Origin: a virus
Direction: 5' to 3' (one strand)
DNA length: 64,000 bases
IMG/VR virus record: IMGVR_UViG_3300025849_003059
Span: 19,473-83,472 of that record
Part shown: piece after piece, positions 1 through 64,000 of the stretch
How positions within the stretch are numbered: position 1 is the first letter of the stretch
How the letters are laid out: every line of letters starts with the position of its first letter
Made by a program: the position numbers and the translations under genes
Notes under the pieces: generated by a model
What the model saw: the letters and a program-made list of their open reading frames with translations, nothing else
Told to the model about the DNA's origin: nothing
Databases searched by the model: none

Positions 1-175
1 ATGCTCCCCACATTTTACGTTTCTTAAATAAATCAAAGAAAATTGCAGATACTTCTTGTCGAATTAAATCTCGAATAAGTTTTTCATCGTCATTCGTGAT
101 TTCTTCGCTGATTCTATCCAATTTTACATTTTGGATTTCTTCATTGATGATATCGTACAACTCTCTCTTAGTCAT
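1..175 (-). CDS. Partial hypothetical phage protein (N-terminal 58 residues)
   Basis: An ATG at position 175 opens a frame that runs off the left edge without a stop. It begins MTKRELYDII and is rich in charged, helix-forming residues (Glu, Asp, Lys, Arg, Ile), with no recognisable motif. The start lies directly against the stop of the 91-residue gene upstream (176-178), so the two are probably translationally coupled. Its place in the portal-downstream run, where T4-like phages encode prohead core, protease and capsid genes, suggests head morphogenesis. That is inference from position only, and the product is unrecognised. Confidence 0.6.
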   Translation of the reverse strand, partial: MTKRELYDIINEEIQNVKLDRISEEITNDDEKLIRDLIRQEVSAIFFDLFKKRKMWGA

Positions 176-451
176 TTATTTTTTTTCTTTTTTCTCAATT
201 GCCTTTTGAAGTGCTGGTGGTAGTTTTTTCTGAGCTGCGGTCAACTCTTCTGCCACTTGTTCTTTTTTTTCTCCTCTACCTTTCCAAGTAGCATCGATTT
301 TATTAAAGAATGCCTTCTTTTCTTCATCAGACATAGATGGAATTGATTTTCCAGCTTTTTCCAATGCTTTTTTGAAGAATTCTTGATATTCGTTTTCTTC
401 AATCATTGTTTCTCTGATGATTTCTTTTAATCTATTTTTTGATATTTTCAT
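176..451 (-). CDS. Small charged protein, possible prohead core or internal head protein
   Basis: The 91-residue product is strongly charged and predicted helical. It opens with a basic amphipathic segment (MKISKNRLKEIIRE), a type of start I associate with small proteins near the head genes of marine myoviruses, and it ends in a Lys/Glu-rich tail. There are no cysteines, signal peptide or membrane segment. An AGGAG ribosome binding site sits nine bases before the ATG at 451, inside the end of the upstream gene, with which it overlaps by four bases (ATGA type). Its place three genes after the portal and its composition fit a scaffold or core component, as with gp67/gp68 of T4. I see no sequence motif that proves this. 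Confidence 0.55.
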   Translation of the reverse strand: MKISKNRLKEIIRETMIEENEYQEFFKKALEKAGKSIPSMSDEEKKAFFNKIDATWKGRGEKKEQVAEELTAAQKKLPPALQKAIEKKEKK

Positions 452-1263
452 TTTTCAATCTCCTGTATTGTTCGAGCGATATTAATTAATCTCTCCTTTA
501 TCTTATAAATATGATTATTTGTTCTTTTCCAATACTGATTGGAATCCAACTCATTCATAGTTTTGATTTTATTATACCAATTGAAAAATTTCTCAGTTTC
601 TCTTAGTTGATATTTTAATTCTTTTAAACCCATTGCCATCTTCTTATGAGGATGCATTGTTTCATCGTTCTTTAATTCTAACCAACGATTAACAGGTCTT
701 TTCACTTTAGCTTCGTTTACTGATTCTTTTAAATACTTTTTCCAATCTGAAAAATCTGGTGCTTTGTCAACTTCAATAAAATTACTTTTATATCTTAACT
801 TAGGTTGTTTACTTAAATCATATCCTAATCTAACAGCAACTTTCTTTTTTAAATCTACATAAAAAAGTGCACCATGATAATCAATTAAGTATGCACCTTT
901 TTTACCATCAATAAATCCAGGTATATTTTTTAATAATACACCAGGAGATGTTAATCCTAAACCAGAATGTCCTGCAATATATTTTACAGGTGTATCTTTA
1001 GTAAGTTGAAAATATTCATGTCCTCTTTTTGGAGATACCAATCCTTCATTAATATCATCTTCATCAATCTTACCAACTATCTTCATACCAAATTGAGTTG
1101 AAATCTTTTTCTTTCTTTTCTTATCTTTTCTACCACCATCAGAGAAAGCACCAGGCACATTATAACCTGCCACATTACCTGTTGCAGTTGCTTCATCTAA
1201 TTCTTTTTCAATTTCTTGAATTAGTTCATCAATAAAGTTATTAAGGTTTTTTTCCATTGACAT
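448..1263 (-). CDS. Conserved-type phage protein of the head gene cluster
   Basis: The 271-residue product has an acidic, helical N-terminus (residues 1-25). Next comes a small-residue stretch, ATATGNVAGYN, of a kind I associate with head-cluster proteins of marine T4-like phages, then a very basic patch (KDKKRKKK, around residues 46-53). The middle is beta-rich and hydrophobic (about residues 85-165) and the C-terminus is helical. The ATG at 1263 has AAAGGAAA eight bases upstream; a second in-frame ATG lies two codons in. It overlaps the preceding gene by 23 bases. A core or scaffold role, or a packaged internal protein, is plausible from position. No catalytic residues of a prohead protease are visible, so I do not call it gp21. 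Confidence 0.5.
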   Translation of the reverse strand: MSMEKNLNNFIDELIQEIEKELDEATATGNVAGYNVPGAFSDGGRKDKKRKKKISTQFGMKIVGKIDEDDINEGLVSPKRGHEYFQLTKDTPVKYIAGHSGLGLTSPGVLLKNIPGFIDGKKGAYLIDYHGALFYVDLKKKVAVRLGYDLSKQPKLRYKSNFIEVDKAPDFSDWKKYLKESVNEAKVKRPVNRWLELKNDETMHPHKKMAMGLKELKYQLRETEKFFNWYNKIKTMNELDSNQYWKRTNNHIYKIKERLINIARTIQEIEK

Positions 1264-2110
1264 TTTTTATTTCCTTTACTAACTCATAAGACATCATTAA
1301 AGCGGAAACCTGGTCATCGTTAATTTTCTTACCGATTTTTTGTTTTTTCAAAACATTAATAGTTTCACGCAATTTAATTTTTGTAATCTTATCTTTCATT
1401 CCTTTATACAAATCATGTAATTCGGTAATTGTTCTTATAAGTTCTTTCTCAAAGTAATCACCAAATTTAGATGTGTTAGTAATGTTGTTAATATACTCTC
1501 TTAATAATCCTTTTTGTATTTCATTTAAGTTAGTATATTTTTTGTTGAAAGTTTCTACAAGAATTTTATAAGTAAGTAATCTTAAATCCTTTTCTTGTTT
1601 TTTGTAATCTTCAACGAGTCTGTCCTCTTTTTGTTTAAGAGTTGGAATTGAGTTGGAAATATGTTCAACGATAGTAAGTTTAGAATCAAAAATATCTTTT
1701 ACATCAAGAATATCATTTTTCTTTCCTTCAAATAATTTATGTACTGATGCTAAAATCTTGTAATTGGTAACAGGCGAAGATAAAAGATTATCAATTTCAA
1801 AGTTTTCTTTTATTGATTTAACAAGATTGAATTTCTCTCTTTTTAATTTTGAGTAATTAATTTTCGTATGTGCTTCTAATATGGCATCAATAAATTTCTC
1901 AGCTTTAAGTTCTGAGTTATATTTTTCATTTATTAACAGATTATACAATCGAAGTTCTTTGGCAAGTTCAGTTTTTCCACTAAAGAATTCTCTAACAATT
2001 TCTTTAGCTTTTTCTTCACCACCATTTAAAACTTCAAGTGTAATCTGACGGGTTAGTATTTCGAAAAGAAAACCCGTATTCTTGAATTTTGAATGTCTTA
2101 CTTTTTTCAT
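1241..2110 (-). CDS. Helical phage protein downstream of portal, candidate prohead core/scaffold
   Basis: The 289-residue product starts MKKVRHSKFKNTGFLFEILTRQ and is almost entirely charged and helical, with long Lys/Glu/Ile-rich segments suggesting coiled coils. It lies immediately downstream of the portal gene, where T4-like phages place gp67, gp68, gp21 and gp22. The frame can be extended to a TTG at 2125, but the ATG at 2110 has a GGAAATT element about ten bases upstream and is the better start. A TATATTTATA box at 2149-2160 lies about 40 bases before it, so it probably begins its own late transcription unit. I assign no enzymatic function; scaffold or core is inferred from composition and neighbours. 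Confidence 0.6.
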   Translation of the reverse strand: MKKVRHSKFKNTGFLFEILTRQITLEVLNGGEEKAKEIVREFFSGKTELAKELRLYNLLINEKYNSELKAEKFIDAILEAHTKINYSKLKREKFNLVKSIKENFEIDNLLSSPVTNYKILASVHKLFEGKKNDILDVKDIFDSKLTIVEHISNSIPTLKQKEDRLVEDYKKQEKDLRLLTYKILVETFNKKYTNLNEIQKGLLREYINNITNTSKFGDYFEKELIRTITELHDLYKGMKDKITKIKLRETINVLKKQKIGKKINDDQVSALMMSYELVKEIKNVNGKKP

Positions 2111-2148
2111 TTTAATAATTTCCAATTACAATATTATAAAATTACTCT

Positions 2149-2160
2149 ATTATAAATATA
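2149..2160 (-). promoter_or_regulatory. Late-type promoter box TATATTTATAAT upstream of the 1241-2110 gene
   Basis: On the coding (minus) strand this AT-rich element lies about 40 bases before the start codon and in the short gap after the portal gene. It matches the box found before eleven other starts. Confidence 0.5.
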
Positions 2161-2183
2161 AATTTATAAAAGATTAACTATTT

Positions 2184-3911
2184 TTAATCATTATCGAGGA
2201 TATTGGATTCATCCAACATATCCTTCATTTCATGTAAATACTTACGTTTTGCTGATATACCGTTGATAACTTTCAACGCTTTTTCCTCAGAAGTACGAGA
2301 ACGTTTTGATGTTCTCTCCTTATCACCTAAAGGGTCTCTACCTAATGGATGTTTATCTTTTCCATAAGTTCCACCTTCACGAGGCCTTCCACCTTTATCT
2401 TTAATTTCTTGTTTGATATTTTCAATTTGTTCTTCAATATCATCTGGTTCTTCAGATTCCATTGCAGGGTCGTTACCCTCATCTTCAATCATACGATAAC
2501 GATATCTATCTTTAATATCATCAAGTATTTTTGTTCTTTCATCATCTTGAGCACCATCTGCAACTTTAAAGATGTTTTCGTAAACCCATTCTTTAGATAA
2601 CATATTTAATCCTTGAATATCTTGAGCCAATCTAATTTTTTCACTCCACAAGTTTACTTTTTCTTGTTCGTAAATTGTAGATGGATTTACAAGTTTTAAT
2701 TCAAAGTTAGTCATTTCAAAATCTTGAATTCCTTGTGAGTACAAATGAACTATTGCAATCTTAGATAATTCTGAAATAAGTGTTCTTTGGATTCTTTCAA
2801 TCGTTCTTGCAAATCTTACATCTTCTGCAGCAAGAGTTGCTTTACCATTTATATTTTCTTCGTATCCTAAATAAGCTTTTGGAATCTTTAATGCTGCAAA
2901 CATTTTGTTTTTTAAATAATCAATATCATCAATAGTTGCGTACTCTAAACCTGCAAGGTTATCAATAGATGTACCACTATCACCGCCACGAACAGGAAGA
3001 TAGAAATCTTCTGTTAAGTTTTGCATATTGTACTTTAAGTTGTAATCACCAGTATTTCTATCGATGAAAGGAACTTTCTTCATCTTGTTGATGATTCTCT
3101 GCATATAGTTATCCACTTCTGTTGGTGGGATATTACCAATATCAATTTTGAAAACTCTTTTTTCAGGTGCTCTCATGATTCTATGGATTAACATAGCATC
3201 TTCCATTAGAGATAATTGTTTCCACAATCTTCTTCCATTCTCAATCATAGATTTACCATATGGTAACCAGTTAGTATCTGCTAACAACCTAAAATGAGCA
3301 ATTTCAAAGTTTTCATATTCTTCTTTTCCATTCGGGTCCTCAGTAATTTTAAACTTTACTGAATTTGGATTCGATGGGTCTGTTCTTTCTAATCTTTCTG
3401 TATTGTAAACTGAATGAGGAGTAACATTTACGATACCTTTACCTTCTGCAACTTCTAAACCTAAGAAGAAATCTCCATATTTTACCAAGTTTCTTGTCCA
3501 AGGCCATAGGTTAAACTCTACATTAAGAATATCGTAGAATAAGTTTTCTAATAATCCTTGTACTTTTGGATTATCCGATTGAACAAGAAGTACATCACCA
3601 AATTCGTTCTTTAATGTACATTCATCTGCATATATATCAAGAGCCGATGCTAATATCGGGTCGTTATCCATTGCATCGTAATCTCTAAAAACTTCTCTAC
3701 GAACTTGTTGGTATGCCATTGATTGTGCACCACCTGCTTGTTCAAAAAAAGATTTCTGTAATTTTGTGTATCTATCTCTTAAAGAAGATAAGTTTGTTTG
3801 TTGACGTTCATCACCATCAAACACTTTTCGTTTACCATCTTTATCGATAGTAACTACTGCTTGTGCTCTAAAGAGTTTTGTTAACCTCCCAAAAAATGAA
3901 GTATCTGCCAT
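2184..3911 (-). CDS. Portal vertex protein, T4 gp20-like
   Basis: The 575-residue product is a T4-type portal, the dodecameric ring through which DNA enters the head and to which the neck attaches. Its N-terminal half shows the family pattern: YDAMDNDPILASALDIYADE (about residues 75-95), then WPWTRNLVKYGDFFLGLEV, then the wing and stem with MEDAMLIHRIMRAPEKRVFKI and a conserved YMQRIINKMKK stretch. The C-terminal 90 residues are hydrophilic and low-complexity (KDKHPLGRDPLGDKERTSKR), like the disordered portal tail. Length fits the family, since T4 gp20 has 524 residues. It sits after the terminase and one small gene, and before the head candidates. The ATG at 3911 is preceded by a weak AGGAAAA. 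Confidence 0.93.
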   Translation of the reverse strand: MADTSFFGRLTKLFRAQAVVTIDKDGKRKVFDGDERQQTNLSSLRDRYTKLQKSFFEQAGGAQSMAYQQVRREVFRDYDAMDNDPILASALDIYADECTLKNEFGDVLLVQSDNPKVQGLLENLFYDILNVEFNLWPWTRNLVKYGDFFLGLEVAEGKGIVNVTPHSVYNTERLERTDPSNPNSVKFKITEDPNGKEEYENFEIAHFRLLADTNWLPYGKSMIENGRRLWKQLSLMEDAMLIHRIMRAPEKRVFKIDIGNIPPTEVDNYMQRIINKMKKVPFIDRNTGDYNLKYNMQNLTEDFYLPVRGGDSGTSIDNLAGLEYATIDDIDYLKNKMFAALKIPKAYLGYEENINGKATLAAEDVRFARTIERIQRTLISELSKIAIVHLYSQGIQDFEMTNFELKLVNPSTIYEQEKVNLWSEKIRLAQDIQGLNMLSKEWVYENIFKVADGAQDDERTKILDDIKDRYRYRMIEDEGNDPAMESEEPDDIEEQIENIKQEIKDKGGRPREGGTYGKDKHPLGRDPLGDKERTSKRSRTSEEKALKVINGISAKRKYLHEMKDMLDESNILDND

Positions 3912-3951
3912 GTTTTCCTAATTTATGTTATAACCTTTATTAATTAATTTA

Positions 3952-4341
3952 TTACCATTTTCTACAAGACCAATATCTTGCTTTGTGTCTTGGACCTGGT
4001 GAATCACAGTTGTGTCTTGCTCTAAATGCTTTTCTTGCATCTGGATTATTCTTTCGAATAGACATTGTTTTTTCTCCTGATTTCTTTGCGGAACTTCCTC
4101 CATGTCCGAAGTTTACTTTGACAACATTTCCTTTAGGGTTTTTAACATATACTTTGAATTTCTTGGTATCACCTTGCATCGGTTTACCTAATTTTACAGT
4201 TCTACCTTGATATTCTGCTTCATTTATATCAGATTTATATTCTTTCATAAATTCACAAAATTCTTTTATATCATGGTAATTTTCCACAGTATATTCTTCT
4301 GTATGTACTTCTTCTTTAAGTAATTCCTGCAATGATATCAT
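3952..4341 (-). CDS. Small conserved phage protein between terminase and portal
   Basis: The 129-residue product has an acidic helical N-terminus (1-45). It is followed by a compact basic C-terminal domain containing GRTVKLGKPMQGDTKKFKV, a GHGGSSAKKSGEKTMSI segment and a terminal ARHNCDSPGPRHKARYWSCRKW. The two cysteines and aromatic end resemble a small folded domain I associate with marine phage proteins, without known function. Start: ATG at 4341 with AGGAG eight bases upstream and a TATATTTATATA box at 4357-4368. It may begin the transcription unit that includes the portal. A head-completion or decoration role is possible but unproven. An overlapping frame at 3918-4103 is a shadow. Confidence 0.65.
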   Translation of the reverse strand: MISLQELLKEEVHTEEYTVENYHDIKEFCEFMKEYKSDINEAEYQGRTVKLGKPMQGDTKKFKVYVKNPKGNVVKVNFGHGGSSAKKSGEKTMSIRKNNPDARKAFRARHNCDSPGPRHKARYWSCRKW

Positions 4342-4356
4342 ATTTTATTCTCCTAA

Positions 4357-4368
4357 TATATAAATATA
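4357..4368 (-). promoter_or_regulatory. Late-type promoter box TATATTTATATA upstream of the 3952-4341 gene
   Basis: Exact consensus copy on the coding strand, 15 bases before the start codon and directly before AGGAG. It probably drives the unit with the portal. Confidence 0.65.
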
Positions 4369-4371
4369 GAG

Positions 4372-5964
4372 TTATTTAATTAACCAAGTTAAATCTTCAT
4401 TTGAATCACCAACTCTCATTTTCCATGGGTTTTCTTCCATCGCTGAATTACCACCAAAGCCCATTCCTGCAACATCCAATTGATGTGCTCCAATACCACC
4501 TAATGCTTGTTTTGTTAAATCAATTCCTTCTTGTCTTAATCGGAGGGCAGTATCTCTAACCCACAATCCGATTGATAATGACATTGTTAAATCATCATTA
4601 TAACCTCTCATAGCTTCTGCTCTATTACCATTCCATATAAATGTAAATAATTCATCGATAGTTCTTGATGAACGAATAGTAATATCCTTTTCTCTAATAT
4701 ATTGTTCTAATTTAGATATGATTAAAGGTCTTGTTTTAGATGTTGTACTAAATCCAGCAACCATTCCTCTATCTTGTCTATTATATTTGTTATTTAATTG
4801 ATTTTCGGTATCTACATATTTTAAGTCCTTACTCATATAGAAAGTATTTTGATAACCTCTATCAATTACTTGTTGTAAAACTGCCCAACCAATATTTGCA
4901 TTCTCAACTACAAGTAATGCGTTGTTATAATCAGTTGCAAGGGAAACTAAAAAGTTTCCAAAATCTTTTGTATCTAATTTACCTTTATATTCTGCAACTT
5001 GCGCTGCTTCTTCTATATCAATTACATGACAAGCTGAAAAGTCACTTGAATCTCCACGAGCAACATCCGCAACTACCATATAAGATTTCTGATAGTTTGG
5101 ATATTCCCATTTCCACAAGTTTCCATCAAATCCTGTCTTTTCAACAGGTTCTTGTACAAATGATTCTTTATAGAACATTAAAAGTTGTGGGTCAATCACA
5201 GTATCACCCGAAGATACAAAATCACAATCACATTCTTGTGCTGCTCCTTTTTTTCCTAATAATACCTCTTGTTCATCTCTCCAATCTTGGTCTCTTTCTG
5301 GATGTACACTCCAATGTAATCTAATTGTGTTAAAAGTATTTGTTTCTTCTTCTGCACCTACCCAAGTTTTGTGAAAGAAGTTTCCTACACCATTTGGTGT
5401 TGAAAGTATGATTGCATTACCACCAGTCGATAGTGTAGATTGTGCTGATACCCATATATCTTCAATCTTATCAATAAATGCTGCCTCATCAAATACTAAT
5501 AGAGATAGTGCTTCAGAACGACCAGCATCTCCAGCGGCTGAAGTTGCTTTTATCTGAGAACCGTTCGAGTATCTTAGAGATAGTTTATTATCCTCTACTG
5601 TTGTTTGTTTTAACCACGATGGTAAGTACTGGTTCATCACACGAACCTTCGTTACAAGGTTCTTAGCAACTTCTTGTTTAGTTGCAATTACCAATACATT
5701 AAAATCTTGATTGAATAGCATTTTCCAAAGAGAAAATCCCGCGGTTAGGGTTGAGATACCCGTTTGTCGAGATTTAAGAATGATGTTGTATCTATGTTCT
5801 GCAAACTCATTTAAAGTTCTTTCTTGAAACTGATATAAGTGAAAAGGAATTTTACCTCTAACTGGATGTTGTATCATACAGTACTTCTTCATGAAGTATA
5901 TAGGGTCTTGAGCACATTTCTGATACTCAATTTTTATTATTTCCTTTAAACTTTGTTTAGCCAT
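4372..5964 (-). CDS. Terminase large subunit, T4 gp17-like
   Basis: This 530-residue DNA-packaging motor has an N-terminal ATPase and a C-terminal RNase H-fold nuclease. A Walker A-like motif, SRQTGIST, is at about residues 65-72. Walker B, LLVFDE, is at 155-160, with the catalytic Glu last, and the coupling motif STPNG is at 188-192. In the nuclease part, acidic residues lie at MVVAD (Asp300), VVEN (Glu354) and in YNDDLTMSL near residue 475, the expected three-carboxylate centre. The length is a little short of T4 gp17 (610). The start at 5964 has no strong ribosome binding site but follows the upstream stop by one base, so coupling is likely. Confidence 0.96.
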   Translation of the reverse strand: MAKQSLKEIIKIEYQKCAQDPIYFMKKYCMIQHPVRGKIPFHLYQFQERTLNEFAEHRYNIILKSRQTGISTLTAGFSLWKMLFNQDFNVLVIATKQEVAKNLVTKVRVMNQYLPSWLKQTTVEDNKLSLRYSNGSQIKATSAAGDAGRSEALSLLVFDEAAFIDKIEDIWVSAQSTLSTGGNAIILSTPNGVGNFFHKTWVGAEEETNTFNTIRLHWSVHPERDQDWRDEQEVLLGKKGAAQECDCDFVSSGDTVIDPQLLMFYKESFVQEPVEKTGFDGNLWKWEYPNYQKSYMVVADVARGDSSDFSACHVIDIEEAAQVAEYKGKLDTKDFGNFLVSLATDYNNALLVVENANIGWAVLQQVIDRGYQNTFYMSKDLKYVDTENQLNNKYNRQDRGMVAGFSTTSKTRPLIISKLEQYIREKDITIRSSRTIDELFTFIWNGNRAEAMRGYNDDLTMSLSIGLWVRDTALRLRQEGIDLTKQALGGIGAHQLDVAGMGFGGNSAMEENPWKMRVGDSNEDLTWLIK

Positions 5965-5965
5965 T

Positions 5966-6634
5966 TTATTTTTTGCCTATTTTCCAATACATAGAACCAC
6001 CAACGAATGGTTTATACAAACCAAGTTGATTTGACATTCCAATGTTTAGACCATAGATGTTCATCTTTTTAGTTTTTACTAAAAGATTACCACTAAAGTT
6101 ATTTAATCCATTTGTTTGGTCCATACCTAATCCAAATCCATAGTAGAATTCTAATTTAGGTAGTTCTTTTACGATAGTTGTATTGTAAACTGTTGGAATC
6201 TTAAAGAACCAATCAATTTCTCTTGATTCGATTCTGTTTTGTGAGATAACATCAGTAAGAATACCATATCCTAAACTACTTGCTGGTTTATTACCTAAAG
6301 AATCTGTAACTTCTTTGGGGAAATCATAATCAAGGTTTAGAGTATCAGTTACAGTTACCTTAGAGAAGTAATCTTTAATGATAGCAAGTGAATCTACATC
6401 TACTGGTATCTCAACTTCTTTAATTACTTCCTTTGTAATGTACTTTGGTACATACTTTGTTACTTGTACTTCTTTTTCAACGTAAATTGTATCAGTTTCT
6501 TGTTTGATTAGTTCATAATCTTTACCATCTACCTTTACAATTTCTTTATCACCATAATCAGTACCACATCCTCTTTGTAATGCGATAATAACTACAAGCG
6601 AAATTATTATTATTTCTTTTATATATTTTTTCAT
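5966..6634 (-). CDS. Membrane-anchored phage protein of unknown function, spanin-like layout
   Basis: The 222-residue product begins with a short basic end and one hydrophobic segment (about residues 6-20), then RGCG, which could be an imperfect lipoprotein cleavage site. Next is a valine/lysine-rich repeat-like stretch (VEKEVQVTKYVPKYITKEV, about 50-75). The C-terminal 70 residues are beta-rich with alternating aromatics (YYGFGLGM, NIYGLNIGM, FVGGSMYWKI), like a strand-rich outer-membrane or virion domain. It overlaps the gene upstream by four bases. Topology (inner anchor, extended periplasmic stalk, terminal module) would suit a spanin or envelope-associated lysis protein. No holin or endolysin is adjacent, so this remains a guess. 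Confidence 0.5.
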   Translation of the reverse strand: MKKYIKEIIIISLVVIIALQRGCGTDYGDKEIVKVDGKDYELIKQETDTIYVEKEVQVTKYVPKYITKEVIKEVEIPVDVDSLAIIKDYFSKVTVTDTLNLDYDFPKEVTDSLGNKPASSLGYGILTDVISQNRIESREIDWFFKIPTVYNTTIVKELPKLEFYYGFGLGMDQTNGLNNFSGNLLVKTKKMNIYGLNIGMSNQLGLYKPFVGGSMYWKIGKK

Positions 6635-7290
6635 AAGTAATGTTCCATATTAACTTTTCGTAACTTATCAAAAACTTCGTTTCTTTCTTTTTCTAATTGT
6701 TTAATTTCTTTTTGACCATTTTTTATCATTTCGTTTATATCTGCACGAACTTCTTCGATTGGTTTTGGAAGTTTCCACGTTTCAGTAACCTTTCCATCTG
6801 AACCTATCATCTCATATTCTTCTTTTAAATCAGCTAAAGATTGTTTTAATTCATCTAATTTAGCTTTTCCAAAAATTAACATACGAGTAAACACTCTGTA
6901 ATTAGAATATTCTGTAAATACTCCCTTTACTTTTAATTCATGTTCTCTTTGAACAGTACAATCTAAACAATATCCTCCTTTTTGAATAAGCTTCTTATCT
7001 GCAGGAGTTTTTTTAAGTGTAGTACATTCAGAATTTTTACATTTTGATTTATCTTCAAGATATTTTCGAATCTCTTGGATTGATTCGTGGTTTTTACCAG
7101 TCTTTAGGATATATCCTTCCTTTTTCTCATATCTATTATGGTCATCTGTCCAAACATCACCCACTTTACGAGTTTCTTTTGCTTTCGTATATCCAACAGT
7201 AGTATTTTTAGCATACTCACCTGTTTCAACCATATCAACCAACTTTCTACGAGTTGGGTGCATATATTTCTTTTTGAATTCTTTACCCAT
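6631..7290 (-). CDS. Zinc-binding, coiled-coil phage protein upstream of the terminase
   Basis: The 219-residue product has a basic N-terminal region, then a likely zinc site made of CKNSEC (about residues 84-89) and CLDC (about 108-111). A long charged helical C-terminus (about 140-215, KNGQKEIKQLEKERNEV) looks like a coiled coil. It begins a unit: a TATATTTATATA box at 7316-7327 precedes the ATG at 7290. The next genes are the membrane-anchored protein and the large terminase. A small-terminase role is conceivable because of position and coiled coil, but gp16-type proteins do not usually carry this zinc pattern. I therefore leave the function open. Confidence 0.5.
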   Translation of the reverse strand: MGKEFKKKYMHPTRRKLVDMVETGEYAKNTTVGYTKAKETRKVGDVWTDDHNRYEKKEGYILKTGKNHESIQEIRKYLEDKSKCKNSECTTLKKTPADKKLIQKGGYCLDCTVQREHELKVKGVFTEYSNYRVFTRMLIFGKAKLDELKQSLADLKEEYEMIGSDGKVTETWKLPKPIEEVRADINEMIKNGQKEIKQLEKERNEVFDKLRKVNMEHYL

Positions 7291-7315
7291 TGTTACATAT
7301 TAGGTTATAATGTTG

Positions 7316-7327
7316 TATATAAATATA
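7316..7327 (-). promoter_or_regulatory. Late-type promoter box TATATTTATATA upstream of the zinc/coiled-coil gene
   Basis: Exact consensus copy, about 25 bases before the start codon, in the gap after the 1225-residue enzyme. It would serve the terminase unit. Confidence 0.65.
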
Positions 7328-7350
7328 TAAAATTAAAGAAACCGATAAAT

Positions 7351-10300
7351 TTAAAAGAAAATACCAAGTATTTGGTTTACCGATGCGAATGTACCTGTAA
7401 GTTTAAAAGTATTTCCTTTATATAAGAATACAATACCTTCATTTGGTACAATTTTCTTAGAACCACCGATAGATTTTAATCTACCAAGTTCTAATTTAAG
7501 TTTTTCAATCTTTTTTGGGTCACCTGATTTCTTAACATCTTTTATTGTCTTATCAATTCGTTTTTTCATATCTCGAACTGCTGAATCAGGGTTAACTGTT
7601 AATGCAGATGAAGTGAATTCTAATACTTCTGCACCTAAACCTAAGAATATTTGTTCAAACTTCATTAAGTTCTTCTTACCAATCTTCTTTTGGTCATCTT
7701 TATCTGTTTTCTTAGCCCATTCTAATGTTTTTTCATCAGTAATGTTCTTTTTATCTAATCTAAATCCTTTATCCATGAACGCCCATCTCTTAACTAACCC
7801 CATTTTGGTTTTATTATCAAGTGATGAAGGTGAGTTCTTATCAACCCATTGTTCCCACCATGCTTGATGGTAGTTTGCAACACCATCGGTATCCTTTAAA
7901 CTGAATTCTTTTTGTAATTTAGATATCTGTGATGAGTATTTGCTACGTTTTTTAGTTAAATCTTGTGATTTTGGTAATTTTACAACAGGTGGACCTTTGA
8001 TTGTGTAACTATCTTGTACATCTTTGTTCACTTGTTTAATCATACCAGCTAATATTCTAGCAGCATCACCATTTTCACCAATTGCAACACCTTCTTCATT
8101 GAATTCCATAGTACCATGGAACACAAGTAACGCCTGACCATAAGGAATAACGTTTACTGATGTTGGGTATATCACTTCAAGATTCATAAAACACGCACCT
8201 TGTTTGAATATCTTATCTCTTTGTTTATCCGATAACGATTTGATAGCATTTGAGAGGTCTTTCATCGCATAATTGTATGCATCACTCAATCCACCCCTAC
8301 CTTGGAACTTATCCGATACCCCTTTGATATCTAAAGCGTTCTCACCTCTGTTCTTTAGGTGTCCTTTGTTCCTCGCTGCCACTAACCTACCATCTCTCCA
8401 TGAAATAGCAAGTGCTTGACCATCTGTTTTCTCTCTTGTGAACTCAAGTGTACCTTCTAAAGCACGATTTACGATATCTTTAAGTTGTCCAAAGGTTAAA
8501 TTGATATCAGTATCAAATGGATGAGACATGTGTCCATACGCACCACCTTCTGTAAGTATTGATTCACCCAATCCACCTCTATCGTGTTTAGAAAATTTAC
8601 CTAATTTATCGAAAGCTCTGAATGATTTAACTTTGTTTACCTTTTTTGGTGTCATTACAGATAGTTGTTTGTACTTCATATGGTTTTTAACAATATAAAA
8701 TACATTTGCAGTGTTACCACCAACATCTTCTATAAACTTTTTATACTTCTTTACTAATGAAGCAGATACTTTCTCGTGTCCGAAGTGTGTGATGTGTCCT
8801 TTCTTTGGGTGAATACCCGCAGTTTCATCTTTTCCTATATCATGGAACATTGCTGCAATTGCAATATCAATATCATCATCTTTGATTGAACGATTTACAA
8901 CCATAATTGTATGTTTGAGAACATTTCCTTCTGGATGTTTATCTAATCTCTGTCCAAAGTTCTTTAAGTTATACACTCTCTTTTGTAAATCAGAAGGCAT
9001 CTTTTTAAATAAGGATTTGAAATCTGTAATTCCTAATTCCTTTAATCCTTCTTTAACTACTTTGTCTTTTTTTAACATTTTGTGTAATTCTACACCATCT
9101 GCATCTTTTCCAAACCCTTTACCGATTTGTTTTTTCCAAAGTAACTCTAAAAACTTCTTTTTTTGTTTTGGTGATAATCCTTTTATCTTTTGATTAATTT
9201 GTTTTCTGTTTTTATAAACATATTTTTTGAAATCCATGTAAAAGAAATCATTTACTTCTTCCTTAATTTCACCTTCTTTTTTAGTAAACTTCTGTGCTTC
9301 TGCATCTCTTAATTGAGGTAGGAATCTAAATCTTGCTCTTTTAAGAACTCTTCCTTTTTTTCTCATTACATTTTTGTGAACTATCTTTGCTTGTTGAATA
9401 GATAAATCTTTTTTAGCAATACCTGGAAATAATTCTTCTCTAAATTCATCATAAACTTGTAGATATGCCTTTTTGTATGCAATTTTCTTTAATTTAGAAA
9501 GAGGTTTTTTTCTCATCATAGTTCTTTTTCTTCTTCTTGCTATTTGAGCTCGTTTACCTGCCATCGCTGCTTTTCTTCTAAGTAAATCTGCTGGTCTAAG
9601 CTTACCTTTACTTCTTTCATCGATATCTACATCTTCAGATAATCCCATTTTCTCTTGCCATGAATCAAAAGCATCGAAATCATATTCTTGTTTCTGAGAA
9701 TCCCACCCACATGAATGACATAAATATTTTTCATCATCTTCGGATTCAATATCCCAAGAATGATTACACTTTTCACACTTTACAGCAGTTCCTGCGAGTT
9801 CTGATACGAATCCTTCTTTAACCATTCTAAAGGTAACCACTTTTCTGCCATTGATTGTTGGCATTCCATGTTCATCTTTACCGATTGATTTAATAACTGT
9901 CTTTTTGTTCTTAAATCTACCAGTCATAATGGTATCACCAACTTTAACTGGTAATACTATATTTTCATTTAAAGATGCTTCGTATTCTTCTTGTGATTTC
10001 TTATCACCTTTTTGAGAATCTAATGATGCATCTTTGGTATCTTTAGTAGTATCCAATCCTTTTACCAATTCGTAACCAACTAATGCTGCTTTACGAGTAA
10101 CGTGCTTAAACCATTTAGAATAAGCATCACTTGAATAGATATCCACTTGGTTAGTTGCAGTTTGTGTACCAAGTACACCTGCTGGGAATGGGGTTACTGC
10201 CTTTACAGGTCCATCAGGATAAATCGGATGGTCATAATAATCTTCTAACTCTTTGTTAGTAATCATATTTACTACTTCGTATCCAATTCTCTTTGCCCTA

Positions 10301-11028
10301 TCTACATTTATACGAGAGAACACATCATAGTTTGGGAAGAATACATTTGGTCCATCATCTGATTGTCCTATGCCTGATTTGGAGCTCTCATTTATTAACC
10401 ACTCTTCTATCATCTCTTTAGAAATTTCAATTCCTTCATCAAGTTTATCTGTAATCATCTTAAAGATGGTTGCATTAAACTTTCCATAGGCTCTTTTCTT
10501 AAAGAAGTTTTGTTTTTGTTCGTCCGAACCAACTGATAACCCATTACGAGTTTCAGTTCCACTTATACCACCACCACTTTGGGGTGCAGCATAAACGTAC
10601 CCACCATCTCTATAACCAACCGATGGTTCTCCCTTATAGGGTTGGAAGTATTTACCACCTAATCGGTTTTTATCCTTCATACCCACAACAGTTACAAATG
10701 CAGTTGTTTCTTCATCAAACTTTTTAAGTATCTCTGTGGGTTTGTATGGATTTTTAACTTTGAATATTTTGGATTTTGGAATTCCAAACATTGTAGTTGC
10801 AATTTTCACCTTTTCTTTGAAATTAAAAGGTGATTTGGGTTTTTCAACCTTATCAGATGTACCAACGAATACATTATCCTTACCGAACTTTTTGACAAGG
10901 TGTTGGTAAGTACCATAGTGTCCTTTGTGCATAGGTTGAAACCTACCCACATAGATAACTACTGTTTTTTTAATAGGATTCTCATCCTCCATTATACTCT
11001 CTACGAGAAATTTGGAAAGTTCATTCAT
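7351..11028 (-). CDS. Multidomain nucleotide enzyme: NMN-adenylyltransferase-like, zinc ribbon, HD domain, ligase-like domain
   Basis: The 1225-residue protein joins at least four modules. Residues 20-165 form a nucleotidyltransferase of the NMN/nicotinamide adenylyltransferase type, with GRFQPMHKGH (28-37) and the late motif ISGTETR (155-161). Residues 418-440 are a zinc ribbon (CEKC and CHSC). About 475-580 is an Arg/Lys-rich segment. Around 700-790 is an HD phosphohydrolase (His706, HD729-730, GHEK near 750). Residues 830-1225 resemble a covalent nucleotidyltransferase (ligase) domain: KTDG with Lys867, an RG element, EGIVF near 1197 and a Lys motif FKLTG near 1208. Combined roles in NAD or nucleic-acid metabolism are inferred. 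Start at 11028 follows a box at 11048-11059. Confidence 0.85.
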   Translation of the reverse strand: MNELSKFLVESIMEDENPIKKTVVIYVGRFQPMHKGHYGTYQHLVKKFGKDNVFVGTSDKVEKPKSPFNFKEKVKIATTMFGIPKSKIFKVKNPYKPTEILKKFDEETTAFVTVVGMKDKNRLGGKYFQPYKGEPSVGYRDGGYVYAAPQSGGGISGTETRNGLSVGSDEQKQNFFKKRAYGKFNATIFKMITDKLDEGIEISKEMIEEWLINESSKSGIGQSDDGPNVFFPNYDVFSRINVDRAKRIGYEVVNMITNKELEDYYDHPIYPDGPVKAVTPFPAGVLGTQTATNQVDIYSSDAYSKWFKHVTRKAALVGYELVKGLDTTKDTKDASLDSQKGDKKSQEEYEASLNENIVLPVKVGDTIMTGRFKNKKTVIKSIGKDEHGMPTINGRKVVTFRMVKEGFVSELAGTAVKCEKCNHSWDIESEDDEKYLCHSCGWDSQKQEYDFDAFDSWQEKMGLSEDVDIDERSKGKLRPADLLRRKAAMAGKRAQIARRRKRTMMRKKPLSKLKKIAYKKAYLQVYDEFREELFPGIAKKDLSIQQAKIVHKNVMRKKGRVLKRARFRFLPQLRDAEAQKFTKKEGEIKEEVNDFFYMDFKKYVYKNRKQINQKIKGLSPKQKKKFLELLWKKQIGKGFGKDADGVELHKMLKKDKVVKEGLKELGITDFKSLFKKMPSDLQKRVYNLKNFGQRLDKHPEGNVLKHTIMVVNRSIKDDDIDIAIAAMFHDIGKDETAGIHPKKGHITHFGHEKVSASLVKKYKKFIEDVGGNTANVFYIVKNHMKYKQLSVMTPKKVNKVKSFRAFDKLGKFSKHDRGGLGESILTEGGAYGHMSHPFDTDINLTFGQLKDIVNRALEGTLEFTREKTDGQALAISWRDGRLVAARNKGHLKNRGENALDIKGVSDKFQGRGGLSDAYNYAMKDLSNAIKSLSDKQRDKIFKQGACFMNLEVIYPTSVNVIPYGQALLVFHGTMEFNEEGVAIGENGDAARILAGMIKQVNKDVQDSYTIKGPPVVKLPKSQDLTKKRSKYSSQISKLQKEFSLKDTDGVANYHQAWWEQWVDKNSPSSLDNKTKMGLVKRWAFMDKGFRLDKKNITDEKTLEWAKKTDKDDQKKIGKKNLMKFEQIFLGLGAEVLEFTSSALTVNPDSAVRDMKKRIDKTIKDVKKSGDPKKIEKLKLELGRLKSIGGSKKIVPNEGIVFLYKGNTFKLTGTFASVNQILGIFF

Positions 11029-11047
11029 ATTTGGTACACCTTGTCAG

Positions 11048-11059
11048 TATATAAATATT
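11048..11059 (-). promoter_or_regulatory. Late-type promoter box AATATTTATATA upstream of the 1225-residue enzyme
   Basis: One mismatch to the consensus, about 20 bases before the start codon, with ACAAGGTG as ribosome site between. Confidence 0.6.
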
Positions 11060-11072
11060 GAAAAGGGTAAGT

Positions 11073-11192
11073 TTAATGATTTTTGTAAATAAAGGGGTCT
11101 CTTTTACGAAGCTCTTCTAGTTTCTTTTTATAAATCTTTTCTTTTCTTCGATTCTCAAAATATAATTTGATTTTTTTTATTATTCCGAACAT
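11073..11192 (-). CDS. Very small basic phage protein, 39 residues
   Basis: This short frame starts with ATG at 11192, overlapping the end of the upstream glycosyltransferase-like gene by 13 bases, and stops at 11073. The product begins MFGIIKKIKLYFENRRKEK and ends RDPFIYKNH. It is helical and strongly basic, and the combination of a basic helix with a DPFIYK-type ending recalls tiny proteins of marine myoviruses. The overlap and shared orientation make it the last gene of the modification operon, just before the box that starts the 1225-residue enzyme. Function unknown. Confidence 0.6.
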   Translation of the reverse strand: MFGIIKKIKLYFENRRKEKIYKKKLEELRKRDPFIYKNH

Positions 11193-12586
11193 AGTATTGA
11201 GTGATATTTGTTATTAAACTGATTTTTTATTATTTTTTGTAAATTTTCATAATATTCTTTTGATACATTTTTACATTTAAAAGTTTCTAAGTGATTTCTA
11301 TTATAAATAAGTATCGATTCTAATTTTTTTGTAAGAACATCCCATTCTTTTGTTGTTAAGTTCATCAAATTATCAATAACTTTAGTAATTTTAATAAATC
11401 TTTCATGAGGCTGGATTTCATCATCGTAACTTTCATCCCAAAACTCACCAAATGTTTTAAATCCATAAAACTTTAATAGTTTAAGAAAGTTAGCAGGTCC
11501 TACAACTACAAAAGGATGATAATTTATTATAGGTTTTCCAATTTTTTCAGTTAATCTTAAGTTATTAAAAAATGTAGATTCTGTTACAATACTAAAATAT
11601 GAATTTTCATACATTTTATAATCATCAAAATAAACTTTATCAAAATCAGTATCCATTTTATCTGCTATTCTTTTTTGTGTACTTAAAAATATTTCATACC
11701 CCTCACTTAGTGTTGATATTAAATTATCAATATTATCCTGGCCGTTATAAACCTTTAGATTTTTAATAAACTTGTACTCTCTGCCAAAATTGATATCATA
11801 TGATAAAAACATATTATCATATTTCTTTCCAAGTAAAAAAGATATAATGGCAATTCTATAATCTTTTAATCTCTTATTGAGACATACTACTTTATACTCT
11901 CTATTACGTTTAAAACCATTTACTATATTTTTTTGTTGAGTTAACTCCTCGATATTTTCAGAACTTAGTTGAAGTGCCCAAGGATACATAAAATATTTTA
12001 CATTTAATGGAAAATTATATTTTTTTTCAAATTTTTCTTTATATTCATCAAAAATTGCACTATCGGTTTGTATTATAATTTTTTCTAGTGGAATATCTCT
12101 TTCTTTACAATGGTGATATATCTGTTCTAATACAGTATATGTTAAACCTTCTTGTTGGTTTCTAAAATATAAAAAAAAGTTTGATTTTGTTTTAAGAGAA
12201 TCTACAACTATATCTGATAAATTTTCTATATATGATGTTTTTAAAGATAATTCTTTATATTGTTCATCAACTGGATTCATTCCATATTCAAAATTACCAG
12301 CAGTGTTTATTAAATATAAATAAGTTACCTCTGTTGATGTAATATAACCTTCAGTATTAAAATTTAAAGTTGATGTCATATCTACATCTTGCGTAGTAAA
12401 ATATAAATCCCAATTTGATGCATATGGAAGAAATCCACTATTCATCATATATTTTTGTCTATAAGAATGAATAGTATGACCTTTTAATTTTACATGATGC
12501 ATCATATCATCTATGATAAACTGCGGTAATGCGTTTGGAATCCTTATATCATCTATTATATTATCAAAAACAAGTCGAATATTCAT
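11180..12586 (-). CDS. Putative glycosyltransferase-like phage protein (FWDESYD family), copy 1
   Basis: The 468-residue product is a paralogue of the next gene upstream. Shared landmarks are a YKVVCLNKRLKDYR segment near residue 235, YENSYFSIVTEST near 325, TEKIGKPIINYHPFVVVG near 345, and GFKTFGEFWDESYDD near 375. The arrangement (Glu-Lys in the first strand-helix, then an HPF/VG segment and a conserved acidic end) resembles the C-terminal donor-binding half of GT-B glycosyltransferases. That is a structural guess, not an established assignment. It abuts the upstream gene with a one-base stop-start overlap and belongs to the operon that makes and transfers sugars. Confidence 0.6.
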   Translation of the reverse strand: MNIRLVFDNIIDDIRIPNALPQFIIDDMMHHVKLKGHTIHSYRQKYMMNSGFLPYASNWDLYFTTQDVDMTSTLNFNTEGYITSTEVTYLYLINTAGNFEYGMNPVDEQYKELSLKTSYIENLSDIVVDSLKTKSNFFLYFRNQQEGLTYTVLEQIYHHCKERDIPLEKIIIQTDSAIFDEYKEKFEKKYNFPLNVKYFMYPWALQLSSENIEELTQQKNIVNGFKRNREYKVVCLNKRLKDYRIAIISFLLGKKYDNMFLSYDINFGREYKFIKNLKVYNGQDNIDNLISTLSEGYEIFLSTQKRIADKMDTDFDKVYFDDYKMYENSYFSIVTESTFFNNLRLTEKIGKPIINYHPFVVVGPANFLKLLKFYGFKTFGEFWDESYDDEIQPHERFIKITKVIDNLMNLTTKEWDVLTKKLESILIYNRNHLETFKCKNVSKEYYENLQKIIKNQFNNKYHSILCSE

Positions 12587-14007
12587 TAGAATAATTTTAT
12601 ATAAGTTTGGTTATTATTATCAAGCAATTTTATTAAGTTTTCCTTAACAATTTGTTTAACAGAGTGTTCATCATATTTTAACAATAAATTTCTATTGTGT
12701 TTTAAAATTGGAAGCATTTCGTTATACATATCATTCCATTCATTTTTAGATTTATTTATTAAATTTTTACATAAATTAAATAATGCTATCATTCTATCAT
12801 TGGGTGATTCCATTTCATCATAACTTTCATCCCAAAAATCATTAAATGTTTTGAAACCATATGTTTTTAATTCCTTAAGTGTATATGGAGAACCTACCAA
12901 AACAAATGGATGATATTGCATTATTGGTTTTATGGTCTTTTCTGATATAAATCGTGTGTTATCTTGGAATTCTGTTTCAGTTACTATACTGAAATATGAA
13001 TTGGTGTATATATCTTTACTTTCCCAACCATACCCTTCAAGAGATTCAATATTATCATAATCAACAATTCTTTTTTGATTATTTAAAAGTTTTTTATATC
13101 CATCTTTTGCTTTTTGTTTATATTCTTCATTATAAAATATTCTTTGTCTTTTAAAATGATGGTCATCTAATTTATCAATAAAAAATGGAAATAGATTTAA
13201 ATTCATATCATATGAAGTGAAAGAATTTTCTAACAAATTTTCGTTTTCAAGTAATGATAAAAGTAAAATTCTATGAAATCGTAATCTTCTATTTAAACAT
13301 AAAAACTTTTTTGTTTTTGGTTTATTTAAATCACTCTCTACTACTATACTACTTTTTTTATATTTTTCATTTTTTATTTTATCATATAAAACAGTTTTTA
13401 ATTCAAAGTTTTTAAATGGAATAGCCCAATTGAATAAACAAATTTTAATTTTATCGGTTTGGGGAAATTGTTGTAAATATTCATCGTGTAATTCAGATAT
13501 ATTTAATGTACTTGTAATAAAAATTATACTGGTTGGATTTATTTTATGTTTTTTACATTCAAAATATATTTTATCTAAAATATTTCTATCATTATACCCT
13601 TCCATTTGATATTCTAAAACCAAATAAAAGTTTTTTGCATTTAAATACTCTAATGTAGTTGAAGATATATTAGAAAATACACTATTTTCATATTCTTTCA
13701 TACCAAGAGTAGCTAAAATATTTGAAAATGCAGTTATTGTATAGATGTATATTTCATCTGAATTACCTATTGTGTTTGTATCTTTATTATAGGTAATTTC
13801 ATTTATACAATATTCACCTTTAAATAGCCCTCTCAATAATCTTGGTTTATTTACTTGTATTGCACCATAAGTATCTTGATAATCTTGATAAAATTCTGAA
13901 GATTGTTCAAAATCATGTTTTACAAATAAATCATAATGATTTGGATTGTATCCATTTGGAATAGGTCCATGTGGTCCTATTATATCATATACATCATTAA
14001 TTTTCAT
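12586..14007 (-). CDS. Putative glycosyltransferase-like phage protein (FWDESYD family), copy 2
   Basis: The 473-residue product shares the block order of its downstream neighbour: KKFLCLNRRLRFHR near residue 220, TNSYFSIVTETEF near 330, SEKTIKPIMQYHPFVLVGSP near 350 and FKTFNDFWDESYDEMES near 390. It has no signal peptide or membrane segment, so it would act in the cytoplasm. The N-terminal third is less conserved between the copies and could define the acceptor. It overlaps the thiamine-enzyme gene upstream by eleven bases. A GT-B type glycosyltransferase is the most economical reading given its neighbours; catalysis is not demonstrated by any diagnostic residue I can see. Confidence 0.6.
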   Translation of the reverse strand: MKINDVYDIIGPHGPIPNGYNPNHYDLFVKHDFEQSSEFYQDYQDTYGAIQVNKPRLLRGLFKGEYCINEITYNKDTNTIGNSDEIYIYTITAFSNILATLGMKEYENSVFSNISSTTLEYLNAKNFYLVLEYQMEGYNDRNILDKIYFECKKHKINPTSIIFITSTLNISELHDEYLQQFPQTDKIKICLFNWAIPFKNFELKTVLYDKIKNEKYKKSSIVVESDLNKPKTKKFLCLNRRLRFHRILLLSLLENENLLENSFTSYDMNLNLFPFFIDKLDDHHFKRQRIFYNEEYKQKAKDGYKKLLNNQKRIVDYDNIESLEGYGWESKDIYTNSYFSIVTETEFQDNTRFISEKTIKPIMQYHPFVLVGSPYTLKELKTYGFKTFNDFWDESYDEMESPNDRMIALFNLCKNLINKSKNEWNDMYNEMLPILKHNRNLLLKYDEHSVKQIVKENLIKLLDNNNQTYIKLF

Positions 14008-14545
14008 AGTACAATTCAGGATATTCTACTATAATATGTATTCCACCCCAATCTAATGCACGTTGATATGCAGGTACTATTTTTTCTATCTTATCTAATT
14101 TTGTAATTGTACAGTTTGTAGTTATTTTTTCAAAGGCATCTGTATAATCTGCTTTGTGTTGATGGCCTGGGTCTAATGGTTTATCACTTCCCTTACCAAC
14201 TCTTACAATTACATTTGGTTTCCACTCACCATCAGACATTGCTTCTAATTTATCTAAATGGTTTACTAATTGATTACAAGCAAGAATTAAGAAATCCCAT
14301 CTTGGATAAAATGTAACAACTTGATGACCGGTCATTGCCAATCCCATTGTCATTCCCATTTGAGTTTCTTCCATTACTGGTGTTTCTATCATTCTTTCTT
14401 TTGGTAATCCCTCAATCGTTTTACTCATTGGGTTACCATAATAAACTATCTGTTGTCCGATGAATATTGTTTTATCATCTTCCATTGTAAGTTTCATTGC
14501 TTCAGTTAAAGCATCTAAATAAGGTGTGTATTCTGGTTGTGCCAT
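13997..14545 (-). CDS. Thiamine-diphosphate enzyme, pyrimidine-binding subunit (transketolase/E1-beta-like)
   Basis: The 182-residue product matches the pyrimidine-binding domain of transketolase and E1-beta enzymes: the catalytic-Glu region ETPVMEETQMGMTMGLAMTG (about residues 54-73), FYPRWDFLILACNQLVNH (about 78-95), and a C-terminal strand ending IIVEYPELYYEN. It stops where this domain ends. The usual C-terminal domain of E1-beta (total near 330 residues) is missing. Its partner is probably the alpha-like gene at 16450-17088, two genes upstream. Together they could carry out a ketol transfer or decarboxylation on a sugar or keto-acid precursor. The start at 14545 overlaps the upstream stop by one base. 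Confidence 0.8.
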   Translation of the reverse strand: MAQPEYTPYLDALTEAMKLTMEDDKTIFIGQQIVYYGNPMSKTIEGLPKERMIETPVMEETQMGMTMGLAMTGHQVVTFYPRWDFLILACNQLVNHLDKLEAMSDGEWKPNVIVRVGKGSDKPLDPGHQHKADYTDAFEKITTNCTITKLDKIEKIVPAYQRALDWGGIHIIVEYPELYYEN

Positions 14546-15537
14546 TATGGTTTTGAATTTGGGTCAAACTGGTCTTTGTTTTCTTTATACCATTTTAGTG
14601 CATCTTCCAATCCACTTCTTAAATCGTACTTTGGTTTCCAACCGAGTTTTAATAATTTTTCATTTGATAATAATCTTGTAGGAATCATCGGTGCTTTGTT
14701 GTTTACAAATTCGATTGGATTATCGTTACCTTCAATTTCTTTGATAAGATTAAGAACTTCCATTACTGTATGTCCTTTACCATAACAAACATTATAGATA
14801 TCGTATTTATCTACTTTCTCTGCAACTGTAATAAATCCACCTACCATATCATCTACATGAATAACATCTCTTACTTCAGTACCATCACCCCAAAGTGGGA
14901 TTGGATTTAATCCATCTGCTACTTTTCTGATATTTGCTGGTGTAACATGACACTTTTCGAAATCAAACTTATCATTCGGTCCAAACGAGTTGGAAGGTCT
15001 AATGATTACACATTGCATCGGGTCGTGAATCTGATTAGAGAAAAACTCACATAAAGTTTCTCCATATCTTTTCATCCAACCAACTGCCTTATACGCAGGA
15101 TATATGTTTGGTGTTTGTACATTCATATCTTCAGTACAATATTCTCCACCAATATCTGGATAAGTTGTATTAGAAGAAATAAACATAAACTTACGAACCT
15201 TGTTTCTCCAACTCTGTTCCATAAGATTTGTATTCATTTCAACATTAGGAGTTACATGGAGTAGTGGATTCACCTTGGTATCTAACGCATTAGACGTATT
15301 CGCAGCACAATGAAAGATAACATCTACACCTTTTGATACTAAATCACAAAAAGATGCTTCTCTCAAATCCCCATTGACATGTTCAACATTCTCATAACCA
15401 TCGAAATCTTGACGTAACTCCCTTGACCAACTTGTTGACCTTAGGTTAGTGTAACCATTTTCATATAACGATTTTAATAGTCTTGAACCTATGAACCCAC
15501 TTGCCCCAGTAACTAATATTTTATCTGTTTTTTTCAT
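14545..15537 (-). CDS. NAD-dependent NDP-sugar epimerase/dehydratase (extended SDR)
   Basis: The 330-residue product is a full-length extended short-chain dehydrogenase. The dinucleotide motif TGASGFIG is at about residues 10-17, and FISSNTTY carries the active-site Ser/Thr region near 120. YPAYK near 150 supplies the catalytic Tyr and Lys, followed by the RPSNSFGP and WGDGTEVRDVIHVDDM elements typical of UDP/dTDP/GDP-sugar epimerases and dehydratases. It would convert a nucleotide sugar in the cytoplasm for the operon's glycosyltransferases. The exact substrate cannot be told from sequence. It overlaps the next epimerase gene by 17 bases. Confidence 0.88.
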   Translation of the reverse strand: MKKTDKILVTGASGFIGSRLLKSLYENGYTNLRSTSWSRELRQDFDGYENVEHVNGDLREASFCDLVSKGVDVIFHCAANTSNALDTKVNPLLHVTPNVEMNTNLMEQSWRNKVRKFMFISSNTTYPDIGGEYCTEDMNVQTPNIYPAYKAVGWMKRYGETLCEFFSNQIHDPMQCVIIRPSNSFGPNDKFDFEKCHVTPANIRKVADGLNPIPLWGDGTEVRDVIHVDDMVGGFITVAEKVDKYDIYNVCYGKGHTVMEVLNLIKEIEGNDNPIEFVNNKAPMIPTRLLSNEKLLKLGWKPKYDLRSGLEDALKWYKENKDQFDPNSKP

Positions 15538-16465
15538 AATGTTTGTATGTTCTTTTTATTCCTTGTTCGAATCCTAGTTTTGGTAACAACTCATATTTTT
15601 CTTGAATTTTGGTTGACATTTTTCTTCTCATATCACCATTAGGTTTAGTTGTATCCCAATTAATTTTTATTTCCTTACCACTTGCTTTGGCAACAGTTTC
15701 AATCATTCTTTTTATTGATATTTCTTCACCACTACCTAAGTTAGTAGTTATGTGTAATTTATCTTCATAACATCTTATACATCCTTCTGCTACATCATCT
15801 GCATAAATGAAATCTCTTGTAGGTGTTCCATCTCCCCATGCCTCAATTTCATCAGTTGCCTCATAAATCTTTCTACAAGTTGCACCAATTACAGTTGCAC
15901 CTTCACCAAAGTTATCATATTCACCAAAAATATTTGCTGGTCTTACAATTGTCCACTTATCATATCCATGTTGTACTTTATATGCTTCTAAATACAACTC
16001 TGGTATTCTTTTACTCCAAGATGGAAACCAATCATTTGGTGATGGAAGTGTTTTCCAAACTGTATCTTCTATAAATTCTTCTGCTGGTTCATATACACCA
16101 ACTGAACTCATGAAAACCAACCAACAATTATGTTTATGACAATTTTCAATTATATTAATATTACCTTTAATAGATGGTTCTAAAAAATCTAATGGTTTTT
16201 CTTTTGCTCTGATTGGTGAACCTTTAATTCCAAATGCATTAATTACACCATCAAACTTATAATATTCAAAGAACACTTCTAATTCTTTTGAATTACGAAT
16301 ATCCATTCTTTCAAAATGAAATTCTGTTTCTGATGGTAAAAATTTAGAATAGTTTATATCAATTCCAATTACTCTATACCCTCGTCTTATTAAACCATGA
16401 GTTAGATATGTACCAACTAACCCACTACAACCTGTTACTAATATTGTTCCTAAAAAACTACCCAT
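15521..16465 (-). CDS. NDP-sugar epimerase/reductase-like protein with altered active site
   Basis: The 314-residue product is an extended SDR of the nucleotide-sugar family: TGCSGLVG near residue 11, FMSSVGVY near 115, RPANIFGEYDNFG near 175 and WGDGTPTRDFIYADD near 210. Where the family has Tyr-x-x-x-Lys, this protein reads PSWSK, so the catalytic tyrosine position holds proline while the lysine is kept. A nearby tyrosine may substitute, the enzyme may do a reaction that does not need the tyrosine, or it may be inactive. The start overlaps the alpha-like thiamine gene by 16 bases, with AGG six bases upstream of the ATG. Confidence 0.8.
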   Translation of the reverse strand: MGSFLGTILVTGCSGLVGTYLTHGLIRRGYRVIGIDINYSKFLPSETEFHFERMDIRNSKELEVFFEYYKFDGVINAFGIKGSPIRAKEKPLDFLEPSIKGNINIIENCHKHNCWLVFMSSVGVYEPAEEFIEDTVWKTLPSPNDWFPSWSKRIPELYLEAYKVQHGYDKWTIVRPANIFGEYDNFGEGATVIGATCRKIYEATDEIEAWGDGTPTRDFIYADDVAEGCIRCYEDKLHITTNLGSGEEISIKRMIETVAKASGKEIKINWDTTKPNGDMRRKMSTKIQEKYELLPKLGFEQGIKRTYKHYEKNR

Positions 16466-17088
16466 TTGCCTGTCCCATAATGTGGGAATTTTGATTCATA
16501 CTTATAATAGATTACATCTTTTGGTATTTCTCTTTGAATACCACCCCATGTATCTAATGTTGGGGTATTTGTACTTACACCATTATCTTCCACAACAAAG
16601 TGAAGTGGTAAATCATAGTTTCTCGCATATTTGTGAACTTCATAGAAGATTCCACTTTCAAATGCCATATCACCTAAAAAAACCCAAACCTTATTTGGAC
16701 TACCTTGAAGTTTTAAAGCCTTTGCTACACCAAGTGCTATTGGTAAAGTACCAGTTACAATTGCTGATGAATAAAATTTAGAATCTTTATCTACAATTGT
16801 GATAGATTTACCATCTAATATTTTTTGTTTTAATACTGAAGGTTCTACTCCATGTAAAAGTGCATGATAATGTGACCTCCAAGTTGAAAATACCCAATCT
16901 TCTATACCAATTTTATTAAATATTTTGATAAGTTCACTTTCATTACCATTTGATAAATGAATGGGTCCTTTGATTTCTCCATTTTCCCAATGTGAAATGA
17001 TATCGTTTTCAAAATCAATTAAATCTTGTTTTGACCAATTTCCATCAACCCATCTATCTTCGTGATAATCTAAATTTTTAATGTTCAT
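16450..17088 (-). CDS. Thiamine-diphosphate enzyme, cofactor-binding subunit (transketolase/E1-alpha-like)
   Basis: The 212-residue product resembles the diphosphate-binding subunit of 2-oxo-acid dehydrogenase E1-alpha and split transketolases. GTLPIALGVAKALK (about residues 107-120) matches the glycine-rich entry to the domain. GDMAFESGIFYEVHKYA followed by VVEDNGVSTNTPT (about 133-175) is the metal and thiamine-diphosphate motif, with Gly-Asp and the distal Asn kept. It is much shorter than a typical E1-alpha (about 360). It presumably pairs with the beta-like protein at 13997-14545, and the two are separated by two epimerase genes. A role in building a branched or acyl-modified sugar is inference from neighbours. 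Confidence 0.78.
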   Translation of the reverse strand: MNIKNLDYHEDRWVDGNWSKQDLIDFENDIISHWENGEIKGPIHLSNGNESELIKIFNKIGIEDWVFSTWRSHYHALLHGVEPSVLKQKILDGKSITIVDKDSKFYSSAIVTGTLPIALGVAKALKLQGSPNKVWVFLGDMAFESGIFYEVHKYARNYDLPLHFVVEDNGVSTNTPTLDTWGGIQREIPKDVIYYKYESKFPHYGTGKWVVF

Positions 17089-17662
17089 ATCTGTCTCGTT
17101 TTGATAAGATTGGTGATTGTACTGGCCAATCTATTTTAAATCGTTTATCGTTAAACACAATGGTTTTCTGTGCGGTTTCATCGTTGTACTCACCTTGGTA
17201 TGCCATTTTGTAAAAGAACATTGAATTATCTTCCATAACAAAATGTCCATTTGCAAACATTGGTGGTATAAGAACTTGTGTACCAGTTTCAGGTGAAAGT
17301 ACAAATGATTCCCATTTTCCATAAGTTGTTGAATGGGGTCTAACATCCAATACTACTAAGTAAATTTTACCATGAGGACAACTAACTAATTTCCAAGTTT
17401 TCTCATCATAGTGCATTCCTCTAAGAACTCCATACTTTGATTTTGAAAATCTATCGTGTTTAAATTGTAATCCTTTGTTTCTTTCATTTGCAGGTAATAA
17501 CCTATCATAATAATCTGAATGATATGTTGTAGATATTGAACCTCTGAACTCGTAATAAGTAGATGGTTGTACTACCTTCACTTCATTGAGCACTGAACCA
17601 TTGTAATAATGGAAATCATTCCAATCTCTTTCTTTATAAAATATACTTCTATTTAATGCCAT
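17078..17662 (-). CDS. dTDP-4-dehydrorhamnose 3,5-epimerase-like cupin
   Basis: The 194-residue product has an N-terminal extension (about 1-65), then the RmlC cupin core: KHDRFSKSKYGVLRGMHYD (about 68-86, with the catalytic His of RGMHYD), CPHGKIYLVVLDVRP, PETGTQVLIPPMFANGHFVM and FYKMAYQGEYN with candidate catalytic Tyr residues. The enzyme would epimerise C3/C5 of a 4-keto NDP-hexose or a related sugar. The extension and the variant YQGEYN loop suggest a non-standard substrate. It overlaps both neighbours by 11-14 bases and sits between an epimerase and the thiamine enzyme, consistent with one sugar pathway. Confidence 0.88.
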   Translation of the reverse strand: MALNRSIFYKERDWNDFHYYNGSVLNEVKVVQPSTYYEFRGSISTTYHSDYYDRLLPANERNKGLQFKHDRFSKSKYGVLRGMHYDEKTWKLVSCPHGKIYLVVLDVRPHSTTYGKWESFVLSPETGTQVLIPPMFANGHFVMEDNSMFFYKMAYQGEYNDETAQKTIVFNDKRFKIDWPVQSPILSKRDRYEH

Positions 17663-18614
17663 AACCTAGTGGAAAATCATTTCTATATTTAGAACTTAAA
17701 TCTGATATTAGAATTGTGTAAGTTTTTATTAACTCTTCTATACCCTTTTCTAATGTATATTGAGGTTTCCATGCATTAGATTCTAATTTTTGATTAGATA
17801 CTACATAATCTCTTTTATCAGGGTCCTCGTAATTATCGTTGTAGAAAATTTGAAAAGATGGTATCTGTTCTTGTATTGCTTCACACAATTGTTGTTTAGT
17901 AAGATTTGCTTCTGATAACCCTACATTGTACACTTCACCACTATGTAGATAATATTCTTCAATCATACTTCTAAATACCAAAGCAACATCTCTGATGTGA
18001 ATGAAGTTTCTTACAAATTTCTTTTCAAATAATACTATGGATTTATCTGTTAGGGCTTTGTAAACAAATTCGTTTACTAATAAATCCATTCTCATTCTTG
18101 GTGAAGTTCCAAAAACAGTAGCAAGACGTAAAGAGATTCCTCCTATCCCAAGAACCTCTTTTTCTGCCTCAACTTTGGTTTTTCCATAGTGGGAAATCGG
18201 GTTAAGTGGACTTTCTTCAGTACACACCCCATTCTCTCCTATCCCATATCCACTATTTGTGTTCGGATAAACCACCTTTTTATCATTTTCTTTTGCAATA
18301 TCACAAACAAACTTAACGTGCTCGTAATTTATTTGTGTTGCTAATTCTTTATCTCTTTCACAAGCAGGAAATCCTACGATTGCTGCAAGTGGAATAATTA
18401 CATCATTTTGTAATACTAATTCTTTTAGTAATTCTTTATCTCTTACATCACCATTAATGAATTTAAAAGTTTCATAGTGTGAAAAGTTTATAACAGATGT
18501 TTGATTATACATCATGTTATCTAATATTGTAACTTGTTTTGAATCTTGTAATAATACTTCTGTAATTACAGAACCTAAGTAACCTGCACCACCAGTAATT
18601 AGTATTTTTGTCAT
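17649..18614 (-). CDS. NDP-sugar epimerase/dehydratase (extended SDR)
   Basis: The 321-residue product carries TGGAGYLG (about residues 7-14), NTNSGYG around 115, a proper YGKTK catalytic pair near 143-147, LRLATVFGTSPRMR near 163 and RNFIHIRDVA near 202. These are standard landmarks of nucleotide-sugar 4-epimerases and 4,6-dehydratases. No membrane segment is present. It is one of three such enzymes in the operon and the only one immediately beside the RmlC-like epimerase. A joint path to a modified deoxyhexose is therefore likely but not provable. Its start overlaps the upstream radical-SAM stop by four bases (ATGA). Confidence 0.88.
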   Translation of the reverse strand: MTKILITGGAGYLGSVITEVLLQDSKQVTILDNMMYNQTSVINFSHYETFKFINGDVRDKELLKELVLQNDVIIPLAAIVGFPACERDKELATQINYEHVKFVCDIAKENDKKVVYPNTNSGYGIGENGVCTEESPLNPISHYGKTKVEAEKEVLGIGGISLRLATVFGTSPRMRMDLLVNEFVYKALTDKSIVLFEKKFVRNFIHIRDVALVFRSMIEEYYLHSGEVYNVGLSEANLTKQQLCEAIQEQIPSFQIFYNDNYEDPDKRDYVVSNQKLESNAWKPQYTLEKGIEELIKTYTILISDLSSKYRNDFPLGYGIK

Positions 18615-19813
18615 AAAACTGTATTTTTAATAATCAATTCATTTAATTCGCTAAATGTATTTGAAAACGATTGATTTCTTGAGTTATCTAAAATTTTATT
18701 TTTTAAAATAAAGTTATCCCACGAATTTCTATTAAAATCTTTTGAATTCATGCTATTCAAAACACCGAACATACTATCTTTAACATGAGGTGGAATATAT
18801 TCCTTATATAAATATATATTAAATTTTTTATTTATCGTATTTTTTACAGCATTTGGTAAGTTTGATGGTGCATAAAAATCAGGCCATGATACATCAATAA
18901 AGTATGGATTCATTTTCATGTCCAAACACCAATCTACTAATTCATCTAAATAAAATATACTTAAATTTGTAACTGTAACTGCAACGTCAAAATCAATTTT
19001 ATCTGATTTGTATTTTAACCAGTTTTCAATATTAGATTTTACTTGATTCCAATCTCCATGGTGTCTTATATAATTAAACCTATCTTTAGTAGCATCAATA
19101 GAGAATGAAATAACTACTCTTTTAAATTGTTTAAGTATATCAATATATTCTTCTCTAAATATTGTACCATTTGTATTAAAATGTAGTTCTTGATTTTTAG
19201 AATATCCAAGTTCTATCGATTTTTTTAGAGTTTCCCATTGTTTTTTTATCAACATTGGTTCTCCACCGTACATATCAATGTGTGTTATCTCGGATAGGTT
19301 CTCTTCAATCTCATTCCAAAAAATTGAAGAATCATCATATGATTTATAATAAGTTTTTACCCATTCTTTATAAACATTATCATCAGAATGACCACCACTA
19401 TCATCATGTAGTATTCTATGTTCATCAAACCATTTAATTGATGCACCAACTGAACACATTCTACAAGCAAGATTACAAGTATTACCAAGATTTAGTTCTA
19501 AAAATTTTAATTTAATAGAATCATCTATATGAAATCGTTCATTATCATTTATTCTTTTACTTTTATTTGAATTTTTTTCATCTACCCAACATCGTTTACA
19601 CCCATCGTGTTTAATCCCATTTTCCAAATCCTCAATAAGTTGTTTCCTATCAGGACTGTGCATCATTTCTTCAAAAGTGTGTGTATCGGTTTTTATGATA
19701 TTTCCTTTTGTATCTTTGAATGGTTTAGATTCATCGTAATAACAACATGGGGTGATATAACCACCATTTGCTACTCGTAATCCACTATAAGAATGTACAC
19801 ATCTTAAATCCAT
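18611..19813 (-). CDS. Radical-SAM protein with N-terminal cysteine-rich (twitch-like) domain
   Basis: The 400-residue product has the radical-SAM [4Fe-4S] motif CNLACRMC (residues 113-120) and a following GGEP motif (IDMYGGEPMLIKKQ near 180) that contacts S-adenosylmethionine. Before the core is a second cysteine set: Cys5, a twin Cys23-Cys24, and CKRC at 72-75. This suggests an auxiliary cluster or metal site, like the twitch/SPASM-type enzymes but N-terminal. The enzyme would start radical chemistry on a peptide, protein or sugar substrate that cannot be told from sequence. It is separated from the other five radical-SAM genes by a glycosyltransferase, a cytidylyltransferase and a small gene. 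Confidence 0.88.
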   Translation of the reverse strand: MDLRCVHSYSGLRVANGGYITPCCYYDESKPFKDTKGNIIKTDTHTFEEMMHSPDRKQLIEDLENGIKHDGCKRCWVDEKNSNKSKRINDNERFHIDDSIKLKFLELNLGNTCNLACRMCSVGASIKWFDEHRILHDDSGGHSDDNVYKEWVKTYYKSYDDSSIFWNEIEENLSEITHIDMYGGEPMLIKKQWETLKKSIELGYSKNQELHFNTNGTIFREEYIDILKQFKRVVISFSIDATKDRFNYIRHHGDWNQVKSNIENWLKYKSDKIDFDVAVTVTNLSIFYLDELVDWCLDMKMNPYFIDVSWPDFYAPSNLPNAVKNTINKKFNIYLYKEYIPPHVKDSMFGVLNSMNSKDFNRNSWDNFILKNKILDNSRNQSFSNTFSELNELIIKNTVL

Positions 19814-20145
19814 TATGATTCTATAATTTTAAAATTATCAAATATTTCAATATATTCTTTTAATTTTTTTGAAAGTATTTTATTTAAATCAATTCCATCT
19901 AAAATTGATTTTCTTTTATTTTTTACAACAATCAAAAATGTATTTGAATTATCATTTAACATTTGGGATGTTAGTCGATGTGTTAATGTTTTTTTATGGT
20001 TTGGATATTTTTCTTTGAATGATTTTTTATCAGTAATTGTATTTTTTAGTATATTTGATAAATTTTCTTTTTGATAATTAAATGGTACATATCCATTTGG
20101 TGTTAAAAAATCATACACAACGTAAAACTTTGTAAAATCTCTCAT
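19813..20145 (-). CDS. Small hypothetical protein, possible N-terminal fragment of the FWDESYD family
   Basis: The 110-residue product has no clear motif. Its start (YVVYDFLTPNGYVPFN) resembles the start of the putative glycosyltransferase at 12586-14007 (VYDIIGPHGPIPNGYNPN). It could be a shrunken relative, or a partner that shares a small N-terminal module. The rest is basic and helical. Stop-start overlaps on both sides (19813 and 20142-20145) place it firmly in the operon and argue that it is expressed. It does not look like a RiPP precursor: there is no glycine-rich or cysteine-rich core, nor a double-glycine leader. Confidence 0.45.
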   Translation of the reverse strand: MRDFTKFYVVYDFLTPNGYVPFNYQKENLSNILKNTITDKKSFKEKYPNHKKTLTHRLTSQMLNDNSNTFLIVVKNKRKSILDGIDLNKILSKKLKEYIEIFDNFKIIES

Positions 20146-21566
20146 AATTTTACATTTACCATCTTTGCTTTTGGTGATATTTCTTCAATACTAACTAATT
20201 CATACTTTAAAGAATTCATACCATCGGATTTATAATCCCAATCACCTTGTTGCATTTGTCTTATATATCTTCTTTCGTTTCTTGCGGTTGTTTCTCCCTT
20301 TTTCCACTTACCATCAATTAATCCTTCATCTTCATGTTCTAAACAAAACATTCTACCAGGTACTCTGTGTGGTACTGTTGTGTATGGGATGTTAATATCT
20401 TCTTTTATATATTCACAGTTATTTATTTTACCTTCCACTTCATCAATTAAATCAATTGCTTTACCTTTTTTAAAATTCATGTGAAATACCAATCCATCAT
20501 CTGTCGGTTTTTTCGAAAGATTTTCTACTTCTTCTTTTGATAGTGGTCTATCCCACATCTTTACATCTGCTATATCTCCTTTAAACCATTTAGATACATC
20601 ATTATCTTCAACTGATGTTGTTGTTCCTAAATAATATGGAGTATTTCCATATCTCTTTAAATGTCCTTCAAAATATTGAGGTGATTTAGTACCAGTACCC
20701 CATCTAGCATCAGATTCTTTTCCATTCATATATAAATGAACTTTACCATCATCTACAACTAAAGTAACCCATGCCCATAATCCTTCGTAGCGTTTCATCC
20801 ATTGATATAAATGATTTCCTTTATTGTTCCAAAGTTGAGCTGTGTACGCTCTTGAGTTATTATAAGATAATCCCCAATCATATCCTGGTCGTCTGAATAT
20901 GGGGTATTCTACAAATCTCCTATCTTCATCACCAATCAAGTAAATAGGAACTTTATCTTCTTGTTGTTGTGCTCGTACTAAAACAGAAACAGTATGTTCT
21001 CTTGTAGTAACATTTCTAAGTTTTCTTGATGTTGGTATTTCTACATAAGATGAATTACCATCAAATCTTAAAAATTCCATATCTTTACCATCAAAATCCA
21101 TGTAAGTATCATCTGCATAACCTTCTAATACACATCTCCAAAACAAATCATCATCTTCCATACCCCAATCCCAATAATCATTAGAGTATCCATTAGTATT
21201 CATTACTTGCTCTTTTGAAAATAAAATTGCTCCACCAAAATATTCTTCATATTTTAGTTCATAGTTCATTTGTGAAATTTGAGTTGCAATATGTCTTGGT
21301 TTTTCAGTAGGGTAGGAATAATCACATCCTTCTTCTGGTACCATATCGATATCATGCCAAACAATATAATCACAACCATCCTTGAATGCTTGTTCTGCAG
21401 CAATATTTTTCATTGCACCTCTGTTAAATAACTTATCATCTGTTTGGTGACCAAAATACATACAATAGTCGATACCCCTTTCTTCAAGAAATTTACCAAT
21501 TCTTGGTACAAACTCCTTTAGATGGGCTTCTCTGTTTCTATATGGTACACAAACTCCTAGTTTCAT
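20142..21566 (-). CDS. GT7-type (beta-1,4-galactosyltransferase-like) enzyme with inserted LamG-like domain
   Basis: I take the ATG at 21566, which gives an ATGA overlap with the upstream stop and starts directly at the fold (MKLGVCVPYRNRE); the frame also runs 21 codons further, to 21629. Residues 1-150 match GT7: VPYRNRE, the metal motif HDIDM (71-75), YFGGAILFSKEQ and the acidic motif WDWGMEDDD (132-140). Residues about 165-385 form a LamG/concanavalin-like jelly roll (FDGNSSYVEIP, WVTLVVDDGKVHLYMNG, FKGDIADVKMWDRPLS). The GT7 C-terminal piece returns at the end (NERRYIR, SDGMNSLKYELVSIEE). It would transfer a hexose from a nucleotide donor, and the insert may bind the glycan acceptor. Total 474 residues. 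Confidence 0.85.
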   Translation of the reverse strand: MKLGVCVPYRNREAHLKEFVPRIGKFLEERGIDYCMYFGHQTDDKLFNRGAMKNIAAEQAFKDGCDYIVWHDIDMVPEEGCDYSYPTEKPRHIATQISQMNYELKYEEYFGGAILFSKEQVMNTNGYSNDYWDWGMEDDDLFWRCVLEGYADDTYMDFDGKDMEFLRFDGNSSYVEIPTSRKLRNVTTREHTVSVLVRAQQQEDKVPIYLIGDEDRRFVEYPIFRRPGYDWGLSYNNSRAYTAQLWNNKGNHLYQWMKRYEGLWAWVTLVVDDGKVHLYMNGKESDARWGTGTKSPQYFEGHLKRYGNTPYYLGTTTSVEDNDVSKWFKGDIADVKMWDRPLSKEEVENLSKKPTDDGLVFHMNFKKGKAIDLIDEVEGKINNCEYIKEDINIPYTTVPHRVPGRMFCLEHEDEGLIDGKWKKGETTARNERRYIRQMQQGDWDYKSDGMNSLKYELVSIEEISPKAKMVNVKL

Positions 21567-21973
21567 ATTGAATCTGCAATTGCTTGTTTGAATTTTGTTG
21601 TACTCCATCCATGAGAACGGTCTATCCAATGAATAAGAGTACCAATTTCTTTTCCTGTGTAATCTTTATCTACATAATCATCTCCTAAGAATCTTACATC
21701 AGGATTTATACTTTTAATTAAAAATAAAAGTTCTTCTTCTGTATTATAGGTAAGTATTGTGTGATACCATGTAAACTGTTTTAACATTTCCCTTCTTTCA
21801 TCTACCGAAAGAATTGGTTTTTTCTTTTCAGGTCTTTCAATAGTTGGGTCATCATGTAATAGTATAAATAATTTTTCACAATTATTTTCTATTTCTTGAA
21901 ACATTTTTAGATAACCTGGATGTAAAACATCGAAGTTACCACAAATGATTCCTATTTCTGGTGTTTCTTTCAT
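21563..21973 (-). CDS. Cytidylyltransferase-like enzyme
   Basis: The 136-residue product is a compact nucleotidyltransferase of the glycerol-3-phosphate cytidylyltransferase/RfaE C-terminal type. It has GNFDVLHPGYLKMF (about residues 11-24), where the family HxGH reads HPGY, DERREMLKQF near 62, FLGDDYVDKDYTGKE near 97, and HGWSTTKFKQ at the end, corresponding to the RTxGISTT substrate motif. The change from His to Tyr in the signature could alter catalysis, although phosphotransfer may survive. It would activate a sugar- or polyol-phosphate as the CDP derivative. It overlaps the GT7 enzyme by four bases (ATGA) and the radical-SAM gene upstream by four. Confidence 0.8.
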   Translation of the reverse strand: MKETPEIGIICGNFDVLHPGYLKMFQEIENNCEKLFILLHDDPTIERPEKKKPILSVDERREMLKQFTWYHTILTYNTEEELLFLIKSINPDVRFLGDDYVDKDYTGKEIGTLIHWIDRSHGWSTTKFKQAIADSI

Positions 21974-23232
21974 AATATAGGATTTAATGATTGATATAAT
22001 TCAGGAAATATATCTTTCCATTTTTCTTTTCTAAATCTATCTACTCTTTCAGTAGTATCAATAAACGTTTCTCGTTCACCATTGTAATCTGCATTATAAT
22101 ATCTACCATAAACATCCTCATAAAACTCATCTGATAATAATCCTTTAATAGAATCCAATTTTTCTTGTCTATCTTTTTTTGGAATGATATTTGCTGATTG
22201 GTATTCGGGTGCATGAACGTGATTTGAAATTACTCTCCTAATCAAACCACTTCCATCTAAGTTGAATATACCACGTTTTACTAAATACTGAGTAAGTTCT
22301 TCCATATAAAGAAAATTAAAAGAACTTAATGTTTGTGTAATAGTATAGTAAAAATTATGGTCATTATATTGAGTAATAAATTTCTTTATATTATCTATTG
22401 TTAATTTAAAGTTTGCATTTTTTCTAATATAATCATTTCTATCACCAAAATCATCTACTGATATTGAAATACCAACAAATTGAAAATGTTTTAATTTTTC
22501 TAATGCTGGTTTTATCTTTTCAAAATCATAATTAGCATTTGTGATATAAAATATTTTCATTCTACTTGCTAATCCATCTTCAATTAATCTATCCAATAAC
22601 TTAAAGTGTTTTGGAACTAAAAATGGTTCTCCACCACTAATATGTAATTGGTCTATCATTGGAGAATGTGATATTAGTGCATCATAAAAAGTTTCATCTT
22701 CTACCCAATCATAGTTAGTATATTTTTTTTCTTGTAACTCATCATAATTACTTGGAAAATTTACCTCATCTTTCAATTTCATATAATCAGTAATCCAACT
22801 CGTTGATGATTCTGCATTACAACTTCTACATTTTAAATTACAATAGTTACCTAATCTAATTTCTACATTTCGTAAATCAATTGAAATAGTTCCATCTTCT
22901 TTTGTGGATTTATCAACATCAGTCATATAAAATGAATCTTTCTGTCTTTTACTTTTACCACCTGCTAATTCTACATCATGACAAGTTTTACACGCTGGTG
23001 GAACTTCACCATTTACCATTTGCTTTCTGATTTCTTTAAATGAATCAGAATTTACAATTGCTGGAATTCCTTCACGAATGTTTATTTTTTCATACCCACC
23101 ATCAGATAAAATATTTGATGCAGCAGATTGGCCATGTGCGTGATTAGATACACAACAAACAGAACAAACTCCATGTGGATGAACACTAATGTGTTTCCAA
23201 GGTAAATCACATAAAAATCTTGTTTCTTCCAT
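21970..23232 (-). CDS. Radical-SAM protein with N-terminal cysteine-rich (twitch-like) domain
   Basis: The 420-residue product has the N-terminal pattern CDLPWKHISVHPHG (Cys8), a later twin Cys26-Cys27, FKEIRKQMVNG and CKTC (81-84). The radical-SAM core motif CNLKCRSC follows at 131-138, then SGGEP (LHISGGEPFLVPKHF near 190). This N-terminal LPW...CC...CxxC layout marks the family usually described as twitch-domain radical-SAM proteins, which occurs in marine phages and bacteria. Substrate unknown. The gene follows another radical-SAM gene by a one-base overlap and is followed by the cytidylyltransferase. No tailored precursor peptide is adjacent. Confidence 0.9.
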   Translation of the reverse strand: MEETRFLCDLPWKHISVHPHGVCSVCCVSNHAHGQSAASNILSDGGYEKINIREGIPAIVNSDSFKEIRKQMVNGEVPPACKTCHDVELAGGKSKRQKDSFYMTDVDKSTKEDGTISIDLRNVEIRLGNYCNLKCRSCNAESSTSWITDYMKLKDEVNFPSNYDELQEKKYTNYDWVEDETFYDALISHSPMIDQLHISGGEPFLVPKHFKLLDRLIEDGLASRMKIFYITNANYDFEKIKPALEKLKHFQFVGISISVDDFGDRNDYIRKNANFKLTIDNIKKFITQYNDHNFYYTITQTLSSFNFLYMEELTQYLVKRGIFNLDGSGLIRRVISNHVHAPEYQSANIIPKKDRQEKLDSIKGLLSDEFYEDVYGRYYNADYNGERETFIDTTERVDRFRKEKWKDIFPELYQSLNPIL

Positions 23233-24536
23233 TAGTAAAGTTTATTCATTGATAACCCTTTATCATGTGGAATGGCGTTGTACCATTCTGCATACTCTGG
23301 GTTTATGTCTACAAATCTAAATTTTTCTTCTCTACCATCATCCAATAATTCTGTTGTATATTTTAATGCTTTTTCAACTTGGTCTTGTGTTTGTGCCAAG
23401 GGTTCATCTAAGAAATTAAAAATACTTTCATATTTAGGTCTTAATTCATTTGCATTTTCATCATCTAATGATTTTAAATGTCTTATATATCTTTTCTTAA
23501 CTTCTTGTTTTAATGAATCTGGTAAAATATTGATATGATAGTGATGAGGATTTGTTAATACATTGTTAAGATGGATATTAAAATGAGGTACACCCAAACT
23601 TTTCATATGTTCAATAAAATCTGGTATCTGTAATACGTTAAATATGTTAGTTGTACATGATACATGAAAATTTATGTTTGCATCTAAACATTTTTTTATA
23701 TTATCTTCAATAACATTCCACTTTGTACCTTTACGAGAATATTCTGCACTGTCACCATATCCATCTATTGATGCAAATATTGTTACATTACCATAATCTT
23801 GTTCTATAAATGGTTTCCACAATTCTAAATTATCATATTGTTTAAATTTAAGATATCCTAAATTTGTATTATATCGTAATCTTAAATTTGTATTTCCTAC
23901 TTCAACAAGTTTTTGTAATATGTAATAATGTTCCTCCATTAAAAGCGGTTCACCTCCTGCAAAATATATTTCTTCTACACTACGAACAAATTCATCTAAG
24001 TAAAGGTTTATGTCTTTTTTAGAATAATCATTTATATTAATAATTGCCTTTGGTAATGGAGAACCCCCATATAGTTTTACTTCATCCTCATACCATTTAG
24101 AAGATAAAAATGAACCACACATTCTACACTTCATATTACATAGATTTGAGAATCTAAAATCCCAATAAAGTAATTTGAAATCATCATTATGACCATCTTC
24201 AGAAGTGTTATCTGTTAATGTTGGAATATGTTTCTCAAACCAACGATTTGAAGAGGTTCTCGTTGAATCTAATCCATTTTCTTCTTGTTGATAACACTTT
24301 CTACAACTATTGTGTTTCTCTCCACTCAGCATATCTTTACGAATGGATTTCATTGAATCATTGTTCCATATTTCTTCTAAAGTATTATCTTTTAGATTTC
24401 CAACTTCTTCTCTCCAATCAGTAAGACAACAAGGATACACATTACCATTAGGCCATGTATTTAAATGTATCCAAGGTAATACACAAAACGATTTAGATAC
24501 TTTATCTCCAGGATTTTCTAATTTCTGATTATCCAT
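23232..24536 (-). CDS. Radical-SAM protein with N-terminal cysteine-rich (twitch-like) domain
   Basis: The 434-residue product shows FCVLPWIHLNTWPNG (Cys18), Cys36-Cys37 in YPCCLTD, a NLKDNTLEEIWNND element, IRKDMLSGE and CRKC (78-81). The radical-SAM motif CNMKCRMC follows at 133-140, with YFAGGEPLLMEEHY near 200. Among the six paralogues it is closest in N-terminal layout to the 21970-23232 gene. Length and motif order are complete, so the enzyme is probably functional. It overlaps the upstream gene by eight bases. The role is unknown, and maturation of a virion protein or a sugar intermediate are both compatible with the setting. Confidence 0.9.
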   Translation of the reverse strand: MDNQKLENPGDKVSKSFCVLPWIHLNTWPNGNVYPCCLTDWREEVGNLKDNTLEEIWNNDSMKSIRKDMLSGEKHNSCRKCYQQEENGLDSTRTSSNRWFEKHIPTLTDNTSEDGHNDDFKLLYWDFRFSNLCNMKCRMCGSFLSSKWYEDEVKLYGGSPLPKAIININDYSKKDINLYLDEFVRSVEEIYFAGGEPLLMEEHYYILQKLVEVGNTNLRLRYNTNLGYLKFKQYDNLELWKPFIEQDYGNVTIFASIDGYGDSAEYSRKGTKWNVIEDNIKKCLDANINFHVSCTTNIFNVLQIPDFIEHMKSLGVPHFNIHLNNVLTNPHHYHINILPDSLKQEVKKRYIRHLKSLDDENANELRPKYESIFNFLDEPLAQTQDQVEKALKYTTELLDDGREEKFRFVDINPEYAEWYNAIPHDKGLSMNKLY

Positions 24537-25899
24537 TATCTTCTACCTTTTCAATTGTTTTTAACGTTTTAAACCAATCTATAAATTCTGTTGGCATATA
24601 TTCATCTATTGGCATTTTTCTTCTTACTGCATATTGTTCTACGAAGTTTTTGAAATCATGGTGTTTATTTTCAAACGTATCGGTATCTTCATATGAAGTA
24701 TCTACTTTTCTTAAATATTCTATAACTCGTTTAAATTGATTTTCCTCCCAACCAATCATATATTCTTTGTTTCTATTTAATGCTTCTTCAATTTTATCTG
24801 CCAATTGATTTTTTACTTCTTGTGAAATAATATTAATTGATTGAAATGATGGGAATCTTAGAATATTTACAGACATAAAAAATTCTTCTTTATTTACAAA
24901 CTTTTTTCTCCAATCTATAATTTTATCCATAAACTCAGCTATTGACCAAATAGATAGTGCTGATATTGTCATCATTATATGAACTGAACGAATGTTTTCA
25001 GAATCATGTAATCTAAACATATTTTTTTCCCATGTATCCCACTCAAATCCATCTCGTACAAACTCTTGGTTTTTACCAATACATTCTGCTGAGGTGTAAA
25101 CATCAAACGATTTAAAGTTTTTACCAGCATCTATTAAGGTACTTATTCTAGCATCATCCATTATAAGATTTGAATTTATTGAAAAGTCAAATGTTTCATT
25201 ATCACATATTTCAAGTAATTGCCAAAATGAAGGGGAACGCAATGGTTCTCCTCCAGATACGCGTAATTCATGTAATCCATGTCTAATCTCTTTAAACCAT
25301 TCATAAAATTTTGAAATATATGGATTTCTTTGATTTTTAGAACCATACGGCATTGCATGATGACCAGTATTTTTGAAGGTATGTCCACCTGATGTTTTCA
25401 TGTTTTGATATGGGCCTTTTGAAGTAATATCAGTATTCCACGTTGATGAAAATTCAGCGTTACAATATGAACAAGCAAGATTACATAAATTATCAAATGC
25501 CAATTCAACTGTTTTTGGAATTACATTAGCATCCCAAGGCATATTTTTAATTGCTAATATTTCTTCTTTGGTGTATCTTTGTGTTTGGTAAACCCTATCT
25601 GAAAATATTCCACTTTCTTTTGTTGCAGCATCTTCTACTCTCCAACAATAAGAACATTCTGCTGGTCTTTCTCCTTCTAACATTTTTTTACGTTGTTCTT
25701 TTTTGAACTGTGTATTGTGTAGTGCAGATTTATCTTTATCTAATTCGGGTCTTGGGATTGAATGTGCGAGTGGATGATGACAGGATGCGGTTCTACCATT
25801 ACCTAACCATATCGATACATTATACCATTTTGCTGCACAAAAGGATTTAGATATTGAATCTATAACATTTTTAGTTTCTACTAAATGTGAGGTTGACAT
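24529..25899 (-). CDS. Radical-SAM protein, CHHP subgroup, copy 1
   Basis: The 456-residue product has FCAAKWYNVSIWLGNG (Cys21), then SCHHPLAHSIP (Cys40-His-His) instead of the twin cysteine of its relatives, ALHNTQFKKEQRKKMLEG and CSYC (82-85). The radical-SAM motif CNLACSYC is at 139-146, with RVSGGEPLRSPSFW near 230. Three neighbouring genes share this CHHP layout, so it defines a subgroup that arose by tandem duplication. The histidines may replace a cysteine ligand of an auxiliary cluster. It overlaps the next paralogue upstream by 19 bases. Substrate unknown. Confidence 0.88.
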   Translation of the reverse strand: MSTSHLVETKNVIDSISKSFCAAKWYNVSIWLGNGRTASCHHPLAHSIPRPELDKDKSALHNTQFKKEQRKKMLEGERPAECSYCWRVEDAATKESGIFSDRVYQTQRYTKEEILAIKNMPWDANVIPKTVELAFDNLCNLACSYCNAEFSSTWNTDITSKGPYQNMKTSGGHTFKNTGHHAMPYGSKNQRNPYISKFYEWFKEIRHGLHELRVSGGEPLRSPSFWQLLEICDNETFDFSINSNLIMDDARISTLIDAGKNFKSFDVYTSAECIGKNQEFVRDGFEWDTWEKNMFRLHDSENIRSVHIMMTISALSIWSIAEFMDKIIDWRKKFVNKEEFFMSVNILRFPSFQSINIISQEVKNQLADKIEEALNRNKEYMIGWEENQFKRVIEYLRKVDTSYEDTDTFENKHHDFKNFVEQYAVRRKMPIDEYMPTEFIDWFKTLKTIEKVEDNG

Positions 25900-27251
25900 A
25901 ACTTATAAAATTTAGTTAATTGTGGAAAAATTTCTTCAAAATTTAATTTTCTTCTTTTATCATATTCTTCTGTAAATAAATAGAAATCTTTTCTATTTCT
26001 ATTAAGTTTATCAGATTCTGGTTTTATATTCATATATTCTACAAGTCTTTCTAATTGATTGATTTGTTCTTCTGTTAAAAATGTATCAGATTCCCAATTA
26101 GAATTTTTACTTGAGTTAATAAGATTATTAATGTTTTTTTGAAATGTACTTTTTGTTTCATCATCAAGATTTTGGATTGATAAAAACTCTGGATATCTTA
26201 AATAGTTTGTCATAAACTGAACTTTATTGAAATCTACATCATTAATATATTTTGAACGTAATTTTAAAATATATCTAATAAAATCATCATAACTTACAAC
26301 ACTTGTTAAATTTACAGTAGTCATTATTGAAAATAAAACATTTTTAACATTAGATAAAACCTTTTCACAGTTTTTTTCCCATTTTTCTTGAATAGTTCCG
26401 AATCTAATGTATTCATTATGTTTACCAGTTGCTTCTCCACTTGTAAATAATTGTAATTCTTTTACTTTACCATCTAACTTATTTAGTTTATCAATTAATT
26501 TATCAATCAACATATCAGGTATCATAAGATTCGTGTTTATTGAAAAAATTAAATTTGGATTTGGATTTTCAATTAACTCATCCATTACTTTCCAAGTATC
26601 TTTTGATAAAAGTGGCTCACCACCTGTAATTCTTAATGTGTGTAACTTTGGATAAAGTTCTGGCCACCATTTCCAAAAGGCTTCAACATAAGGATTGTGT
26701 TCTGATTTTTTATATGGTATTTTTAAATTATCTTTAAAATAATTTATATCATTATATTTTGTAGATGTAGGATACCCTCCAAATTTTTCCACCTCTTCCA
26801 TCCATGTGGATGATATATCAGGTGAACAATATGCACATTTCATATTACAAGTACTTGAAAACGAAACTTCCAAATAACTTGGTTCAATATCTTGTGTTCG
26901 TTTTTCTAATATCTCATCTTTCTTTACTTGAGAAAATGAGTTTGCTGATTTGTATATTCTATCTGAAATATACTCTTTACCCAAATCTTCTATCTTCCAA
27001 CAATACTCACATTCAGAAGGACGTTGACCTTTCAACATCTGTTTCATCTGCCTTTTCTTATACTTTGTATTATGTAAGGCTTTATGGTTCTTTTCTAACT
27101 CTCTTAGAGGTATTTTGTGAGGGGTTGGGTGATGACACGAATGGTTATAACCATTTTGTAGGTAAAGTGTTAATTGAGACCACTTTGCTAAACAGAAACT
27201 AGTTGAAACTTCATCGAGTTGGTTTCTAATATCATTGTAAAAATTCTTCAT
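25881..27251 (-). CDS. Radical-SAM protein, CHHP subgroup, copy 2
   Basis: The 456-residue product repeats the subgroup layout: FCLAKWSQLTLYLQNG (Cys20), SCHHPTPHKIPLRELEKN (Cys39), ALHNTKYKKRQMKQMLKG, CEYC (81-84), the radical-SAM motif CNMKCAYC (135-142) and RITGGEPLLSKDTW near 220. It is closer to the 27232 copy (shared HKIPLREL) than to the 24529 copy. The C-terminus ends with an RRKLNFEEIFPQ segment common to the trio, perhaps part of the substrate site. Nineteen- and twenty-base overlaps with its neighbours show tight coupling. Intact by all motifs visible. Confidence 0.88.
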   Translation of the reverse strand: MKNFYNDIRNQLDEVSTSFCLAKWSQLTLYLQNGYNHSCHHPTPHKIPLRELEKNHKALHNTKYKKRQMKQMLKGQRPSECEYCWKIEDLGKEYISDRIYKSANSFSQVKKDEILEKRTQDIEPSYLEVSFSSTCNMKCAYCSPDISSTWMEEVEKFGGYPTSTKYNDINYFKDNLKIPYKKSEHNPYVEAFWKWWPELYPKLHTLRITGGEPLLSKDTWKVMDELIENPNPNLIFSINTNLMIPDMLIDKLIDKLNKLDGKVKELQLFTSGEATGKHNEYIRFGTIQEKWEKNCEKVLSNVKNVLFSIMTTVNLTSVVSYDDFIRYILKLRSKYINDVDFNKVQFMTNYLRYPEFLSIQNLDDETKSTFQKNINNLINSSKNSNWESDTFLTEEQINQLERLVEYMNIKPESDKLNRNRKDFYLFTEEYDKRRKLNFEEIFPQLTKFYKLCQPHI

Positions 27252-28665
27252 TTAGTTTTTTACATTGATTAAAAAAGTCAACTAACTCTGGAAATGTTTC
27301 GTGGAAATTAGTTCCTCTACGTTTATCGTGTGCAGAAATAAAATTGTAAAAATCTCTACGAGTCCTCTTAAGTGTTTCTTCATCCACTTCTTCGTCAAAC
27401 CAATCAATAATTCTTTTTATTTTTCCAATTTCAATTTGAGTAAATCCTAAGTAATGGTCTTTCCAATCTTCAATTTCCCATAAAGGTTTAACCGTATGCA
27501 TTGTTTCTGCTTGAGTTACAAACTCTTCTAATCTTTCTTTAAACTCTCTTGGTAGTATTTTAACAGTTTGATGGTGTGGGTATCTTAAATACGCAGAATC
27601 TAATGTTAGGGCAGTTACCCAATATCTATCTGGTGAGTTGTGTAGTGTTTTCATTTCAAAAACCCACTCTAAAAGTTCACCATAACGTAAAATTGATAGT
27701 GCGTTGAAGGTTGACATTATAGCTATTGATAATTTTGTTGTTTTTGAAAGAAGTTCATCAACTCTTTTTTGCCAAATAGGGAAATCTAATCCATTTCGTG
27801 CATATTCTGCTTGTTCTCCAAAAGTATCTACTGATGTAAATACTGTAAGTTCTTTTATTCTTCCACTTTCTTCTAATTCAATCATTTTTGCTAAGAACTT
27901 ATCGTATATTTTATCAGGTATACCTAAGTTTGTGTTTATAGAAAGTTTTAAATTAGTGTTTGGATTATCTGTTGTAAGAATGTGTTCTACTACCCTCCAA
28001 AAATCAGGTGACATTGTTGGTTCACCACCCGTTATTCTAAAAGTATCCATATCTTTATACAAATCTGGCCACCACTCCCAAAATGCATCTACATATGGGT
28101 TTGCTTCAGAATGTTTATATGGCATTTTACCATTTTCTTGTAACCATTCTAAGTTTCCAAAGTTATCTGATGTTGGGTATGCACCATGTTGTTTTATTTC
28201 CTCTACCCACTTTGATGAATATTGAGGACCACAATAAGAACACTTAAAATTACAAGCATTTGAGAAGGCAACTTCAACATATTTTGGATTGTAGTTTTCT
28301 CTCCAACCCAATTCTTTGATTTTATCAAAATGTGGTTTAGACCAAGGTTCAAATGATTTATAGTGTCTATCAGAAAACTCAGGTCCACTATCTTCAACCT
28401 TCCAACAATAATCACACTCTGGTGGTCTTTCGTTGTTAAGCATCATTTTTCTTTGCTTCTTCTTGTGTCTTGTGTTGTGAAGTGCGGTTGGGTTTCTTTT
28501 TAATTCTCTTAATGGAATTTTATGTGGAATGGGGTGATGACACGAGTGTGTTTCACCTGTTTGAAGATGTATTGTAACTTGAGTCCATTTTGCTAAACAA
28601 AATCCACAACCAACATCATCTAGTTGTTCTCTAAAATCATATAACTGTCCTCTATGGTCTATCAT
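27232..28665 (-). CDS. Radical-SAM protein, CHHP subgroup, copy 3
   Basis: The 477-residue product is the first transcribed of the radical-SAM run. It has FCLAKWTQVTIHLQTG (Cys23, with another Cys20), SCHHPIPHKIPLRELKRN (Cys42), ALHNTRHKKKQRKMMLNN, CDYC (84-87), the radical-SAM motif CNFKCSYC (138-145), and RITGGEPTMSPDFW near 220. The ATG at 28665 forms an ATGA overlap with the stop of the GT7-LamG gene upstream, tying radical chemistry to glycosyl transfer at the level of translation. No transmembrane segment is present. What it modifies is unknown. Confidence 0.88.
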   Translation of the reverse strand: MIDHRGQLYDFREQLDDVGCGFCLAKWTQVTIHLQTGETHSCHHPIPHKIPLRELKRNPTALHNTRHKKKQRKMMLNNERPPECDYCWKVEDSGPEFSDRHYKSFEPWSKPHFDKIKELGWRENYNPKYVEVAFSNACNFKCSYCGPQYSSKWVEEIKQHGAYPTSDNFGNLEWLQENGKMPYKHSEANPYVDAFWEWWPDLYKDMDTFRITGGEPTMSPDFWRVVEHILTTDNPNTNLKLSINTNLGIPDKIYDKFLAKMIELEESGRIKELTVFTSVDTFGEQAEYARNGLDFPIWQKRVDELLSKTTKLSIAIMSTFNALSILRYGELLEWVFEMKTLHNSPDRYWVTALTLDSAYLRYPHHQTVKILPREFKERLEEFVTQAETMHTVKPLWEIEDWKDHYLGFTQIEIGKIKRIIDWFDEEVDEETLKRTRRDFYNFISAHDKRRGTNFHETFPELVDFFNQCKKLNEEFLQ

Positions 28666-30110
28666 AAACTGATTTTTATCATATTAACTAGTTTCTTTTT
28701 TGATACTTTTTTTTCTTTAAATCTTAGAGTATTTAAACCTTCAATTTTATAATTATCAAAATCTTCTCTAACTTCATTATAAAATCTAATTTGATTTTTT
28801 CTAGTATCAGAATGTATCCACTTATTTCCAATAGATGAATTTGATTTATGTTTTAAAGATTTAAATCTACTTTCTCTTCTATGTGGTTTTGGTAGATATG
28901 ATTTAAAAGATTCTATACCCTTGTATAAATATGTATTGTATAATTTTATGTTATTCTGCTGAGCTATATCAATACATTCTTCTTTTTTAGAAAATTCTGG
29001 TAATATCTGACATAATAAAAATTCTGATGATATGAAGTTATCAAAATTTCTTATTTTGGGTGTTGTTGGATTTTCGTATATTGATTTAACTTCGTTTGAA
29101 TCTAATCCAACATCATATATTTCAACTACACCAACTTTTCCAATTAAAAATTCTTTGTTTGTTTTTTTACTATTAGGTGCACCTACAAATATCTCATCAG
29201 TTGATAATTGTAAAATTTCAGTATCCATTTCTATTTTTTCAATCAATTCACCATTGACGTAAAATGAAATAAATTTATTATCTTCATATGTCATTGTTAG
29301 ATGTGTCCATGCTTCACCCATTATATCAGAAGATATTGAATATGCTTTTTTATTCAAATCATAAGTCTGACAAAAGTATCTACGAAAGGAATTGTAAAAT
29401 AATCCAATGTTGTAGCCTGGTATAGATAATATTGGGAATTCATCATAATCTTTATTTTTACTTAATTTTATTTCTTCTGGTTTTACTAAAACTGAAATAG
29501 TGAAATCATCTTCCAATAAAATAGAATCTTTTGTTGAAATTTTTATATAACTTCTATCACCATCTAATTTGAATGAATGAATTTCACTTACATTGGAATT
29601 ACCAAACACTTCTTTGTCAATATCCAATCCTGCTTGAATACATCTTATCAATAAATCATCATCTTCGAATCCCCATCCCCAATATTCATTGGAGAATCCA
29701 TTGATAGTTTTAAAATCTTCTTTGGTAAACATTGTTACTCCACCAAAGTAATCAAAGAATGTTGTTTCGTAATCGTGTTCTTGTAAATGAGTTGCTAAAT
29801 GTAAAGGTTTATCTGAATATGAGTAATCTACATCTTCTGGTAACATATCAACATCATGAAATACAAAATAATCACACCCTTTATCAACGGCATACTTATA
29901 TCCTGCATTCAGAAGTTTACCTCTATTAAAAGGTTTATCATCTGTCTGTTCAACGATGAAGATTTCATAATCAATATCCTTAATATAATCTTTCATATGA
30001 GATAAGAACCTTTTCAGTTGTTGTTCTCTATCTCTATATGGAACTATTATACCAAGTTTATGAGTTATCTTCTTCTCCTTGAGTCTCTTTGTTCTCTTGG
30101 ATTCTCTCAC
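28662..30110 (-). CDS. GT7-type glycosyltransferase with inserted LamG-like domain
   Basis: As for the 20142-21566 enzyme, the GT7 fold is split by a jelly-roll module. Counting from a GTG at 30110, VPYRDRE is at 23-29, the metal motif HDVDM at 85-89, YFGGVTMFTKEDF near 121 and an intact WGWGFEDDD at 144-152. The LamG-like part spans about 175-350 (LDGDRSYIKIS, WTHLTMTYEDNKFISFYVNGE, IGKVGVVEIYDVGL), and GT7-like KIEGLNTLRF returns near the end. The start is uncertain: GTG at 30110 has a ribosome site only two bases away and overlaps its neighbour by 53 bases. AAGGAG lies six bases before an ATA codon at residue 15, next to the conserved fold. Confidence 0.82.
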   Translation of the reverse strand: MRESKRTKRLKEKKITHKLGIIVPYRDREQQLKRFLSHMKDYIKDIDYEIFIVEQTDDKPFNRGKLLNAGYKYAVDKGCDYFVFHDVDMLPEDVDYSYSDKPLHLATHLQEHDYETTFFDYFGGVTMFTKEDFKTINGFSNEYWGWGFEDDDLLIRCIQAGLDIDKEVFGNSNVSEIHSFKLDGDRSYIKISTKDSILLEDDFTISVLVKPEEIKLSKNKDYDEFPILSIPGYNIGLFYNSFRRYFCQTYDLNKKAYSISSDIMGEAWTHLTMTYEDNKFISFYVNGELIEKIEMDTEILQLSTDEIFVGAPNSKKTNKEFLIGKVGVVEIYDVGLDSNEVKSIYENPTTPKIRNFDNFISSEFLLCQILPEFSKKEECIDIAQQNNIKLYNTYLYKGIESFKSYLPKPHRRESRFKSLKHKSNSSIGNKWIHSDTRKNQIRFYNEVREDFDNYKIEGLNTLRFKEKKVSKKKLVNMIKISL

Positions 30111-30333
30111 TTCCTCTTTCGGGTCTGTTTATACTTCCTTTTGTTCTTGTTTTGAAAATTTGAAAAAATTCATTCAAATACCACTCTAATCTTTCAGACC
30201 ATTCTACTAGTCCAACATCCTCGTTGTAATCATTTCGTTCTTCGAGGGCATCTGCGATTCTTCCAAAAGCCTTAGCCATCTTTTCATAGGCCTCAACTTT
30301 TCTTTCTTCAAAGTTATTATCTTTATCTGCCAT
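30058..30333 (-). CDS. Small helical phage protein, 91 residues
   Basis: The product is acidic and helical at the N-terminus (ERKVEAYEKMAKAFGRIADALEE), then carries an aromatic segment WSERLEWYLNEFFQIF (about residues 45-60). The end is hydrophilic and disordered. It is the kind of small helical protein often found between phage accessory genes. The ATG at 30333 lies four bases after the stop of the upstream GT7 gene, and its tail overlaps the next GT7 gene by 53 bases or fewer depending on that start. It could be a partner or chaperone of the flanking transferases; nothing in the sequence proves it. Confidence 0.55.
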   Translation of the reverse strand: MADKDNNFEERKVEAYEKMAKAFGRIADALEERNDYNEDVGLVEWSERLEWYLNEFFQIFKTRTKGSINRPERGSERIQENKETQGEEDNS

Positions 30334-30337
30334 AATA

Positions 30338-31795
30338 TTAAGTTATTATTCTTACTAATTTATATTCACTTCTATCTTGGATATCCATTATTTTATATTT
30401 TAATGTAGATAATCCAATTTTTTTATAATCAAGTTCATCTGTTAACACTTCGTTAAAGAAAATATCAGCATTCTCTTCAATATCAGGGTCATATTCATAA
30501 TATTTTTCAATAATATTTTCATCATCATCGTGTACTAATGACTTGTACTTACCATCCAATCTAACTGGTATGGAAATTTCATCTGTTAGGTATATTTCTT
30601 CATTTGATAAATTAAAATTACTACCTTCAATATTTAAATGATTGTAATTCTTACCTGAATCTAATACCACCCTATTTTTATATAACTTATCAAAGTTAAA
30701 AAAGTTACTCAATACAATACCATATTTATTTTTTAATAAATCAAGGTTAGATTTTCCATTATAATATAGGTCAGATACGATATCATCATTTATTTTACTA
30801 GAAATACAAAAGATATCTGCTAGTTTAATTTCAGAATTTGTATCTGATATTTTAATTGAATGATTTTTATAATCGTATAATTTAAAATCTTTTGGTAAGT
30901 TACCACTAACTTTAATATTATTAAGATATAATGATATTTTATCATCATCAAAAGAAAAAACTGCATGATTCCATGTGTTTTTATAATAAGTTTGACTTAT
31001 CTCTTGGTGTTTTTCTTTTGTATCCCATATTTGACCTATTAAGTATTTACCATCTGATAAAAATAGACCAGAATCACATCCTTCAAACGCAAATAAGTTT
31101 TTAGGATAATCACCTCCATTATCTTTAAACCATAATGATATTGTAAACTGTTTTTCTATATCGTTTTGGGTTAATTTATTTATAACACCATAGAATCTAG
31201 TATCTTTTTCGATTTCAACTAAATTTAGTGTTTGTTTTTTTGGATTATTGCTCAAATCAACATCTTCAATTCTATATGGTAGGATATCATCATTATTATA
31301 TTTTGAATATGTTTTGTTTAAATCATAATATACTTCAAGATATGCATCACTTTTTTCTAATCTATATAATAAATCTAAATCACTAAAACCATAACCATAG
31401 TATTCTGGTGAGTAACCATTTGAATTTTCAAAATCTTCTCTATTAATTAACAAAACACCACCCATATATTGAGGATAGGGTAGTTCACCATTATGAGCCT
31501 CAACATCATTTGCTAAATGAGTTGGTTCATCAACATAAGAATAATCACATTCATCTGTCATTGGTAACATATCAATATCGTGGAAACAAAAATAGTTATA
31601 TTCTGCATCTATTTCCTTAACAACAGCATTACATAGTTTTCCATAATTAAATGGTCTATCATCTGCTTGTTCAGCTATAAAAATATCATAATCAATTCCT
31701 TTACCATCTAAGAATTCATGCATATGAGGAACAAATGTATTTAAATGTTCTTCTCTATCTCTATATGGAACGATTATTGCTAATTTATCACTCAT
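30338..31795 (-). CDS. GT7-like protein with LamG-like insertion and degenerate acidic motif
   Basis: The 485-residue product shares the GT7-LamG architecture: VPYRDREEHL (10-19), metal motif HDIDM (72-76) and YMGGVLLINREDFENSNGYS. At the position of WGWGxEDDD it reads YGYGFSDLD (133-141), so two of the acidic residues, including the glutamate, are replaced. The LamG-like region spans about 180-345 (FTISLWFKDNGG, WNHAVFSFDDDKISLYLNN), and IGLSTLKYKIMDI closes the GT7 fold. It may have changed donor or acceptor, or serve as a non-catalytic binding partner for the two intact paralogues. It overlaps the upstream gene by four bases (ATGA). Confidence 0.75.
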   Translation of the reverse strand: MSDKLAIIVPYRDREEHLNTFVPHMHEFLDGKGIDYDIFIAEQADDRPFNYGKLCNAVVKEIDAEYNYFCFHDIDMLPMTDECDYSYVDEPTHLANDVEAHNGELPYPQYMGGVLLINREDFENSNGYSPEYYGYGFSDLDLLYRLEKSDAYLEVYYDLNKTYSKYNNDDILPYRIEDVDLSNNPKKQTLNLVEIEKDTRFYGVINKLTQNDIEKQFTISLWFKDNGGDYPKNLFAFEGCDSGLFLSDGKYLIGQIWDTKEKHQEISQTYYKNTWNHAVFSFDDDKISLYLNNIKVSGNLPKDFKLYDYKNHSIKISDTNSEIKLADIFCISSKINDDIVSDLYYNGKSNLDLLKNKYGIVLSNFFNFDKLYKNRVVLDSGKNYNHLNIEGSNFNLSNEEIYLTDEISIPVRLDGKYKSLVHDDDENIIEKYYEYDPDIEENADIFFNEVLTDELDYKKIGLSTLKYKIMDIQDRSEYKLVRIIT

Positions 31796-32670
31796 ATTCT
31801 AATAACCTTTTTTGTTATCGTATCCCAATGTTTATAAGATGAATGTAAATTATCTTCTGAATCTTGTATGTAAAATTCTTTATCAGATATATCAATCTTA
31901 TAATCATTTAATTGTATTGCTCTATACATTTTTTTATATTCTTTCCAAAATGTATAATCTTCTTTTGTATTCGATACTTCTTTTAACCTATCCAACACAG
32001 TAGAATCCCATTTGAAGTGATGAACTTGTACAAACCCACTACCATCTTCTAAAATATTTTTTTTGTTTATGTGTCCAATTGGGTATCGTTGTGGATGAAA
32101 TATACTTCCATATCCCCAAGTATTTTTACCATCTCCTAAATCAACATAGTGTTGTCCTGCGGTAACATTAACTGAACCTTTCATTACACAAACCTTATTT
32201 GGACATGCACCACTCAATGGATTTCTAAAAAATCCAACATTAGGGAACTCTTTCCATATATCACTATCTTTCGATATATTTGGGAATTCCCCATTCACAC
32301 CTATTCTATCCAAAAATCCACCAGTAATAAATGTCCAACCATTTTCTTCACATCGTTGAATCATTGTTCGTAATGGAATTGGATATATGTGAAACTCATC
32401 GTCGTCCGAAACCACCCACCATTCATTTGGTTTTGTTTGTTTTACTTTGTTGTATAATTCAGTTACCTTCTCCCAATGAAATTTAGGTTCTGTAACAACC
32501 ATATAAGGTTCTACACCACACTTCTTTACTTCTTCAAGTATTCCATCATCTTCACTCTGTCTGTACACTACAACGAAGATTTCATCTACTATCGATTCGT
32601 AGTGTTTTATCATATGGGGAAGCAAAGTAGTATTGTGTCCTACTATCGTAACCAAATTTATTTTTTGCAT
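31792..32670 (-). CDS. GT-A type glycosyltransferase-like protein
   Basis: The 292-residue product resembles family 2/92-like glycosyltransferases. It has an N-terminal strand-helix start (NLVTIVGHNTTLLPHMIKHY), EIFVVVYRQSEDDG, and WWVVSDDDEFHIYP near residues 88-101, which holds the DxD-type metal motif. A histidine-rich acceptor region (SIFHPQRYPIGHIN, QVHHFKWDSTVLDRL) follows, as in enzymes that have HxxWK-like signatures. No membrane helix is present. It overlaps the methyltransferase gene upstream by 13 bases. The donor is presumably one of the nucleotide sugars made by the downstream genes. Confidence 0.75.
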   Translation of the reverse strand: MQKINLVTIVGHNTTLLPHMIKHYESIVDEIFVVVYRQSEDDGILEEVKKCGVEPYMVVTEPKFHWEKVTELYNKVKQTKPNEWWVVSDDDEFHIYPIPLRTMIQRCEENGWTFITGGFLDRIGVNGEFPNISKDSDIWKEFPNVGFFRNPLSGACPNKVCVMKGSVNVTAGQHYVDLGDGKNTWGYGSIFHPQRYPIGHINKKNILEDGSGFVQVHHFKWDSTVLDRLKEVSNTKEDYTFWKEYKKMYRAIQLNDYKIDISDKEFYIQDSEDNLHSSYKHWDTITKKVIRI

Positions 32671-33440
32671 TTTTGTATGAATGTTAAACCGGTAGAAGAT
32701 GGTTTAGATTTAAATATACCATTGTTAAAAAAGTTAAAAACCTCCCAATCTTTATCTTCTTTTAATTCTTTAATTAATTTTGAAGGTCCTTCTGCAAATT
32801 CATCGTGATGATTTTGGTCTGTGATATCTTTTGTTATAATATATTCTTTTTCGAATGAATCATCAGTATCGTGTATTGATATTATTCCATGAGGTGAGAG
32901 TAATTTGGAATATAATTCAAAATCAAGTTTTACATCCTCGTATGTATGACCGGCATCTATATGAAGGTAGTCAATTTTTATATCTTCTTTTACAAAAAAG
33001 TTATAATAAGCATTTTCAGTAGTTTCATTTATAATTCTTGGAAAAAACTTTTTTCTTAGATAGGAATTTTCTTCTAACCAATCTACATTACCTCCAACTC
33101 CATTTGCGGCATCTACTAAAAAAGTAACACCGATATCTCCCCAATTATAATCTCTATTTCCTTCGAAGATTCCGGCATCATATAAATCAATTCTTGATTG
33201 TGTCATGATTCGTGGAATGAATCCACCACCACTCCCTAAACATACACATACTTTTGCACGAAGATAATGAATAACACTATACACCAACAAACCATCTCCC
33301 ATACTAAATTCAGTAGCACCATGTGTCCATCTATATGCTAGTGGAGAATGTTCAGTATATTCACGACCATCTTCAGCTTTCTTAGTATATAAGTTATTGG
33401 TTATAAAATCTTTTATATAATTTAAATTAAGAATATTCAT
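32658..33440 (-). CDS. SAM-dependent methyltransferase, cephalosporin-hydroxylase/Methyltransf_24-like
   Basis: The 260-residue product has a class I methyltransferase core: CVCLGSGGGFIPRIM (about residues 80-94) as the SAM-binding glycine loop, an acidic IDLYD after it, and YLHIDAGHTYEDVKLDFELY (about 160-180). LLSPHGIISIHDTDD follows, typical of the Methyltransf_24 group that acts on sugars and small molecules. It is first behind the TATATTTATATA box at 33482-33493, about 40 bases before the start, so it opens the long modification operon. O-methylation of a transferred sugar is the likeliest role, by context. Confidence 0.8.
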   Translation of the reverse strand: MNILNLNYIKDFITNNLYTKKAEDGREYTEHSPLAYRWTHGATEFSMGDGLLVYSVIHYLRAKVCVCLGSGGGFIPRIMTQSRIDLYDAGIFEGNRDYNWGDIGVTFLVDAANGVGGNVDWLEENSYLRKKFFPRIINETTENAYYNFFVKEDIKIDYLHIDAGHTYEDVKLDFELYSKLLSPHGIISIHDTDDSFEKEYIITKDITDQNHHDEFAEGPSKLIKELKEDKDWEVFNFFNNGIFKSKPSSTGLTFIQKCKK

Positions 33441-33481
33441 TTAGTGTTTATAGTTATAAAGCTTAACCCCCTACCCCCTTG

Positions 33482-33493
33482 TATATAAATATA
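33482..33493 (-). promoter_or_regulatory. Late-type promoter box TATATTTATATA opening the modification operon
   Basis: Exact copy about 40 bases before the methyltransferase start. No further copy is found in the next 22 kb, so this box and the one at 34615 may serve the entire run of coupled genes. Confidence 0.65.
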
Positions 33494-33519
33494 TAAAAAT
33501 ATATAAAACGTAAAATAAA

Positions 33520-34599
33520 TTACCAAAAAGAAAGTATTTGAGTTCGGACATTATCTGCCCATTCTTTTTTATTATCGAATCGTTTCATGAATCCTATTAA
33601 TTTATCTCTTTCAATTGAACGTTCTTGGTGAGAATCTCGTAAGATTTGTTTGATACATTTATCAAATTCGTTTTTAGTAGATGCTCTATATTTGTAATCT
33701 AATTCGGGTGCCCAATCTTTATTAATTATTGGTAATTTTCCATAATCAACCGCCTCAAAGATACTATATCCAAATGGTTCTCTAAAAGATGCTCCATGAA
33801 AAATACCCCAATTTTTTGTGAAAAAAGCATTCTTTATTTTTGGGTCCCATTGGTAAATATCTACTGAAGGCATTTGATATCGTGTGGTATCTCTTAAATT
33901 TTTTACATCAAACTGACCGGTCAATGCATATCCTTTATCTATACCATGCATCCAATGTAAACACTTTCTAGTTTCAGCTCTAGCAGCATAACCAACTGTT
34001 CCATTATTAACGTTTGGAGTTAATGAAGCAGGACCTCTGAATTCATAATAGTTTGGTAAATAATAAGTATAGTTTGGAAAATCTGATAATAATTGAGAAC
34101 TATTTAAACCTATCCAAATTCTTCTTTTACAAGTTAATAAAAATTCACTATACCACTTTTCATCAACTTTTGTTTGAAATTGTAATCTATCTAATTCTGG
34201 TAGATATTTCCATATCTCTTTCATATCTTTTGGATATGCATGTACGAAACAAATACCAAATATATCTTCAAACTTCCATAAATGTTCTCTCATGTGATAA
34301 TGAGGATGTAAGAAATGAACCCAATTTGATTCTCTACCCCATTGTTCAGTAATAGATGGGTCATCATAGTGAAAGTGAAATCTTAGACCAGGTGGAAGTG
34401 ATTCTTCTTTAAAATTACTAGGTCTTTTTGAATCAATTAACAATCTATATCTTCTTTTATTTGGTAGTTTTGTCCATACTTCCTTTAAAAAATTATTTAC
34501 CCAAATATCTGCTCCACCTTGAACTGTATTTCCTGCACCAGTACAAACTAAAAGAATCCAAGGTGTTGATTTTGATGATTTTTTAACAACTTCTGACAT
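33520..34599 (-). CDS. GT-B (family 4-like) glycosyltransferase
   Basis: The 359-residue product has the GT-B layout: an N-terminal acceptor half with WILLVCTGAGNTVQGGADIW (a glycine-rich loop) and HFLHPHYHMREHLW, a linker, and a donor half with VGYAARAETRKCLHWMHG. The family signature FREPFGYSIFEAVDYGKLPI is near residues 280-300, where two glutamates bracket the donor phosphates. No membrane anchor is seen. It has its own TATATTTATATA box (34615-34626) 15 bases before the ATG and lies just downstream of the host-recognition protein gene. That makes it a link between the virion module and the modification operon. Confidence 0.82.
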   Translation of the reverse strand: MSEVVKKSSKSTPWILLVCTGAGNTVQGGADIWVNNFLKEVWTKLPNKRRYRLLIDSKRPSNFKEESLPPGLRFHFHYDDPSITEQWGRESNWVHFLHPHYHMREHLWKFEDIFGICFVHAYPKDMKEIWKYLPELDRLQFQTKVDEKWYSEFLLTCKRRIWIGLNSSQLLSDFPNYTYYLPNYYEFRGPASLTPNVNNGTVGYAARAETRKCLHWMHGIDKGYALTGQFDVKNLRDTTRYQMPSVDIYQWDPKIKNAFFTKNWGIFHGASFREPFGYSIFEAVDYGKLPIINKDWAPELDYKYRASTKNEFDKCIKQILRDSHQERSIERDKLIGFMKRFDNKKEWADNVRTQILSFW

Positions 34600-34614
34600 A
34601 TGTTATAACACTTT

Positions 34615-34626
34615 TATATAAATATA
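34615..34626 (-). promoter_or_regulatory. Late-type promoter box TATATTTATATA upstream of the GT-B glycosyltransferase
   Basis: Exact copy, 15 bases before the ATG at 34599, in the 43-base gap after the adhesin gene. Confidence 0.6.
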
Positions 34627-34642
34627 TTTATTTTGAAATTCT

Positions 34643-37600
34643 TTAAATTTGGTCCCCTGGGTCTGGTCCATCACCACCACCACCACTAGATACTCCAGCT
34701 TGATTAATGGTAATAACTCTTGTGAAAGTCTGGCTATCATCTTCTAAATCAAATGTTGCAGTTCGTGAACTACTACTTGTATTTGCTTCTACATAGACAT
34801 AAAGGTATGGTGTACCATTTGTACTTTGAGTAGTGGTTTGACTTTGAGTAGAACTACCTACACTATTAGATGTACTTACAGTAGCAAAAGTACCACCCGT
34901 AGTTCTTGTTATACTCCAATCTTGTGCATCTGCAGTTGAATTTCTATATGCATATAATCCAAATGAGTATGTAGTTTGTGATGTTGTTGGTGATAACGTT
35001 ATTGAAGTTCCTGAAATTGGAGTAGATGAGCCCCCTTGAAACCAATCAAAATCTAATGGAGCTCCTAGCTGAGCAAGTGAAACTGTTTCAGTATCCGATG
35101 TTGAAGCTTGTGTTAACGTTAAAGTACCTGTTCTTGGTAAATCATTTGAACTAGCGGTTACTGTTATTGTATTGGAAGTACCCGAAGTACCACTTGTTGT
35201 ATTAATAGTAAAACCAGTACCCGTTACAGCAGCAGTCCAATCATATGTTGAATTTAGTGTTACACTTTTATCTTCACCAGTAGATACGAAACTTAAAGAA
35301 GTAGGTGTTACTATAAATGTAACAGCAAATTCTTGTATCAAACTAACAGTTTCAGTATCAGAACCAGCGTTGTTTGATAAAATACATTCAACTGTACCAG
35401 TAAAATTAGATGTAGTTGTGTTATTACCTTGTGGAATTACACCAACAGTATAAGAACCCGCGGGTACTCCACTCATTATGGCAACCCAATAATCTGTTAT
35501 ACTGTTTTGAATAGTTGTTTGTGCATTTGTTGATATTAGTTTAAACCTATCTCCACCTTGTGAATCACCATATATTCTTGCAGTAGCGGTTGTTTCATTA
35601 CTACCTGCACTTCTACCAAATGTAATGGTTTGATATTCTGTACTTGTGTTTGTATCATCATATGCAAATGTTAATGTGGGTGAAGCACCAGATGGACTCG
35701 TAATAGTTGTTACTGGTTCAGTCTCTGGTGGGTCTGATGAATTTTGTGTAAAGTCTAAAGTATCAATTACCGCACCACCTGGTTTTTGTACTGTTATAGT
35801 AAATTGTCTTTGTGATTGGTAATAGTCACCATTTGTATAGTTTGAATACACAGTTATTAGTGTAACAGTACCATCACCAGTATCGGTTGATGTTCCATCT
35901 ATACTTACCCAATCTCCAACCGAACCTATCGATACATAACTTATTGATGCTTCCCATTCAGTATTCCACACATCCACTACATCTACTGAAACAGAAAATG
36001 ATGTACCAATTGCTCCTATTGGTGAACCTTGTGATGTTGAAAGTGATATTGTTTCTAATGCACCTAATTGAGTTGTTGATTCTTGACCAGAAACACTTCC
36101 TCCACTATTTGAATAACCAGTACTTGGTACATCAACAGTAACATCAACTGTACGAGTTGTATTTGTAGTTACTACTGGATAATATCCTAAACTATAATCA
36201 GTACTATAACTTAAAGATGAGATTGTTCCAGTCGTATTAGTTGGTGCAGTTACAAGACCGGTGTTTCTATTTACAGCAAATCCACTAACACCTGCATCTG
36301 CGTATGTAAATGCATTAATTGCAGGTTGTGTAACTGTTTGAGTTTGATTATTTAAATTACCACCAGTATTAGAATATCCAGAAGGTATCCCAATTAAATC
36401 AAACTGAACTGTTTGTGGGGTATCTTCTGTTACTTCTAAGAATGTTCCAGTATCAATATTAACAGATGAAACATTACCTACTGTTGCTGATATACTACCA
36501 TCTTGTCCAATTGTAATAGCACCACTCCAATCACTTAATGTAAATGCAGATAATTGTTGATACTCATGAGTTAAACTAACTATTGAACTATTTGTAATTG
36601 TTGTAGCAGGGTTACCATATGATACACTTACACTTAAAACACCAGTAATATCCGCACTACCAGTATTTTGTGCAGTTGGTAATACGTTTACTTTAAATGT
36701 TGATGAAGAAGGGCTGGTTACATTTGCATTCCACCTATCTCCAAATGGGTTTGATACTGTCAATCCACCATCACCTGTTCCATAATCAACAAGTTTAAAT
36801 CTACCATCTTGTATTCCAGGGTCGTAATTAATGTTAACACTATTAATAGTATTTCCATTGTTTGTTATACCTAATGTAAAAGTTTGTTCATAAGATGATA
36901 AAATCTCATTATATGCCCAAGTCATTGAAGTTGGACTACCACTAAGTGTTGGTGGAGATGCACTTACTTGAGATACAGTAAAAGTAATACTAAAATTTGG
37001 ATTTGAATCAACAGTAACAGTAACCGTTGCATTATAAGTTCCACCAGAAGTGTTTATACTATTTGGATAAACAACAAAACTGAATGTTGATTGGGATATA
37101 CTAAACTTATTAGCGTTTGTACCAGATAAACTGGCTCCCCCAGGACTTAACATTCCATAGTTCGAAGCTACATCAATAGTATAACCGTCTGAGACAGTAT
37201 TCTCATCATAAGCAAATCCTTGTGATATTACATAATTACCACCAAACTCACTTATTTCATTACCACTTAATTCTATGTAAGGATATTTGCTAACAGTACC
37301 AGTTGTTGTTACAGTAGGGTCATCAATATTTGTAGGGTCTACTGTTATTGTTGTTGTAAGTAAAGATGATGTAGATGAGTTTGCATTACCTTTTACATAA
37401 ATAAATGCATCTCCAGTACCACTAATAGTATTAGTAACAAACGCACCACTTGACCCATTTCTGTGTGAGAAATTAGTATAATCACTCAAAGTAGCATCCC
37501 ATGTTACTTCTGACTCTGGACTTGTTTCAATTTTATAATACTCATCTTCTCCACCTTGATATCCATATGATATAATATTTGTAGGTATGGGTTGTGGTAC

Positions 37601-38083
37601 AATTTGTAATATTGCATCATTATCATCTTGATGAACACTATACGTTATATTAGAACTAAGTTCTGGTGATTCAAGTGTAATATTTCCACTTCTTGATGTA
37701 CCATTTAACGCTTGTTGACTTGTTGTCAATGTAAAAGTTTGATTTGAACCAGATGAACCTGATACGATATTAGGAGTAACCCAATCTAAACTATCGGCAT
37801 TTATAAAAAAATTACCATCAGATGTGTAAGTTATGGTATGTGTTTCTCCTGCAGCAGATGAACTAACAATTGATGTTGGTGAAATATTATTAATGAATGT
37901 TGCAAAGTCATCTAAACTTAATCCATAAAACTCATCAAATTCAATTGGGTCAGTACCATCTGTTTCATAAACAACACCAAAAGAATCCGCCGCAGATTCA
38001 AAATCAATAGCAGTTTCATCTGCATTTCCTAATTCTTCATTTAGGTCATCAGTAGATATTGTTCCTGAGCTTGGTAGTGGCAT
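34643..38083 (-). CDS. BACON/Ig-like repeat virion protein, candidate adhesin or fibre
   Basis: The 1146-residue product starts with a short phage-type N-terminus (LPSSGTISTDDLNEELG) that probably docks it to the virion. Many beta-sandwich repeats follow. Several are BACON-like, for example PTSLSFVSTGEDKSVTL with a conserved Trp (YDWTAAV) and a closing RTGTLTLTQ near residue 1000. Two long modules (around residues 375-510 and 785-925) are clear duplicates, both with DRFKL and SVSLT/VSLI endings. The end is a Gly-rich tail. BACON domains are carbohydrate-binding or spacer modules common in Bacteroidota and their phages. It lies two bases downstream of the large fibre gene and is presumably co-transcribed with it. 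Confidence 0.78.
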   Translation of the reverse strand: MPLPSSGTISTDDLNEELGNADETAIDFESAADSFGVVYETDGTDPIEFDEFYGLSLDDFATFINNISPTSIVSSSAAGETHTITYTSDGNFFINADSLDWVTPNIVSGSSGSNQTFTLTTSQQALNGTSRSGNITLESPELSSNITYSVHQDDNDAILQIVPQPIPTNIISYGYQGGEDEYYKIETSPESEVTWDATLSDYTNFSHRNGSSGAFVTNTISGTGDAFIYVKGNANSSTSSLLTTTITVDPTNIDDPTVTTTGTVSKYPYIELSGNEISEFGGNYVISQGFAYDENTVSDGYTIDVASNYGMLSPGGASLSGTNANKFSISQSTFSFVVYPNSINTSGGTYNATVTVTVDSNPNFSITFTVSQVSASPPTLSGSPTSMTWAYNEILSSYEQTFTLGITNNGNTINSVNINYDPGIQDGRFKLVDYGTGDGGLTVSNPFGDRWNANVTSPSSSTFKVNVLPTAQNTGSADITGVLSVSVSYGNPATTITNSSIVSLTHEYQQLSAFTLSDWSGAITIGQDGSISATVGNVSSVNIDTGTFLEVTEDTPQTVQFDLIGIPSGYSNTGGNLNNQTQTVTQPAINAFTYADAGVSGFAVNRNTGLVTAPTNTTGTISSLSYSTDYSLGYYPVVTTNTTRTVDVTVDVPSTGYSNSGGSVSGQESTTQLGALETISLSTSQGSPIGAIGTSFSVSVDVVDVWNTEWEASISYVSIGSVGDWVSIDGTSTDTGDGTVTLITVYSNYTNGDYYQSQRQFTITVQKPGGAVIDTLDFTQNSSDPPETEPVTTITSPSGASPTLTFAYDDTNTSTEYQTITFGRSAGSNETTATARIYGDSQGGDRFKLISTNAQTTIQNSITDYWVAIMSGVPAGSYTVGVIPQGNNTTTSNFTGTVECILSNNAGSDTETVSLIQEFAVTFIVTPTSLSFVSTGEDKSVTLNSTYDWTAAVTGTGFTINTTSGTSGTSNTITVTASSNDLPRTGTLTLTQASTSDTETVSLAQLGAPLDFDWFQGGSSTPISGTSITLSPTTSQTTYSFGLYAYRNSTADAQDWSITRTTGGTFATVSTSNSVGSSTQSQTTTQSTNGTPYLYVYVEANTSSSSRTATFDLEDDSQTFTRVITINQAGVSSGGGGDGPDPGDQI

Positions 38084-38085
38084 TT

Positions 38086-41000
38086 TTATTTATCTTTTAA
38101 TTGTTTAATTTGTTTTTCTAACTTATTAACTTTTTTAGAAAGTTCTTTTACTGCCTCAATAAGTAATGGAGTTAATTTTTCATATTTTACACCCCTATAT
38201 CCATGAGATTTGTTCATTTGAACAATTTCAGGTAAGATATATTCTATCTCTTGTGCAATTACACCAATATCATGTCCTTCAAATTTATGAACATCAGAGA
38301 ATCCTTCCTTCCAATCAAAAGAAACTCCACTTATTTCATTTAATTTCTCAAGAGCATCAGGTATAAGTTTTACGTTTTGTTTTAATCGTGAATCTGAAGT
38401 TGAATATGCTGATATATTACCCGATGCATCTATATGACCATCAACAAAAAAATGACCAGTTACAGATAATGCAGGAGTTGATGCATTTGAATCTATTTCT
38501 GCAATTATCTTTTTGTTTGCAGATGATACAACTTGGAATCCACCTCTACATATTTCTGTAAATTGGTTATCTGCACCAGCAGCAACTGTTACACTTGGAG
38601 TTGTTAGTTTTGGAGTGTACCATGTTAAAGTTAAACTATCACTTGGTTCATTATCATCTACGCCATATATATCAACACTAGATGCAACATTACCAATACC
38701 GGTCCTTATCTCATAATATGTATTATTTTCTAAAAGTACATTAAACCTTGCTGTCTTAGAAGTACTAATAGATAACTCATGAGCTGAAATGGAATTTGTA
38801 GATATATTAAATGTTTTAGTAGAAACTAATGTATTTGGATTGGAAGTACTTCCTTTATATAAATAAACATATAGAGTTGCACTTACTTCATGATAACCCA
38901 ATGTAGCAAGAGCATCATCAAATTCCGAGTTTATATGTTTAGAACTTGGACCACCACCTGTTATTGTAGCTGCAATTGTTGCAGATATTCCATCTAAAGT
39001 AGAATTATTAATATGCATTTGTACATTATTATCTTTAGTGAATATGGTAGAATCTGAAACTGATAATCCAAATGTTTGAGAATTTAAAACATAATCATAA
39101 TCAGTATTAGTTGTAGTTGTAGTGATTGCTCCACTAAAAGTGGGTGGTGTTATTACAGTAGTTGGTGTTAATGTTGTTGTATTATTTATTACTACTGAAG
39201 CAGAATCATCATTTCTAAATTCAATAAAAGGTGTTAAACCAGTCTCTAATAAAAACGTATTATTTTCAGTTGATAATTCTGTACCATTAAAATCAAATCC
39301 TGCTATTTTACCAGCAGAAGCAGTTATTTCACCTGCTATTTTTAATTGACTTCCATTCCATGCCATTGCTCCATCTTCACCACCAAGATAAAAGTTTCCA
39401 CTATTATCCATGTAAGATTTCCATTCCCCATCTCCACTTGAACCAGATGGTTTATAGTAATACCCTAAGTTAGTATTTGATAAATGTAAACCACTTTTTA
39501 CAGGAACATCTATACTTGCAAGAGGGAAGAGTGCATCTGGTCCAAATGACATAGCGTATTCCCAACCTGATGCTGATACAATACCACCGGGAAATTGTTC
39601 CGAACCACTTATAATTCCATCAGGCAATTGTTCTGAACCACTTATAATTCCATCAGGCAATTGTTCCGAACCACTTATAATTCCAGCGGGTAGGTTGTTA
39701 CCTAAATCACTACCATCACCCAATGTAATATTTCCACTTATTGATAATGCTTCTCCATCCCAAACAAGTTTATTACCTAAAGACATTCTACCAACAGAAC
39801 CACTATCATCTACATAAAATGGGGTACCTGAACTATTAAAACTGCCAGAACCAATATATATTCTATTAGGAAAACTACCACTTTCAGCTGCTAATCTAAT
39901 ACCATTTTGCCCAACACCAAATACATTTGAGATATATCCATTTGTACCACCAATATTTGGTGAGTAAATAAATCCTTCATCTATAAATGTATTTCCATCA
40001 CCATCTTCTAAAGCAGTTGTACCATCAATCACACCTTGTAAATCATTATTTACTTGTGCTGAAGATGCAGATGCGAAATCTGCGGTACTTTGTGCTAATG
40101 AAGCAGAATCTAATGCTCCACTTGTGTAAAGAGAAGAAGTAATTAGAGTTTCTGTAATAAGGTCAGGTACATTAGAAAATTGTATCGAACCTCTAATAGT
40201 TAATGAATTCCCATCCCAAAGTAATTCATCTCCGAACAATCCACTTTCTATTGAGAATGAACCAGTACCGGTATTTCCATTAATTCCTAAGAAAATTCCA
40301 CTACCAACATTATATCCTTGAGTACCAGTATCGGCCGATTGGTCTATTGAAATCCAAGGATAATTTGTTCCACCTGCTATTGTAATATTTGCCGCAGAAG
40401 TTGAACCACTATTATTTGTACCAATGTTTATTGTGTTTTGTACATATGATTCTGAGAATATTGCTAATTCTGCTGCTACAAAACGAGAACCACTTCCTAA
40501 CTCTTCCCAATATGTAGCATTTGGAGGTGTTTGAGCACCAGAATCTGTACCAGGTCCACTACCTGTTATAGCTAAGTAAAATATATCATTGTATAAAACT
40601 GCATCTGCTCTTGATAAAGCATCACTTTCATTGAATGAATAATCTCTACTACCGGTCCAAAGACCAGTAAACACAAGACCAGGTCCATTAGAACCACTAA
40701 GGCCGGGTTGACCTTGTTCACCTTCTCTAACAATGTTGAAATGTGCTTCTCTACCAAAGAAATATGTAGTTCCCAATTCATCAGTATAATCTACATTAAT
40801 TTGTAATGATGATGATTCTGTTAACATCGTACCAGGTACACCACCATAATTATTTGTTGTTGGTGCAACTTCATTTGGTGTAATACCGGAACCAGTTACA
40901 CCAGAAATTCTGTAAGTGTTATTTCCACCATTATTATCATATGTTATTTCATCACCCTCTACATAAAGTGTTGTAGAACCACTTGTATAAACATAAGATG

Positions 41001-44000
41001 ATGATGGAATTAGACCACTATAAAAAGCAGGTAATATACCTATTTCGGGTCTTAGAACAAGAACAACTCCACCTAAGAAAGATATTGGGGTTATTGTTGT
41101 TGAGTTATCTACTTGAACTCCAAATGAATCTGATGCTGAAAAGGCATATGTTAAAGAACCTGAATTAATATCGAGTGATGAACCACTTAAGAAATATGTT
41201 TGAACACCTGATGTTGAATCATCAGATAAAAGAGTTAGTGGTGGTGCACTTCCAACTACTGAAGCAGAATTTGCTGTAATTGTTTCGGTATTTGTAGCTA
41301 AATTTTTTCTTTTAACTGTAATAGTAGATACTTGTGTTGATGGGTTTACATTTCCATCACTTTGTTTAAACGTGATTACACTTCTATCATTATTAACAAT
41401 TAAATCTGCAGGTGTAATACCATCTTCTAATCTAAAAATAGTTTCAAACTCTTGTACATCATCAACTGAAGCAGTGTAGACTACAGAACCAACATCATAA
41501 GTAGTATCACTACCACTAAAGTTTGCAACTGTAAGAAGTGCATTAGTTTCTGTTATATTTGTTAAACCACCAGGATAATCTCCACTATATGTTGATGGGT
41601 CTATGTAATTTCCATTTTTATCAAAAGCAGAAGATTCGAATGTTATAGAACCAGTTAAAGCATTTGTTTTGGAAAAATTAAATCTAGTTTGTTGAAAGTT
41701 AGGATTTGCTATTGAACCACTATAAAATCTAAAAGCAGTTCTATCAGTTTCAAATGTAAGTAATTTAACTACTTCATCACTAACCTTATTACCACCACTA
41801 AATTCTTTACTTGCCTTTAATTCAACTGGAATATAATTATTATTTACATCGTATAACTCAAAACGATAATCAAATGTTTCTACTGGTAATGTTCTATCTT
41901 GTTCATCAAATACATCAAAAACTTTTGGTGAAAATGATGCATCTTGTGAAGGTTTTAAATCTACACTAGCTATTTGCCAACCATCCCCTCTAAACGAAAA
42001 TCCTAATTTACCCGAACCAGAATATGGCATGGTAAACAAATGTTGTATTTGTTGTCTTGAATTAAATGCTGAAGTTGCGGTATATGATACTAAACTTTCA
42101 TAAAAAGGATTATCAATACCACCACTTGGGTAAGAACCTGTTATATAAGCATTAATTGTTTTAGGTACAATAGTATCTGGTTCTTTTAAAGAACGAGAAA
42201 CAAACACTGCTGGTTCTGTAAACGTAGTTGTATCTGTTCCATTTACTGAAGATGCAGTATAGATACTATCTAATCTTTCTACTAATACATTTTCCACAAT
42301 ACCATCTACTGTATCAAATACATAAGGAATGTTAAATGTAGTATCTGGTATGGTTACATCGGTTGTAATATCAAAATCATCTGTAATATAAGTTCCATCG
42401 GTTGCTGTAGTAACAAAAGGATAATTAGATAAATTGTATAATGAATTTCCTGCAATTAGTGGAAGTTGTGATGTATAATAATCAGTTGAAGTAACTGAAC
42501 CAGTTATTGTTGTACTACCAGATAATGGAAATATTTCTCTTGCTTTTAGTGAACTAAATGAATTCGTACCAATATCAGATATTGCAGTTATTTCATGTAA
42601 ATTTGCATTTAAAGGTTCGGATGTTCTATTGGTTCTGTAATCAATATAAATAAAGTGAGAATTACTACCAGATTGTAAATCAAAAATAGCTTGAGAACCA
42701 GTTGATAAAAACCAAGTTGGAGTACTTGTAAAATCACCACTATCAATTGAATCTAAAATAATATTTGTACTGCCAGAATATGATTGTAATACAGATTGAG
42801 ATGTTGCAGAATTATTATAAAAGAACATTGCATCTGTTTCTACGTTTCTTAATGCAATTGCTGCTCTTAATTCTTGTGAAGCAGATTGATAATATTCTAT
42901 CTGAAATTCAACTGAACCTGTATTTGTTGGTATTGAGGATGACCCACTATCGGTTAATAAAACAATATTAAACTGACCGATTGAGGATGAGATTGGATTT
43001 GTTGCAGTAATTAATGAATTATAATTTGCAAGAGATGTTTTATAAGTATCACTATGTAATGTATCATCTACATGAACACTACCAGTTAAAGAACCAGTTG
43101 GAAACCAACCAGTAAATACAACATCTTGGTCGTATATATAATCAGTATTATTAATATCACTTGAAGATGATATAGATGATGCTACATATATTTGGTCTGA
43201 TTGTTCTACATAAACATTTTCAATTACATCATTATCATTTCTAAAAATGTATGGAATCTGTAATGGTTTTGTAAAATTATCATCAGATGATGATGGAGAT
43301 GTGAATTCTGTTGTTAAAAAGTTTCTATCACTAAATTCAGTCGATGAGTATGGATACCCACTACTTCCATAAATATAATCCCCACCCCTTGGTGGTACTC
43401 TTGGTACAAATAATTCAGTAGAACCTGTTGAAATCCAATTTGAACCACTTAAATCAAATAAATCGTATAAATCATATGAACGTTGTGCTGGTGTTAGTTC
43501 TGTGAAATCCAACTCACCAGTAAATACCATTATTCCTTGTTCAAAATCTAATTCAACAATATATCCAGTCGTTGTATCACTTCCAATTGTAAGAACTGCT
43601 TGACCATTTACTAAACTTACTACTCCACTTAATGTACCATCAGTTGAATTATGTGAAAACGTTATATCACCAGTATCAAAGTTCATTGAGTTTATTTCGT
43701 AGGTAGTTCCATACAAAATATCACCATCAAGAGAATCTAATCTTTTTACATTTATCAGTTCTGCGTTAAGTGGTTCTATATTTCTTAAAGTTCTATAATC
43801 AATATGAACGTAATGATAACCGCTATCATTATAATCTATAATTGTTTGTGAACCAGTATCCCATGTTGATATAACTGAAGTATCATTATAATCATTTGTA
43901 TCAATATTTTCCAAAGAATACTCAGTAGATGTTCTAAATGATTCTAGTTCATCTAATTCAGTTGAACTGTGTTTATAATAAAATTTAGCATCTGTTCCTA

Positions 44001-45807
44001 TGTTTTCTAATCCAAACAATGCAATTCTTGTTGAGCCAGAATCATATGTTTCAACAATAGTTCTAACATCGGTTGGTGAACCACCAGTTGGTAAAGTAAA
44101 CGAACCACTATCTAACCAAACTACAAGATTAAACTCACCACAGAAAGACCCTGAACGTGCAACTATGTTTGTTTTATTAGAAGAATCTGTTTGTACTCGT
44201 GAATTCGTTCCCCAATCCCCACTTGTTGTATCAAATGTTAAAGTTGTATCGTGTGAATGTGTATATGCAAATCCACTTGGTATTGCTGTATAAACTGAAC
44301 CTGTTGAGTTTTGTGGAGTATCAAAAAATGATAATCGTGTATCATCATAAACTAATGGTTTGGTTAAATTTACACTAGATGAATTTGGTGTTTCTATTCC
44401 ACTATAAGAACTTTCAGAAACATAAGTTGGTTCTACTTCAGGTAATTGACTTGAATCAAATTGATAAAAGTAAGTTCTTGCATAAGATTCAGAAACAACT
44501 GTTGTTTCTCCTATGATTATATCTTCAACCGAACCACTAACTAAAGTTTTAAAATTTAATTCGTAATCAACATTTTCATATAAATCAAAATTAGTATCAA
44601 CTAATAAATCAATTGATTCTGTTTGTTGACTACTTGTTGGTACGTTTATTTTTATAGATTCATATAATAAATCATCATCAAATGATATATCAGTAGAAGA
44701 ACCACTAATTTGTAAAGATGAAGTTGTCCAATATCTCTCAACATTTCCCGCACTTAATTTACCAAACCCACCATCTAATTCAGAACCAGGAACAAGAGGG
44801 TCTCTTAAAAGATTTCCTGCTACAATCTTTATTTCATCTTGAAATTTAAAATCACCAACATCAGAACGTGATTTTTTATATATTTTCATTTTATCAACAT
44901 TACCAGTAAACGTATCTAAGTTTTTAAGTTTGATTTTACCGAAAGATGCTGTAACCGCAGAGTTAACTGTTGTTCTCGCAGCAAAATCAGTAAATGTTGT
45001 TTCAAAACTTACTGGTGTTGAATTATTTATAATATTGTTTTCACTATCTACAAATGGTTTATCTACTAGTAAAGTGTTGCTGTTTATAACTTCTTTTATT
45101 GTGGCTTCATAATTCAATGATGGGATTTTTATAATATTTTCATCCATCGCTGATTTGAAATTATTACCACTTTGTTTTTCTAATCTATATAAAGTTCCTG
45201 CTCTCCATGTATCTAAATTAGTTCCAACTGGTGGTGTTTCTGCTAATCCAATCAAAGAACCAGATTGTATTATTTCGGGTGCAGTTTGTTCTACAATAAC
45301 AGATTCAACCTCTTCTATATCAATTGACGGTTTTTTATAAAATATTACAGGAGTTTTATTGCTTTCATTTTTATTGATGAAAAAATTCTTTTCCCACTTA
45401 ACATTGTAAGCACCAACCCATTCTTCGGGTACTGGTTTTTTTAATCCATCTACATCAAAATAATCTTTTAATTCACCAAGTATGGTGATTTTAGCTGGAC
45501 CAACTGGTGTTGTTTGATAAACGTGAGAGGAAAGAACAACTGAGTTCCCTTCATAATAATCAGGTACACCACGACCTGGTTCTACATAAATAGTACCACC
45601 ATCTGCATCTACAATTTCTATTTTAAGTTCGGTGGATTCTCTTAAGCATTCAGAACCTTCTAATAGAAATAAATTTTTACCTGCAGTAAATATATCTGCA
45701 AACTTACTTACTCTAAAATATTCTGAATTTAGTTCTTTATCGGTTATATAAGTGTTATAACCACTTAAATTCTCAAATTTGTTACCAACCTTTACTATAC
45801 ACGCCAT
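38086..45807 (-). CDS. Giant tail fibre/spike with C-terminal S74 intramolecular chaperone
   Basis: The 2573-residue product ends with the S74 (endosialidase-type) chaperone, about residues 2465-2573: SDSRLKQNVKLIPDALEKL, FDWKEGF, DIGVIAQEIEYILPEIV and a C-terminal coiled coil. The catalytic Ser-Lys dyad of self-cleaving trimer chaperones is represented by SDSRLKQN. Before it lie long beta-rich, Ser/Gly/Thr-rich repeats and a collagen-like snippet (GEQGQPGLSGSNGP near 1700). There is also a pair of about 330-residue duplicated modules (each with YVHIDYRT or FIYIDYRT and then EPLNA), and a tandem 11-residue repeat around 2040-2070. It probably trimerises and recognises the host. It starts after a box at 45828-45840. 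Confidence 0.88.
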   Translation of the reverse strand: MACIVKVGNKFENLSGYNTYITDKELNSEYFRVSKFADIFTAGKNLFLLEGSECLRESTELKIEIVDADGGTIYVEPGRGVPDYYEGNSVVLSSHVYQTTPVGPAKITILGELKDYFDVDGLKKPVPEEWVGAYNVKWEKNFFINKNESNKTPVIFYKKPSIDIEEVESVIVEQTAPEIIQSGSLIGLAETPPVGTNLDTWRAGTLYRLEKQSGNNFKSAMDENIIKIPSLNYEATIKEVINSNTLLVDKPFVDSENNIINNSTPVSFETTFTDFAARTTVNSAVTASFGKIKLKNLDTFTGNVDKMKIYKKSRSDVGDFKFQDEIKIVAGNLLRDPLVPGSELDGGFGKLSAGNVERYWTTSSLQISGSSTDISFDDDLLYESIKINVPTSSQQTESIDLLVDTNFDLYENVDYELNFKTLVSGSVEDIIIGETTVVSESYARTYFYQFDSSQLPEVEPTYVSESSYSGIETPNSSSVNLTKPLVYDDTRLSFFDTPQNSTGSVYTAIPSGFAYTHSHDTTLTFDTTSGDWGTNSRVQTDSSNKTNIVARSGSFCGEFNLVVWLDSGSFTLPTGGSPTDVRTIVETYDSGSTRIALFGLENIGTDAKFYYKHSSTELDELESFRTSTEYSLENIDTNDYNDTSVISTWDTGSQTIIDYNDSGYHYVHIDYRTLRNIEPLNAELINVKRLDSLDGDILYGTTYEINSMNFDTGDITFSHNSTDGTLSGVVSLVNGQAVLTIGSDTTTGYIVELDFEQGIMVFTGELDFTELTPAQRSYDLYDLFDLSGSNWISTGSTELFVPRVPPRGGDYIYGSSGYPYSSTEFSDRNFLTTEFTSPSSSDDNFTKPLQIPYIFRNDNDVIENVYVEQSDQIYVASSISSSSDINNTDYIYDQDVVFTGWFPTGSLTGSVHVDDTLHSDTYKTSLANYNSLITATNPISSSIGQFNIVLLTDSGSSSIPTNTGSVEFQIEYYQSASQELRAAIALRNVETDAMFFYNNSATSQSVLQSYSGSTNIILDSIDSGDFTSTPTWFLSTGSQAIFDLQSGSNSHFIYIDYRTNRTSEPLNANLHEITAISDIGTNSFSSLKAREIFPLSGSTTITGSVTSTDYYTSQLPLIAGNSLYNLSNYPFVTTATDGTYITDDFDITTDVTIPDTTFNIPYVFDTVDGIVENVLVERLDSIYTASSVNGTDTTTFTEPAVFVSRSLKEPDTIVPKTINAYITGSYPSGGIDNPFYESLVSYTATSAFNSRQQIQHLFTMPYSGSGKLGFSFRGDGWQIASVDLKPSQDASFSPKVFDVFDEQDRTLPVETFDYRFELYDVNNNYIPVELKASKEFSGGNKVSDEVVKLLTFETDRTAFRFYSGSIANPNFQQTRFNFSKTNALTGSITFESSAFDKNGNYIDPSTYSGDYPGGLTNITETNALLTVANFSGSDTTYDVGSVVYTASVDDVQEFETIFRLEDGITPADLIVNNDRSVITFKQSDGNVNPSTQVSTITVKRKNLATNTETITANSASVVGSAPPLTLLSDDSTSGVQTYFLSGSSLDINSGSLTYAFSASDSFGVQVDNSTTITPISFLGGVVLVLRPEIGILPAFYSGLIPSSSYVYTSGSTTLYVEGDEITYDNNGGNNTYRISGVTGSGITPNEVAPTTNNYGGVPGTMLTESSSLQINVDYTDELGTTYFFGREAHFNIVREGEQGQPGLSGSNGPGLVFTGLWTGSRDYSFNESDALSRADAVLYNDIFYLAITGSGPGTDSGAQTPPNATYWEELGSGSRFVAAELAIFSESYVQNTINIGTNNSGSTSAANITIAGGTNYPWISIDQSADTGTQGYNVGSGIFLGINGNTGTGSFSIESGLFGDELLWDGNSLTIRGSIQFSNVPDLITETLITSSLYTSGALDSASLAQSTADFASASSAQVNNDLQGVIDGTTALEDGDGNTFIDEGFIYSPNIGGTNGYISNVFGVGQNGIRLAAESGSFPNRIYIGSGSFNSSGTPFYVDDSGSVGRMSLGNKLVWDGEALSISGNITLGDGSDLGNNLPAGIISGSEQLPDGIISGSEQLPDGIISGSEQFPGGIVSASGWEYAMSFGPDALFPLASIDVPVKSGLHLSNTNLGYYYKPSGSSGDGEWKSYMDNSGNFYLGGEDGAMAWNGSQLKIAGEITASAGKIAGFDFNGTELSTENNTFLLETGLTPFIEFRNDDSASVVINNTTTLTPTTVITPPTFSGAITTTTTNTDYDYVLNSQTFGLSVSDSTIFTKDNNVQMHINNSTLDGISATIAATITGGGPSSKHINSEFDDALATLGYHEVSATLYVYLYKGSTSNPNTLVSTKTFNISTNSISAHELSISTSKTARFNVLLENNTYYEIRTGIGNVASSVDIYGVDDNEPSDSLTLTWYTPKLTTPSVTVAAGADNQFTEICRGGFQVVSSANKKIIAEIDSNASTPALSVTGHFFVDGHIDASGNISAYSTSDSRLKQNVKLIPDALEKLNEISGVSFDWKEGFSDVHKFEGHDIGVIAQEIEYILPEIVQMNKSHGYRGVKYEKLTPLLIEAVKELSKKVNKLEKQIKQLKDK
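39593..39691 (-). repeat. Three tandem 33-base repeats inside the S74 fibre gene
   Basis: Three adjacent 33-base units differ at only a few positions (a C/T change in unit 2, four changes at the end of unit 3). On the coding strand they encode about three copies of an eleven-residue block, PDGIISGSEQL. The period is a multiple of three, so expansion or loss keeps the frame. This points to slippage-driven length variation in the fibre stalk. Confidence 0.85.
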
Positions 45808-45827
45808 ATATAATCCCTATTAATACT

Positions 45828-45840
45828 TCTATAAATATCG
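45828..45840 (-). promoter_or_regulatory. Late-type promoter box CGATATTTATAGA upstream of the S74 fibre gene
   Basis: A variant copy on the coding strand, about 20 bases before the start. It faces the plus-strand box at 45858 in a divergent 85-base region. Confidence 0.55.
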
Positions 45841-45857
45841 TACAAAATAGTTATTGA

Positions 45858-45869
45858 ATATTTATATAT
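45858..45869 (+). promoter_or_regulatory. Late-type promoter box ATATTTATATAT upstream of the plus-strand RHH gene
   Basis: Same element in the opposite orientation, 23 bases before the plus-strand ATG. It is the only sense copy on this strand and helps to fix the element's orientation, although both orientations are present in this divergent gap. Confidence 0.55.
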
Positions 45870-45892
45870 AGAAATACATAGAAAGTTATAGA

Positions 45893-46054
45893 ATGAGAAA
45901 ATATACTACAATACAGATAAAAAAAGAAACCCATGAACTCTTACAAGGGTATTGCAAGGAACATGGGTATAAATTAAGTGGTTTGGTTGAAACTCTGATT
46001 AAACAGAAAGTGGGTACACCAAAACCTCAGAATATTTTAAAGGTTAGAACTTAA
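45893..46054 (+). CDS. Ribbon-helix-helix-like small DNA-binding protein
   Basis: This is the only convincing plus-strand gene. The 53-residue product begins MRKYTTIQIKKETHELLQG and continues with a helix-turn-helix-like KEHGYKLSGLVETLI, the pattern of MetJ/Arc-type proteins: one beta strand (TTIQIK) for the DNA groove and two helices. An ATATTTATATATA box at 45858-45869 lies in the sense orientation upstream, and a weak AGAAAG precedes the ATG. Its end converges on the SbcC-like gene with an 11-base overlap. It shares an 85-base divergent intergenic region with the fibre gene, a natural place for a repressor or activator to act. Confirmation would require homologues. Confidence 0.7.
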   Translation: MRKYTTIQIKKETHELLQGYCKEHGYKLSGLVETLIKQKVGTPKPQNILKVRT

Positions 46055-49000
46055 CATTTGAAAATCCATTTACCTTTTTAATTTCAATTAATCCATCTAC
46101 AACATCTCTCATCGAGTCGATGTGTGATATTACCATAACGAAATCAAACTGTGTTTTAAGGTATGTAAACAACATAAAGAGGGATTGTAGGTTTTCACTA
46201 TCTAATGTACCAAATCCTTCATCTATCACAAGGAAATTAGGTCTTGGAAGGTTACATACATTTATTAGAGCAACTCTGATTGCTAAACCACTAATGAATC
46301 TTTCCATTCCACTACACATTTCCAAACTCCATCTTTGGTCTCCATACACAAGATATGCATTAATATTTCTACCATCAATCTCTAACTGCATTCCAAACTC
46401 TACGATTTGTGCAAGGATATTGTTTACCTCACCTTCAATCATTGGTAAAGATTTCTCAATCAATTCATATGATACACCATCTTTACCAAGTGCATTTAAG
46501 TAAAAATCAAACAACTTAGATTGTTCTTCTAAATCTTTTACTTCTTGGATTCTATCTTCAATCGTTTCTTTTTGATTTTGAAGAGCAGATATCTTCCCAT
46601 TTAATTTAAGAACATCACTATTGATTCTCTTTAATTCATCCTTTACGCCTGATTGTTTTTGTCTTACATCAGTAATCTGATTTCGTATCTCTTTATTCTT
46701 CTGAATTTGTTTTTCATTCTTGTAATACTCATCAATTAGTTGCGTTTGTTGTGTAACTTGAGTATCTAAACGAATTTCTTCGGTTTCTGTTGTTGATAAC
46801 TTGTTAATAAGTTGATAAATTTCTCTATCTAATTTATCTTCCTTATCTTTAGCATCTTTGTATTTATCCCATTCATCCGCATATCCCTTTAGAGAATCAA
46901 TCTCAATACTCAAATCTAATTTTTCTTTCTCAACCTCTTGTAGATTACTTTCTATTTCTTTTATTTTAGAGTTAACACTATCCTTTTGTTCTAATATTGT
47001 TTGTGAATTTTCGATACAGATATCACAATTTTCATTATATTTGTGAGAATCTAAATGTTCTTTTCGTTCATATAAAGAATCTTTTTTAATATTGATTTTA
47101 TCAATTTCACCTTCAATAGTACCAATATTTGTTTTAAGGCTAGTTAATGTATTTATTCCCTCTTCTAAATCTTCTTCATCAAATTTATCTAATATCTCTT
47201 CTAATACAATTTGTTGTTCTTCTCTAAAGGTTATCCTATCTTGTAAAGAACCTTTTGTTGTTTCGAGTCCTCCTACCTTCGTTTCGAGGTTTTTCAATCT
47301 TTTTTCTAATTCCTCGATTGAAACCCCGCTATCAGAATTTAACTTTACTATCTTTTCATTTAACTTAATAATTTGTCTATTAAGGATATCATCTTCTTCC
47401 TTCAAGGCTTTTTGAGACATCTCTAAAAGTTTGTACTCATTCTTGTCGGTTTTTAATTCAGTGTCGATGTCTGCTAGTTTTTGAGTAAAATCATCAGACT
47501 TGAATTTTCTGATAAGTGTTGCATTATCCCTATTTTCATCAGATGCCTTTTGATATAGTTTATCAAATATATCTACTCCAATGAATTGAGATAATATCTC
47601 CTTACGTTCCGATTGTGATTTATCAATGAATAGTGCGTTGTTTCCTTGTAGGGAAAGGGCAGTTAAAACGAAATCCTCAAACTTACCTAAGTATTTTTCA
47701 ATGTTCTTATTAGTTTCTCTTCGTTGTTCTCCATTAAGTGATTCGATTACACCACCATCTTCTTTCCAAAAAGATACATCTACCTTGAGATTGGTTTTCT
47801 TTCTTGTCCACTTAGCAGTTCGTTCTATAAAGTAATCTACCCCATCTATCTCAAAGTTAAACTTACAATAAAAGTTATCTTTACGATTGTTTAAAACGTT
47901 CTTAGAAACGTTTGTACGAGATGTTCTATCGTAGATACAGAATGAGAGTGCATCCCACATAGATGATTTACCTGATGCGTTAGGAGCAAAGATACCCATG
48001 ATACCTCTTGCGTTATCGAATCTGATAAGATTATCTTCCCCATAGGAGAACATATTAGAAAAGTTAAATTGTTTTGGTGTCCAAAGAATGTTGCCAGCAA
48101 TTTCAGAGGTATCTATTTGTGTATTAAGTTCTGAATTGATATCTTGTATCTTATCTAATTCTTCTGCTTCTAATAGATACTGTCTTTCTAAGTAATCTCG
48201 TATTAGAGAATTTTGGAAAGTTGTATCTTTTACATCACCAACAATGTTTTTGTTTACCTTTTGATTTGTCTTTAATTGTCCTATTGTATCGGTTCTTGTT
48301 ACAGTAACTTCAGCAACTTTAAATAACTTCTTTAGTTCAGTTATTTTTCGTTTCATATCACTTGGTTCAGTATTGGTGAACCTTAATCTTAATCTTGGAT
48401 ACCTTGGAAGTTTAGTTCCAACCTCATCATATACCCATTGTGGTATTTCGCCATCTACTACATCAACAGTTAAGAATCCATAATCGTTATGTAGATGATG
48501 TTCGGTGAAGGTTCGAGTGGGAACATCCCACAATAAGTAACCATGATTTTCGAGTAGTTCTCCATGATTCTGTTGAATCATCGAACCTGCGTAGGCAACC
48601 CACTCATATCCTTCTCCAAATGTCTGTCTTTTGTGTATATCTCCTAAGAGAGCCATATCATATCCATCAAACATATCTACTTTAAATGAATTGGATGATA
48701 CAGTATAACCGATATCGGTCTGTGCTTTGTTTACTGGTCCATGAAATAAAACTATTTTATTTTCTCCGTCTACATCTTTTCCCTTCGGCCAGTTTTCCTT
48801 ATCATCCATAATGGAATAAGGAACAAGAGTAAGATTATGAAGATTATAAACTCCAGTATCTTTAAGATAATGAATCCTATCGTTTTTAAGATTTTCAATA
48901 ATTGGTGTAAGTACATCTAATCTATGTGAATTATTTAAATTACAATCGTGATTACCTGTAATCAATACAGTTTCACGCAACTTAGCACATTCTGTTAAGA

Positions 49001-49202
49001 ACCAACTTATTTCTTGTACTAGTTCTGGTGACATCTCTGTTTTAGCATGAGCAATATCACCCGCAAGATAAATAATAGAATCTTCTATTTTATCTTCTTT
49101 TACTTGTTTTAAAAATTTCTTAAATACTAATCTGTATTCTTTATGTCTTTGCAGATTTCTAATATGTAAATCCGCAAGATGATAAATCTTATTTATAATC
49201 AT
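46044..49202 (-). CDS. Fused recombination nuclease-ATPase (SbcD/gp47 + SbcC/gp46-like)
   Basis: The 1052-residue product joins two proteins that are separate in T4 and bacteria. Residues 1-230 form a Mre11/SbcD phosphoesterase: ADLHIRN (10-16), LAGDIAH (46-52), TGNHD (82-86), FHGP (153-156) and GDIHKRQ (187-193). Residues about 375-1052 form a Rad50/SbcC ATPase: Walker A GIFAPNASGKSS (403-414), a central coiled coil with zinc hook CDIC (726-729), signature CSGMERFISG (963-972) and Walker B FLVIDEGFGTLD (988-999). It would process DNA ends for recombination-dependent replication. Lack of a stop or start between the halves makes fusion real unless a frameshift sequencing error joined them. Confidence 0.93.
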   Translation of the reverse strand: MIINKIYHLADLHIRNLQRHKEYRLVFKKFLKQVKEDKIEDSIIYLAGDIAHAKTEMSPELVQEISWFLTECAKLRETVLITGNHDCNLNNSHRLDVLTPIIENLKNDRIHYLKDTGVYNLHNLTLVPYSIMDDKENWPKGKDVDGENKIVLFHGPVNKAQTDIGYTVSSNSFKVDMFDGYDMALLGDIHKRQTFGEGYEWVAYAGSMIQQNHGELLENHGYLLWDVPTRTFTEHHLHNDYGFLTVDVVDGEIPQWVYDEVGTKLPRYPRLRLRFTNTEPSDMKRKITELKKLFKVAEVTVTRTDTIGQLKTNQKVNKNIVGDVKDTTFQNSLIRDYLERQYLLEAEELDKIQDINSELNTQIDTSEIAGNILWTPKQFNFSNMFSYGEDNLIRFDNARGIMGIFAPNASGKSSMWDALSFCIYDRTSRTNVSKNVLNNRKDNFYCKFNFEIDGVDYFIERTAKWTRKKTNLKVDVSFWKEDGGVIESLNGEQRRETNKNIEKYLGKFEDFVLTALSLQGNNALFIDKSQSERKEILSQFIGVDIFDKLYQKASDENRDNATLIRKFKSDDFTQKLADIDTELKTDKNEYKLLEMSQKALKEEDDILNRQIIKLNEKIVKLNSDSGVSIEELEKRLKNLETKVGGLETTKGSLQDRITFREEQQIVLEEILDKFDEEDLEEGINTLTSLKTNIGTIEGEIDKINIKKDSLYERKEHLDSHKYNENCDICIENSQTILEQKDSVNSKIKEIESNLQEVEKEKLDLSIEIDSLKGYADEWDKYKDAKDKEDKLDREIYQLINKLSTTETEEIRLDTQVTQQTQLIDEYYKNEKQIQKNKEIRNQITDVRQKQSGVKDELKRINSDVLKLNGKISALQNQKETIEDRIQEVKDLEEQSKLFDFYLNALGKDGVSYELIEKSLPMIEGEVNNILAQIVEFGMQLEIDGRNINAYLVYGDQRWSLEMCSGMERFISGLAIRVALINVCNLPRPNFLVIDEGFGTLDSENLQSLFMLFTYLKTQFDFVMVISHIDSMRDVVDGLIEIKKVNGFSNVKF

Positions 49203-49978
49203 AAAATTTTGTTTTCTTTAATGAACGAATAAAGTTCACTTGCAATTATTGTATATCCTTCTTTGTTTGGATGTTGGGTGGCACGAGTATCATGCCTTTC
49301 TAAATGTTCCCAAATATCTTTTCTGTTTGTCATATTTAACAATTCTCTAAAAGTAAAATTTAAACCACCATAGATAGTAGATTTATCTATTTGATTTGTA
49401 AAATCATTTTTAAGAGGAGGTTGAACCATTTTTTCAAAAGATTCCATCATAACATATTTTATGTTGTAATGTCTAAATAATTTTTGTAAAAAAATAATAT
49501 AGTTTTGATTTGTTATATTATAATAATCTTGAGTAAATAATTCTGTAACGAAGAATTTTTTATATTTTGTTAAAAAGTTATTAAATTTTGAGGAAACCCC
49601 ATGTTCATCATATGAGTTATAAAATCTATCAGGCGTTTCTAATAAATGTTTTACAGACCAAGATATCCACTCACCATCTGGTAAGTAAGGTACATAATCT
49701 CTTAGTGAAGATGAAAACATTACACAAACAAAATCATCAGATGTTACATTTCCATTCTCAATATCTTTAACTATATCATTAAACATTTTTCTGTTTGAAT
49801 TTCCGCTAATACCTCTATTTAGATATTTTGGAATATTCAATTTATCAGAAAGAAATTTAGGCCAGGAATTTTCATTTCTGAATATTCTTTTTTCATTTGG
49901 AGATAATGTTGATTCAATAGAAACATCTGCCCCTTCACCCTCTGTCCACGAACATCCATAGGATACTAATCTATTCAT
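49199..49978 (-). CDS. SGNH/GDSL-like hydrolase
   Basis: The 259-residue product starts directly with GCSWTEGEG (residues 8-16), the family's first block with the nucleophile Ser in a GCS rather than GDS context. GISGNSNRKM near 58 is the Asn block, and ATQHPNKEGY near 237 carries the His (the usual DxxH Asp is replaced by Gln two residues before). Such enzymes remove acyl or acetyl groups from sugars or lipids. A glycan-O-acyl esterase or an enzyme acting on the phage's own decoration would fit, but the neighbours here are DNA genes, so the role is open. It overlaps the gene downstream by four bases. Confidence 0.6.
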   Translation of the reverse strand: MNRLVSYGCSWTEGEGADVSIESTLSPNEKRIFRNENSWPKFLSDKLNIPKYLNRGISGNSNRKMFNDIVKDIENGNVTSDDFVCVMFSSSLRDYVPYLPDGEWISWSVKHLLETPDRFYNSYDEHGVSSKFNNFLTKYKKFFVTELFTQDYYNITNQNYIIFLQKLFRHYNIKYVMMESFEKMVQPPLKNDFTNQIDKSTIYGGLNFTFRELLNMTNRKDIWEHLERHDTRATQHPNKEGYTIIASELYSFIKENKIL

Positions 49979-51146
49979 ATAAAAATGTTTTTAAATGTGA
50001 TTCTTGGTTTTTTCCATACTCTTCCATTTTATTAAAATTATGAATTAATCTTATTTTATTTTTTTGATAAATTTTATGTATTTCTAATTTATCTTTTGAT
50101 AAAAATTTATTTAAGCATTCTAATTGTAATTTTACCAAATCTACTGTATTTAATGTATCGCTCATATCCATTTCGAAAATATCATCAAATAAATCAAAAT
50201 CAAGATTTTTTAAAAATTTATAAGTAAAACTATTTCCAATTATAAATGGAAATTGAAAAGTTAAAAAAGGTTTCCACAATTTTTCAGATGTATAAAAGGG
50301 AATTTTGTTTTCTACTTGTGTATCATTTACAATACCCACATAACTATTGTGTCTATGAAGTAATTCTAATCTTGAATTTTTATTTGTAAAACTATATTTT
50401 GAATATTTTTTTATGTATTCTTCATTTCTATTTCTATCAAAACTAAAAGGAATTTTATTTTTAGTTTCTTCAAGAAGTTTGTTATCTATCTCATCAAATG
50501 CACCAAATCCTAATATTTGGTCATGTAGAAAATTCCAATGTTCTTCACCATAGTTATGTTTCATTGAAAAAGAAACCCACCCATCGTTTAAATTATTATT
50601 TTTTATAAGAGATTGGTATGTTAAAAACCTATCCCATCTTAAAAACCCAAATGGTGCTATAAATTTTTTATATTTTAGATTATCACTAAATGAATCAAAT
50701 AAATATTTTGATACTTGTAAATCACTTGATTTAGAATAATTCCACGCATAGTAGTTAAACGAATCTGCAGATGTATTAAATACACATGGAGTAACAACTC
50801 TATAATTTTTTTTAGTAACTTTGTAATACAAATCATCTTCAGTAATTTTACTTACAATATCGTAACAAAAAATTAAAAATGATAAATCTTTAAATTCATG
50901 TAATATTTTATCGTAATCACTATTAGTTGCATCGTAGTTTGAAAAATGGTCAAAAACAATTAAATCATCTTTTGTTAAGGAATCTTTATGATTTCTTATA
51001 ACTTCTTGTATATTCCATTCATGTGATGGTTTACACTCCGCAACATGAACATATGGAATATACAATGTATCTAGTATATCTTTTGTACACTTTAATTGAG
51101 ATTCTTTTTTATTAATAGAATATTCTCCACCAAAATACTTTATCAT
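49971..51146 (-). CDS. Putative glycosyltransferase-like phage protein (divergent FWDESYD-family relative)
   Basis: The 391-residue product has the C-terminal landmarks of the operon family in weakened form: TSEKLWKPFLTFQFPFIIGNS near residues 285-305, then FLKNLDFDLFDDIFEMDMSD near 310-330, in place of SEK..KP..HPF and GFKTF..FWDESYD. The N-terminal half is unlike the other copies. It sits inside the recombination/primase block and overlaps its neighbours by four to eight bases, so it is expressed with DNA-replication genes and not with the modification operon. Function is inferred only from these blocks, and assignment as a glycosyltransferase is tentative. Confidence 0.5.
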   Translation of the reverse strand: MIKYFGGEYSINKKESQLKCTKDILDTLYIPYVHVAECKPSHEWNIQEVIRNHKDSLTKDDLIVFDHFSNYDATNSDYDKILHEFKDLSFLIFCYDIVSKITEDDLYYKVTKKNYRVVTPCVFNTSADSFNYYAWNYSKSSDLQVSKYLFDSFSDNLKYKKFIAPFGFLRWDRFLTYQSLIKNNNLNDGWVSFSMKHNYGEEHWNFLHDQILGFGAFDEIDNKLLEETKNKIPFSFDRNRNEEYIKKYSKYSFTNKNSRLELLHRHNSYVGIVNDTQVENKIPFYTSEKLWKPFLTFQFPFIIGNSFTYKFLKNLDFDLFDDIFEMDMSDTLNTVDLVKLQLECLNKFLSKDKLEIHKIYQKNKIRLIHNFNKMEEYGKNQESHLKTFLYE

Positions 51147-52084
51147 AACCCTTTTAATTTTTGTGAAATAATATCACCAAACCCAGTCTCTTCGGATTCT
51201 TTTAATTTAGTGTTCACTTCAGAGAACCCCATATCAGATGCATCTTTATCTGTGGGTTTTATATTTTTTGTATCGATTCCTTGATTCTGATATTGAACTG
51301 TATAATATAATGCTTGTTGTTGTGCATCTTCATCTAATAAAATATTAATACTTTTAACTTCTTTTTCGTATATAGTATCATTTAATTTTTTTGGTACAAA
51401 TTTACCAAGTAGCGGGATTGCATTTCTCTTCACAGCCATTGCATCAAATACTCCCTCTACTAAAGTAATGGGTTCATCCCAATTTATTTGATTCTCAAAC
51501 ATGATAACGTTTTTCGAAACCGGCGGATTCTTATACTTAAACGTTTCTTCATCGAATACAGAACGTGCGATGAAGTAATTGAGTCTATTATCGCTATCAT
51601 AACTTGGAATAATAATACGATTGGCATAATGGCCACCATCACAATAACCAATATTATAGCGTTTAATATCCCCTTCGCTAATACCTCGTTTTCTTGCATA
51701 TTCTTTCACCTTTCTGAACAATGGGTTAATACCCTTTGGTTCTATTAGAAGTGATTGAAACTCACTCGGTAACCTTAACTCTACCTTTTCTTCTTCGGTA
51801 TTATTACTATATACAACATAATCATCACCATAAACCTCATATATCTTTTTTAACTTACGAGAATCTACGTGCAATCTTCTAAGTAAACTTTGGATTCGTT
51901 TTCCCTTAGAATCACAAACCCAACAATGCCACTTTTGACTTTGTAAGTTTATCTGTAACTTTTTCTTGTGATGATGACAGAATGGGCAATAGTGTGCTTG
52001 TTCATCCCCTTTCATGGATGTACCTGGTCCTAAGACATCATCTAATATGTTTATAACTGATTGTTTTTCGTGGTGTGAAAGCAT
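51143..52084 (-). CDS. DNA primase with CHC2 zinc finger and TOPRIM domain, gp61-like
   Basis: The 313-residue product has a CHC2-type zinc finger at residues 32-57 (YCPFC and HCWVC). A linker with RKRGISEGDIKRYNIGY near 135 is followed by a TOPRIM-type core: RIIIPSYDSDNRLNYFIARS, VEGVFDAMAVK near 205 and INILLDEDAQQQA near 243, with the metal-binding Glu and Asp-x-Asp in place. It would lay RNA primers for lagging-strand synthesis, probably with a DnaB/gp41-type helicase outside this window. It starts behind the TTTG/TATATTTG element at 52105-52136, so it is likely expressed earlier than the virion genes. Confidence 0.92.
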   Translation of the reverse strand: MLSHHEKQSVINILDDVLGPGTSMKGDEQAHYCPFCHHHKKKLQINLQSQKWHCWVCDSKGKRIQSLLRRLHVDSRKLKKIYEVYGDDYVVYSNNTEEEKVELRLPSEFQSLLIEPKGINPLFRKVKEYARKRGISEGDIKRYNIGYCDGGHYANRIIIPSYDSDNRLNYFIARSVFDEETFKYKNPPVSKNVIMFENQINWDEPITLVEGVFDAMAVKRNAIPLLGKFVPKKLNDTIYEKEVKSINILLDEDAQQQALYYTVQYQNQGIDTKNIKPTDKDASDMGFSEVNTKLKESEETGFGDIISQKLKGL

Positions 52085-52104
52085 GGTTACTACTTTAAAC
52101 TCTA

Positions 52105-52136
52105 CAAATATACGAAATTATTTCCAATTTTCCAAA
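52105..52136 (-). promoter_or_regulatory. TTTG-N20-TATATTTG promoter of the primase/recombination block
   Basis: On the coding strand TTTG, a 20-base spacer and TATATTTG match the Bacteroidota promoter consensus (TTTG at -33, TAnnTTTG at -7). The TATATTTG is 20 bases before the primase start. The upstream half lies in the end of the preceding gene. Confidence 0.6.
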
Positions 52137-53287
52137 TAATTTAAGAAATTTGTTTCAAGCCATTTTCTTTTATGTTTTTTATTTTTGTACAAATCTCTAT
52201 TAAAATTACATATTTTTTCTATTTTATTATCATCCCATTTAGATAATAACTCTTCTGCTGCATCAGATACTGCTTGCATTCTCTCTGAATCTGATAGTGT
52301 ATCATAGTTTTCATCAATACAAACATTAAATGTTTTAAAACCATAATCATTAATATATTTTAGAGTATTTTTTGTAGATACTACAACAAAAGGAACTCCA
52401 TATGCTAGACATCTCCATGTTTTTTCTGATATATGTACTACATCTGAAAATCTTTGTTCTGGTTGTTTGTATATACTTTCAACAATTATATTTACTTTTG
52501 AATCAAATAACCATTTAACTTTTACACCATCAATCCCAACTTTTAGGTTTTTATTAATTGGATATTCGTTTGGTAGTGTTTTTACTGTATTATCTCCAAG
52601 GTCTCCAAATAATTCTCTTCTAAAATCTATATTAAATTTGAAAAACTCAATGTTTATTAAGTCAACTAACGTATATCTTAGTTTGTATTTTTTAAAAAAA
52701 TTATTAGACCAAATCTTTTCTAAAAACTTTAATTTAAACTCTTTTACTGATTTATTAAGTATTAGAAAATCAGTTTGTGGTTTTTTTGTTCTATATTTTA
52801 TTATATCGTCATCTGGTGAATTTATTGGGCTACCTGCGATAAAGTTTGTTTTTTCTATTAATTTTTTATTTGAATACTCAGCTTTGTTAAAAGAATTAAA
52901 AAAGCCAGGATAATGAAGTATATTGAATTTATATTTTCTAAATTCAACTGTTTTAAATTTATCTATTATAGAATTATTTGTTAAAAAAACAATATTATCT
53001 GTAAGTAATAAATTTTCTGTAAAATAATCAAGTATGATATCATACTCTCCAATATCTGGGTTTCCTTCTTGACTACAATCTACAATTATCTTTTTATTAG
53101 GATTTTTTAAAAATATACGTTTTATTGGTTCTGCGTTGTTTTTAAATTCATTAAATGAAGTTATAAAGAAAGAACCTTCTGGTATTTCTTCATCAATTAA
53201 TTCTTCAACAGTAGATAATCCAAGTATATCCAATAGGTCATAAACCAAAGGTGTAAAGGATTTAAAATTATAACAATAAAACTGCAT
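52118..53287 (-). CDS. Putative glycosyltransferase-like phage protein (FWDESYD-family relative)
   Basis: The 389-residue product ends with KTWRCLAYGVPFVVVST (near residue 290), then LKYINDYGFKTFNVCIDENYD (near 310-330) and an SERMQAVSDAAEELL segment. This is the same block order as the copies at 11180 and 12586, with FWDESYD reading CIDENYD. An N-terminal half with several hydrophobic strands is compatible with a Rossmann-like first domain. It is preceded by its own TTTG/TATATTTG element at 53316-53347 and followed by the primase promoter. The presumed activity is transfer of a sugar, perhaps to DNA or protein, early in infection; the timing is inferred from the promoter class. Confidence 0.55.
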   Translation of the reverse strand: MQFYCYNFKSFTPLVYDLLDILGLSTVEELIDEEIPEGSFFITSFNEFKNNAEPIKRIFLKNPNKKIIVDCSQEGNPDIGEYDIILDYFTENLLLTDNIVFLTNNSIIDKFKTVEFRKYKFNILHYPGFFNSFNKAEYSNKKLIEKTNFIAGSPINSPDDDIIKYRTKKPQTDFLILNKSVKEFKLKFLEKIWSNNFFKKYKLRYTLVDLINIEFFKFNIDFRRELFGDLGDNTVKTLPNEYPINKNLKVGIDGVKVKWLFDSKVNIIVESIYKQPEQRFSDVVHISEKTWRCLAYGVPFVVVSTKNTLKYINDYGFKTFNVCIDENYDTLSDSERMQAVSDAAEELLSKWDDNKIEKICNFNRDLYKNKKHKRKWLETNFLNYLENWK

Positions 53288-53315
53288 AATTAGTTTATAT
53301 TATAAGGGTTACATA

Positions 53316-53347
53316 CAAATATACGAAAAATAATTTAATTTTCCAAA
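53316..53347 (-). promoter_or_regulatory. TTTG-N20-TATATTTG promoter of the 52118-53287 gene
   Basis: Same arrangement and the same 20-base spacing as at 52105, with matching flanks (TTTGGAAAATT and CGTATATTTGTA). The TATATTTG is 28 bases before the start codon. Confidence 0.6.
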
Positions 53348-53829
53348 TCTTTTCTAAAAAACTTTCCTAAAAGGTTATCATTTAGTGATAATTCATCTGC
53401 TAGGACATCGTGTGAGAATTGTTCTTGCAGTTCATAATATGTAAGGGATTTCTTACTAGAACAAAATCTAAGAATTCTTAATTCCAATCTATCATTGATA
53501 TCATCCCTATTATCTTCTTTTAACAATCTTTCGTTTTCTTCAAACCAACCTTTAACAACGTTATTAGATGAACGATACTCTTTCCAATCTGATTCTTTAT
53601 GAACCATCTCATATTTTTTCATTCTTTTATCTTCTAATGCTGCTATTTCTCGTTTTCCGAACTTACGTTTTCTAATTGATACTACTTGTTTCTTTCCAAT
53701 GTAGTATTCATCAGTTTTTCCATTTGTTATTTTGTAGATAAAACCAAAAGTTCCCTCTGGCATATCTGATAGTTCTGTTATTGGATGACCTTTATATGTC
53801 CATATCATAGTTAAAAATTTTGAAATCAT
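53335..53829 (-). CDS. SegE-like GIY-YIG endonuclease
   Basis: The 164-residue product has the diagnostic opening GFIYKITN followed by YYIGKKQ (about residues 29-49, the GIY and YIG elements), then a basic, glutamate-containing region (KRKFGKREIAALEDKR) and ESDWKEYRSSN near 80. This is the layout of SegE-type GIY-YIG proteins of T4-like phages, which are free-standing homing or nicking endonucleases. The ATG at 53829 has GAGAGG seven bases upstream; a second ATG at 53808 lacks one. It overlaps the sulfotransferase by 38 bases. The N-terminus before GIY is longer than minimal GIY-YIG domains. Confidence 0.75.
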   Translation of the reverse strand: MISKFLTMIWTYKGHPITELSDMPEGTFGFIYKITNGKTDEYYIGKKQVVSIRKRKFGKREIAALEDKRMKKYEMVHKESDWKEYRSSNNVVKGWFEENERLLKEDNRDDINDRLELRILRFCSSKKSLTYYELQEQFSHDVLADELSLNDNLLGKFFRKDLEN

Positions 53830-54364
53830 TTAAGTACCTCTCTCGTACCCAAGTTAGAACATCCTTATCAATATATAGATGTTTGTAAAAATTGTATTGA
53901 TTTAATTCTGGATGTTTATCATAAATTGGATTACGATTTAGATGTGGTATATTTTCATTTGATTCTACTTTATCTAAAATAAAATTCACATCGTTTATGA
54001 AATTTTCATACCTACCAATAAAACTTACTTTTTTATCTTTGGTACTCCCATTTCGTATAAAATAGCTTTGGGGAAAAAACAAATAATCATTTTTATCGAT
54101 AGTTTCTATGAATCTATGTACTGACATAAATCCATCTTTTCTACATTGATGATTATATGCAGATGCAAATCGAGTGTAAGGATTTCTTACAAAACACATG
54201 ATGTAGTAATCCTTTATGTTCTCAAATTTACCAATATGATTATGTGATTTAGAAACCCATTCAGTACCCACTACGTTTTGTAGTACCGATGTAATAGATG
54301 TACCACCAGTTTTAGGTATATGAATAAATCCCCATTTTTTGGAACGATTTATTAATAAACTCAA
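53792..54364 (-). CDS. Sulfotransferase (PAPS-dependent, family 2-like)
   Basis: The 190-residue product has the two PAPS-binding motifs of sulfotransferases: a 5' phosphosulfate loop in FIHIPKTGGTSI (residues 13-24) and the 3' phosphate motif FVRNPYTRFASAY (58-70). SFIGRYENFINDVNFIL (about 115-130) matches the conserved Arg/Glu segment of the carbohydrate-acting family 2 group. Sulfation of a sugar or a tyrosine would need PAPS from the host. It is cytoplasmic, with no membrane anchor, unlike eukaryotic Golgi relatives. It lies between the virion module and the nuclease gene rather than in the modification operon, but its chemistry fits that operon. Confidence 0.85.
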   Translation of the reverse strand: MSLLINRSKKWGFIHIPKTGGTSITSVLQNVVGTEWVSKSHNHIGKFENIKDYYIMCFVRNPYTRFASAYNHQCRKDGFMSVHRFIETIDKNDYLFFPQSYFIRNGSTKDKKVSFIGRYENFINDVNFILDKVESNENIPHLNRNPIYDKHPELNQYNFYKHLYIDKDVLTWVRERYLNDFKIFNYDMDI

Positions 54365-54374
54365 ATTATATAGT

Positions 54375-54563
54375 TTATAATTTTACGGTAGATGAATAAG
54401 GAGTTTGGTTTAACTTACCACCTCTTGCTGCTGCTAGAGCCTTTTCATCTTTTGATAGTTTCTTTAAATCAAAATCTCCTGCTGATATTGGAGTTTTATC
54501 TTTTCCTTTATCTGCAAGTTTTGCAAATTCTGATTTGTCGTACAAGTCTTTAATTGAAGCCAT
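54375..54563 (-). CDS. Small phage protein of the virion module, 62 residues
   Basis: The product begins MASIKDLYDKSEFAKLAD and has a central GDFDLKKLSKDEKALAAARGG and a basic, Ser/Thr-rich end. No cysteines, membrane segments or known motif are visible. It has its own expression signals: a TATATTTATATA-type box at 54583-54594 about 20 bases before the ATG at 54563, and AAAGGAAA as ribosome site. The strong signals argue for a real, possibly abundant, gene. Its place just after two structural proteins suggests a virion component, but this is inference only. Confidence 0.65.
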   Translation of the reverse strand: MASIKDLYDKSEFAKLADKGKDKTPISAGDFDLKKLSKDEKALAAARGGKLNQTPYSSTVKL

Positions 54564-54582
54564 AGTTTGTTTTCCTTTGTAT

Positions 54583-54594
54583 TATATAAATATG
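54583..54594 (-). promoter_or_regulatory. Late-type promoter box CATATTTATATA upstream of the 62-residue gene
   Basis: One mismatch to consensus, about 20 bases before the start, followed by AAAGGAAA. Confidence 0.6.
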
Positions 54595-55890
54595 TTATAA
54601 ATCAATTCTAACGATAAAATTGAGTGCCATATCTGGATAATTTTTTATTGGTTTAGGTAACTTTGCCACTGCTACCATGTTATTGTTATCATCATACAAC
54701 CCTATTGTTGATACGAATGTTGTTAAATATGAACCAGTCGGGTCTGTTATTGTCTTTGAATAGTAATCATCCCATGAACCTGTTATTGAACCAGTAGTTC
54801 CATAGTATTCTTCTTTTCTACTAATATCTGTTATTTCTTTTATTTTTCTTGCCCCTCCTGGTCTAACATTGAAAATCTCAGTTGTTTCAAAATCATATGA
54901 ACCACTTAGAGTTACATTTACCGCAGATGGGTTTTGTGAATAATTAAATTCGCAATCTTTTACAGAACAAAGAACTTCCAATTCATTTAATGTTTTAGTA
55001 GAACGATATTGTAAATCATATGTTGTAACATCTTCTAAACTAACATCATTGTGAACATCGTGTGTGGTAATTGCTATTAAACCATCTTGATATAATACAT
55101 TACCATACTGTAATGGTTTTAATGGTGAACCTAAGAAATTTAAAGGTTCTGTAAAATGTATTGTACCTTGTGTTCTAATATCAGATGAACCTGAAATATA
55201 TTCTCCACCAATATCGTTTGTAAACATATCCCATCGTTCAAGTGTATGAATATCAGTATCACCTTCTAATGTTAATGTCATTGTAGGATTCATTAAATCC
55301 AACCCATAACTAAGTTTTACAGATTCAGTTACAAGTGTATCCGATACCTTAAGATATACTCCTTTATCTAAATCTCCATTATTACTTAATGAACCAGTTC
55401 CAAATGAACCAAAATCTGCATCTAAAAATTGATATTTTTTTCGTTCACCTACAAGATTTCCAAATCCATCATCATAAATTAAAGAACCAGAGTTTAATTG
55501 GTCTGAATAAAGCTTTACTGAACCTGGTTTTATCCCTTCACCCACTCTACTTTGAGTTATTGGTATTAAGAAAAGAGTTTCATCGATTCTTCTTTCATTT
55601 GAAAAATCTCCCATATCTGTTACCATACCAAACATATTTATTAAACCATTATCGGTAAAATACTTGTGTTTAATAGATTGATACATTGGGTATTTATGGA
55701 AAGAATCATTAATAGAACCACTTATAGTTCTATCAAATGAACTACTATCAAATTGTCCACTACCTGTATGATATACAGAACTCTTATCATATATCTTTAA
55801 TACAGGATAATCTGCATGAGTTGCAGCAAATCTTTTATAAACTTTAAATTGTCTATTAGATACGTTTGATTTTGGTATGTTCTTTAGCAT
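54595..55890 (-). CDS. Virion structural protein, probable tail/baseplate, C-terminal domain shared with neighbour
   Basis: The 431-residue product is beta-rich with many SGS/GSL motifs typical of phage fibres and baseplate proteins. Its last 75 residues (EFNYSQNPSA ... STIGLYDDNNNMVAVAKL and FIVRIDL) match the end of the 55967-57202 product (EFNFSNNPTF ... TSIGLYNDANEMLAVAKT and IKVKLDF), so the two share a terminal domain. A cysteine pair in CSVKDCEF precedes that domain. The ATG at 55890 has GAGGAG seven bases upstream and a box at 55904-55915. A terminator just upstream separates it from the previous gene. Confidence 0.75.
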   Translation of the reverse strand: MLKNIPKSNVSNRQFKVYKRFAATHADYPVLKIYDKSSVYHTGSGQFDSSSFDRTISGSINDSFHKYPMYQSIKHKYFTDNGLINMFGMVTDMGDFSNERRIDETLFLIPITQSRVGEGIKPGSVKLYSDQLNSGSLIYDDGFGNLVGERKKYQFLDADFGSFGTGSLSNNGDLDKGVYLKVSDTLVTESVKLSYGLDLMNPTMTLTLEGDTDIHTLERWDMFTNDIGGEYISGSSDIRTQGTIHFTEPLNFLGSPLKPLQYGNVLYQDGLIAITTHDVHNDVSLEDVTTYDLQYRSTKTLNELEVLCSVKDCEFNYSQNPSAVNVTLSGSYDFETTEIFNVRPGGARKIKEITDISRKEEYYGTTGSITGSWDDYYSKTITDPTGSYLTTFVSTIGLYDDNNNMVAVAKLPKPIKNYPDMALNFIVRIDL

Positions 55891-55903
55891 ATATTTACTC
55901 CTC

Positions 55904-55915
55904 TATATAAATATA
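55904..55915 (-). promoter_or_regulatory. Late-type promoter box TATATTTATATA upstream of the 54595-55890 gene
   Basis: Exact copy directly after the intrinsic terminator of the previous unit and immediately before GAGGAG. Confidence 0.7.
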
Positions 55916-55920
55916 TCGAA

Positions 55921-55948
55921 ACAAAAAACCCCACTCACGGTGGGGTTT
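55921..55948 (-). terminator. Intrinsic terminator after the 55967-57202 gene
   Basis: On the coding strand an eight-pair stem (AACCCCAC/GTGGGGTT) with a five-base loop is followed by a run of T, the classic rho-independent form. It lies about 20 bases after the stop and just before a late-type box, so it insulates two virion units. It is the only convincing terminator I find in the window. Confidence 0.88.
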
Positions 55949-55966
55949 ATTAGAGGTTAAGTTATT

Positions 55967-57202
55967 TTAAAAATCAAGTTTAACTTTTATAAGTACTTCT
56001 TTATCAAATGATTTTTCAATAGGTTGTGAAGTTTTAGCCACTGCTAACATTTCGTTAGCATCGTTATAAAGTCCAATTGATGTTATGTAAGTTCTAGGGT
56101 CTTTTTCAAATGATGATTCTCTAAAAGTACCATCTGAACCGCTTACAAACGTTGGGTTATTTGAAAAGTTAAATTCTCTGTTCTGTGCTCTTACAAAGTA
56201 GTGAGATGTAGAAAGATTTTCTACTCTTCTTGCTTGGAAATCACCACCACGTTCTAACATATGATGTATTAAGTATTGGTTCTTTCCTTCATAATCAAAT
56301 CCTTTGTAAAGTGATGCAAGTTCGTTTGAACCACTGTCAACACTTAAACCAACTTCAGCCATAATAGCTGATGGGTTAAGTACTATTAAACCTTGGTCTG
56401 GATAAAACTTACCATATCCTTGTCCTTCTGCAGCTGATGCACTTGAGTAAAGTTGTTTTATTGTTGCTGGGTTCTCTGTTCCTAAGTTAAGTGAACCACT
56501 TGCAATATTAAACACTCTTCCCGCTTTTCCTACGGTATCTGAGAATTTCTTACCACTATCATCAATATATCTAAAAGTACCATTAGAACCACTTAAAATG
56601 AATTCTAAGTTACCAGGGTCAACTGATTCTTTATAGCGGGCACGTGCTATGTTGATAACAAAAATATCATCTGAATCTATTGAAGTACCTGAAGCAGATG
56701 CAAATGAGAATAACTCATCATCTTGTTCTAGTAGTATTTGTCTATATTGAGCGTAAGTTGCTTTGGATGCTTGGGTAGATGTATCATCATTTCCTAATGA
56801 AGTTGAACCACTACCATATTTGTTACCAAATGCTACTGCGTATTGTACTTCTGCAGATGCATCAGTACCAGGGTCTGTTGAATATACATTTAAATAATAT
56901 TCTGTTGAAGCTGCAGTTTGTGCTGATGAAGTAAAGAAATTAGATAGAGAACCAGTATCACCAGTCCAAAGACCAGTTGTTACAGTTTCTACTTTTCCTT
57001 GTACAGTATCAAACTCTCCAAATCTTTTATAGATTCCAGTCGAAAGGTTTCCACCTTGTGCTGCAACTTTATCACCACCACTTAAATATTGGTTGATGAT
57101 TTCCGATAATTGTTCAGAAGTAACGTTACCATTCTGAGAAGATAGATATGCTGCTAAATCAGATGATAGATTTACTCCTGCTTGTCCTGTTATTTGTGCC
57201 AT
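55967..57202 (-). CDS. Virion structural protein, probable tail/baseplate, paralogous C-terminal domain
   Basis: The 411-residue product starts MAQITGQAGVNLSSDLAAYLSSQNGNVTSEQLSEIIN (helical) and continues with beta-rich, SGS-containing segments: TGDTGSLSNFFTSSAQTAAS near 80, then VQYAVAFGNKYGSGSTSLG and RQILLEQDDELFSFASASG. Its C-terminal domain is the counterpart of that in the following gene (REFNFSNNPTF, SIGLYNDANEMLAVAKT). It follows the 209-residue gene by 17 bases with no box of its own, so it is co-transcribed with it. A strong intrinsic terminator follows its stop. Structural role inferred from composition, duplication and location. Confidence 0.75.
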   Translation of the reverse strand: MAQITGQAGVNLSSDLAAYLSSQNGNVTSEQLSEIINQYLSGGDKVAAQGGNLSTGIYKRFGEFDTVQGKVETVTTGLWTGDTGSLSNFFTSSAQTAASTEYYLNVYSTDPGTDASAEVQYAVAFGNKYGSGSTSLGNDDTSTQASKATYAQYRQILLEQDDELFSFASASGTSIDSDDIFVINIARARYKESVDPGNLEFILSGSNGTFRYIDDSGKKFSDTVGKAGRVFNIASGSLNLGTENPATIKQLYSSASAAEGQGYGKFYPDQGLIVLNPSAIMAEVGLSVDSGSNELASLYKGFDYEGKNQYLIHHMLERGGDFQARRVENLSTSHYFVRAQNREFNFSNNPTFVSGSDGTFRESSFEKDPRTYITSIGLYNDANEMLAVAKTSQPIEKSFDKEVLIKVKLDF

Positions 57203-57219
57203 CTTTTATAGTTCCTTAA

Positions 57220-57849
57220 TTATTTTGGCTGTACATATGTAACTGTTACTGGAATAGTTTGTGAACCACCAGTTTCATTACCATATACAGTAATCGTTGT
57301 TTTAATAGTTGCTGTAATATTTGGATTAGCAATAAATGTAAATGATAATCCAGTTTCAATTGCAGCAGTTGTAGTAATTTCATCACCAAGTGCTAGAGGA
57401 ATTGTACCTGAAGTTGCTGCTAAACCTTGTCCTACAATAGAACCTGCATTCTTGTTTGAAAGAATAATAGTATATCCACTTTGTGAATTACCAGCTGGTG
57501 AAGTTGTTGGAGTAAGAGATACTTGACCTGAATTCTGATTTACAGAAACCGAAGGAATACCAAATTCTACTTTTGGAATTTTCTTTGTACCCTTTGGTAA
57601 AGTTACCAATTTATATTTTAATGCCTGAGTTTCATCTGGTGAAGCCTCAGTAATTGGGATTGCTTTAATTGCTGCATCATAATAAGCACTACCCTTTGGA
57701 TGTGCCGGTTCGTATAATGAGTAATCTATCTCATCATCACCTAATGCGAATTTTGTGATGTTTAATCCACCACCGTTTGCTAGTAGTTCTCTACCCTTTC
57801 TTGTAAGGATAGCATCTACTGTAATTTCTGCGTTATCTAAATATGCCAT
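57220..57849 (-). CDS. Phage structural protein of tail/baseplate region
   Basis: The 209-residue product begins MAYLDNAEITVDAILTRKGRELLA, an opening I associate with tail-region proteins of marine myoviruses, and continues with LNITKFALGDDEIDYSLY. Later segments include LKYKLVTLPKGTKKIP, a beta-rich GQVSLTPTTSPAGNS, and a C-terminal GGSQTIPVTVTYV end like an Ig-type fold. No catalytic motif is present. The ATG at 57849 has AGAGGAAC nearby and a TATATTTATATA box at 57873-57884. It leads a two-gene unit with 55967-57202. Structural assignment is by resemblance and context. Confidence 0.7.
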   Translation of the reverse strand: MAYLDNAEITVDAILTRKGRELLANGGGLNITKFALGDDEIDYSLYEPAHPKGSAYYDAAIKAIPITEASPDETQALKYKLVTLPKGTKKIPKVEFGIPSVSVNQNSGQVSLTPTTSPAGNSQSGYTIILSNKNAGSIVGQGLAATSGTIPLALGDEITTTAAIETGLSFTFIANPNITATIKTTITVYGNETGGSQTIPVTVTYVQPK

Positions 57850-57872
57850 AATTGTTCCTCTATGTTATTCAA

Positions 57873-57884
57873 TATATAAATATA
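57873..57884 (-). promoter_or_regulatory. Late-type promoter box TATATTTATATA upstream of the 57220-57849 gene
   Basis: Exact copy in the gap after the 1725-residue protein gene, about 25 bases before the start. Confidence 0.65.
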
Positions 57885-57906
57885 ACTATTTTTAAAATTA
57901 TTGTTT

Positions 57907-60900
57907 TTATTTCTTATCAACCTCTAAAATTGGTTCACCTTTTCCTCTTGCTGTATCAGAAACTTTAAGAATATTAGGATTCGTACAGAAAGTTTCTACA
58001 GGTGAACGACCATCTAAAGTTGTTCTTGATGTTTGTATTGAAGGAGATTTAAATCCTCTTTTACCATATTTATCACCTAAGTTTGAACCTGGTAATCTTC
58101 CACCATTTGAATTAGCTGCAACAGCAGATAAAATATTATCTCCACTTGGTGCAGGGTCTCCTATTTCATTAAACACTACTATTTTTCTTGTTTTAGTAAC
58201 ATCAACCAATCTATATAGTGGTTCTTTGAACCATCTTTTACCATCGGCAGTTTTCTGACCAGTACCAGGAATTGCTTGTCTTTCCTTTTCTGTATATTGT
58301 TCAGTTACAATCCAAACTTGTTTTCTTTCTTTTATCAATCTTCCATTACCATCTAAACGAGTAATATTTGCAACTCCATTTCTAGCAAGAATTCCAGCAA
58401 GACCATTTCTAAGATTTCTTGGGTCTATACCAATTTGTGATTGACCACCTCGAACATCAAACTGTCTTAATAACTGTTGAATTTTAAGTGTATCTGTAAT
58501 TCTACCATCTTGTAAATCAACAGAAGATACAAATGTTGGTCCAACACTTCTTAAAATACCATTATACTGACTTCTATTAAATGTAAATCTTGGAGTAAAT
58601 CTTCTTAAAATACCAGGATTTATTCTTCTTGCATCAGTTTTAAACTTAAATCTATCAAAAAGATTCACACGAGTATCTTGTCTTTTAATATTTTGTGGTC
58701 TGATTTTAACTGTATCTCTTAAATTAATCGTAGGTTGTTTAATTTTTGCAAGAACATCAATAGCAGTTGGTTTTTTATGCTCTACTTTACTTCTTTCAAG
58801 TATATGTGGTTCAATTAATAATCCACTTGATGTAATTGCTCTAGCAGGAACAAGTGTTTCTAGTGTTTCAAACAAGGATTGGTCTATATATCTTACTAAT
58901 TGAATATATTCATAAAGATTTATTGTATATCTTTCAAAATAATAGTTTCTAAGTTTCTTTAATTCAGTATATTCGTGATTATATCTATCATTAGGGTCTC
59001 CAATATACTCATCTAATTCAAATTGTCCGATTGATTTAAGGATATCATTGTTAATCTCTTTAATTGGTGAGAAAAATAATCCTAATTTGTTAGAATCAAT
59101 TGGTGCAGTATCAAATGATTTTTTAGTTGAACGTTCTCTATAAGAAAGACTTAATCCATTTGTTATATTTTCTGTTGGTGATAGAGCCTCTTGTACTTCA
59201 AATCTAAATTTATTACCAACATTAAATCCACTTGAAGGAACATTTGCAGTTACAGTTCTTTCATATGTTGTATAATGATATGGATAAGTACTATTACTAT
59301 CAAAGTTTGATGCAGTTACAAAATCAACGTCATATGTTTCGTTAATTGAAACATTTTTAATAGAAGTATCTGCATTTCTATCTTTTGGATATTCAAAATC
59401 TAAACGAAGAATTAAATCTTCGGTAGAAGATGAATGATGATTTCCATCAATTGCATCTGGCATTAAAGTATGGTTATCAATTCTTGATTCTGATAATGCG
59501 GTTGTCCAATATCTAAATTCATCAACTGAACCTGTAAATGTAGAACCACCGATTGTTAATTGGTTATCCAATTCCCAAGATGAAGTAGGTACATTATTAA
59601 TTGACATTGATACTGCATTTCTAATTCGTTCATTAAAAGCTTCTTTTGCAAATACTTCAAACGAACCAGTTCCAAGATGTTGTACTACAATCTGAGTATA
59701 TTCTTCATTAAAGAATGGCATTAGTTCAGATGATTGCGATAATATTGTAGAACCACTTAAATATTGGAATTCTACTTTACCTTGAGTACCAGTGCCAGGA
59801 TAGACAACACCAACATTCCACCCACTTGATGATATAAATGTTTGAGTTTGTCTTTCTTCTGTATTCAATCGAATTTCAACTGAATTTGGATGGTCTACTG
59901 TTTCTGTATATTCTTTCCATGGAATCAATATAGATTCAGAACCACTTATGTTTATTGCAGCAGTTCTATCTTCAAATGAATACTTAGTTACACCACCATC
60001 TCCATTTCTTGGTCCACCAAACTCCATTATAGTTAACATTGATGAAGGAACTCCATAACAAGCAAGTGCTGCTTTTACTGCTCTACTTGAACCTTTGTGT
60101 TTCATCAAGTAAGGTAAGTTATTTAGTAATCTTCTCCAAACTTCGTTCTGTCTATCCTTACCCGTCATTGAGTTTACAGAAGTACCATCTTCTGTTGTAC
60201 CAAATGCATATTGCCAAAGTGCCTGTGCGTTAGCACCCATTTTAGCATCCCATCCAAGAGATTTTAACATTTGAGATAGTAATCCATCCCTTATACCACT
60301 TGAATATTTGTGTTCTAAATTTTTCTTTTCTGCTATTGATTTTGTATAAGACCAAAGAACATCAAAATGATGACCCATCATATTAAAGAATGTGATAAAC
60401 TCAGGTCCTTCTTGGTCATCAATTACATGCTGTGGTAAATTATTTACTAAGAAATCTTTATTATAATAATCATAATTTTGTGCTGAATCTATAATACCAC
60501 TATACCAATTTACCGCATCATTAGATGTAGATGCAGATATAGATGTTTGTCCTGCACCGGGATAAGTTAATCCATCTATTGATGAACTTGTATATAAGAA
60601 AGATTCAAACCCATCTAAATTATCAATTAGTTTTTGTTTTGATATTTTATTTGATTCTATTTCTTTTTGCATTCTTACTGAACCTGTATAGAATGAGCCT
60701 GATTGTAATTGTTCTACCTTTTCATCGTAGAATTCTAATAATTTTATTTTATATAAAAAGTTGTTTACTCGTTCTTCTGCAGAAGAGTATTTAACAAAAT
60801 TATCCCATCCCCAACTTGTAGTAGAATCTATAATAAGTGAACCACTAATTTCTTTGGAAGAACTTACATATTGTATATCAAGATTCTTTAAAGAAAATCC

Positions 60901-63084
60901 ACTACCACTTACAAATTGTGATAATAAAGATGTTGTAGTTGCAGAACCACTAGATACTAATTCATCATAAATTTGGAATCCAATATTTTCACCACAAACT
61001 CCTTGGCCAAAGTCTGGTCTTAATTCAATACAATCTTTTAATTCTTCATTAACAAGAGTTACCTGTTCAATAAGTGGAATTGATTGTATTTTAGATACCC
61101 AAATCTGTTCATTCGGTTGAACACTTCTTGGAAGTGGTTCGTACATTTTGAATACCAAAGTTTCTTCTTCGTTTGTTTTTTTACGAACGATTTGGTCTAC
61201 ATACTCACCTTCATCATTTTCAACCTTTTGAATTACATCTTCATATTGAGAAAATTCTTCATAATCAGTACACCATGTTGCGATAAGTTTATTATCCCCA
61301 TCACCAAAGTGCATTAAATGAGTTAAAAATTTAGAGTTATCTTGTGCAAGAGCTGATGAGTCAAAGTTTTCACATATGGCATCTGAAATATCTCTCATTA
61401 CCTCAGGTCTACGAAGTAATATATCACCTTTATCAAATGCAATTTTAATTGATTCTGTTATTCCTTTAGTTAATTCATCACCTTCTTCATTGTAAGGAAT
61501 AAAATATAAATCAAAATAAACATATCCTGCTACATCTTGTAATGATTCTCCAGCTTGTTTTAATATCTTACCAATATTAAATTGTTGAGAACCTATAGCA
61601 GGTCCACCTTTTAATATTCGTGTAGTATTTGATACCTTTCCAATAAAAACATCAATATAGTTTGTATTTACCGATTCCCAATTTACACCAAAATCAATAT
61701 TATATCCCTTGTAATCTTCACCAAGGATAGTTTCAGGAAATTCAATTCTTGTAATATCCGGTCCTGGTAGGAAATCTTTTTGAATTACGTTTATTGCTAC
61801 TGCTTTTGCTTCACCAGTACCATTAATATTAGAATCTGGTTGTAACCAAACTTGATATGCACCCGGGCCGTTGAAATCACTTTCTTTTAAAACTAATTTA
61901 GTATTGAAATTATTTTTTCTTACACCATTTTTTGTTCTAACATTTACCCAATCTGTATTACGAGTTGTAAATGGTACTTCAACTGATGTATTACCACCCT
62001 CTCCAATATTGAAAGTATAAAGTCCACCATCTGTTAATTCTAAACTTGGTTTTGTATATCCTGGAGCAGATTCACCCGATGTTCTTTTCTCAGTTACAAT
62101 ATATTTTTCATATCTGTATGTTGGACTAGCAGGTGGTTGTGGGTCTGCAGGGGGGTCTTTTGGAATTTCTCCTTTTGATACTGCAATTCTTAACTTGTAG
62201 TTTGATTTAGCAACTAATTTTCCAAATGTAAACTTTGGTGTATTTGTAGCTGCAACCTTTGTACCAGATGCATTATATAAAGTATATACATGATTATATG
62301 AACTATTACTAGTTGGGTTAACATCTAGTGTTTTTGGGTCTACATTAACTATATCAGTTTGACCGCTATCTTTAATTGTTGTAGTTTTACCACCAAGATT
62401 AACCGTTGCAGAAACTCCTGCTGGAAATTCATACTGCAGAGTAACTTTAACATCTTGTGATGGTGGGTCTGGTATAACAATTTCTTGTGGATAATTAAAT
62501 ACTAAATTTAAACCAGGTCTACTTGGTGATGCAGTTCCAACAACCCTACCATTTAATAAGGCTTGTACGTTATACTGATTACCATTAACCAATGTTTTTA
62601 GTGTATAAACTTCTTTTGCTTTTATAGAACTTTTTGCACCTATTTGTTTTGATGATAAAAAATCTTTTGCATTAGCAGAAAATATACCACCTGGAGCTGG
62701 TACAGATTGTCCACTATCAGTAAAGATAAATCCTTTTTTATGAGAAGGAACACTTTTTAGATTTATTTTTAATGGGAAATTTAATGGAGGTACAGGTGTA
62801 GGTGTAAAATCTGGTAGTGTTATTGTACCAAAACTATTTCCTATACCAATAACCTGTCCATCTTGAAGAGGTGTGATTTCTCCATATGTTAATCCCATGG
62901 ATTCTTTTACACCTTTTCGTATGGCATCTTTGTCTATATCTATCGTACCAAGACCAGAACCTAAACCAGAAAAATCTAAATTCATAAGACCTGTTAAATC
63001 TATCCAATCACCAATAGCTTCACTCCACAGCCAGCCATCGATGTTTTCGTTGGTATATGCTCCGGGTCTTGTTGGTTTTGCCAT
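57907..63084 (-). CDS. Very large virion protein (1725 residues), tail/baseplate with LamG-like domain
   Basis: The product starts MAKPTRPGAYTNENIDGWLW. The first 450 residues are Pro/Gly-rich beta segments. A middle part (about residues 700-1040) contains DQEGPEFITFFNMMGHHFDV and LSQMLKSLGWDAKMG, typical of a large baseplate or tail-hub protein. Residues about 1060-1210 form a LamG-like jelly roll (SVEIRLNTEERQTQTF, YTQIVVQHLGTGSFEVF, FTGSVDEFRYWTTALSES). The C-terminus is basic. It has its own box (63104-63115) and AGGAG site. The LamG module echoes the one inserted in the three GT7 enzymes of the modification operon. The exact virion position is unknown. Confidence 0.8.
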   Translation of the reverse strand: MAKPTRPGAYTNENIDGWLWSEAIGDWIDLTGLMNLDFSGLGSGLGTIDIDKDAIRKGVKESMGLTYGEITPLQDGQVIGIGNSFGTITLPDFTPTPVPPLNFPLKINLKSVPSHKKGFIFTDSGQSVPAPGGIFSANAKDFLSSKQIGAKSSIKAKEVYTLKTLVNGNQYNVQALLNGRVVGTASPSRPGLNLVFNYPQEIVIPDPPSQDVKVTLQYEFPAGVSATVNLGGKTTTIKDSGQTDIVNVDPKTLDVNPTSNSSYNHVYTLYNASGTKVAATNTPKFTFGKLVAKSNYKLRIAVSKGEIPKDPPADPQPPASPTYRYEKYIVTEKRTSGESAPGYTKPSLELTDGGLYTFNIGEGGNTSVEVPFTTRNTDWVNVRTKNGVRKNNFNTKLVLKESDFNGPGAYQVWLQPDSNINGTGEAKAVAINVIQKDFLPGPDITRIEFPETILGEDYKGYNIDFGVNWESVNTNYIDVFIGKVSNTTRILKGGPAIGSQQFNIGKILKQAGESLQDVAGYVYFDLYFIPYNEEGDELTKGITESIKIAFDKGDILLRRPEVMRDISDAICENFDSSALAQDNSKFLTHLMHFGDGDNKLIATWCTDYEEFSQYEDVIQKVENDEGEYVDQIVRKKTNEEETLVFKMYEPLPRSVQPNEQIWVSKIQSIPLIEQVTLVNEELKDCIELRPDFGQGVCGENIGFQIYDELVSSGSATTTSLLSQFVSGSGFSLKNLDIQYVSSSKEISGSLIIDSTTSWGWDNFVKYSSAEERVNNFLYKIKLLEFYDEKVEQLQSGSFYTGSVRMQKEIESNKISKQKLIDNLDGFESFLYTSSSIDGLTYPGAGQTSISASTSNDAVNWYSGIIDSAQNYDYYNKDFLVNNLPQHVIDDQEGPEFITFFNMMGHHFDVLWSYTKSIAEKKNLEHKYSSGIRDGLLSQMLKSLGWDAKMGANAQALWQYAFGTTEDGTSVNSMTGKDRQNEVWRRLLNNLPYLMKHKGSSRAVKAALACYGVPSSMLTIMEFGGPRNGDGGVTKYSFEDRTAAINISGSESILIPWKEYTETVDHPNSVEIRLNTEERQTQTFISSSGWNVGVVYPGTGTQGKVEFQYLSGSTILSQSSELMPFFNEEYTQIVVQHLGTGSFEVFAKEAFNERIRNAVSMSINNVPTSSWELDNQLTIGGSTFTGSVDEFRYWTTALSESRIDNHTLMPDAIDGNHHSSSTEDLILRLDFEYPKDRNADTSIKNVSINETYDVDFVTASNFDSNSTYPYHYTTYERTVTANVPSSGFNVGNKFRFEVQEALSPTENITNGLSLSYRERSTKKSFDTAPIDSNKLGLFFSPIKEINNDILKSIGQFELDEYIGDPNDRYNHEYTELKKLRNYYFERYTINLYEYIQLVRYIDQSLFETLETLVPARAITSSGLLIEPHILERSKVEHKKPTAIDVLAKIKQPTINLRDTVKIRPQNIKRQDTRVNLFDRFKFKTDARRINPGILRRFTPRFTFNRSQYNGILRSVGPTFVSSVDLQDGRITDTLKIQQLLRQFDVRGGQSQIGIDPRNLRNGLAGILARNGVANITRLDGNGRLIKERKQVWIVTEQYTEKERQAIPGTGQKTADGKRWFKEPLYRLVDVTKTRKIVVFNEIGDPAPSGDNILSAVAANSNGGRLPGSNLGDKYGKRGFKSPSIQTSRTTLDGRSPVETFCTNPNILKVSDTARGKGEPILEVDKK

Positions 63085-63103
63085 TATTTATCTCTCCTAT
63101 TAG

Positions 63104-63115
63104 TATATAAATATC
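63104..63115 (-). promoter_or_regulatory. Late-type promoter box GATATTTATATA upstream of the 1725-residue virion protein
   Basis: One mismatch to consensus, about 20 bases before the start, with AGGAG between. Confidence 0.65.
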
Positions 63116-63169
63116 TTATTCAATTATTTGTTGGAAGTATTATTTTATCTTTGGCTTAGAGTTGCTTGT

Positions 63170-64000
63170 CTACCTTGCAGCCATTCTAACACCTTCTCCT
63201 TTGTAATTGTGGGTTAAAATGTTATTTGCAAAGTATGTATGTTTACCATTTAACGTAATCAAATACACAGTATCTATTCTATCCCATGATATTGTATGAA
63301 TCACAACTTCATTTTTATCTCTATCCATGTAAACATCATCAGGTTGTAATTGTAATGTTGTTTGAATCATCCATAAATCATTTCTTCTTATTAGATGCTT
63401 GTGGTCCTCACTAGCTTCCAATAAACCATCATTGATAGAATAAACTTCAGCATCAGTAATTTCCATAGTATTAGTTACTTGATATTCATCAAAATCATAT
63501 TGTTCAATATTAGAACCTTTCCAATTATCTTCAACTTCAAACCATTCAGAAAGTGTTTTAATATCTAATCCCATTAATGAATCTCCTATTTTAACATCTT
63601 TAATTGATTTAAAACTACCATCTGACATTTCTGTTTGGGTATTACCAACTAAGCATCCTCCGCCTCCTCCTCCGCCGCCTCCGCGTGGTGATGGTGGTGA
63701 TGGTGCTCTATACCCACATTTAGTTGCGTTTAACACCGATTCAGTTTTCCATCCACCCTTTCCATCTGCGTATCTAATCGCAAGTTCAAACTCAGGTGAA
63801 TTTGGAATACACTTTTCTGTTCTACCAGAACCATATGCTGGATTTGCAGGTGGTGTTGGTTTTGGTCTTGGTACTGGTGTTCTTGGTGGTGGGGCTGATG
63901 CACCCTCACCCTCCTGTCGTATGGTTACAGATGTTGTTGGATTTCCTGGTAATGTAGAACTGAAAGAAACAGTACCACTACGTGCAGGTCCATCGTTTTT
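63170..64000 (-). CDS. BACON-like virion protein ending in intein-like Hint domain, partial at the window edge
   Basis: The frame is open across the right edge, so the N-terminus is missing. Visible parts, in order: a BACON-type end (RSGTVSFSSTLPG, TIRQEGEG), a Pro-rich linker, about 30 ordinary residues, nine glycines, then a Hint domain and eleven more residues. The Hint domain (63206-63655, about 150 residues) has CLVGNTQTEMSDG with Cys1 and VKIGD, a block B-like SEDHKHLI, LQLQPDDVYM, and the end HTYFANNILTHN with His-Asn. The next residue is Tyr, where splicing inteins have Cys, Ser or Thr. It may cleave rather than splice. A GTG at 63736 is only an internal start. Confidence 0.82.
   Translation of the reverse strand, partial: KNDGPARSGTVSFSSTLPGNPTTSVTIRQEGEGASAPPPRTPVPRPKPTPPANPAYGSGRTEKCIPNSPEFELAIRYADGKGGWKTESVLNATKCGYRAPSPPSPRGGGGGGGGGCLVGNTQTEMSDGSFKSIKDVKIGDSLMGLDIKTLSEWFEVEDNWKGSNIEQYDFDEYQVTNTMEITDAEVYSINDGLLEASEDHKHLIRRNDLWMIQTTLQLQPDDVYMDRDKNEVVIHTISWDRIDTVYLITLNGKHTYFANNILTHNYKGEGVRMAAR

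Follow-up and report, generated by a model that had tools for sequence, protein, structure and literature searches.

What does a T4-like phage make with an operon that combines six radical-SAM proteins, three GT7 glycosyltransferases and a set of sugar enzymes, and where would the product be placed? The operon lies in a window of 64,000 nucleotides (the whole stretch of DNA analysed, genes g01-g46), which corresponds to bases 19473-83472 of the 83,472-base IMG/VR virus record IMGVR_UViG_3300025849_003059. The record is classed as linear and therefore represents a genome fragment of about 83 kb. A T4-type portal (g04, PF07230) and a terminase (g06) are present, and the phage is T4-like; among 50,697 phage records, the closest portals are those of Microcystis phage Mel-JY01 (51%) and, next, of Flavobacterium phage immuto (45%).

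Layout of the operon

The operon consists of 23 minus-strand ORFs (g10-g32, 11180-34599), most of them joined by short overlaps (Table 1). The original prediction had described about 24 same-strand genes with overlaps of 1-67 bases. The overlapping minus-strand run stands, while the 67-base overlap is spurious and comes from the TTG start given to g20; the conserved ATG at 21566, where the GT7 homology of the protein begins, leaves an overlap of 4 bases. Most of the predicted gene content was borne out as well: the six radical-SAM proteins, the three GT7-LamG proteins, the methyltransferase g31, the RmlC-like g16 and the split thiamine halves g15/g12 have their family matches, and the claimed cytidylyltransferase was confirmed as a nucleotidyltransferase, g21. 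Other assignments held in part. The GT-A enzyme g30 is a sub-threshold Pfam match and the GT-B enzyme g32 has no family hit, and the three supposed epimerases are the SDR proteins g13, g14 and g17, the last of which resembles a C4-dehydrogenase more than an epimerase. No obvious membrane segment was seen in any cluster protein. The order and content of the operon were found again in independent contigs, so that it is neither a chance arrangement nor a chimera.

Table 1. Genes of the operon, its promoter stretch and the adjoining fibre-like genes (positions in the window)
Feature	Position	Strand	Basis or remark
Intergenic stretch with late-type box ATATTTATA	33441..33519	-	Precedes g31, the first gene of the g31-g10 operon
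g32, putative GT-B-like, own ATATTTATA box upstream	33520..34599	-	No family hit; conserved beside fibre genes
g31, methyltransferase	32658..33440	-	PF13578; in 63/65 GT7 loci
g30, GT2-like (GT-A)	31792..32670	-	PF13704, E 2.6e-5, sub-threshold; in 63/65 GT7 loci
g29, GT7 with inserted LamG, degenerate YGYGFSDLDL motif	30338..31795	-	Pfam and motifs
g28, small protein	30058..30333	-	No Pfam hit
g27, GT7 with inserted LamG	28662..30110	-	HDVDM and WGWGFEDDDL intact
g26, N_Twi_rSAM, CHHP subtype	27232..28665	-	Relatives directly after GT7-LamG
g25, N_Twi_rSAM	25881..27251	-	NCBIfam score and motifs
g24, N_Twi_rSAM	24529..25899	-	NCBIfam score and motifs
g23, N_Twi_rSAM, CC subtype	23232..24536	-	g25-g24-g23 order also in unrelated phages
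g22, N_Twi_rSAM	21970..23232	-	NCBIfam score and motifs
g21, nucleotidyltransferase, nearest RfaE domain II/TagD type	21563..21973	-	Family profiles
g20, GT7, LamG inside catalytic domain (about residues 152-397)	20142..21566	-	Pfam and AlphaFold model
g19, small protein	19813..20145	-	No Pfam hit
g18, N_Twi_rSAM	18611..19813	-	NCBIfam score and motifs
g17, nucleotide-sugar C4-dehydrogenase-like SDR	17649..18614	-	54.6% identity to PDB 6vo6
g16, C3/C5-epimerase-like (RmlC-like)	17078..17662	-	45% identity to C. jejuni GDP-heptose epimerase 8dco
g15, E1-alpha-like TPP-binding half	16450..17088	-	GD...DNG motif
g14, GDP-fucose-synthase/C4-reductase-like SDR	15521..16465	-	Without YxxxK pair
g13, GDP-fucose-synthase/C4-reductase-like SDR	14545..15537	-	Family match
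g12, E1-beta-like half, without C-terminal domain	13997..14545	-	Family match
g11, diversified GT-B-like family	12586..14007	-	Model pLDDT 91.6; weak Foldseek matches
g10, paralogue of g11 (31% identical)	11180..12586	-	Sequence identity
g33, fibre-like, Ser/Thr-rich (30.5%), candidate acceptor	34643..38083	-	Composition
g34, fibre-like, 2573 aa, 22.5% Ser/Thr, candidate acceptor	38086..45807	-	Composition, conserved place

A late-type box and a conserved place beside the fibre genes

The ATATTTATA box is present in 14 coding-strand copies, 10 of which fall in the 15 upstream intergenic regions, those of g31 and g32 among them; resampled intergenic sequence gave a mean of 0.48 and a maximum of 4. 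The same box precedes virion genes such as g44 and g45, as had been predicted. The exact T4 late box TATAAATA was also tried and showed no enrichment on the coding strand, the enriched form being its reverse, ATATTTATA. In five large relatives, a conserved run leads from the baseplate and fibre genes into g32-g31-g30, with the order g45-g44-g43-g42-(g41,g40)-g38-g35-fibre genes-g32-g31-g30 recovered whole or in large part. The claim that the operon follows the fibre genes extends to the relatives. Box placement and upstream gene order together indicate that the operon occupies a conserved fibre-side place and, by its sequence, looks like a late operon. The fibre-like proteins g33 and g34 are rich in serine and threonine (Table 1) compared with roughly 8-14% in the cluster proteins.

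Several neighbouring genes have features of their own. The C-terminal end of g34 carries a motif like that of the S74 intramolecular chaperone peptidase. The product of g41 (53792-54364) looks like a sulfotransferase, with an HIPKTGGTS motif, and g46 (63170-63736) has a Hint/intein-like start (CLVGNTQTEMSDGSFKSI) and an end near THN; a 35% relative of g46 adjoins g32 in another contig (G013, L311:16326-16787). In g09 (7351-11028; 1225 aa), conserved beside the cluster, cytidylyltransferase-like and HD domains are joined.

Three modules of different spread

The operon is made up of three modules that differ in their spread among relatives: a sugar cassette (g12-g17), a transfer unit (the methyltransferase g31, the GT-A enzyme g30, the GT7-LamG proteins and one radical-SAM protein) and a radical-SAM array (g25-g24-g23). 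A survey anchored on g15 yielded 54 loci with enough flanking sequence, where g16 was present in all 54, g13 and g14 in 53, and g12 and g17 in 51. These loci also held a g10/g11-type protein in every case, an N_Twi_rSAM protein in 46, GT7-LamG in 36 and g21 in 10. When loci were taken from the side of GT7-LamG, a radical-SAM gene lay directly downstream in 74 of 78, a second GT7-LamG accompanied the first in 64 of 65, and g30 and g31 were found in 63 of 65; the sugar cassette lay within 5.5 kb in only 37 of 70. Across 34 contigs, all 20 with GT7 also carried N_Twi_rSAM, nine had radical-SAM alone and five had neither. Five portal-anchored contigs whose portals are 71-73% identical (G005-G009) carry neither radical-SAM nor GT7, which indicates that the module is clade-limited. 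Tight units exist, and the complete set is a local combination. The check raised by the original prediction, whether the whole set co-occurs, therefore had a mixed outcome. The six-gene radical-SAM version occurs only in this record and its closest relatives, G010 and G033.

The sugar cassette

The best match of g17 is PDB entry 6vo6, which we take to be Cj1427 (E 4.6e-104; next match 7e-19). For g16, the E value was 5.5e-48 with the C. jejuni GDP-heptose 3,5-epimerase and 1.1e-23 with the best-scoring dTDP-rhamnose enzyme that lies outside the Campylobacter group; g16 keeps the equivalents of His67, Lys74, Asn121, Tyr134 and Asp173, with Tyr132 replaced by Phe. By these far better matches, g17 and g16 belong with the Campylobacter GDP-heptose C4-dehydrogenase and C3/C5-epimerase and not with the rhamnose enzymes. 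Both g13 and g14 group with GDP-fucose synthases, a family to which the C. jejuni C4-reductases also belong. The SDR pair YxxxK is missing from g14, where many relatives have W-[FYH]-P-[SAG]-W-[ST]-K. In C. jejuni, the route on GDP-heptose runs from the C4-dehydrogenase through the epimerase to the C4-reductase (PMC10680097). The phage has homologues of all three steps of this capsule heptose pathway (Cj1427-Cj1430-Cj1428), but the GDP-heptose-forming genes were not found in its record and a split thiamine enzyme is added.

This enzyme comprises the TPP half (g15) and the pyrimidine half (g12, 182 aa) of an E1-type enzyme, which by their sequences form a minimal two-subunit unit. With a limit of E 1e-20, relatives of g15 turned up in none of 396 genomes from the phylum of a Flavobacterium MAG and in one of 399 from that of Nitratireductor. 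In that one genome, at the only bacterial locus (L306) to tie the pair to heptose genes, the two TPP halves are flanked by an HddA-like kinase on one side and by RfbH-like, HddC-like, GmhA and g17-like genes on the other. Keto sugars are known to receive C2 branches from E1-type pairs (PMC12247030). The yersiniose enzyme YerE and the alpha-keto-acid-dehydrogenase-type branching pairs (PMC12247030, PMC4753412) resemble the phage cassette in that a thiamine enzyme stands beside 4-keto-sugar genes, and the latter share the E1-alpha/beta-like two-subunit form with g15/g12; they differ from it in that the phage g12 has no C-terminal domain and its reaction is a predicted one. From the L306 neighbourhood and the branching by E1-type pairs and YerE, a C4-branched product can reasonably be inferred.

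The module would thus likely make a 4-keto-derived sugar, perhaps a C4-branched one. Starting from a host-supplied GDP-sugar of the heptose or the mannose type, the cassette would produce a 4-keto sugar by oxidation, which would then be epimerised; g15/g12 would attach a branch of two carbons at C4, in the manner of YerE and the alpha-keto-acid-dehydrogenase-type pairs, and a reductase would finish the branched sugar. The earlier description of the pathway as complete-looking did not survive: GmhA (PF13580) and HddC-type (PF00483) families are absent from the record, itself a fragment, and from nearly all relatives. The host would therefore have to supply the precursor, and the starting sugar is a guess.

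GT7 enzymes with an inserted LamG domain

Pfam recognises GT7N, GT7C and LamG in g20, g27 and g29. The DxD and EDDD motifs of GT7 are intact in g20 and g27, and g29 has SDLD in place of EDDD. In the AlphaFold model of g20 (pLDDT 89.8), there is a B4GALT1 match at about 1.3 A over the first ~150 residues, followed by a middle part that resembles pentraxin/LamG folds. The profile match of intact g20 ends near residue 155-169, whereas removal of the middle gives one continuous B4GALT1 match over spliced residues 2-216 (E 3.6e-35). This difference shows LamG to be an insert within the GT7 catalytic domain, just after the EDDD motif. B4GALT1 has the same fold, the DxD and WGWGxEDDD motifs and the C-terminal DGLNSL segment, but in the phage protein a LamG of ~245 residues separates EDDD from the metal-binding His region. 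No matching domain arrangement was found among solved or viral model structures, where the top viral matches of g20 appear to cover one part or the other, and no g20 relative was found among the 50,697 phage records. A free-standing LamG gene related to the g20 insert follows the radical-SAM gene in relatives. A LamG family common to the GT7-LamG proteins and the structural protein g45 was considered and found no support, the LamG profile having matched only g20, g27 and g29 in the window and, in relatives, free-standing LamG ORFs. Within g45 (1725 aa) there is a weak LamG match (59479-59874).

The g10/g11 family is very diverse. Its model is confident (Table 1), and its best folds are GT-B at a TM of about 0.38, a weak match that makes the GT-B assignment tentative. 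These proteins, together with the GT7-LamG proteins, g30 and g32, would transfer the sugars; the inserted LamG would probably present or select the acceptor, and g31 would methylate.

The radical-SAM genes

All six radical-SAM proteins exceed the NF033640 (N_Twi_rSAM) cut-off, with 283-401 bits against 170, and keep CX3CX2C, GGEP and the four N-terminal cluster cysteines. N_Twi_rSAM is a family with an N-terminal twitch domain. At 21-42% identity to each other, the six genes are, judging from their divergence, old paralogues. The g25-g24-g23 array recurs at 44-54% identity in phages without GT7, and the two of these whose entire contig was tested have no g15 either. The same order was seen in the unrelated phages L084, L088, L089 and L092, near structural-type genes in L088, and in the first three the array has beside it a conserved ORF of 326-328 aa that carries an IDADN motif; the ORFs around it mostly gave no Pfam hit, and one was a further radical-SAM protein. 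Other contigs hold larger sets: G016 and G018 (L175, L180) have 15-16 N_Twi_rSAM matches and a g15 cassette and no GT7, and G028 (518 kb) has 21 matches. In the phage collection, g26 gave only two distant Vibrio phage matches (22% identity).

A common bacterial partner of N_Twi_rSAM was sought, and the neighbours proved heterogeneous and not diagnostic: ketosynthases and an SDR in Paenibacillus, proline racemases in Nitratireductor, and a macrolide-type glycosyltransferase with a methyltransferase in Hahella. A PDB search with the radical-SAM (A1) profile returned weak matches only, the best being SkfB, and indicated no reaction. The radical-SAM enzymes would probably tailor the sugar or its acceptor.

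Comparison with described systems

The closest described system is the host recognition cluster of pelagimyophages, an island between VrlC and gp14 in which tail fibre genes occur together with several glycosyltransferases, with rfaE and with radical-SAM cassettes (PMC7029224). In both cases the phages are T4-like and marine and the island lies in the structural region; the combination of fibres, glycosyltransferases and radical-SAM cassettes that marks such a cluster is found here. GT8 is the best represented glycosyltransferase family there, in contrast to GT7 with an inserted LamG here, and the consulted parts of that report mention no heptose-type cassette or thiamine pair (PMC7029224); the core described here is order-conserved. 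The T4-like environmental genome TARA_ERS488813_N000010, reported in 2017, likewise carries many radical-SAM genes (12), which the consulted sections of its description treat as Fe-S metabolism only, with no operon or glycan link (PMC5332604). In view of these two reports, it was too strong to say that such a combination is found in no described system. The sugar cluster of cyanophage S-SM2 has a TPP protein (40% to g15, 30% to g12), a nucleotidyltransferase (27% to g21) and epimerases. It differs in that the TPP halves are fused in one gene and a phosphoheptose isomerase and a kinase are annotated, and S-SM2 is not among the phage records with a g20 or g26 relative. What is new here is the order-conserved GT7-LamG/radical-SAM unit, the insertion of LamG into GT7 and the joining of a heptose-type cassette to a split thiamine enzyme.

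The probable target of the module

The operon very probably makes an uncommon sugar and transfers it to some acceptor, and is best explained as a late-expressed glycan module in the fibre region of a large T4-like marine phage. Its likeliest target, to which we would give an even chance, is the phage's own Ser/Thr-rich fibre proteins, which would be produced at the same time. The virion is favoured by the presence of soluble proteins only, the late-type promoter, the fibre-side place and the Ser/Thr-rich fibres. Ser/Thr richness is usual in fibres, and lipid-linked glycans of the host are likewise within the reach of soluble glycosyltransferases. A more detailed version, in which a C4-branched heptose-derived sugar would be placed on the tail fibres through an acceptor-choosing LamG and the radical-SAM enzymes would rework the attached glycan, is rather doubtful. 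Of the decoration originally proposed for the virion or the infected cell, the sugar pathway, transferases, late-type boxes and fibre-side place stand, with the choice of surface divided between the fibres and the host.

A host target is possible, although the chances are against it: the enzymes may remodel a surface glycan (O-antigen or capsule), excluding rival phages or freeing progeny from decoy receptors. In favour of this are the likeness of the module to capsule and LPS pathways of bacteria, the great diversity of the g10/g11 family, and the view of the pelagimyophage authors, who prefer this explanation for a similar cluster (PMC7029224). It fits less well with the box common to virion genes and the conserved position at the fibre genes, and among the cluster proteins, which have no obvious membrane segments, no flippase, polymerase or polyprenyl-phosphate transferase was recognised. 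It is unlikely that the radical-SAM proteins are peptide maturases, with the sugar genes serving a modified glycosylated peptide or an altered protein backbone. The N_Twi_rSAM proteins resemble several SPASM peptide maturases below the cut-off, SkfB is the best PDB match of the A1 profile and small ORFs (g19, g28) exist; yet no precursor-like peptide was recognised, these ORFs being without matches and without Cys, and one radical-SAM copy usually goes with GT7-LamG rather than with a small ORF. It is quite improbable that the acquired genes form a loose island and yield no joint product: the modules do differ in spread and the six-radical-SAM set is rare, but order is strongly conserved at 45-95% identity, motifs are intact and the genes overlap translationally. 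To our knowledge, GT7 enzymes are not known as DNA transferases. Hypermodification of phage DNA with sugars against restriction, a frequent role of phage glycosyltransferases according to the consulted parts of PMC12619734, is the most improbable reading, given the location with late virion genes and that no base-modifying enzyme was recognised among the cluster genes.

Significance

The GT7-LamG/radical-SAM unit is present in many uncultured phage contigs, yet a search of about 50,700 phage records found no GT7-LamG. The analysis predicts GDP-4-keto sugars as the substrate class of a phage thiamine enzyme and suggests what the N_Twi radical-SAM proteins that recur in marine phages may do. Should the virion prove to be the target, the module would open a biochemical route to studying how these phages change their receptor binding or evade recognition.

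Follow-up and report, generated by a model that had tools for sequence, protein, structure and literature searches.

Three neighbouring open reading frames (ORFs) on the minus strand of an 83-kb virus contig, which also carries a T4-type portal and a terminase, encode GT7 glycosyltransferases that contain a LamG-like jelly roll. They raise the question of whether the jelly roll lies inside the catalytic fold or beside it, and of what it would do there. The window, meaning the whole stretch of DNA analysed (64,000 nucleotides), holds all three genes, GT7a, GT7b and GT7c (Table 1). A first-pass annotation had proposed that the module interrupts the GT7 fold in three paralogues and is not appended to it. 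Profile matches, insert-free relatives and AlphaFold models all agree with this proposal.

Architecture of the three proteins

Matches to GT7N, GT7C and Laminin_G_3 follow one another in this order along all three proteins and lie above the Pfam gathering cut-offs. The E values for GT7b are 2.6e-23, 3.4e-21 and 3.9e-14, respectively, and Laminin_G_3 (PF13385) matches GT7c at 5e-7. The paralogue alignment gives about 30% identity among the three. GT7N and GT7C are matched by all 50 members of the wider family that were compared (E<=0.001), and 48 of 50 diverse members have a recognisable LamG domain. The insert has about 235 residues, with a range of about 210-265; the earlier figure of about 200 residues is too low. 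The GWG-EDDD motif, previously ascribed to all three paralogues, is found in GT7a and GT7b, while GT7c reads YGYGFSDLD.

Table 1. Positions of the GT7 genes, their parts and the neighbouring cassette genes in the window
Feature	Position	Strand	Details
Sugar-nucleotide genes: three NAD epimerases, dTDP-sugar isomerase, E1/TPP-enzyme subunit	14545..18614	-	
Sixth twitch-domain radical-SAM enzyme	18611..19813	-	NF033640, 291 bits
GT7a, GT7 glycosyltransferase with LamG insert	20142..21566	-	474 aa; Pfam, AlphaFold
GT7a residues 398-474, C-terminal GT7 part	20142..20375	-	Lid, His411, N430, G449 of DGMNSLKY
GT7a residues 154-397, inserted LamG/pentraxin-like jelly roll	20376..21107	-	Laminin_G_3 E 1e-13
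GT7a residues 1-153, N-terminal GT7 part	21108..21566	-	PYRNR, FNRG, DID, YFGG, WGMEDDD
Cytidylyltransferase-like, between GT7a and radical-SAM genes	21563..21973	-	PF01467 E 1.4e-12; 22/80 loci
Five tandem twitch-domain radical-SAM enzymes (N_Twi_rSAM)	21970..28665	-	NF033640, 283 to 401 bits
GT7b, second GT7 with LamG insert	28662..30110	-	482 aa, GTG start
GT7b insert	about 28890-29612	-	His421 and EGLNTLRF in GT7b
GT7c, third GT7 with LamG insert	30338..31795	-	485 aa; Pfam, AlphaFold
GT7c linker plus insert	about 30572-31321	-	His422 and IGLSTLKY in GT7c
GT2-type glycosyltransferase	31792..32670	-	Glyco_tranf_2_4 E 2.6e-5, slightly under gathering cut-off; 73/80 loci
Methyltransferase (Methyltransf_24)	32658..33440	-	70/80 loci

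One glycosyltransferase fold in two parts

A close known relative is beta4GalT1 (CAZy GT7; PDB 1tvy, 2ae7, 6fwt), with about 30% identity and a fold in common across 212 residues (Z 28, 1.9 A). The shared features are the DxD motif, the Trp-loop/EDDD motif, the lid histidine and the DGLNSL segment. In contrast, beta4GalT1 has no LamG insert, and alpha-lactalbumin modifies its acceptor use as a protein of its own. When the two GT7 parts of GT7a are spliced without the insert, the best PDB matches (6fwu, 6fwt) grow from the first 150 residues to near-complete beta4GalT1, and the match to the human enzyme takes in the lid and DGLNSL. The stretch before the insert is an incomplete GT7 domain.

Insert-free GT7 proteins of Azospirillum, Pelagibacteraceae and viral contigs (L141-L203) consist of the same N- and C-terminal parts in about 250 aa, with the two parts adjacent. 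Among the 51 insert-free GT7s from bacteria, the C profile was detected in 44, and in these the C part begins 2-8 residues downstream of the N part, whereas the gap in the phage proteins is 210-267 residues.

The predicted structures give the same picture. The AlphaFold models of GT7a (pLDDT 92.0) and GT7c (pLDDT 92.2) place both halves of each protein in one GT7 fold. The GT7a model matches beta4GalT1 with Z 28.1 over 212 residues at 1.9 A, spread across model range 1-474, and GT7c does so with Z 27.6 across 1-485. In the GT7a model, residues 1-153 plus 398-474 rebuild a complete beta4GalT1-type fold. Modelling of the GT7a ORF and comparison with beta4GalT, as the first-pass annotation had suggested, thus returns one fold formed by both GT7 halves around the LamG domain. 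The insert alone resembles the PAPP-A LamG domain and pentraxins (Z about 21; GT7a 162-398, GT7c 189-405). It therefore has the fold of the LamG/pentraxin/PAPP-A N-terminal domain (PF13385), here lodged inside the fold of another enzyme. A BFVD structure search returned single-domain matches only, with TMq at most 0.38.

That the GT7 domain is already complete before residue 160, with a C-terminal resemblance due to chance, is vanishingly improbable. The one observation in its favour is that the post-insert segment has no significant match when searched alone against the PDB as a single sequence. As a profile against 177,635 PDB sequences, however, the segment gives 12 matches at E<=10, all of them beta4GalT1 in the correct register (best E 0.07). 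Against 2,917 ORFs the same profile finds GT7 ORFs and no others at E<=1. This search, the insert-free relatives and the two structure models all put the segment in the GT7 fold. A frame or assembly artefact is likewise rejected: 195 open frames at 83 independent loci share this architecture.

The catalytic site around the insert

Residues P399-H411 of GT7a align without gaps to P331-H343 of human beta4GalT1. This puts the insert at about position 329/330 of the human enzyme, after the EDDD helix and ahead of the lid (residues 338-365). Two lid residues of beta4GalT1, Met340 and His343, complete the Mn site with Asp250, and the lid forms the acceptor-binding helix (PMC6198961). His411 of GT7a aligns with the Mn ligand His343, and the position of Met340 is Ser, Cys or Leu in the phage family. 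Since the insertion falls immediately ahead of the mobile lid, both the DGLNSL segment and the Mn-ligand histidine are contributed from after it. Conservation over 50 homologues is high both before the insert (0.96 for D72 and D74 of the DxD motif and for D138) and after it (His411 0.92, N430 1.00, G449 1.00), so both sides of the LamG domain must contribute to the catalytic site.

The DxD motif is found in all three proteins, the Trp-loop WGxEDDD in GT7a and GT7b. These two retain the metal and sugar-nucleotide residues, and both are predicted to be active. In GT7c and its relatives FNYG replaces FNRG and the Trp loop is altered; it reads GFSDLD in GT7c, DLD, DID or DVD in relatives, and HWID in one of them. 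Judged from these motifs, the GT7c branch may therefore differ in specificity or be non-catalytic. Within the insert, conservation over the homologues falls mostly on structural residues (Gly, aromatics, D/N at 230 and 281) and reveals no ligand or polar cluster.

Occurrence and history

Relatives of GT7a occur in at least 171 IMG/VR stretches in a single scan (80 kept) and in at least 517 in a family-wide scan. Both counts refer to relatives, with the insert checked in a subset such as the 83 loci first analysed. In these 83 related loci the insert is present in 195 of 195 GT7 ORFs, and most loci have two or three copies. The full-length copies are grouped in one cluster in 13 larger records (up to 289 kb). 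No match was obtained among cultured-phage records by tblastn with GT7a, GT7b and a divergent relative, in a collection that may lack close relatives of the window. Nothing relevant on a glycosyltransferase with LamG, or on GT7 in phages, was found in the open-access literature. The first-pass annotation had taken a common architecture as evidence against its reading; the architecture is common only within one group of uncultured phages.

Insert-bearing ORFs also occur on five MAG contigs among bacterial genome records. A bacterial origin of these copies is not favoured for contigs L084, L085 and L087, which show synteny to the phage loci and are read as phage DNA. The remaining two, L086 and L090, are 3 kb each.

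A careful tree built from only the GT7 parts places the insert-bearing sequences on one side of a branch with support of 76/78, which is suggestive only. A quick GT7 tree with three long branches needs 2 changes for the insert. The insert tree yields the same three subfamilies as the GT7 parts, so the inserts travelled with their enzymes. An independent insertion in each paralogue is unsupported, as the insert tree recovers the GT7 subfamilies (the GT7-tree monophyly having the modest support given above), and no swapping of LamG domains among paralogues is seen on it. In the simplest history compatible with these sequences, LamG would have been inserted a single time, and later duplication of the gene would account for the two or three copies in each phage. 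The ancestral phage enzyme would have acquired the jelly roll at the turn that joins the EDDD helix to the strand running into the lid. The mean identity among orthologues is 0.29-0.53 in the insert versus 0.59-0.79 in the enzyme part, and the inserts of paralogues within one phage are about 26% identical. The faster evolution of the insert might fit a recognition domain, and fits relaxed constraint too.

The surrounding genes

The GT7 genes belong to a recurring cassette. Its order is methyltransferase, GT2, (GT7c), GT7b, (cytidylyltransferase), GT7a and radical SAM, followed by (stand-alone LamG), epimerase, dTDP-sugar isomerase and E1/TPP. Radical-SAM genes are found in 79 of 80 loci, and all six radical-SAM proteins of the window exceed the NF033640 cut-off of 170 bits. 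In the window, the cassette comes after two proteins, one that weakly matches BACON and one with a tail-fibre-type Peptidase_S74 domain. Among 65 insert-free viral GT7 loci, a single lineage inspected with 4-kb flanks, none has the radical-SAM, LamG, GT2 or methyltransferase genes of the cassette.

Of the 76 loci with enough sequence, 61 have a stand-alone LamG ORF, a relative of the insert, whose start lies within 100 nt of the end of a radical-SAM gene. Such an ORF was not detected in the 83 kb of the window phage itself. Stand-alone and inserted LamG domains lie apart on a quick tree (support 90). The position of the stand-alone LamG beside the radical-SAM genes suggests that the LamG modules of the pathway have a binding role in common.

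The region resembles the host-recognition cluster of pelagimyophages, a cluster of T4-like phage DNA that lies by the tail fibres and is rich in glycosyltransferase and radical-SAM genes (PMC7029224). In that cluster, however, GT8 is the main family and a lectin or laminin domain is not mentioned (PMC7029224), whereas the window phage has GT7 with LamG. The window terminase matches Microcystis phage Mel-JY01 best (57%), followed by Flavobacterium phage immuto (54%), in a comparison without pelagimyophage genomes.

Function of the inserted domain

The preferred reading, held with even confidence for and against, is that of GT7-fold transferases that underwent a single LamG insertion and duplication and whose insert captures the acceptor at the lid. 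The three proteins would probably depend on Mn2+ and a UDP-sugar. The insert would be a built-in binding domain that captures and orients the acceptor, possibly a glycan chain or glycosylated protein made by the cassette. If the insert orients the acceptor, the paralogues may act in sequence on one phage-specified glycan, for which the neighbouring epimerase, isomerase, GT2, methyltransferase and radical-SAM genes would supply the sugars. By analogy, acceptor holding is plausible, as the insert is lectin-like and lies directly upstream of the lid, which builds the metal and acceptor sites in beta4GalT1. The putative acceptor may be a host surface glycan, as proposed for pelagimyophages (PMC7029224), or a virion protein.

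Instead of touching the acceptor, the insert could be a protein-docking module, with LamG domains tying the GT7, stand-alone LamG, radical-SAM and GT2 proteins into a complex. This is possible but unlikely. The conserved cassette, the fixed adjacency of the rSAM and LamG genes, and the frequent use of LamG/pentraxin folds in protein contacts (the closest solved folds being PAPP-A and pentraxins) are in line with docking, but pairing copies should share a conserved surface, yet the inserts of same-phage paralogues have diverged as far as noted above, and the window phage has no detected stand-alone LamG to pair with. It is quite improbable that the insert is a covalent acceptor-specificity subunit acting through the lid, in the role of alpha-lactalbumin in cis, with the stand-alone LamG as a trans version serving the radical-SAM enzymes. 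That the insert has no part in substrate handling, being tolerated as a passenger or serving as a structural brace, is improbable. The poor conservation of the insert and the lack of a conserved polar cluster would suit a passenger, but none of the GT7 ORFs of the 83 loci lacks the insert and the phage clade shows no loss of it, LamG remains recognisable in nearly all diverse members, and a related LamG is kept as a separate gene.

The first-pass annotation also noted a LamG-like module in the large virion protein at 57907-63084 and suggested that it links the enzymes to their target. Recognition of this protein by the insert, with glycosylation of the phage particle, is highly improbable. The LamG-like region of the virion protein matches the inserts at a profile E of just 0.026 and is under Pfam's cut-off, and the better relative of the insert is the stand-alone LamG ORF in the cassette of related phages. 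LamG is common among viral proteins (many BFVD matches), so its co-occurrence in enzyme and virion protein says little, and LamG-LamG binding has no support. A virion target would accord with the location of the cassette after the weak-BACON and Peptidase_S74 proteins, with the match of PHROG 8510 (virion structural protein) to the GT7b insert at 3.7e-8, and with the relatives of the 57907-63084 protein encoded by T4-like phages.

Implications

The interrupted GT7 is a solid case of a known enzyme family with a new domain architecture, which is structurally supported and widespread in one uncultured T4-like phage group. Glycosyltransferases usually carry their carbohydrate-binding modules as appendages. 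In the phage enzymes, an entire lectin fold sits at the catalytic-lid hinge of a very well studied enzyme family, and it has persisted through duplication and strong divergence within a conserved phage cassette. This offers a testable system for an inserted domain that would control lid dynamics and acceptor choice. The architecture also marks a distinct glycan-modifying pathway of uncultured T4-like phages.

LamG-like genes and proteins

Stand-alone LamG open reading frames, kin to the insert that interrupts the GT7 fold, are about 225-280 aa in size. Of 76 related phage loci, 61 have one that starts no more than 100 nt from the end of a twitch radical-SAM gene. Two loci, L050 and L055, have two rounds of alternating LamG and radical-SAM genes. 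One window cluster comprises six twitch-domain radical-SAM paralogues (NF033640), at 18611-19813 and 21970-28665; most relatives have only one or two copies within the stretch examined per locus. Microcystis phage Mel-JY01 and Flavobacterium phage immuto each encode relatives of the 57907-63084 product (26-30% identity, residues 640-1457). These relatives are annotated as hypothetical, so the label of virion protein in the first-pass annotation is not established.

Features of the window and of related loci (L-numbers)
Feature	Location	Length	Matches or motifs
Cytidylyltransferase-like/HD protein	window 7351-11028	1,225 aa	cytidylyltransferase-like and HD-domain
Paralogue-like neighbour	window 11180-12586	468 aa	NSYFSIVTE, YHPFV
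Paralogue-like neighbour	window 12586-14007	473 aa	NSYFSIVTE, YHPFV
E1/TPP-enzyme pair, one gene	window 13997-14545
E1/TPP-enzyme pair, other gene	window 16450-17088
LamG-like protein	window 57907-63084	1,725 aa	weak LamG-like stretch
Stand-alone LamG	L021:8938-9672		related to GT7 insert
Stand-alone LamG, first of two	L050:8825-9496		related to GT7 insert
Stand-alone LamG, second of two	L050:10865-11608		related to GT7 insert
Stand-alone LamG	L044:8844-9683		related to GT7 insert

Sugar genes, contigs from bacterial bins and the GT7c branch

The E1/TPP-enzyme pair stands amid NAD epimerases and a dTDP-sugar 3,5-epimerase (window 13997-17662), which suggests that the product is an unusual sugar, perhaps branched-chain. 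By their shared motifs the two neighbouring proteins at 11180-12586 and 12586-14007 look like paralogues of each other; neither has a significant Pfam match, and homologues of the second occur in 30 of 80 related loci. Contigs L084, L085 and L087, from Pelagibacterales and Flavobacteriales MAG bins, show synteny with the phage cassette; they look like phage DNA inside bacterial bins. In the GT7c branch (window 30338-31795 and relatives), FNYG and DLD, DID or DVD replace the catalytic consensus, and L060:2749-4203 has HWID and lacks the lid histidine; the branch may therefore include non-catalytic paralogues.

What the first reader, a model, noticed from the sequence alone, without database searches (positions are those of the whole stretch)
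63170..64000. Intein-like Hint domain at the C-terminus of a BACON-like virion protein, after a nine-glycine hinge
Seen: Cys-1 at the end of Gly9, block B-like SEDH, terminal His-Asn, followed by Tyr and only ten more residues. Known: splicing needs Cys, Ser or Thr at +1, while bacterial intein-like (BIL) domains lacking it cleave or join otherwise. Inference: self-processing or thioester-mediated attachment of the adhesin during virion assembly.
Basis: partly seen in the sequence, partly recalled or inferred. Interest (0 to 1): 0.75.

Follow-up and report, generated by a model that had tools for sequence, protein, structure and literature searches.

The report
Self-processing cap on phage adhesin
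A marine T4-like phage makes a tail/baseplate adhesin that ends in an intact, intein-like self-cutting domain; the same cap sits on fibre proteins of many unrelated phages, which suggests (not yet tested in the lab) that phages use it to trim or covalently attach the ends of their adhesins.

Summary
The ORF at 63170-64000 (minus strand) is the 3' end of a gene cut by the contig end. A near-identical contig (L002) shows the whole 753-aa protein. It ends in Gly9, then a 150-residue Hint domain (Cys1, block-B SEDH, C-terminal His-Asn), then YKGEGVRMAAR. A profile built without this family gives 122.6 bits (best of 1000 shuffles: 14.1). AlphaFold predicts a confident HINT fold; the nearest solved structures are bacterial-intein-like (BIL) domains. 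By sequence it is a type-A BIL: His-Asn present, no Cys/Ser/Thr at +1.

The same arrangement (fibrous phage protein, usually Gly-rich, C-terminal Hint, short unconserved tail) occurs in many unrelated phages, including named jumbo phages annotated 'tail protein, contains intein domain'. In two orthologues the Hint is followed by a Peptidase_S74 chaperone domain, and an unrelated fibre also carries both. Other orthologues lack the Hint.

Best reading: a removable C-terminal processing module. It most likely cleaves at Gly-Cys1; thioester ligation to an amine is the more novel alternative. Catalysis itself is untested. Two corrections: nine glycines are not a conserved hinge, and BACON is borderline here but clear in orthologues.

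The parts
63170..64000 (-). 3' part (last 276 codons plus stop) of the adhesin gene; 5' part lies beyond the contig end. Full homologue: L002:4243-6504, 753 aa
63911..64000 (-). C-terminal half of a BACON domain (full-protein residues 478-507 of the 447-507 match)
   Evidence: Pfam BACON 21.1 bits in L002 (cut-off 25), 25.8-32.0 bits in orthologues L248, L250, L253, L254, L257
63707..63841 (-). small two-Cys segment conserved in some orthologues, between Pro-rich linkers; function unknown
   Evidence: alignment A1
63656..63682 (-). nine consecutive Gly codons directly before Cys1
   Evidence: length not conserved in orthologues
63206..63655 (-). Hint (type-A BIL-like) domain, 150 residues from Cys1 to His-Asn
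   Evidence: leave-out profile 122.6 bits; AF2 HINT fold; Foldseek best match 6Y75 BIL2, E 8.9e-10
63653..63655 (-). Cys1, predicted nucleophile of the N-S acyl shift
   Evidence: invariant in A3
63401..63412 (-). block B SEDH (catalytic His at position B:10)
   Evidence: invariant His in A3
63206..63211 (-). block G His-Asn, predicted C-terminal cleavage by Asn cyclisation
   Evidence: 29 of 29 Hints found through Gly5-Cys alone carry HN
63173..63205 (-). 11-residue tail YKGEGVRMAAR after Asn; +1 is Tyr
   Evidence: replaced by a Peptidase_S74 domain in L253/L254
57907..63084 (-). next gene downstream in the same module, 1725-aa protein of unknown function

Best explanation
The C-terminal 161 residues are a self-processing cap on a baseplate/tail adhesin. 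Shown: an intact type-A BIL-like Hint with all core catalytic residues, no +1 nucleophile, a short unconserved tail, and recurrence at the C-terminal ends of fibrous virion proteins in many phages. Inferred: during or after folding, Cys1 attacks the preceding Gly carbonyl to make a thioester, Asn150 cyclises and sheds the tail, and the thioester is resolved mainly by hydrolysis. The Hint is thereby released and the adhesin keeps a free glycine-rich end. By position and company it would play the role that the self-cleaving S74 chaperone plays on other tail fibres.
For: Cys1, block-B His and His-Asn are the only invariant residues of 31 divergent viral Hints. This is not just selection of hits: 29/29 Hints found through Gly-Cys alone end in HN, 7/7 found through the C-terminal motif alone start with Cys, and all 8 distinct orthologues found through the N-terminal domain keep all of them. 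Hint dN/dS is 0.16-0.39. AF2 HINT fold; nearest solved structures are BIL2 of Tetrahymena BUBL1 by fold and C. thermocellum BIL by profile. In an intein-motif scan 83 of 102 +1 residues are Cys; Hints with a Gly-rich N-flank instead lack Cys/Ser/Thr at +1 (3 of 4 vs 6 of 65, Fisher p 0.006). Type-A BILs mostly give cleavage products; one with Tyr at +1 did not splice (PMC4031507). Fibre context: collagen-like or short-repeat proteins upstream. S74 follows the Hint in L254 (24.2 bits, cut-off 22), L253 (18.5) and the unrelated L174 (66.2). Module present or absent between close orthologues.
Against: No activity or virion data. Block-F Asp (F:4) is not present, and F:13 His is conserved only within the close family. 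If hydrolytic release of the Hint is the whole point, strict conservation of Asn when it only sheds 2-35 residues is unexplained. S74 follows in only three cases. Orthologues without the Hint exist, so it is not essential to this adhesin.
Confidence: 0.52

Rival explanations
1. Thioester-mediated ligation: the glycine-end thioester made by the Hint is attacked by an amine (a Lys of another virion subunit, of the same trimer, or of the host surface), leaving the adhesin joined by an isopeptide bond, as a ubiquitin-like domain is dispensed by BIL2 in Tetrahymena.
For: Best fold match is BIL2 of BUBL1, reported to form an isopeptide bond between the upstream RGG-ended domain and Lys (PMC8616854; RGG motif PMC9200820). 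Gly is at -1 in 38 of 43 C-terminal phage Hints versus 4 of 62 canonical inteins, though many were found through a Gly pattern.
Against: Fold similarity at about 20% identity does not carry over the reaction outcome; no partner or conserved acceptor Lys identified; -1 Gly also suits simple cleavage; five phage Hints lack Gly at -1.
Confidence: 0.22
2. Type-A BIL splicing: after Asn cyclisation the free amine of the tail attacks the thioester, so the adhesin ends as ...Gly9-YKGEGVRMAAR (or, in relatives, joined to S74).
For: Mechanism shown for other type-A BILs (PMC4031507); would explain why Asn is kept; in L253/L254/L174 the C-side is a useful domain.
Against: Tails are short and unconserved in sequence and length; a Tyr+1 BIL did not splice.
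Confidence: 0.1
3. The Hint is a non-processing structural or receptor-binding domain, or a recently inactivated remnant passed around with adhesin ends.
For: Presence/absence among orthologues; no activity data; F:4 Asp missing.
Against: Purifying selection and invariance focused on catalytic positions; a purely structural role would not need Cys1 and His-Asn.
Confidence: 0.13
4. Ordinary mini-intein with a short C-extein that splices in the standard way.
For: HINT fold and intein motifs.
Against: +1 is Tyr; +1 is non-Cys/Ser/Thr in most of the class; no intact host protein is restored; orthologues without the Hint have unrelated C-termini.
Confidence: 0.03

Closest known systems
Type-A bacterial intein-like (BIL) domains (Amitai 2003; Dassa 2004; 2LWY C. 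thermocellum BIL)
   Same: HINT fold, Cys1, block-B His, terminal His-Asn, no +1 nucleophile, located in variable surface-type proteins
   Different: Here the domain is at the extreme C-terminus of phage fibre/adhesin proteins, usually after a Gly-rich run, with only a short tail; activity not measured
BIL2 of Tetrahymena thermophila BUBL1 (6Y75/6TMM)
   Same: Closest solved fold; glycine residues directly before Cys1; no +1 nucleophile
   Different: BIL2 lies between ubiquitin-like domains and dispenses the upstream one to Lys; about 20% identity; no ubiquitin-like domain in the phage protein
Tail proteins 'contains intein domain' of jumbo phages Erwinia Y3, Alexandra, Dickeya AD1, Yersinia fHe-Yen9-02, phage NCTB
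   Same: Collagen-like or other tail protein, C-terminal Hint of about 140-153 aa ending in HN, tail of 7-12 residues without Cys at +1
   Different: 20-30% identity, different virion protein; only an annotation, no described mechanism found
Peptidase_S74 intramolecular chaperone of endosialidase
   Same: C-terminal, self-processing, on phage fibres; adjoins the Hint in L253, L254 and L174
   Different: Unrelated fold and chemistry (Ser/Lys autocleavage)
Hedgehog Hog-Hint
   Same: HINT fold (1at0), C-terminal domain that makes a thioester and leaves
   Different: Hog lacks His-Asn and transfers cholesterol; no sterol-recognition region here

Membership tests
Hint (hedgehog/intein) superfamily | HINT fold | tested here: met
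   AF2 core pLDDT above 90; Foldseek to 6Y75, 1MI8, 2LWY, 1AT0, probability 1.00
Hint (hedgehog/intein) superfamily | Cys/Ser at position 1 and His at B:10 | tested here: met
   invariant columns in 31 sequences
Type-A BIL | C-terminal His-Asn (block G) | tested here: met
   63206-63211; 29/29 in a set not selected for it
Type-A BIL | no Cys/Ser/Thr at +1 | tested here: met
   Tyr here; orthologues Y, F, I, N, R, A
Type-A BIL | autocleavage, occasional splicing | not testable with these tools
   needs expression
Type-A BIL | found in non-conserved, variable proteins | tested here: met
   region between N-domain and Hint is hypervariable among orthologues
Class 1 intein | +1 nucleophile and restoration of a conserved host protein | tested here: not met
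   Tyr at +1; Hint-free orthologues have different C-termini
Peptidase_S74 tail-fibre processing (works like) | S74 domain in this protein | tested here: not met
   absent in the window protein; present in L254 above cut-off and L253 below it
BACON-domain adhesin | BACON above Pfam cut-off | tested here: inconclusive
   21.1 bits versus 25 in L002; 25.8-32.0 bits in five orthologues

The most novel reading that the evidence does not exclude
Phages use C-terminal BIL domains as ATP-free, ubiquitin-like conjugation devices: the Gly-Cys1 thioester transfers the adhesin's glycine end to Lys residues of another virion protein or of the host surface, covalently fixing the adhesin.
Probability: 0.2. 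Interest if true: 0.88.

Novelty: new variant of a known kind. Interest (0 to 1): 0.62.

Why it matters
BIL domains have been known for two decades with no clear natural role for most of them. A large class sitting as caps on fibrous phage proteins, and in three proteins joined to the S74 fibre chaperone, gives a testable role: processing or covalent attachment of adhesin ends. If ligation is the outcome, phage tails would contain isopeptide cross-links made without an enzyme cascade, and the domains could be natural glycine-end ligation tools. Named culturable phages (Erwinia Y3, Yersinia fHe-Yen9-02, Dickeya AD1) carry the same module, so the question can be tested directly.

Tried and rejected
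The scan for His-Asn followed by an S74 motif was too loose and found no further Hint-S74 fusion. AF2 of the N-terminal 330 residues failed (pLDDT 38), so the virion role of that domain was not assigned by fold. GTDB genomes hold no close relative. Lys/Arg enrichment of the tails was tested as a sign of an acceptor: 16.6% versus 14.1% background, at most weak, rejected as evidence. Standard splicing intein rejected for lack of a +1 nucleophile. Ten paper searches found no description of C-terminal Hint domains on phage fibres in the open-access library; subscription papers were not covered.

Full report
What is there. The window is bases 19473-83472 of an 83,472-base virus record. The finding lies at its very end, on the minus strand, and the gene runs off the contig. 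A near-identical contig (L002, IMG/VR 3300009507_003477) contains the whole gene, 753 codons. A second relative, L003, has 704 codons and 78% identity over the Hint. The protein starts with a conserved domain of about 330 residues, followed by a GC-x-D-x-x-ATNYN-type Cys repeat, Pro-rich linkers, a BACON domain, a small two-Cys segment, Gly9, the Hint and an 11-residue tail. Upstream, in the same direction, are a baseplate-wedge protein (PHROG 219, E 2.8e-22), a 354-aa protein and a coiled-coil-like 428-aa protein; downstream is a 1725-aa protein. The phage is a T4-like myovirus by its terminase, portal and baseplate genes. Its large terminase is 54% identical to Flavobacterium phage immuto and 57% to Microcystis phage Mel-JY01.

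Pfam recognises the domain only below its cut-offs. A profile made from 23 other viral Hints, leaving out this protein and its orthologues, gives 122.6 bits, against 14.1 for the best of 1000 shuffles. AlphaFold2 on a 31-sequence alignment gives mean pLDDT 86.9, above 90 through the core. Foldseek puts BIL2 of Tetrahymena BUBL1 first (6Y75, E 8.9e-10), followed by DnaB inteins, gp41-1 and the C. thermocellum BIL domain 2LWY. A profile search of PDB sequences ranks 2LWY first (3.2e-15) and BIL2 next.

It recurs widely. A DNA scan of IMG/VR for five Gly codons plus Cys-[Phe/Leu]-[Ala/Val] brought in many unrelated phages whose fibrous or repeat-rich proteins end in the same way: Gly-run, Hint, His-Asn, then 4-35 residues. 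Upstream sequences are collagen-like repeats, NPPVYD repeats, ARQPFTY repeats and similar. Named phages hold it too. In Erwinia Y3 and Alexandra and their relatives, Dickeya AD1, Yersinia fHe-Yen9-02 and phage NCTB, a tail protein (collagen-like in those read in full) ends in a Hint plus a short tail, and the depositors of Y3 and NCTB wrote 'putative phage tail protein, contains intein domain'.

Conservation points to catalysis. In 31 sequences only four residues are invariant: Cys1, the block-B His, and His-Asn. Because the scans themselves select for one end or the other, this was cross-checked. Of 29 distinct Hints found through Gly5-Cys alone, all end in His-Asn; of 7 C-terminal mini-Hints found through the C-terminal motif alone, all start with Cys. 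All 8 distinct complete Hint-bearing orthologues found through the N-terminal domain keep all of them. dN/dS over the Hint is 0.16-0.39. By contrast +1 is free to vary (A, V, F, I, K, Y, G, N, R and others). In the C-terminal-motif scan, 83 of 102 Hints have Cys at +1, as inteins should; those with a Gly-rich N-flank lack Cys/Ser/Thr at +1 in 3 of 4 cases versus 6 of 65 for the rest (Fisher p 0.006, small numbers).

Orthologues and S74. Searching with the N-terminal domain found 14 loci. Nine carry the Hint. L250, 82% identical in the N-domain, and L257/L258 do not, and end differently; L246 and L255 are cut short. The stretch between N-domain and Hint is hypervariable. In L253 and L254 the tail after His-Asn is not short but a Peptidase_S74 domain (SFSDRRLKKNI...): L254 scores 24.2 bits against a cut-off of 22, L253 18.5. 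In L248 and L003 the short tails GFNTSSLY resemble the start of that stretch, which may be a remnant (reading by eye only). An unrelated fibre, L174, has a Hint with Lys at +1 and a strong S74 (66.2 bits) at its end. S74 is a self-cleaving fibre chaperone used on tail fibres and low-complexity proteins (PMC7824862). The close Hint family was not found in GTDB genomes.

How it most likely works. The features match type-A BIL domains: C-terminal His-Asn and no +1 nucleophile; cleavage products dominate and splicing is possible; a BIL with Tyr at +1 did not splice until it was changed to Cys (PMC4031507). I therefore favour self-release: thioester at Gly-Cys1, Asn cyclisation, hydrolysis, leaving an adhesin with a glycine-rich end. 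The neighbouring S74 in relatives suggests that the Hint is one of several interchangeable processing ends of phage fibres. The main rival is ligation. The nearest fold, BIL2, forms an isopeptide bond between the upstream ubiquitin-like domain, which ends in RGG, and a Lys (PMC8616854 and PMC9200820), and here too the residues before Cys1 are Arg-Gly-Gly... That parallel is suggestive only. None of these reactions has been observed for a phage Hint in anything I could read.

Verdict. Membership: HINT fold met; type-A BIL sequence features met; activity untested; class 1 intein not met. The novelty lies in the setting and its generality rather than in the domain.

Noticed in passing
L105:1007-4738 (-), L106, L072, L044, L048, L047, L123: A mirror-image arrangement: tail-tip protein J (FNIII-A_GpJ, Phage-tail_3) carries a Hint near its N-terminus, between two poly-Gly stretches, with only a short N-terminal flank and Ala/Gly/Thr at +1.
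   Followed up: partly
L142:4202-6976, L157, L171, L176, L206: Two or more Hint domains in tandem in one protein, each starting Cys and ending His-Asn, joined by a few residues.
   Followed up: partly
L174:1-1497: Unrelated phage fibre with Hint (Lys at +1) in the middle and a strong Peptidase_S74 domain at the C-terminus.
   Followed up: partly
L126:2744-3205: Phage NCTB gene BN7874_135: a free-standing Hint-like 154-aa ORF directly after a Hint-bearing tail protein gene, perhaps a duplicate or separated cap.
   Followed up: no
window 7351-31795: Large cluster of sugar and surface-polymer genes in a phage: cytidyltransferase, nucleotide-sugar epimerases, radical SAM proteins, and family-7 glycosyltransferases fused to LamG-like domains at 28662-31795.
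   Followed up: no
window 38086-45807: 2573-aa ORF, the largest of the window, not examined.
   Followed up: no
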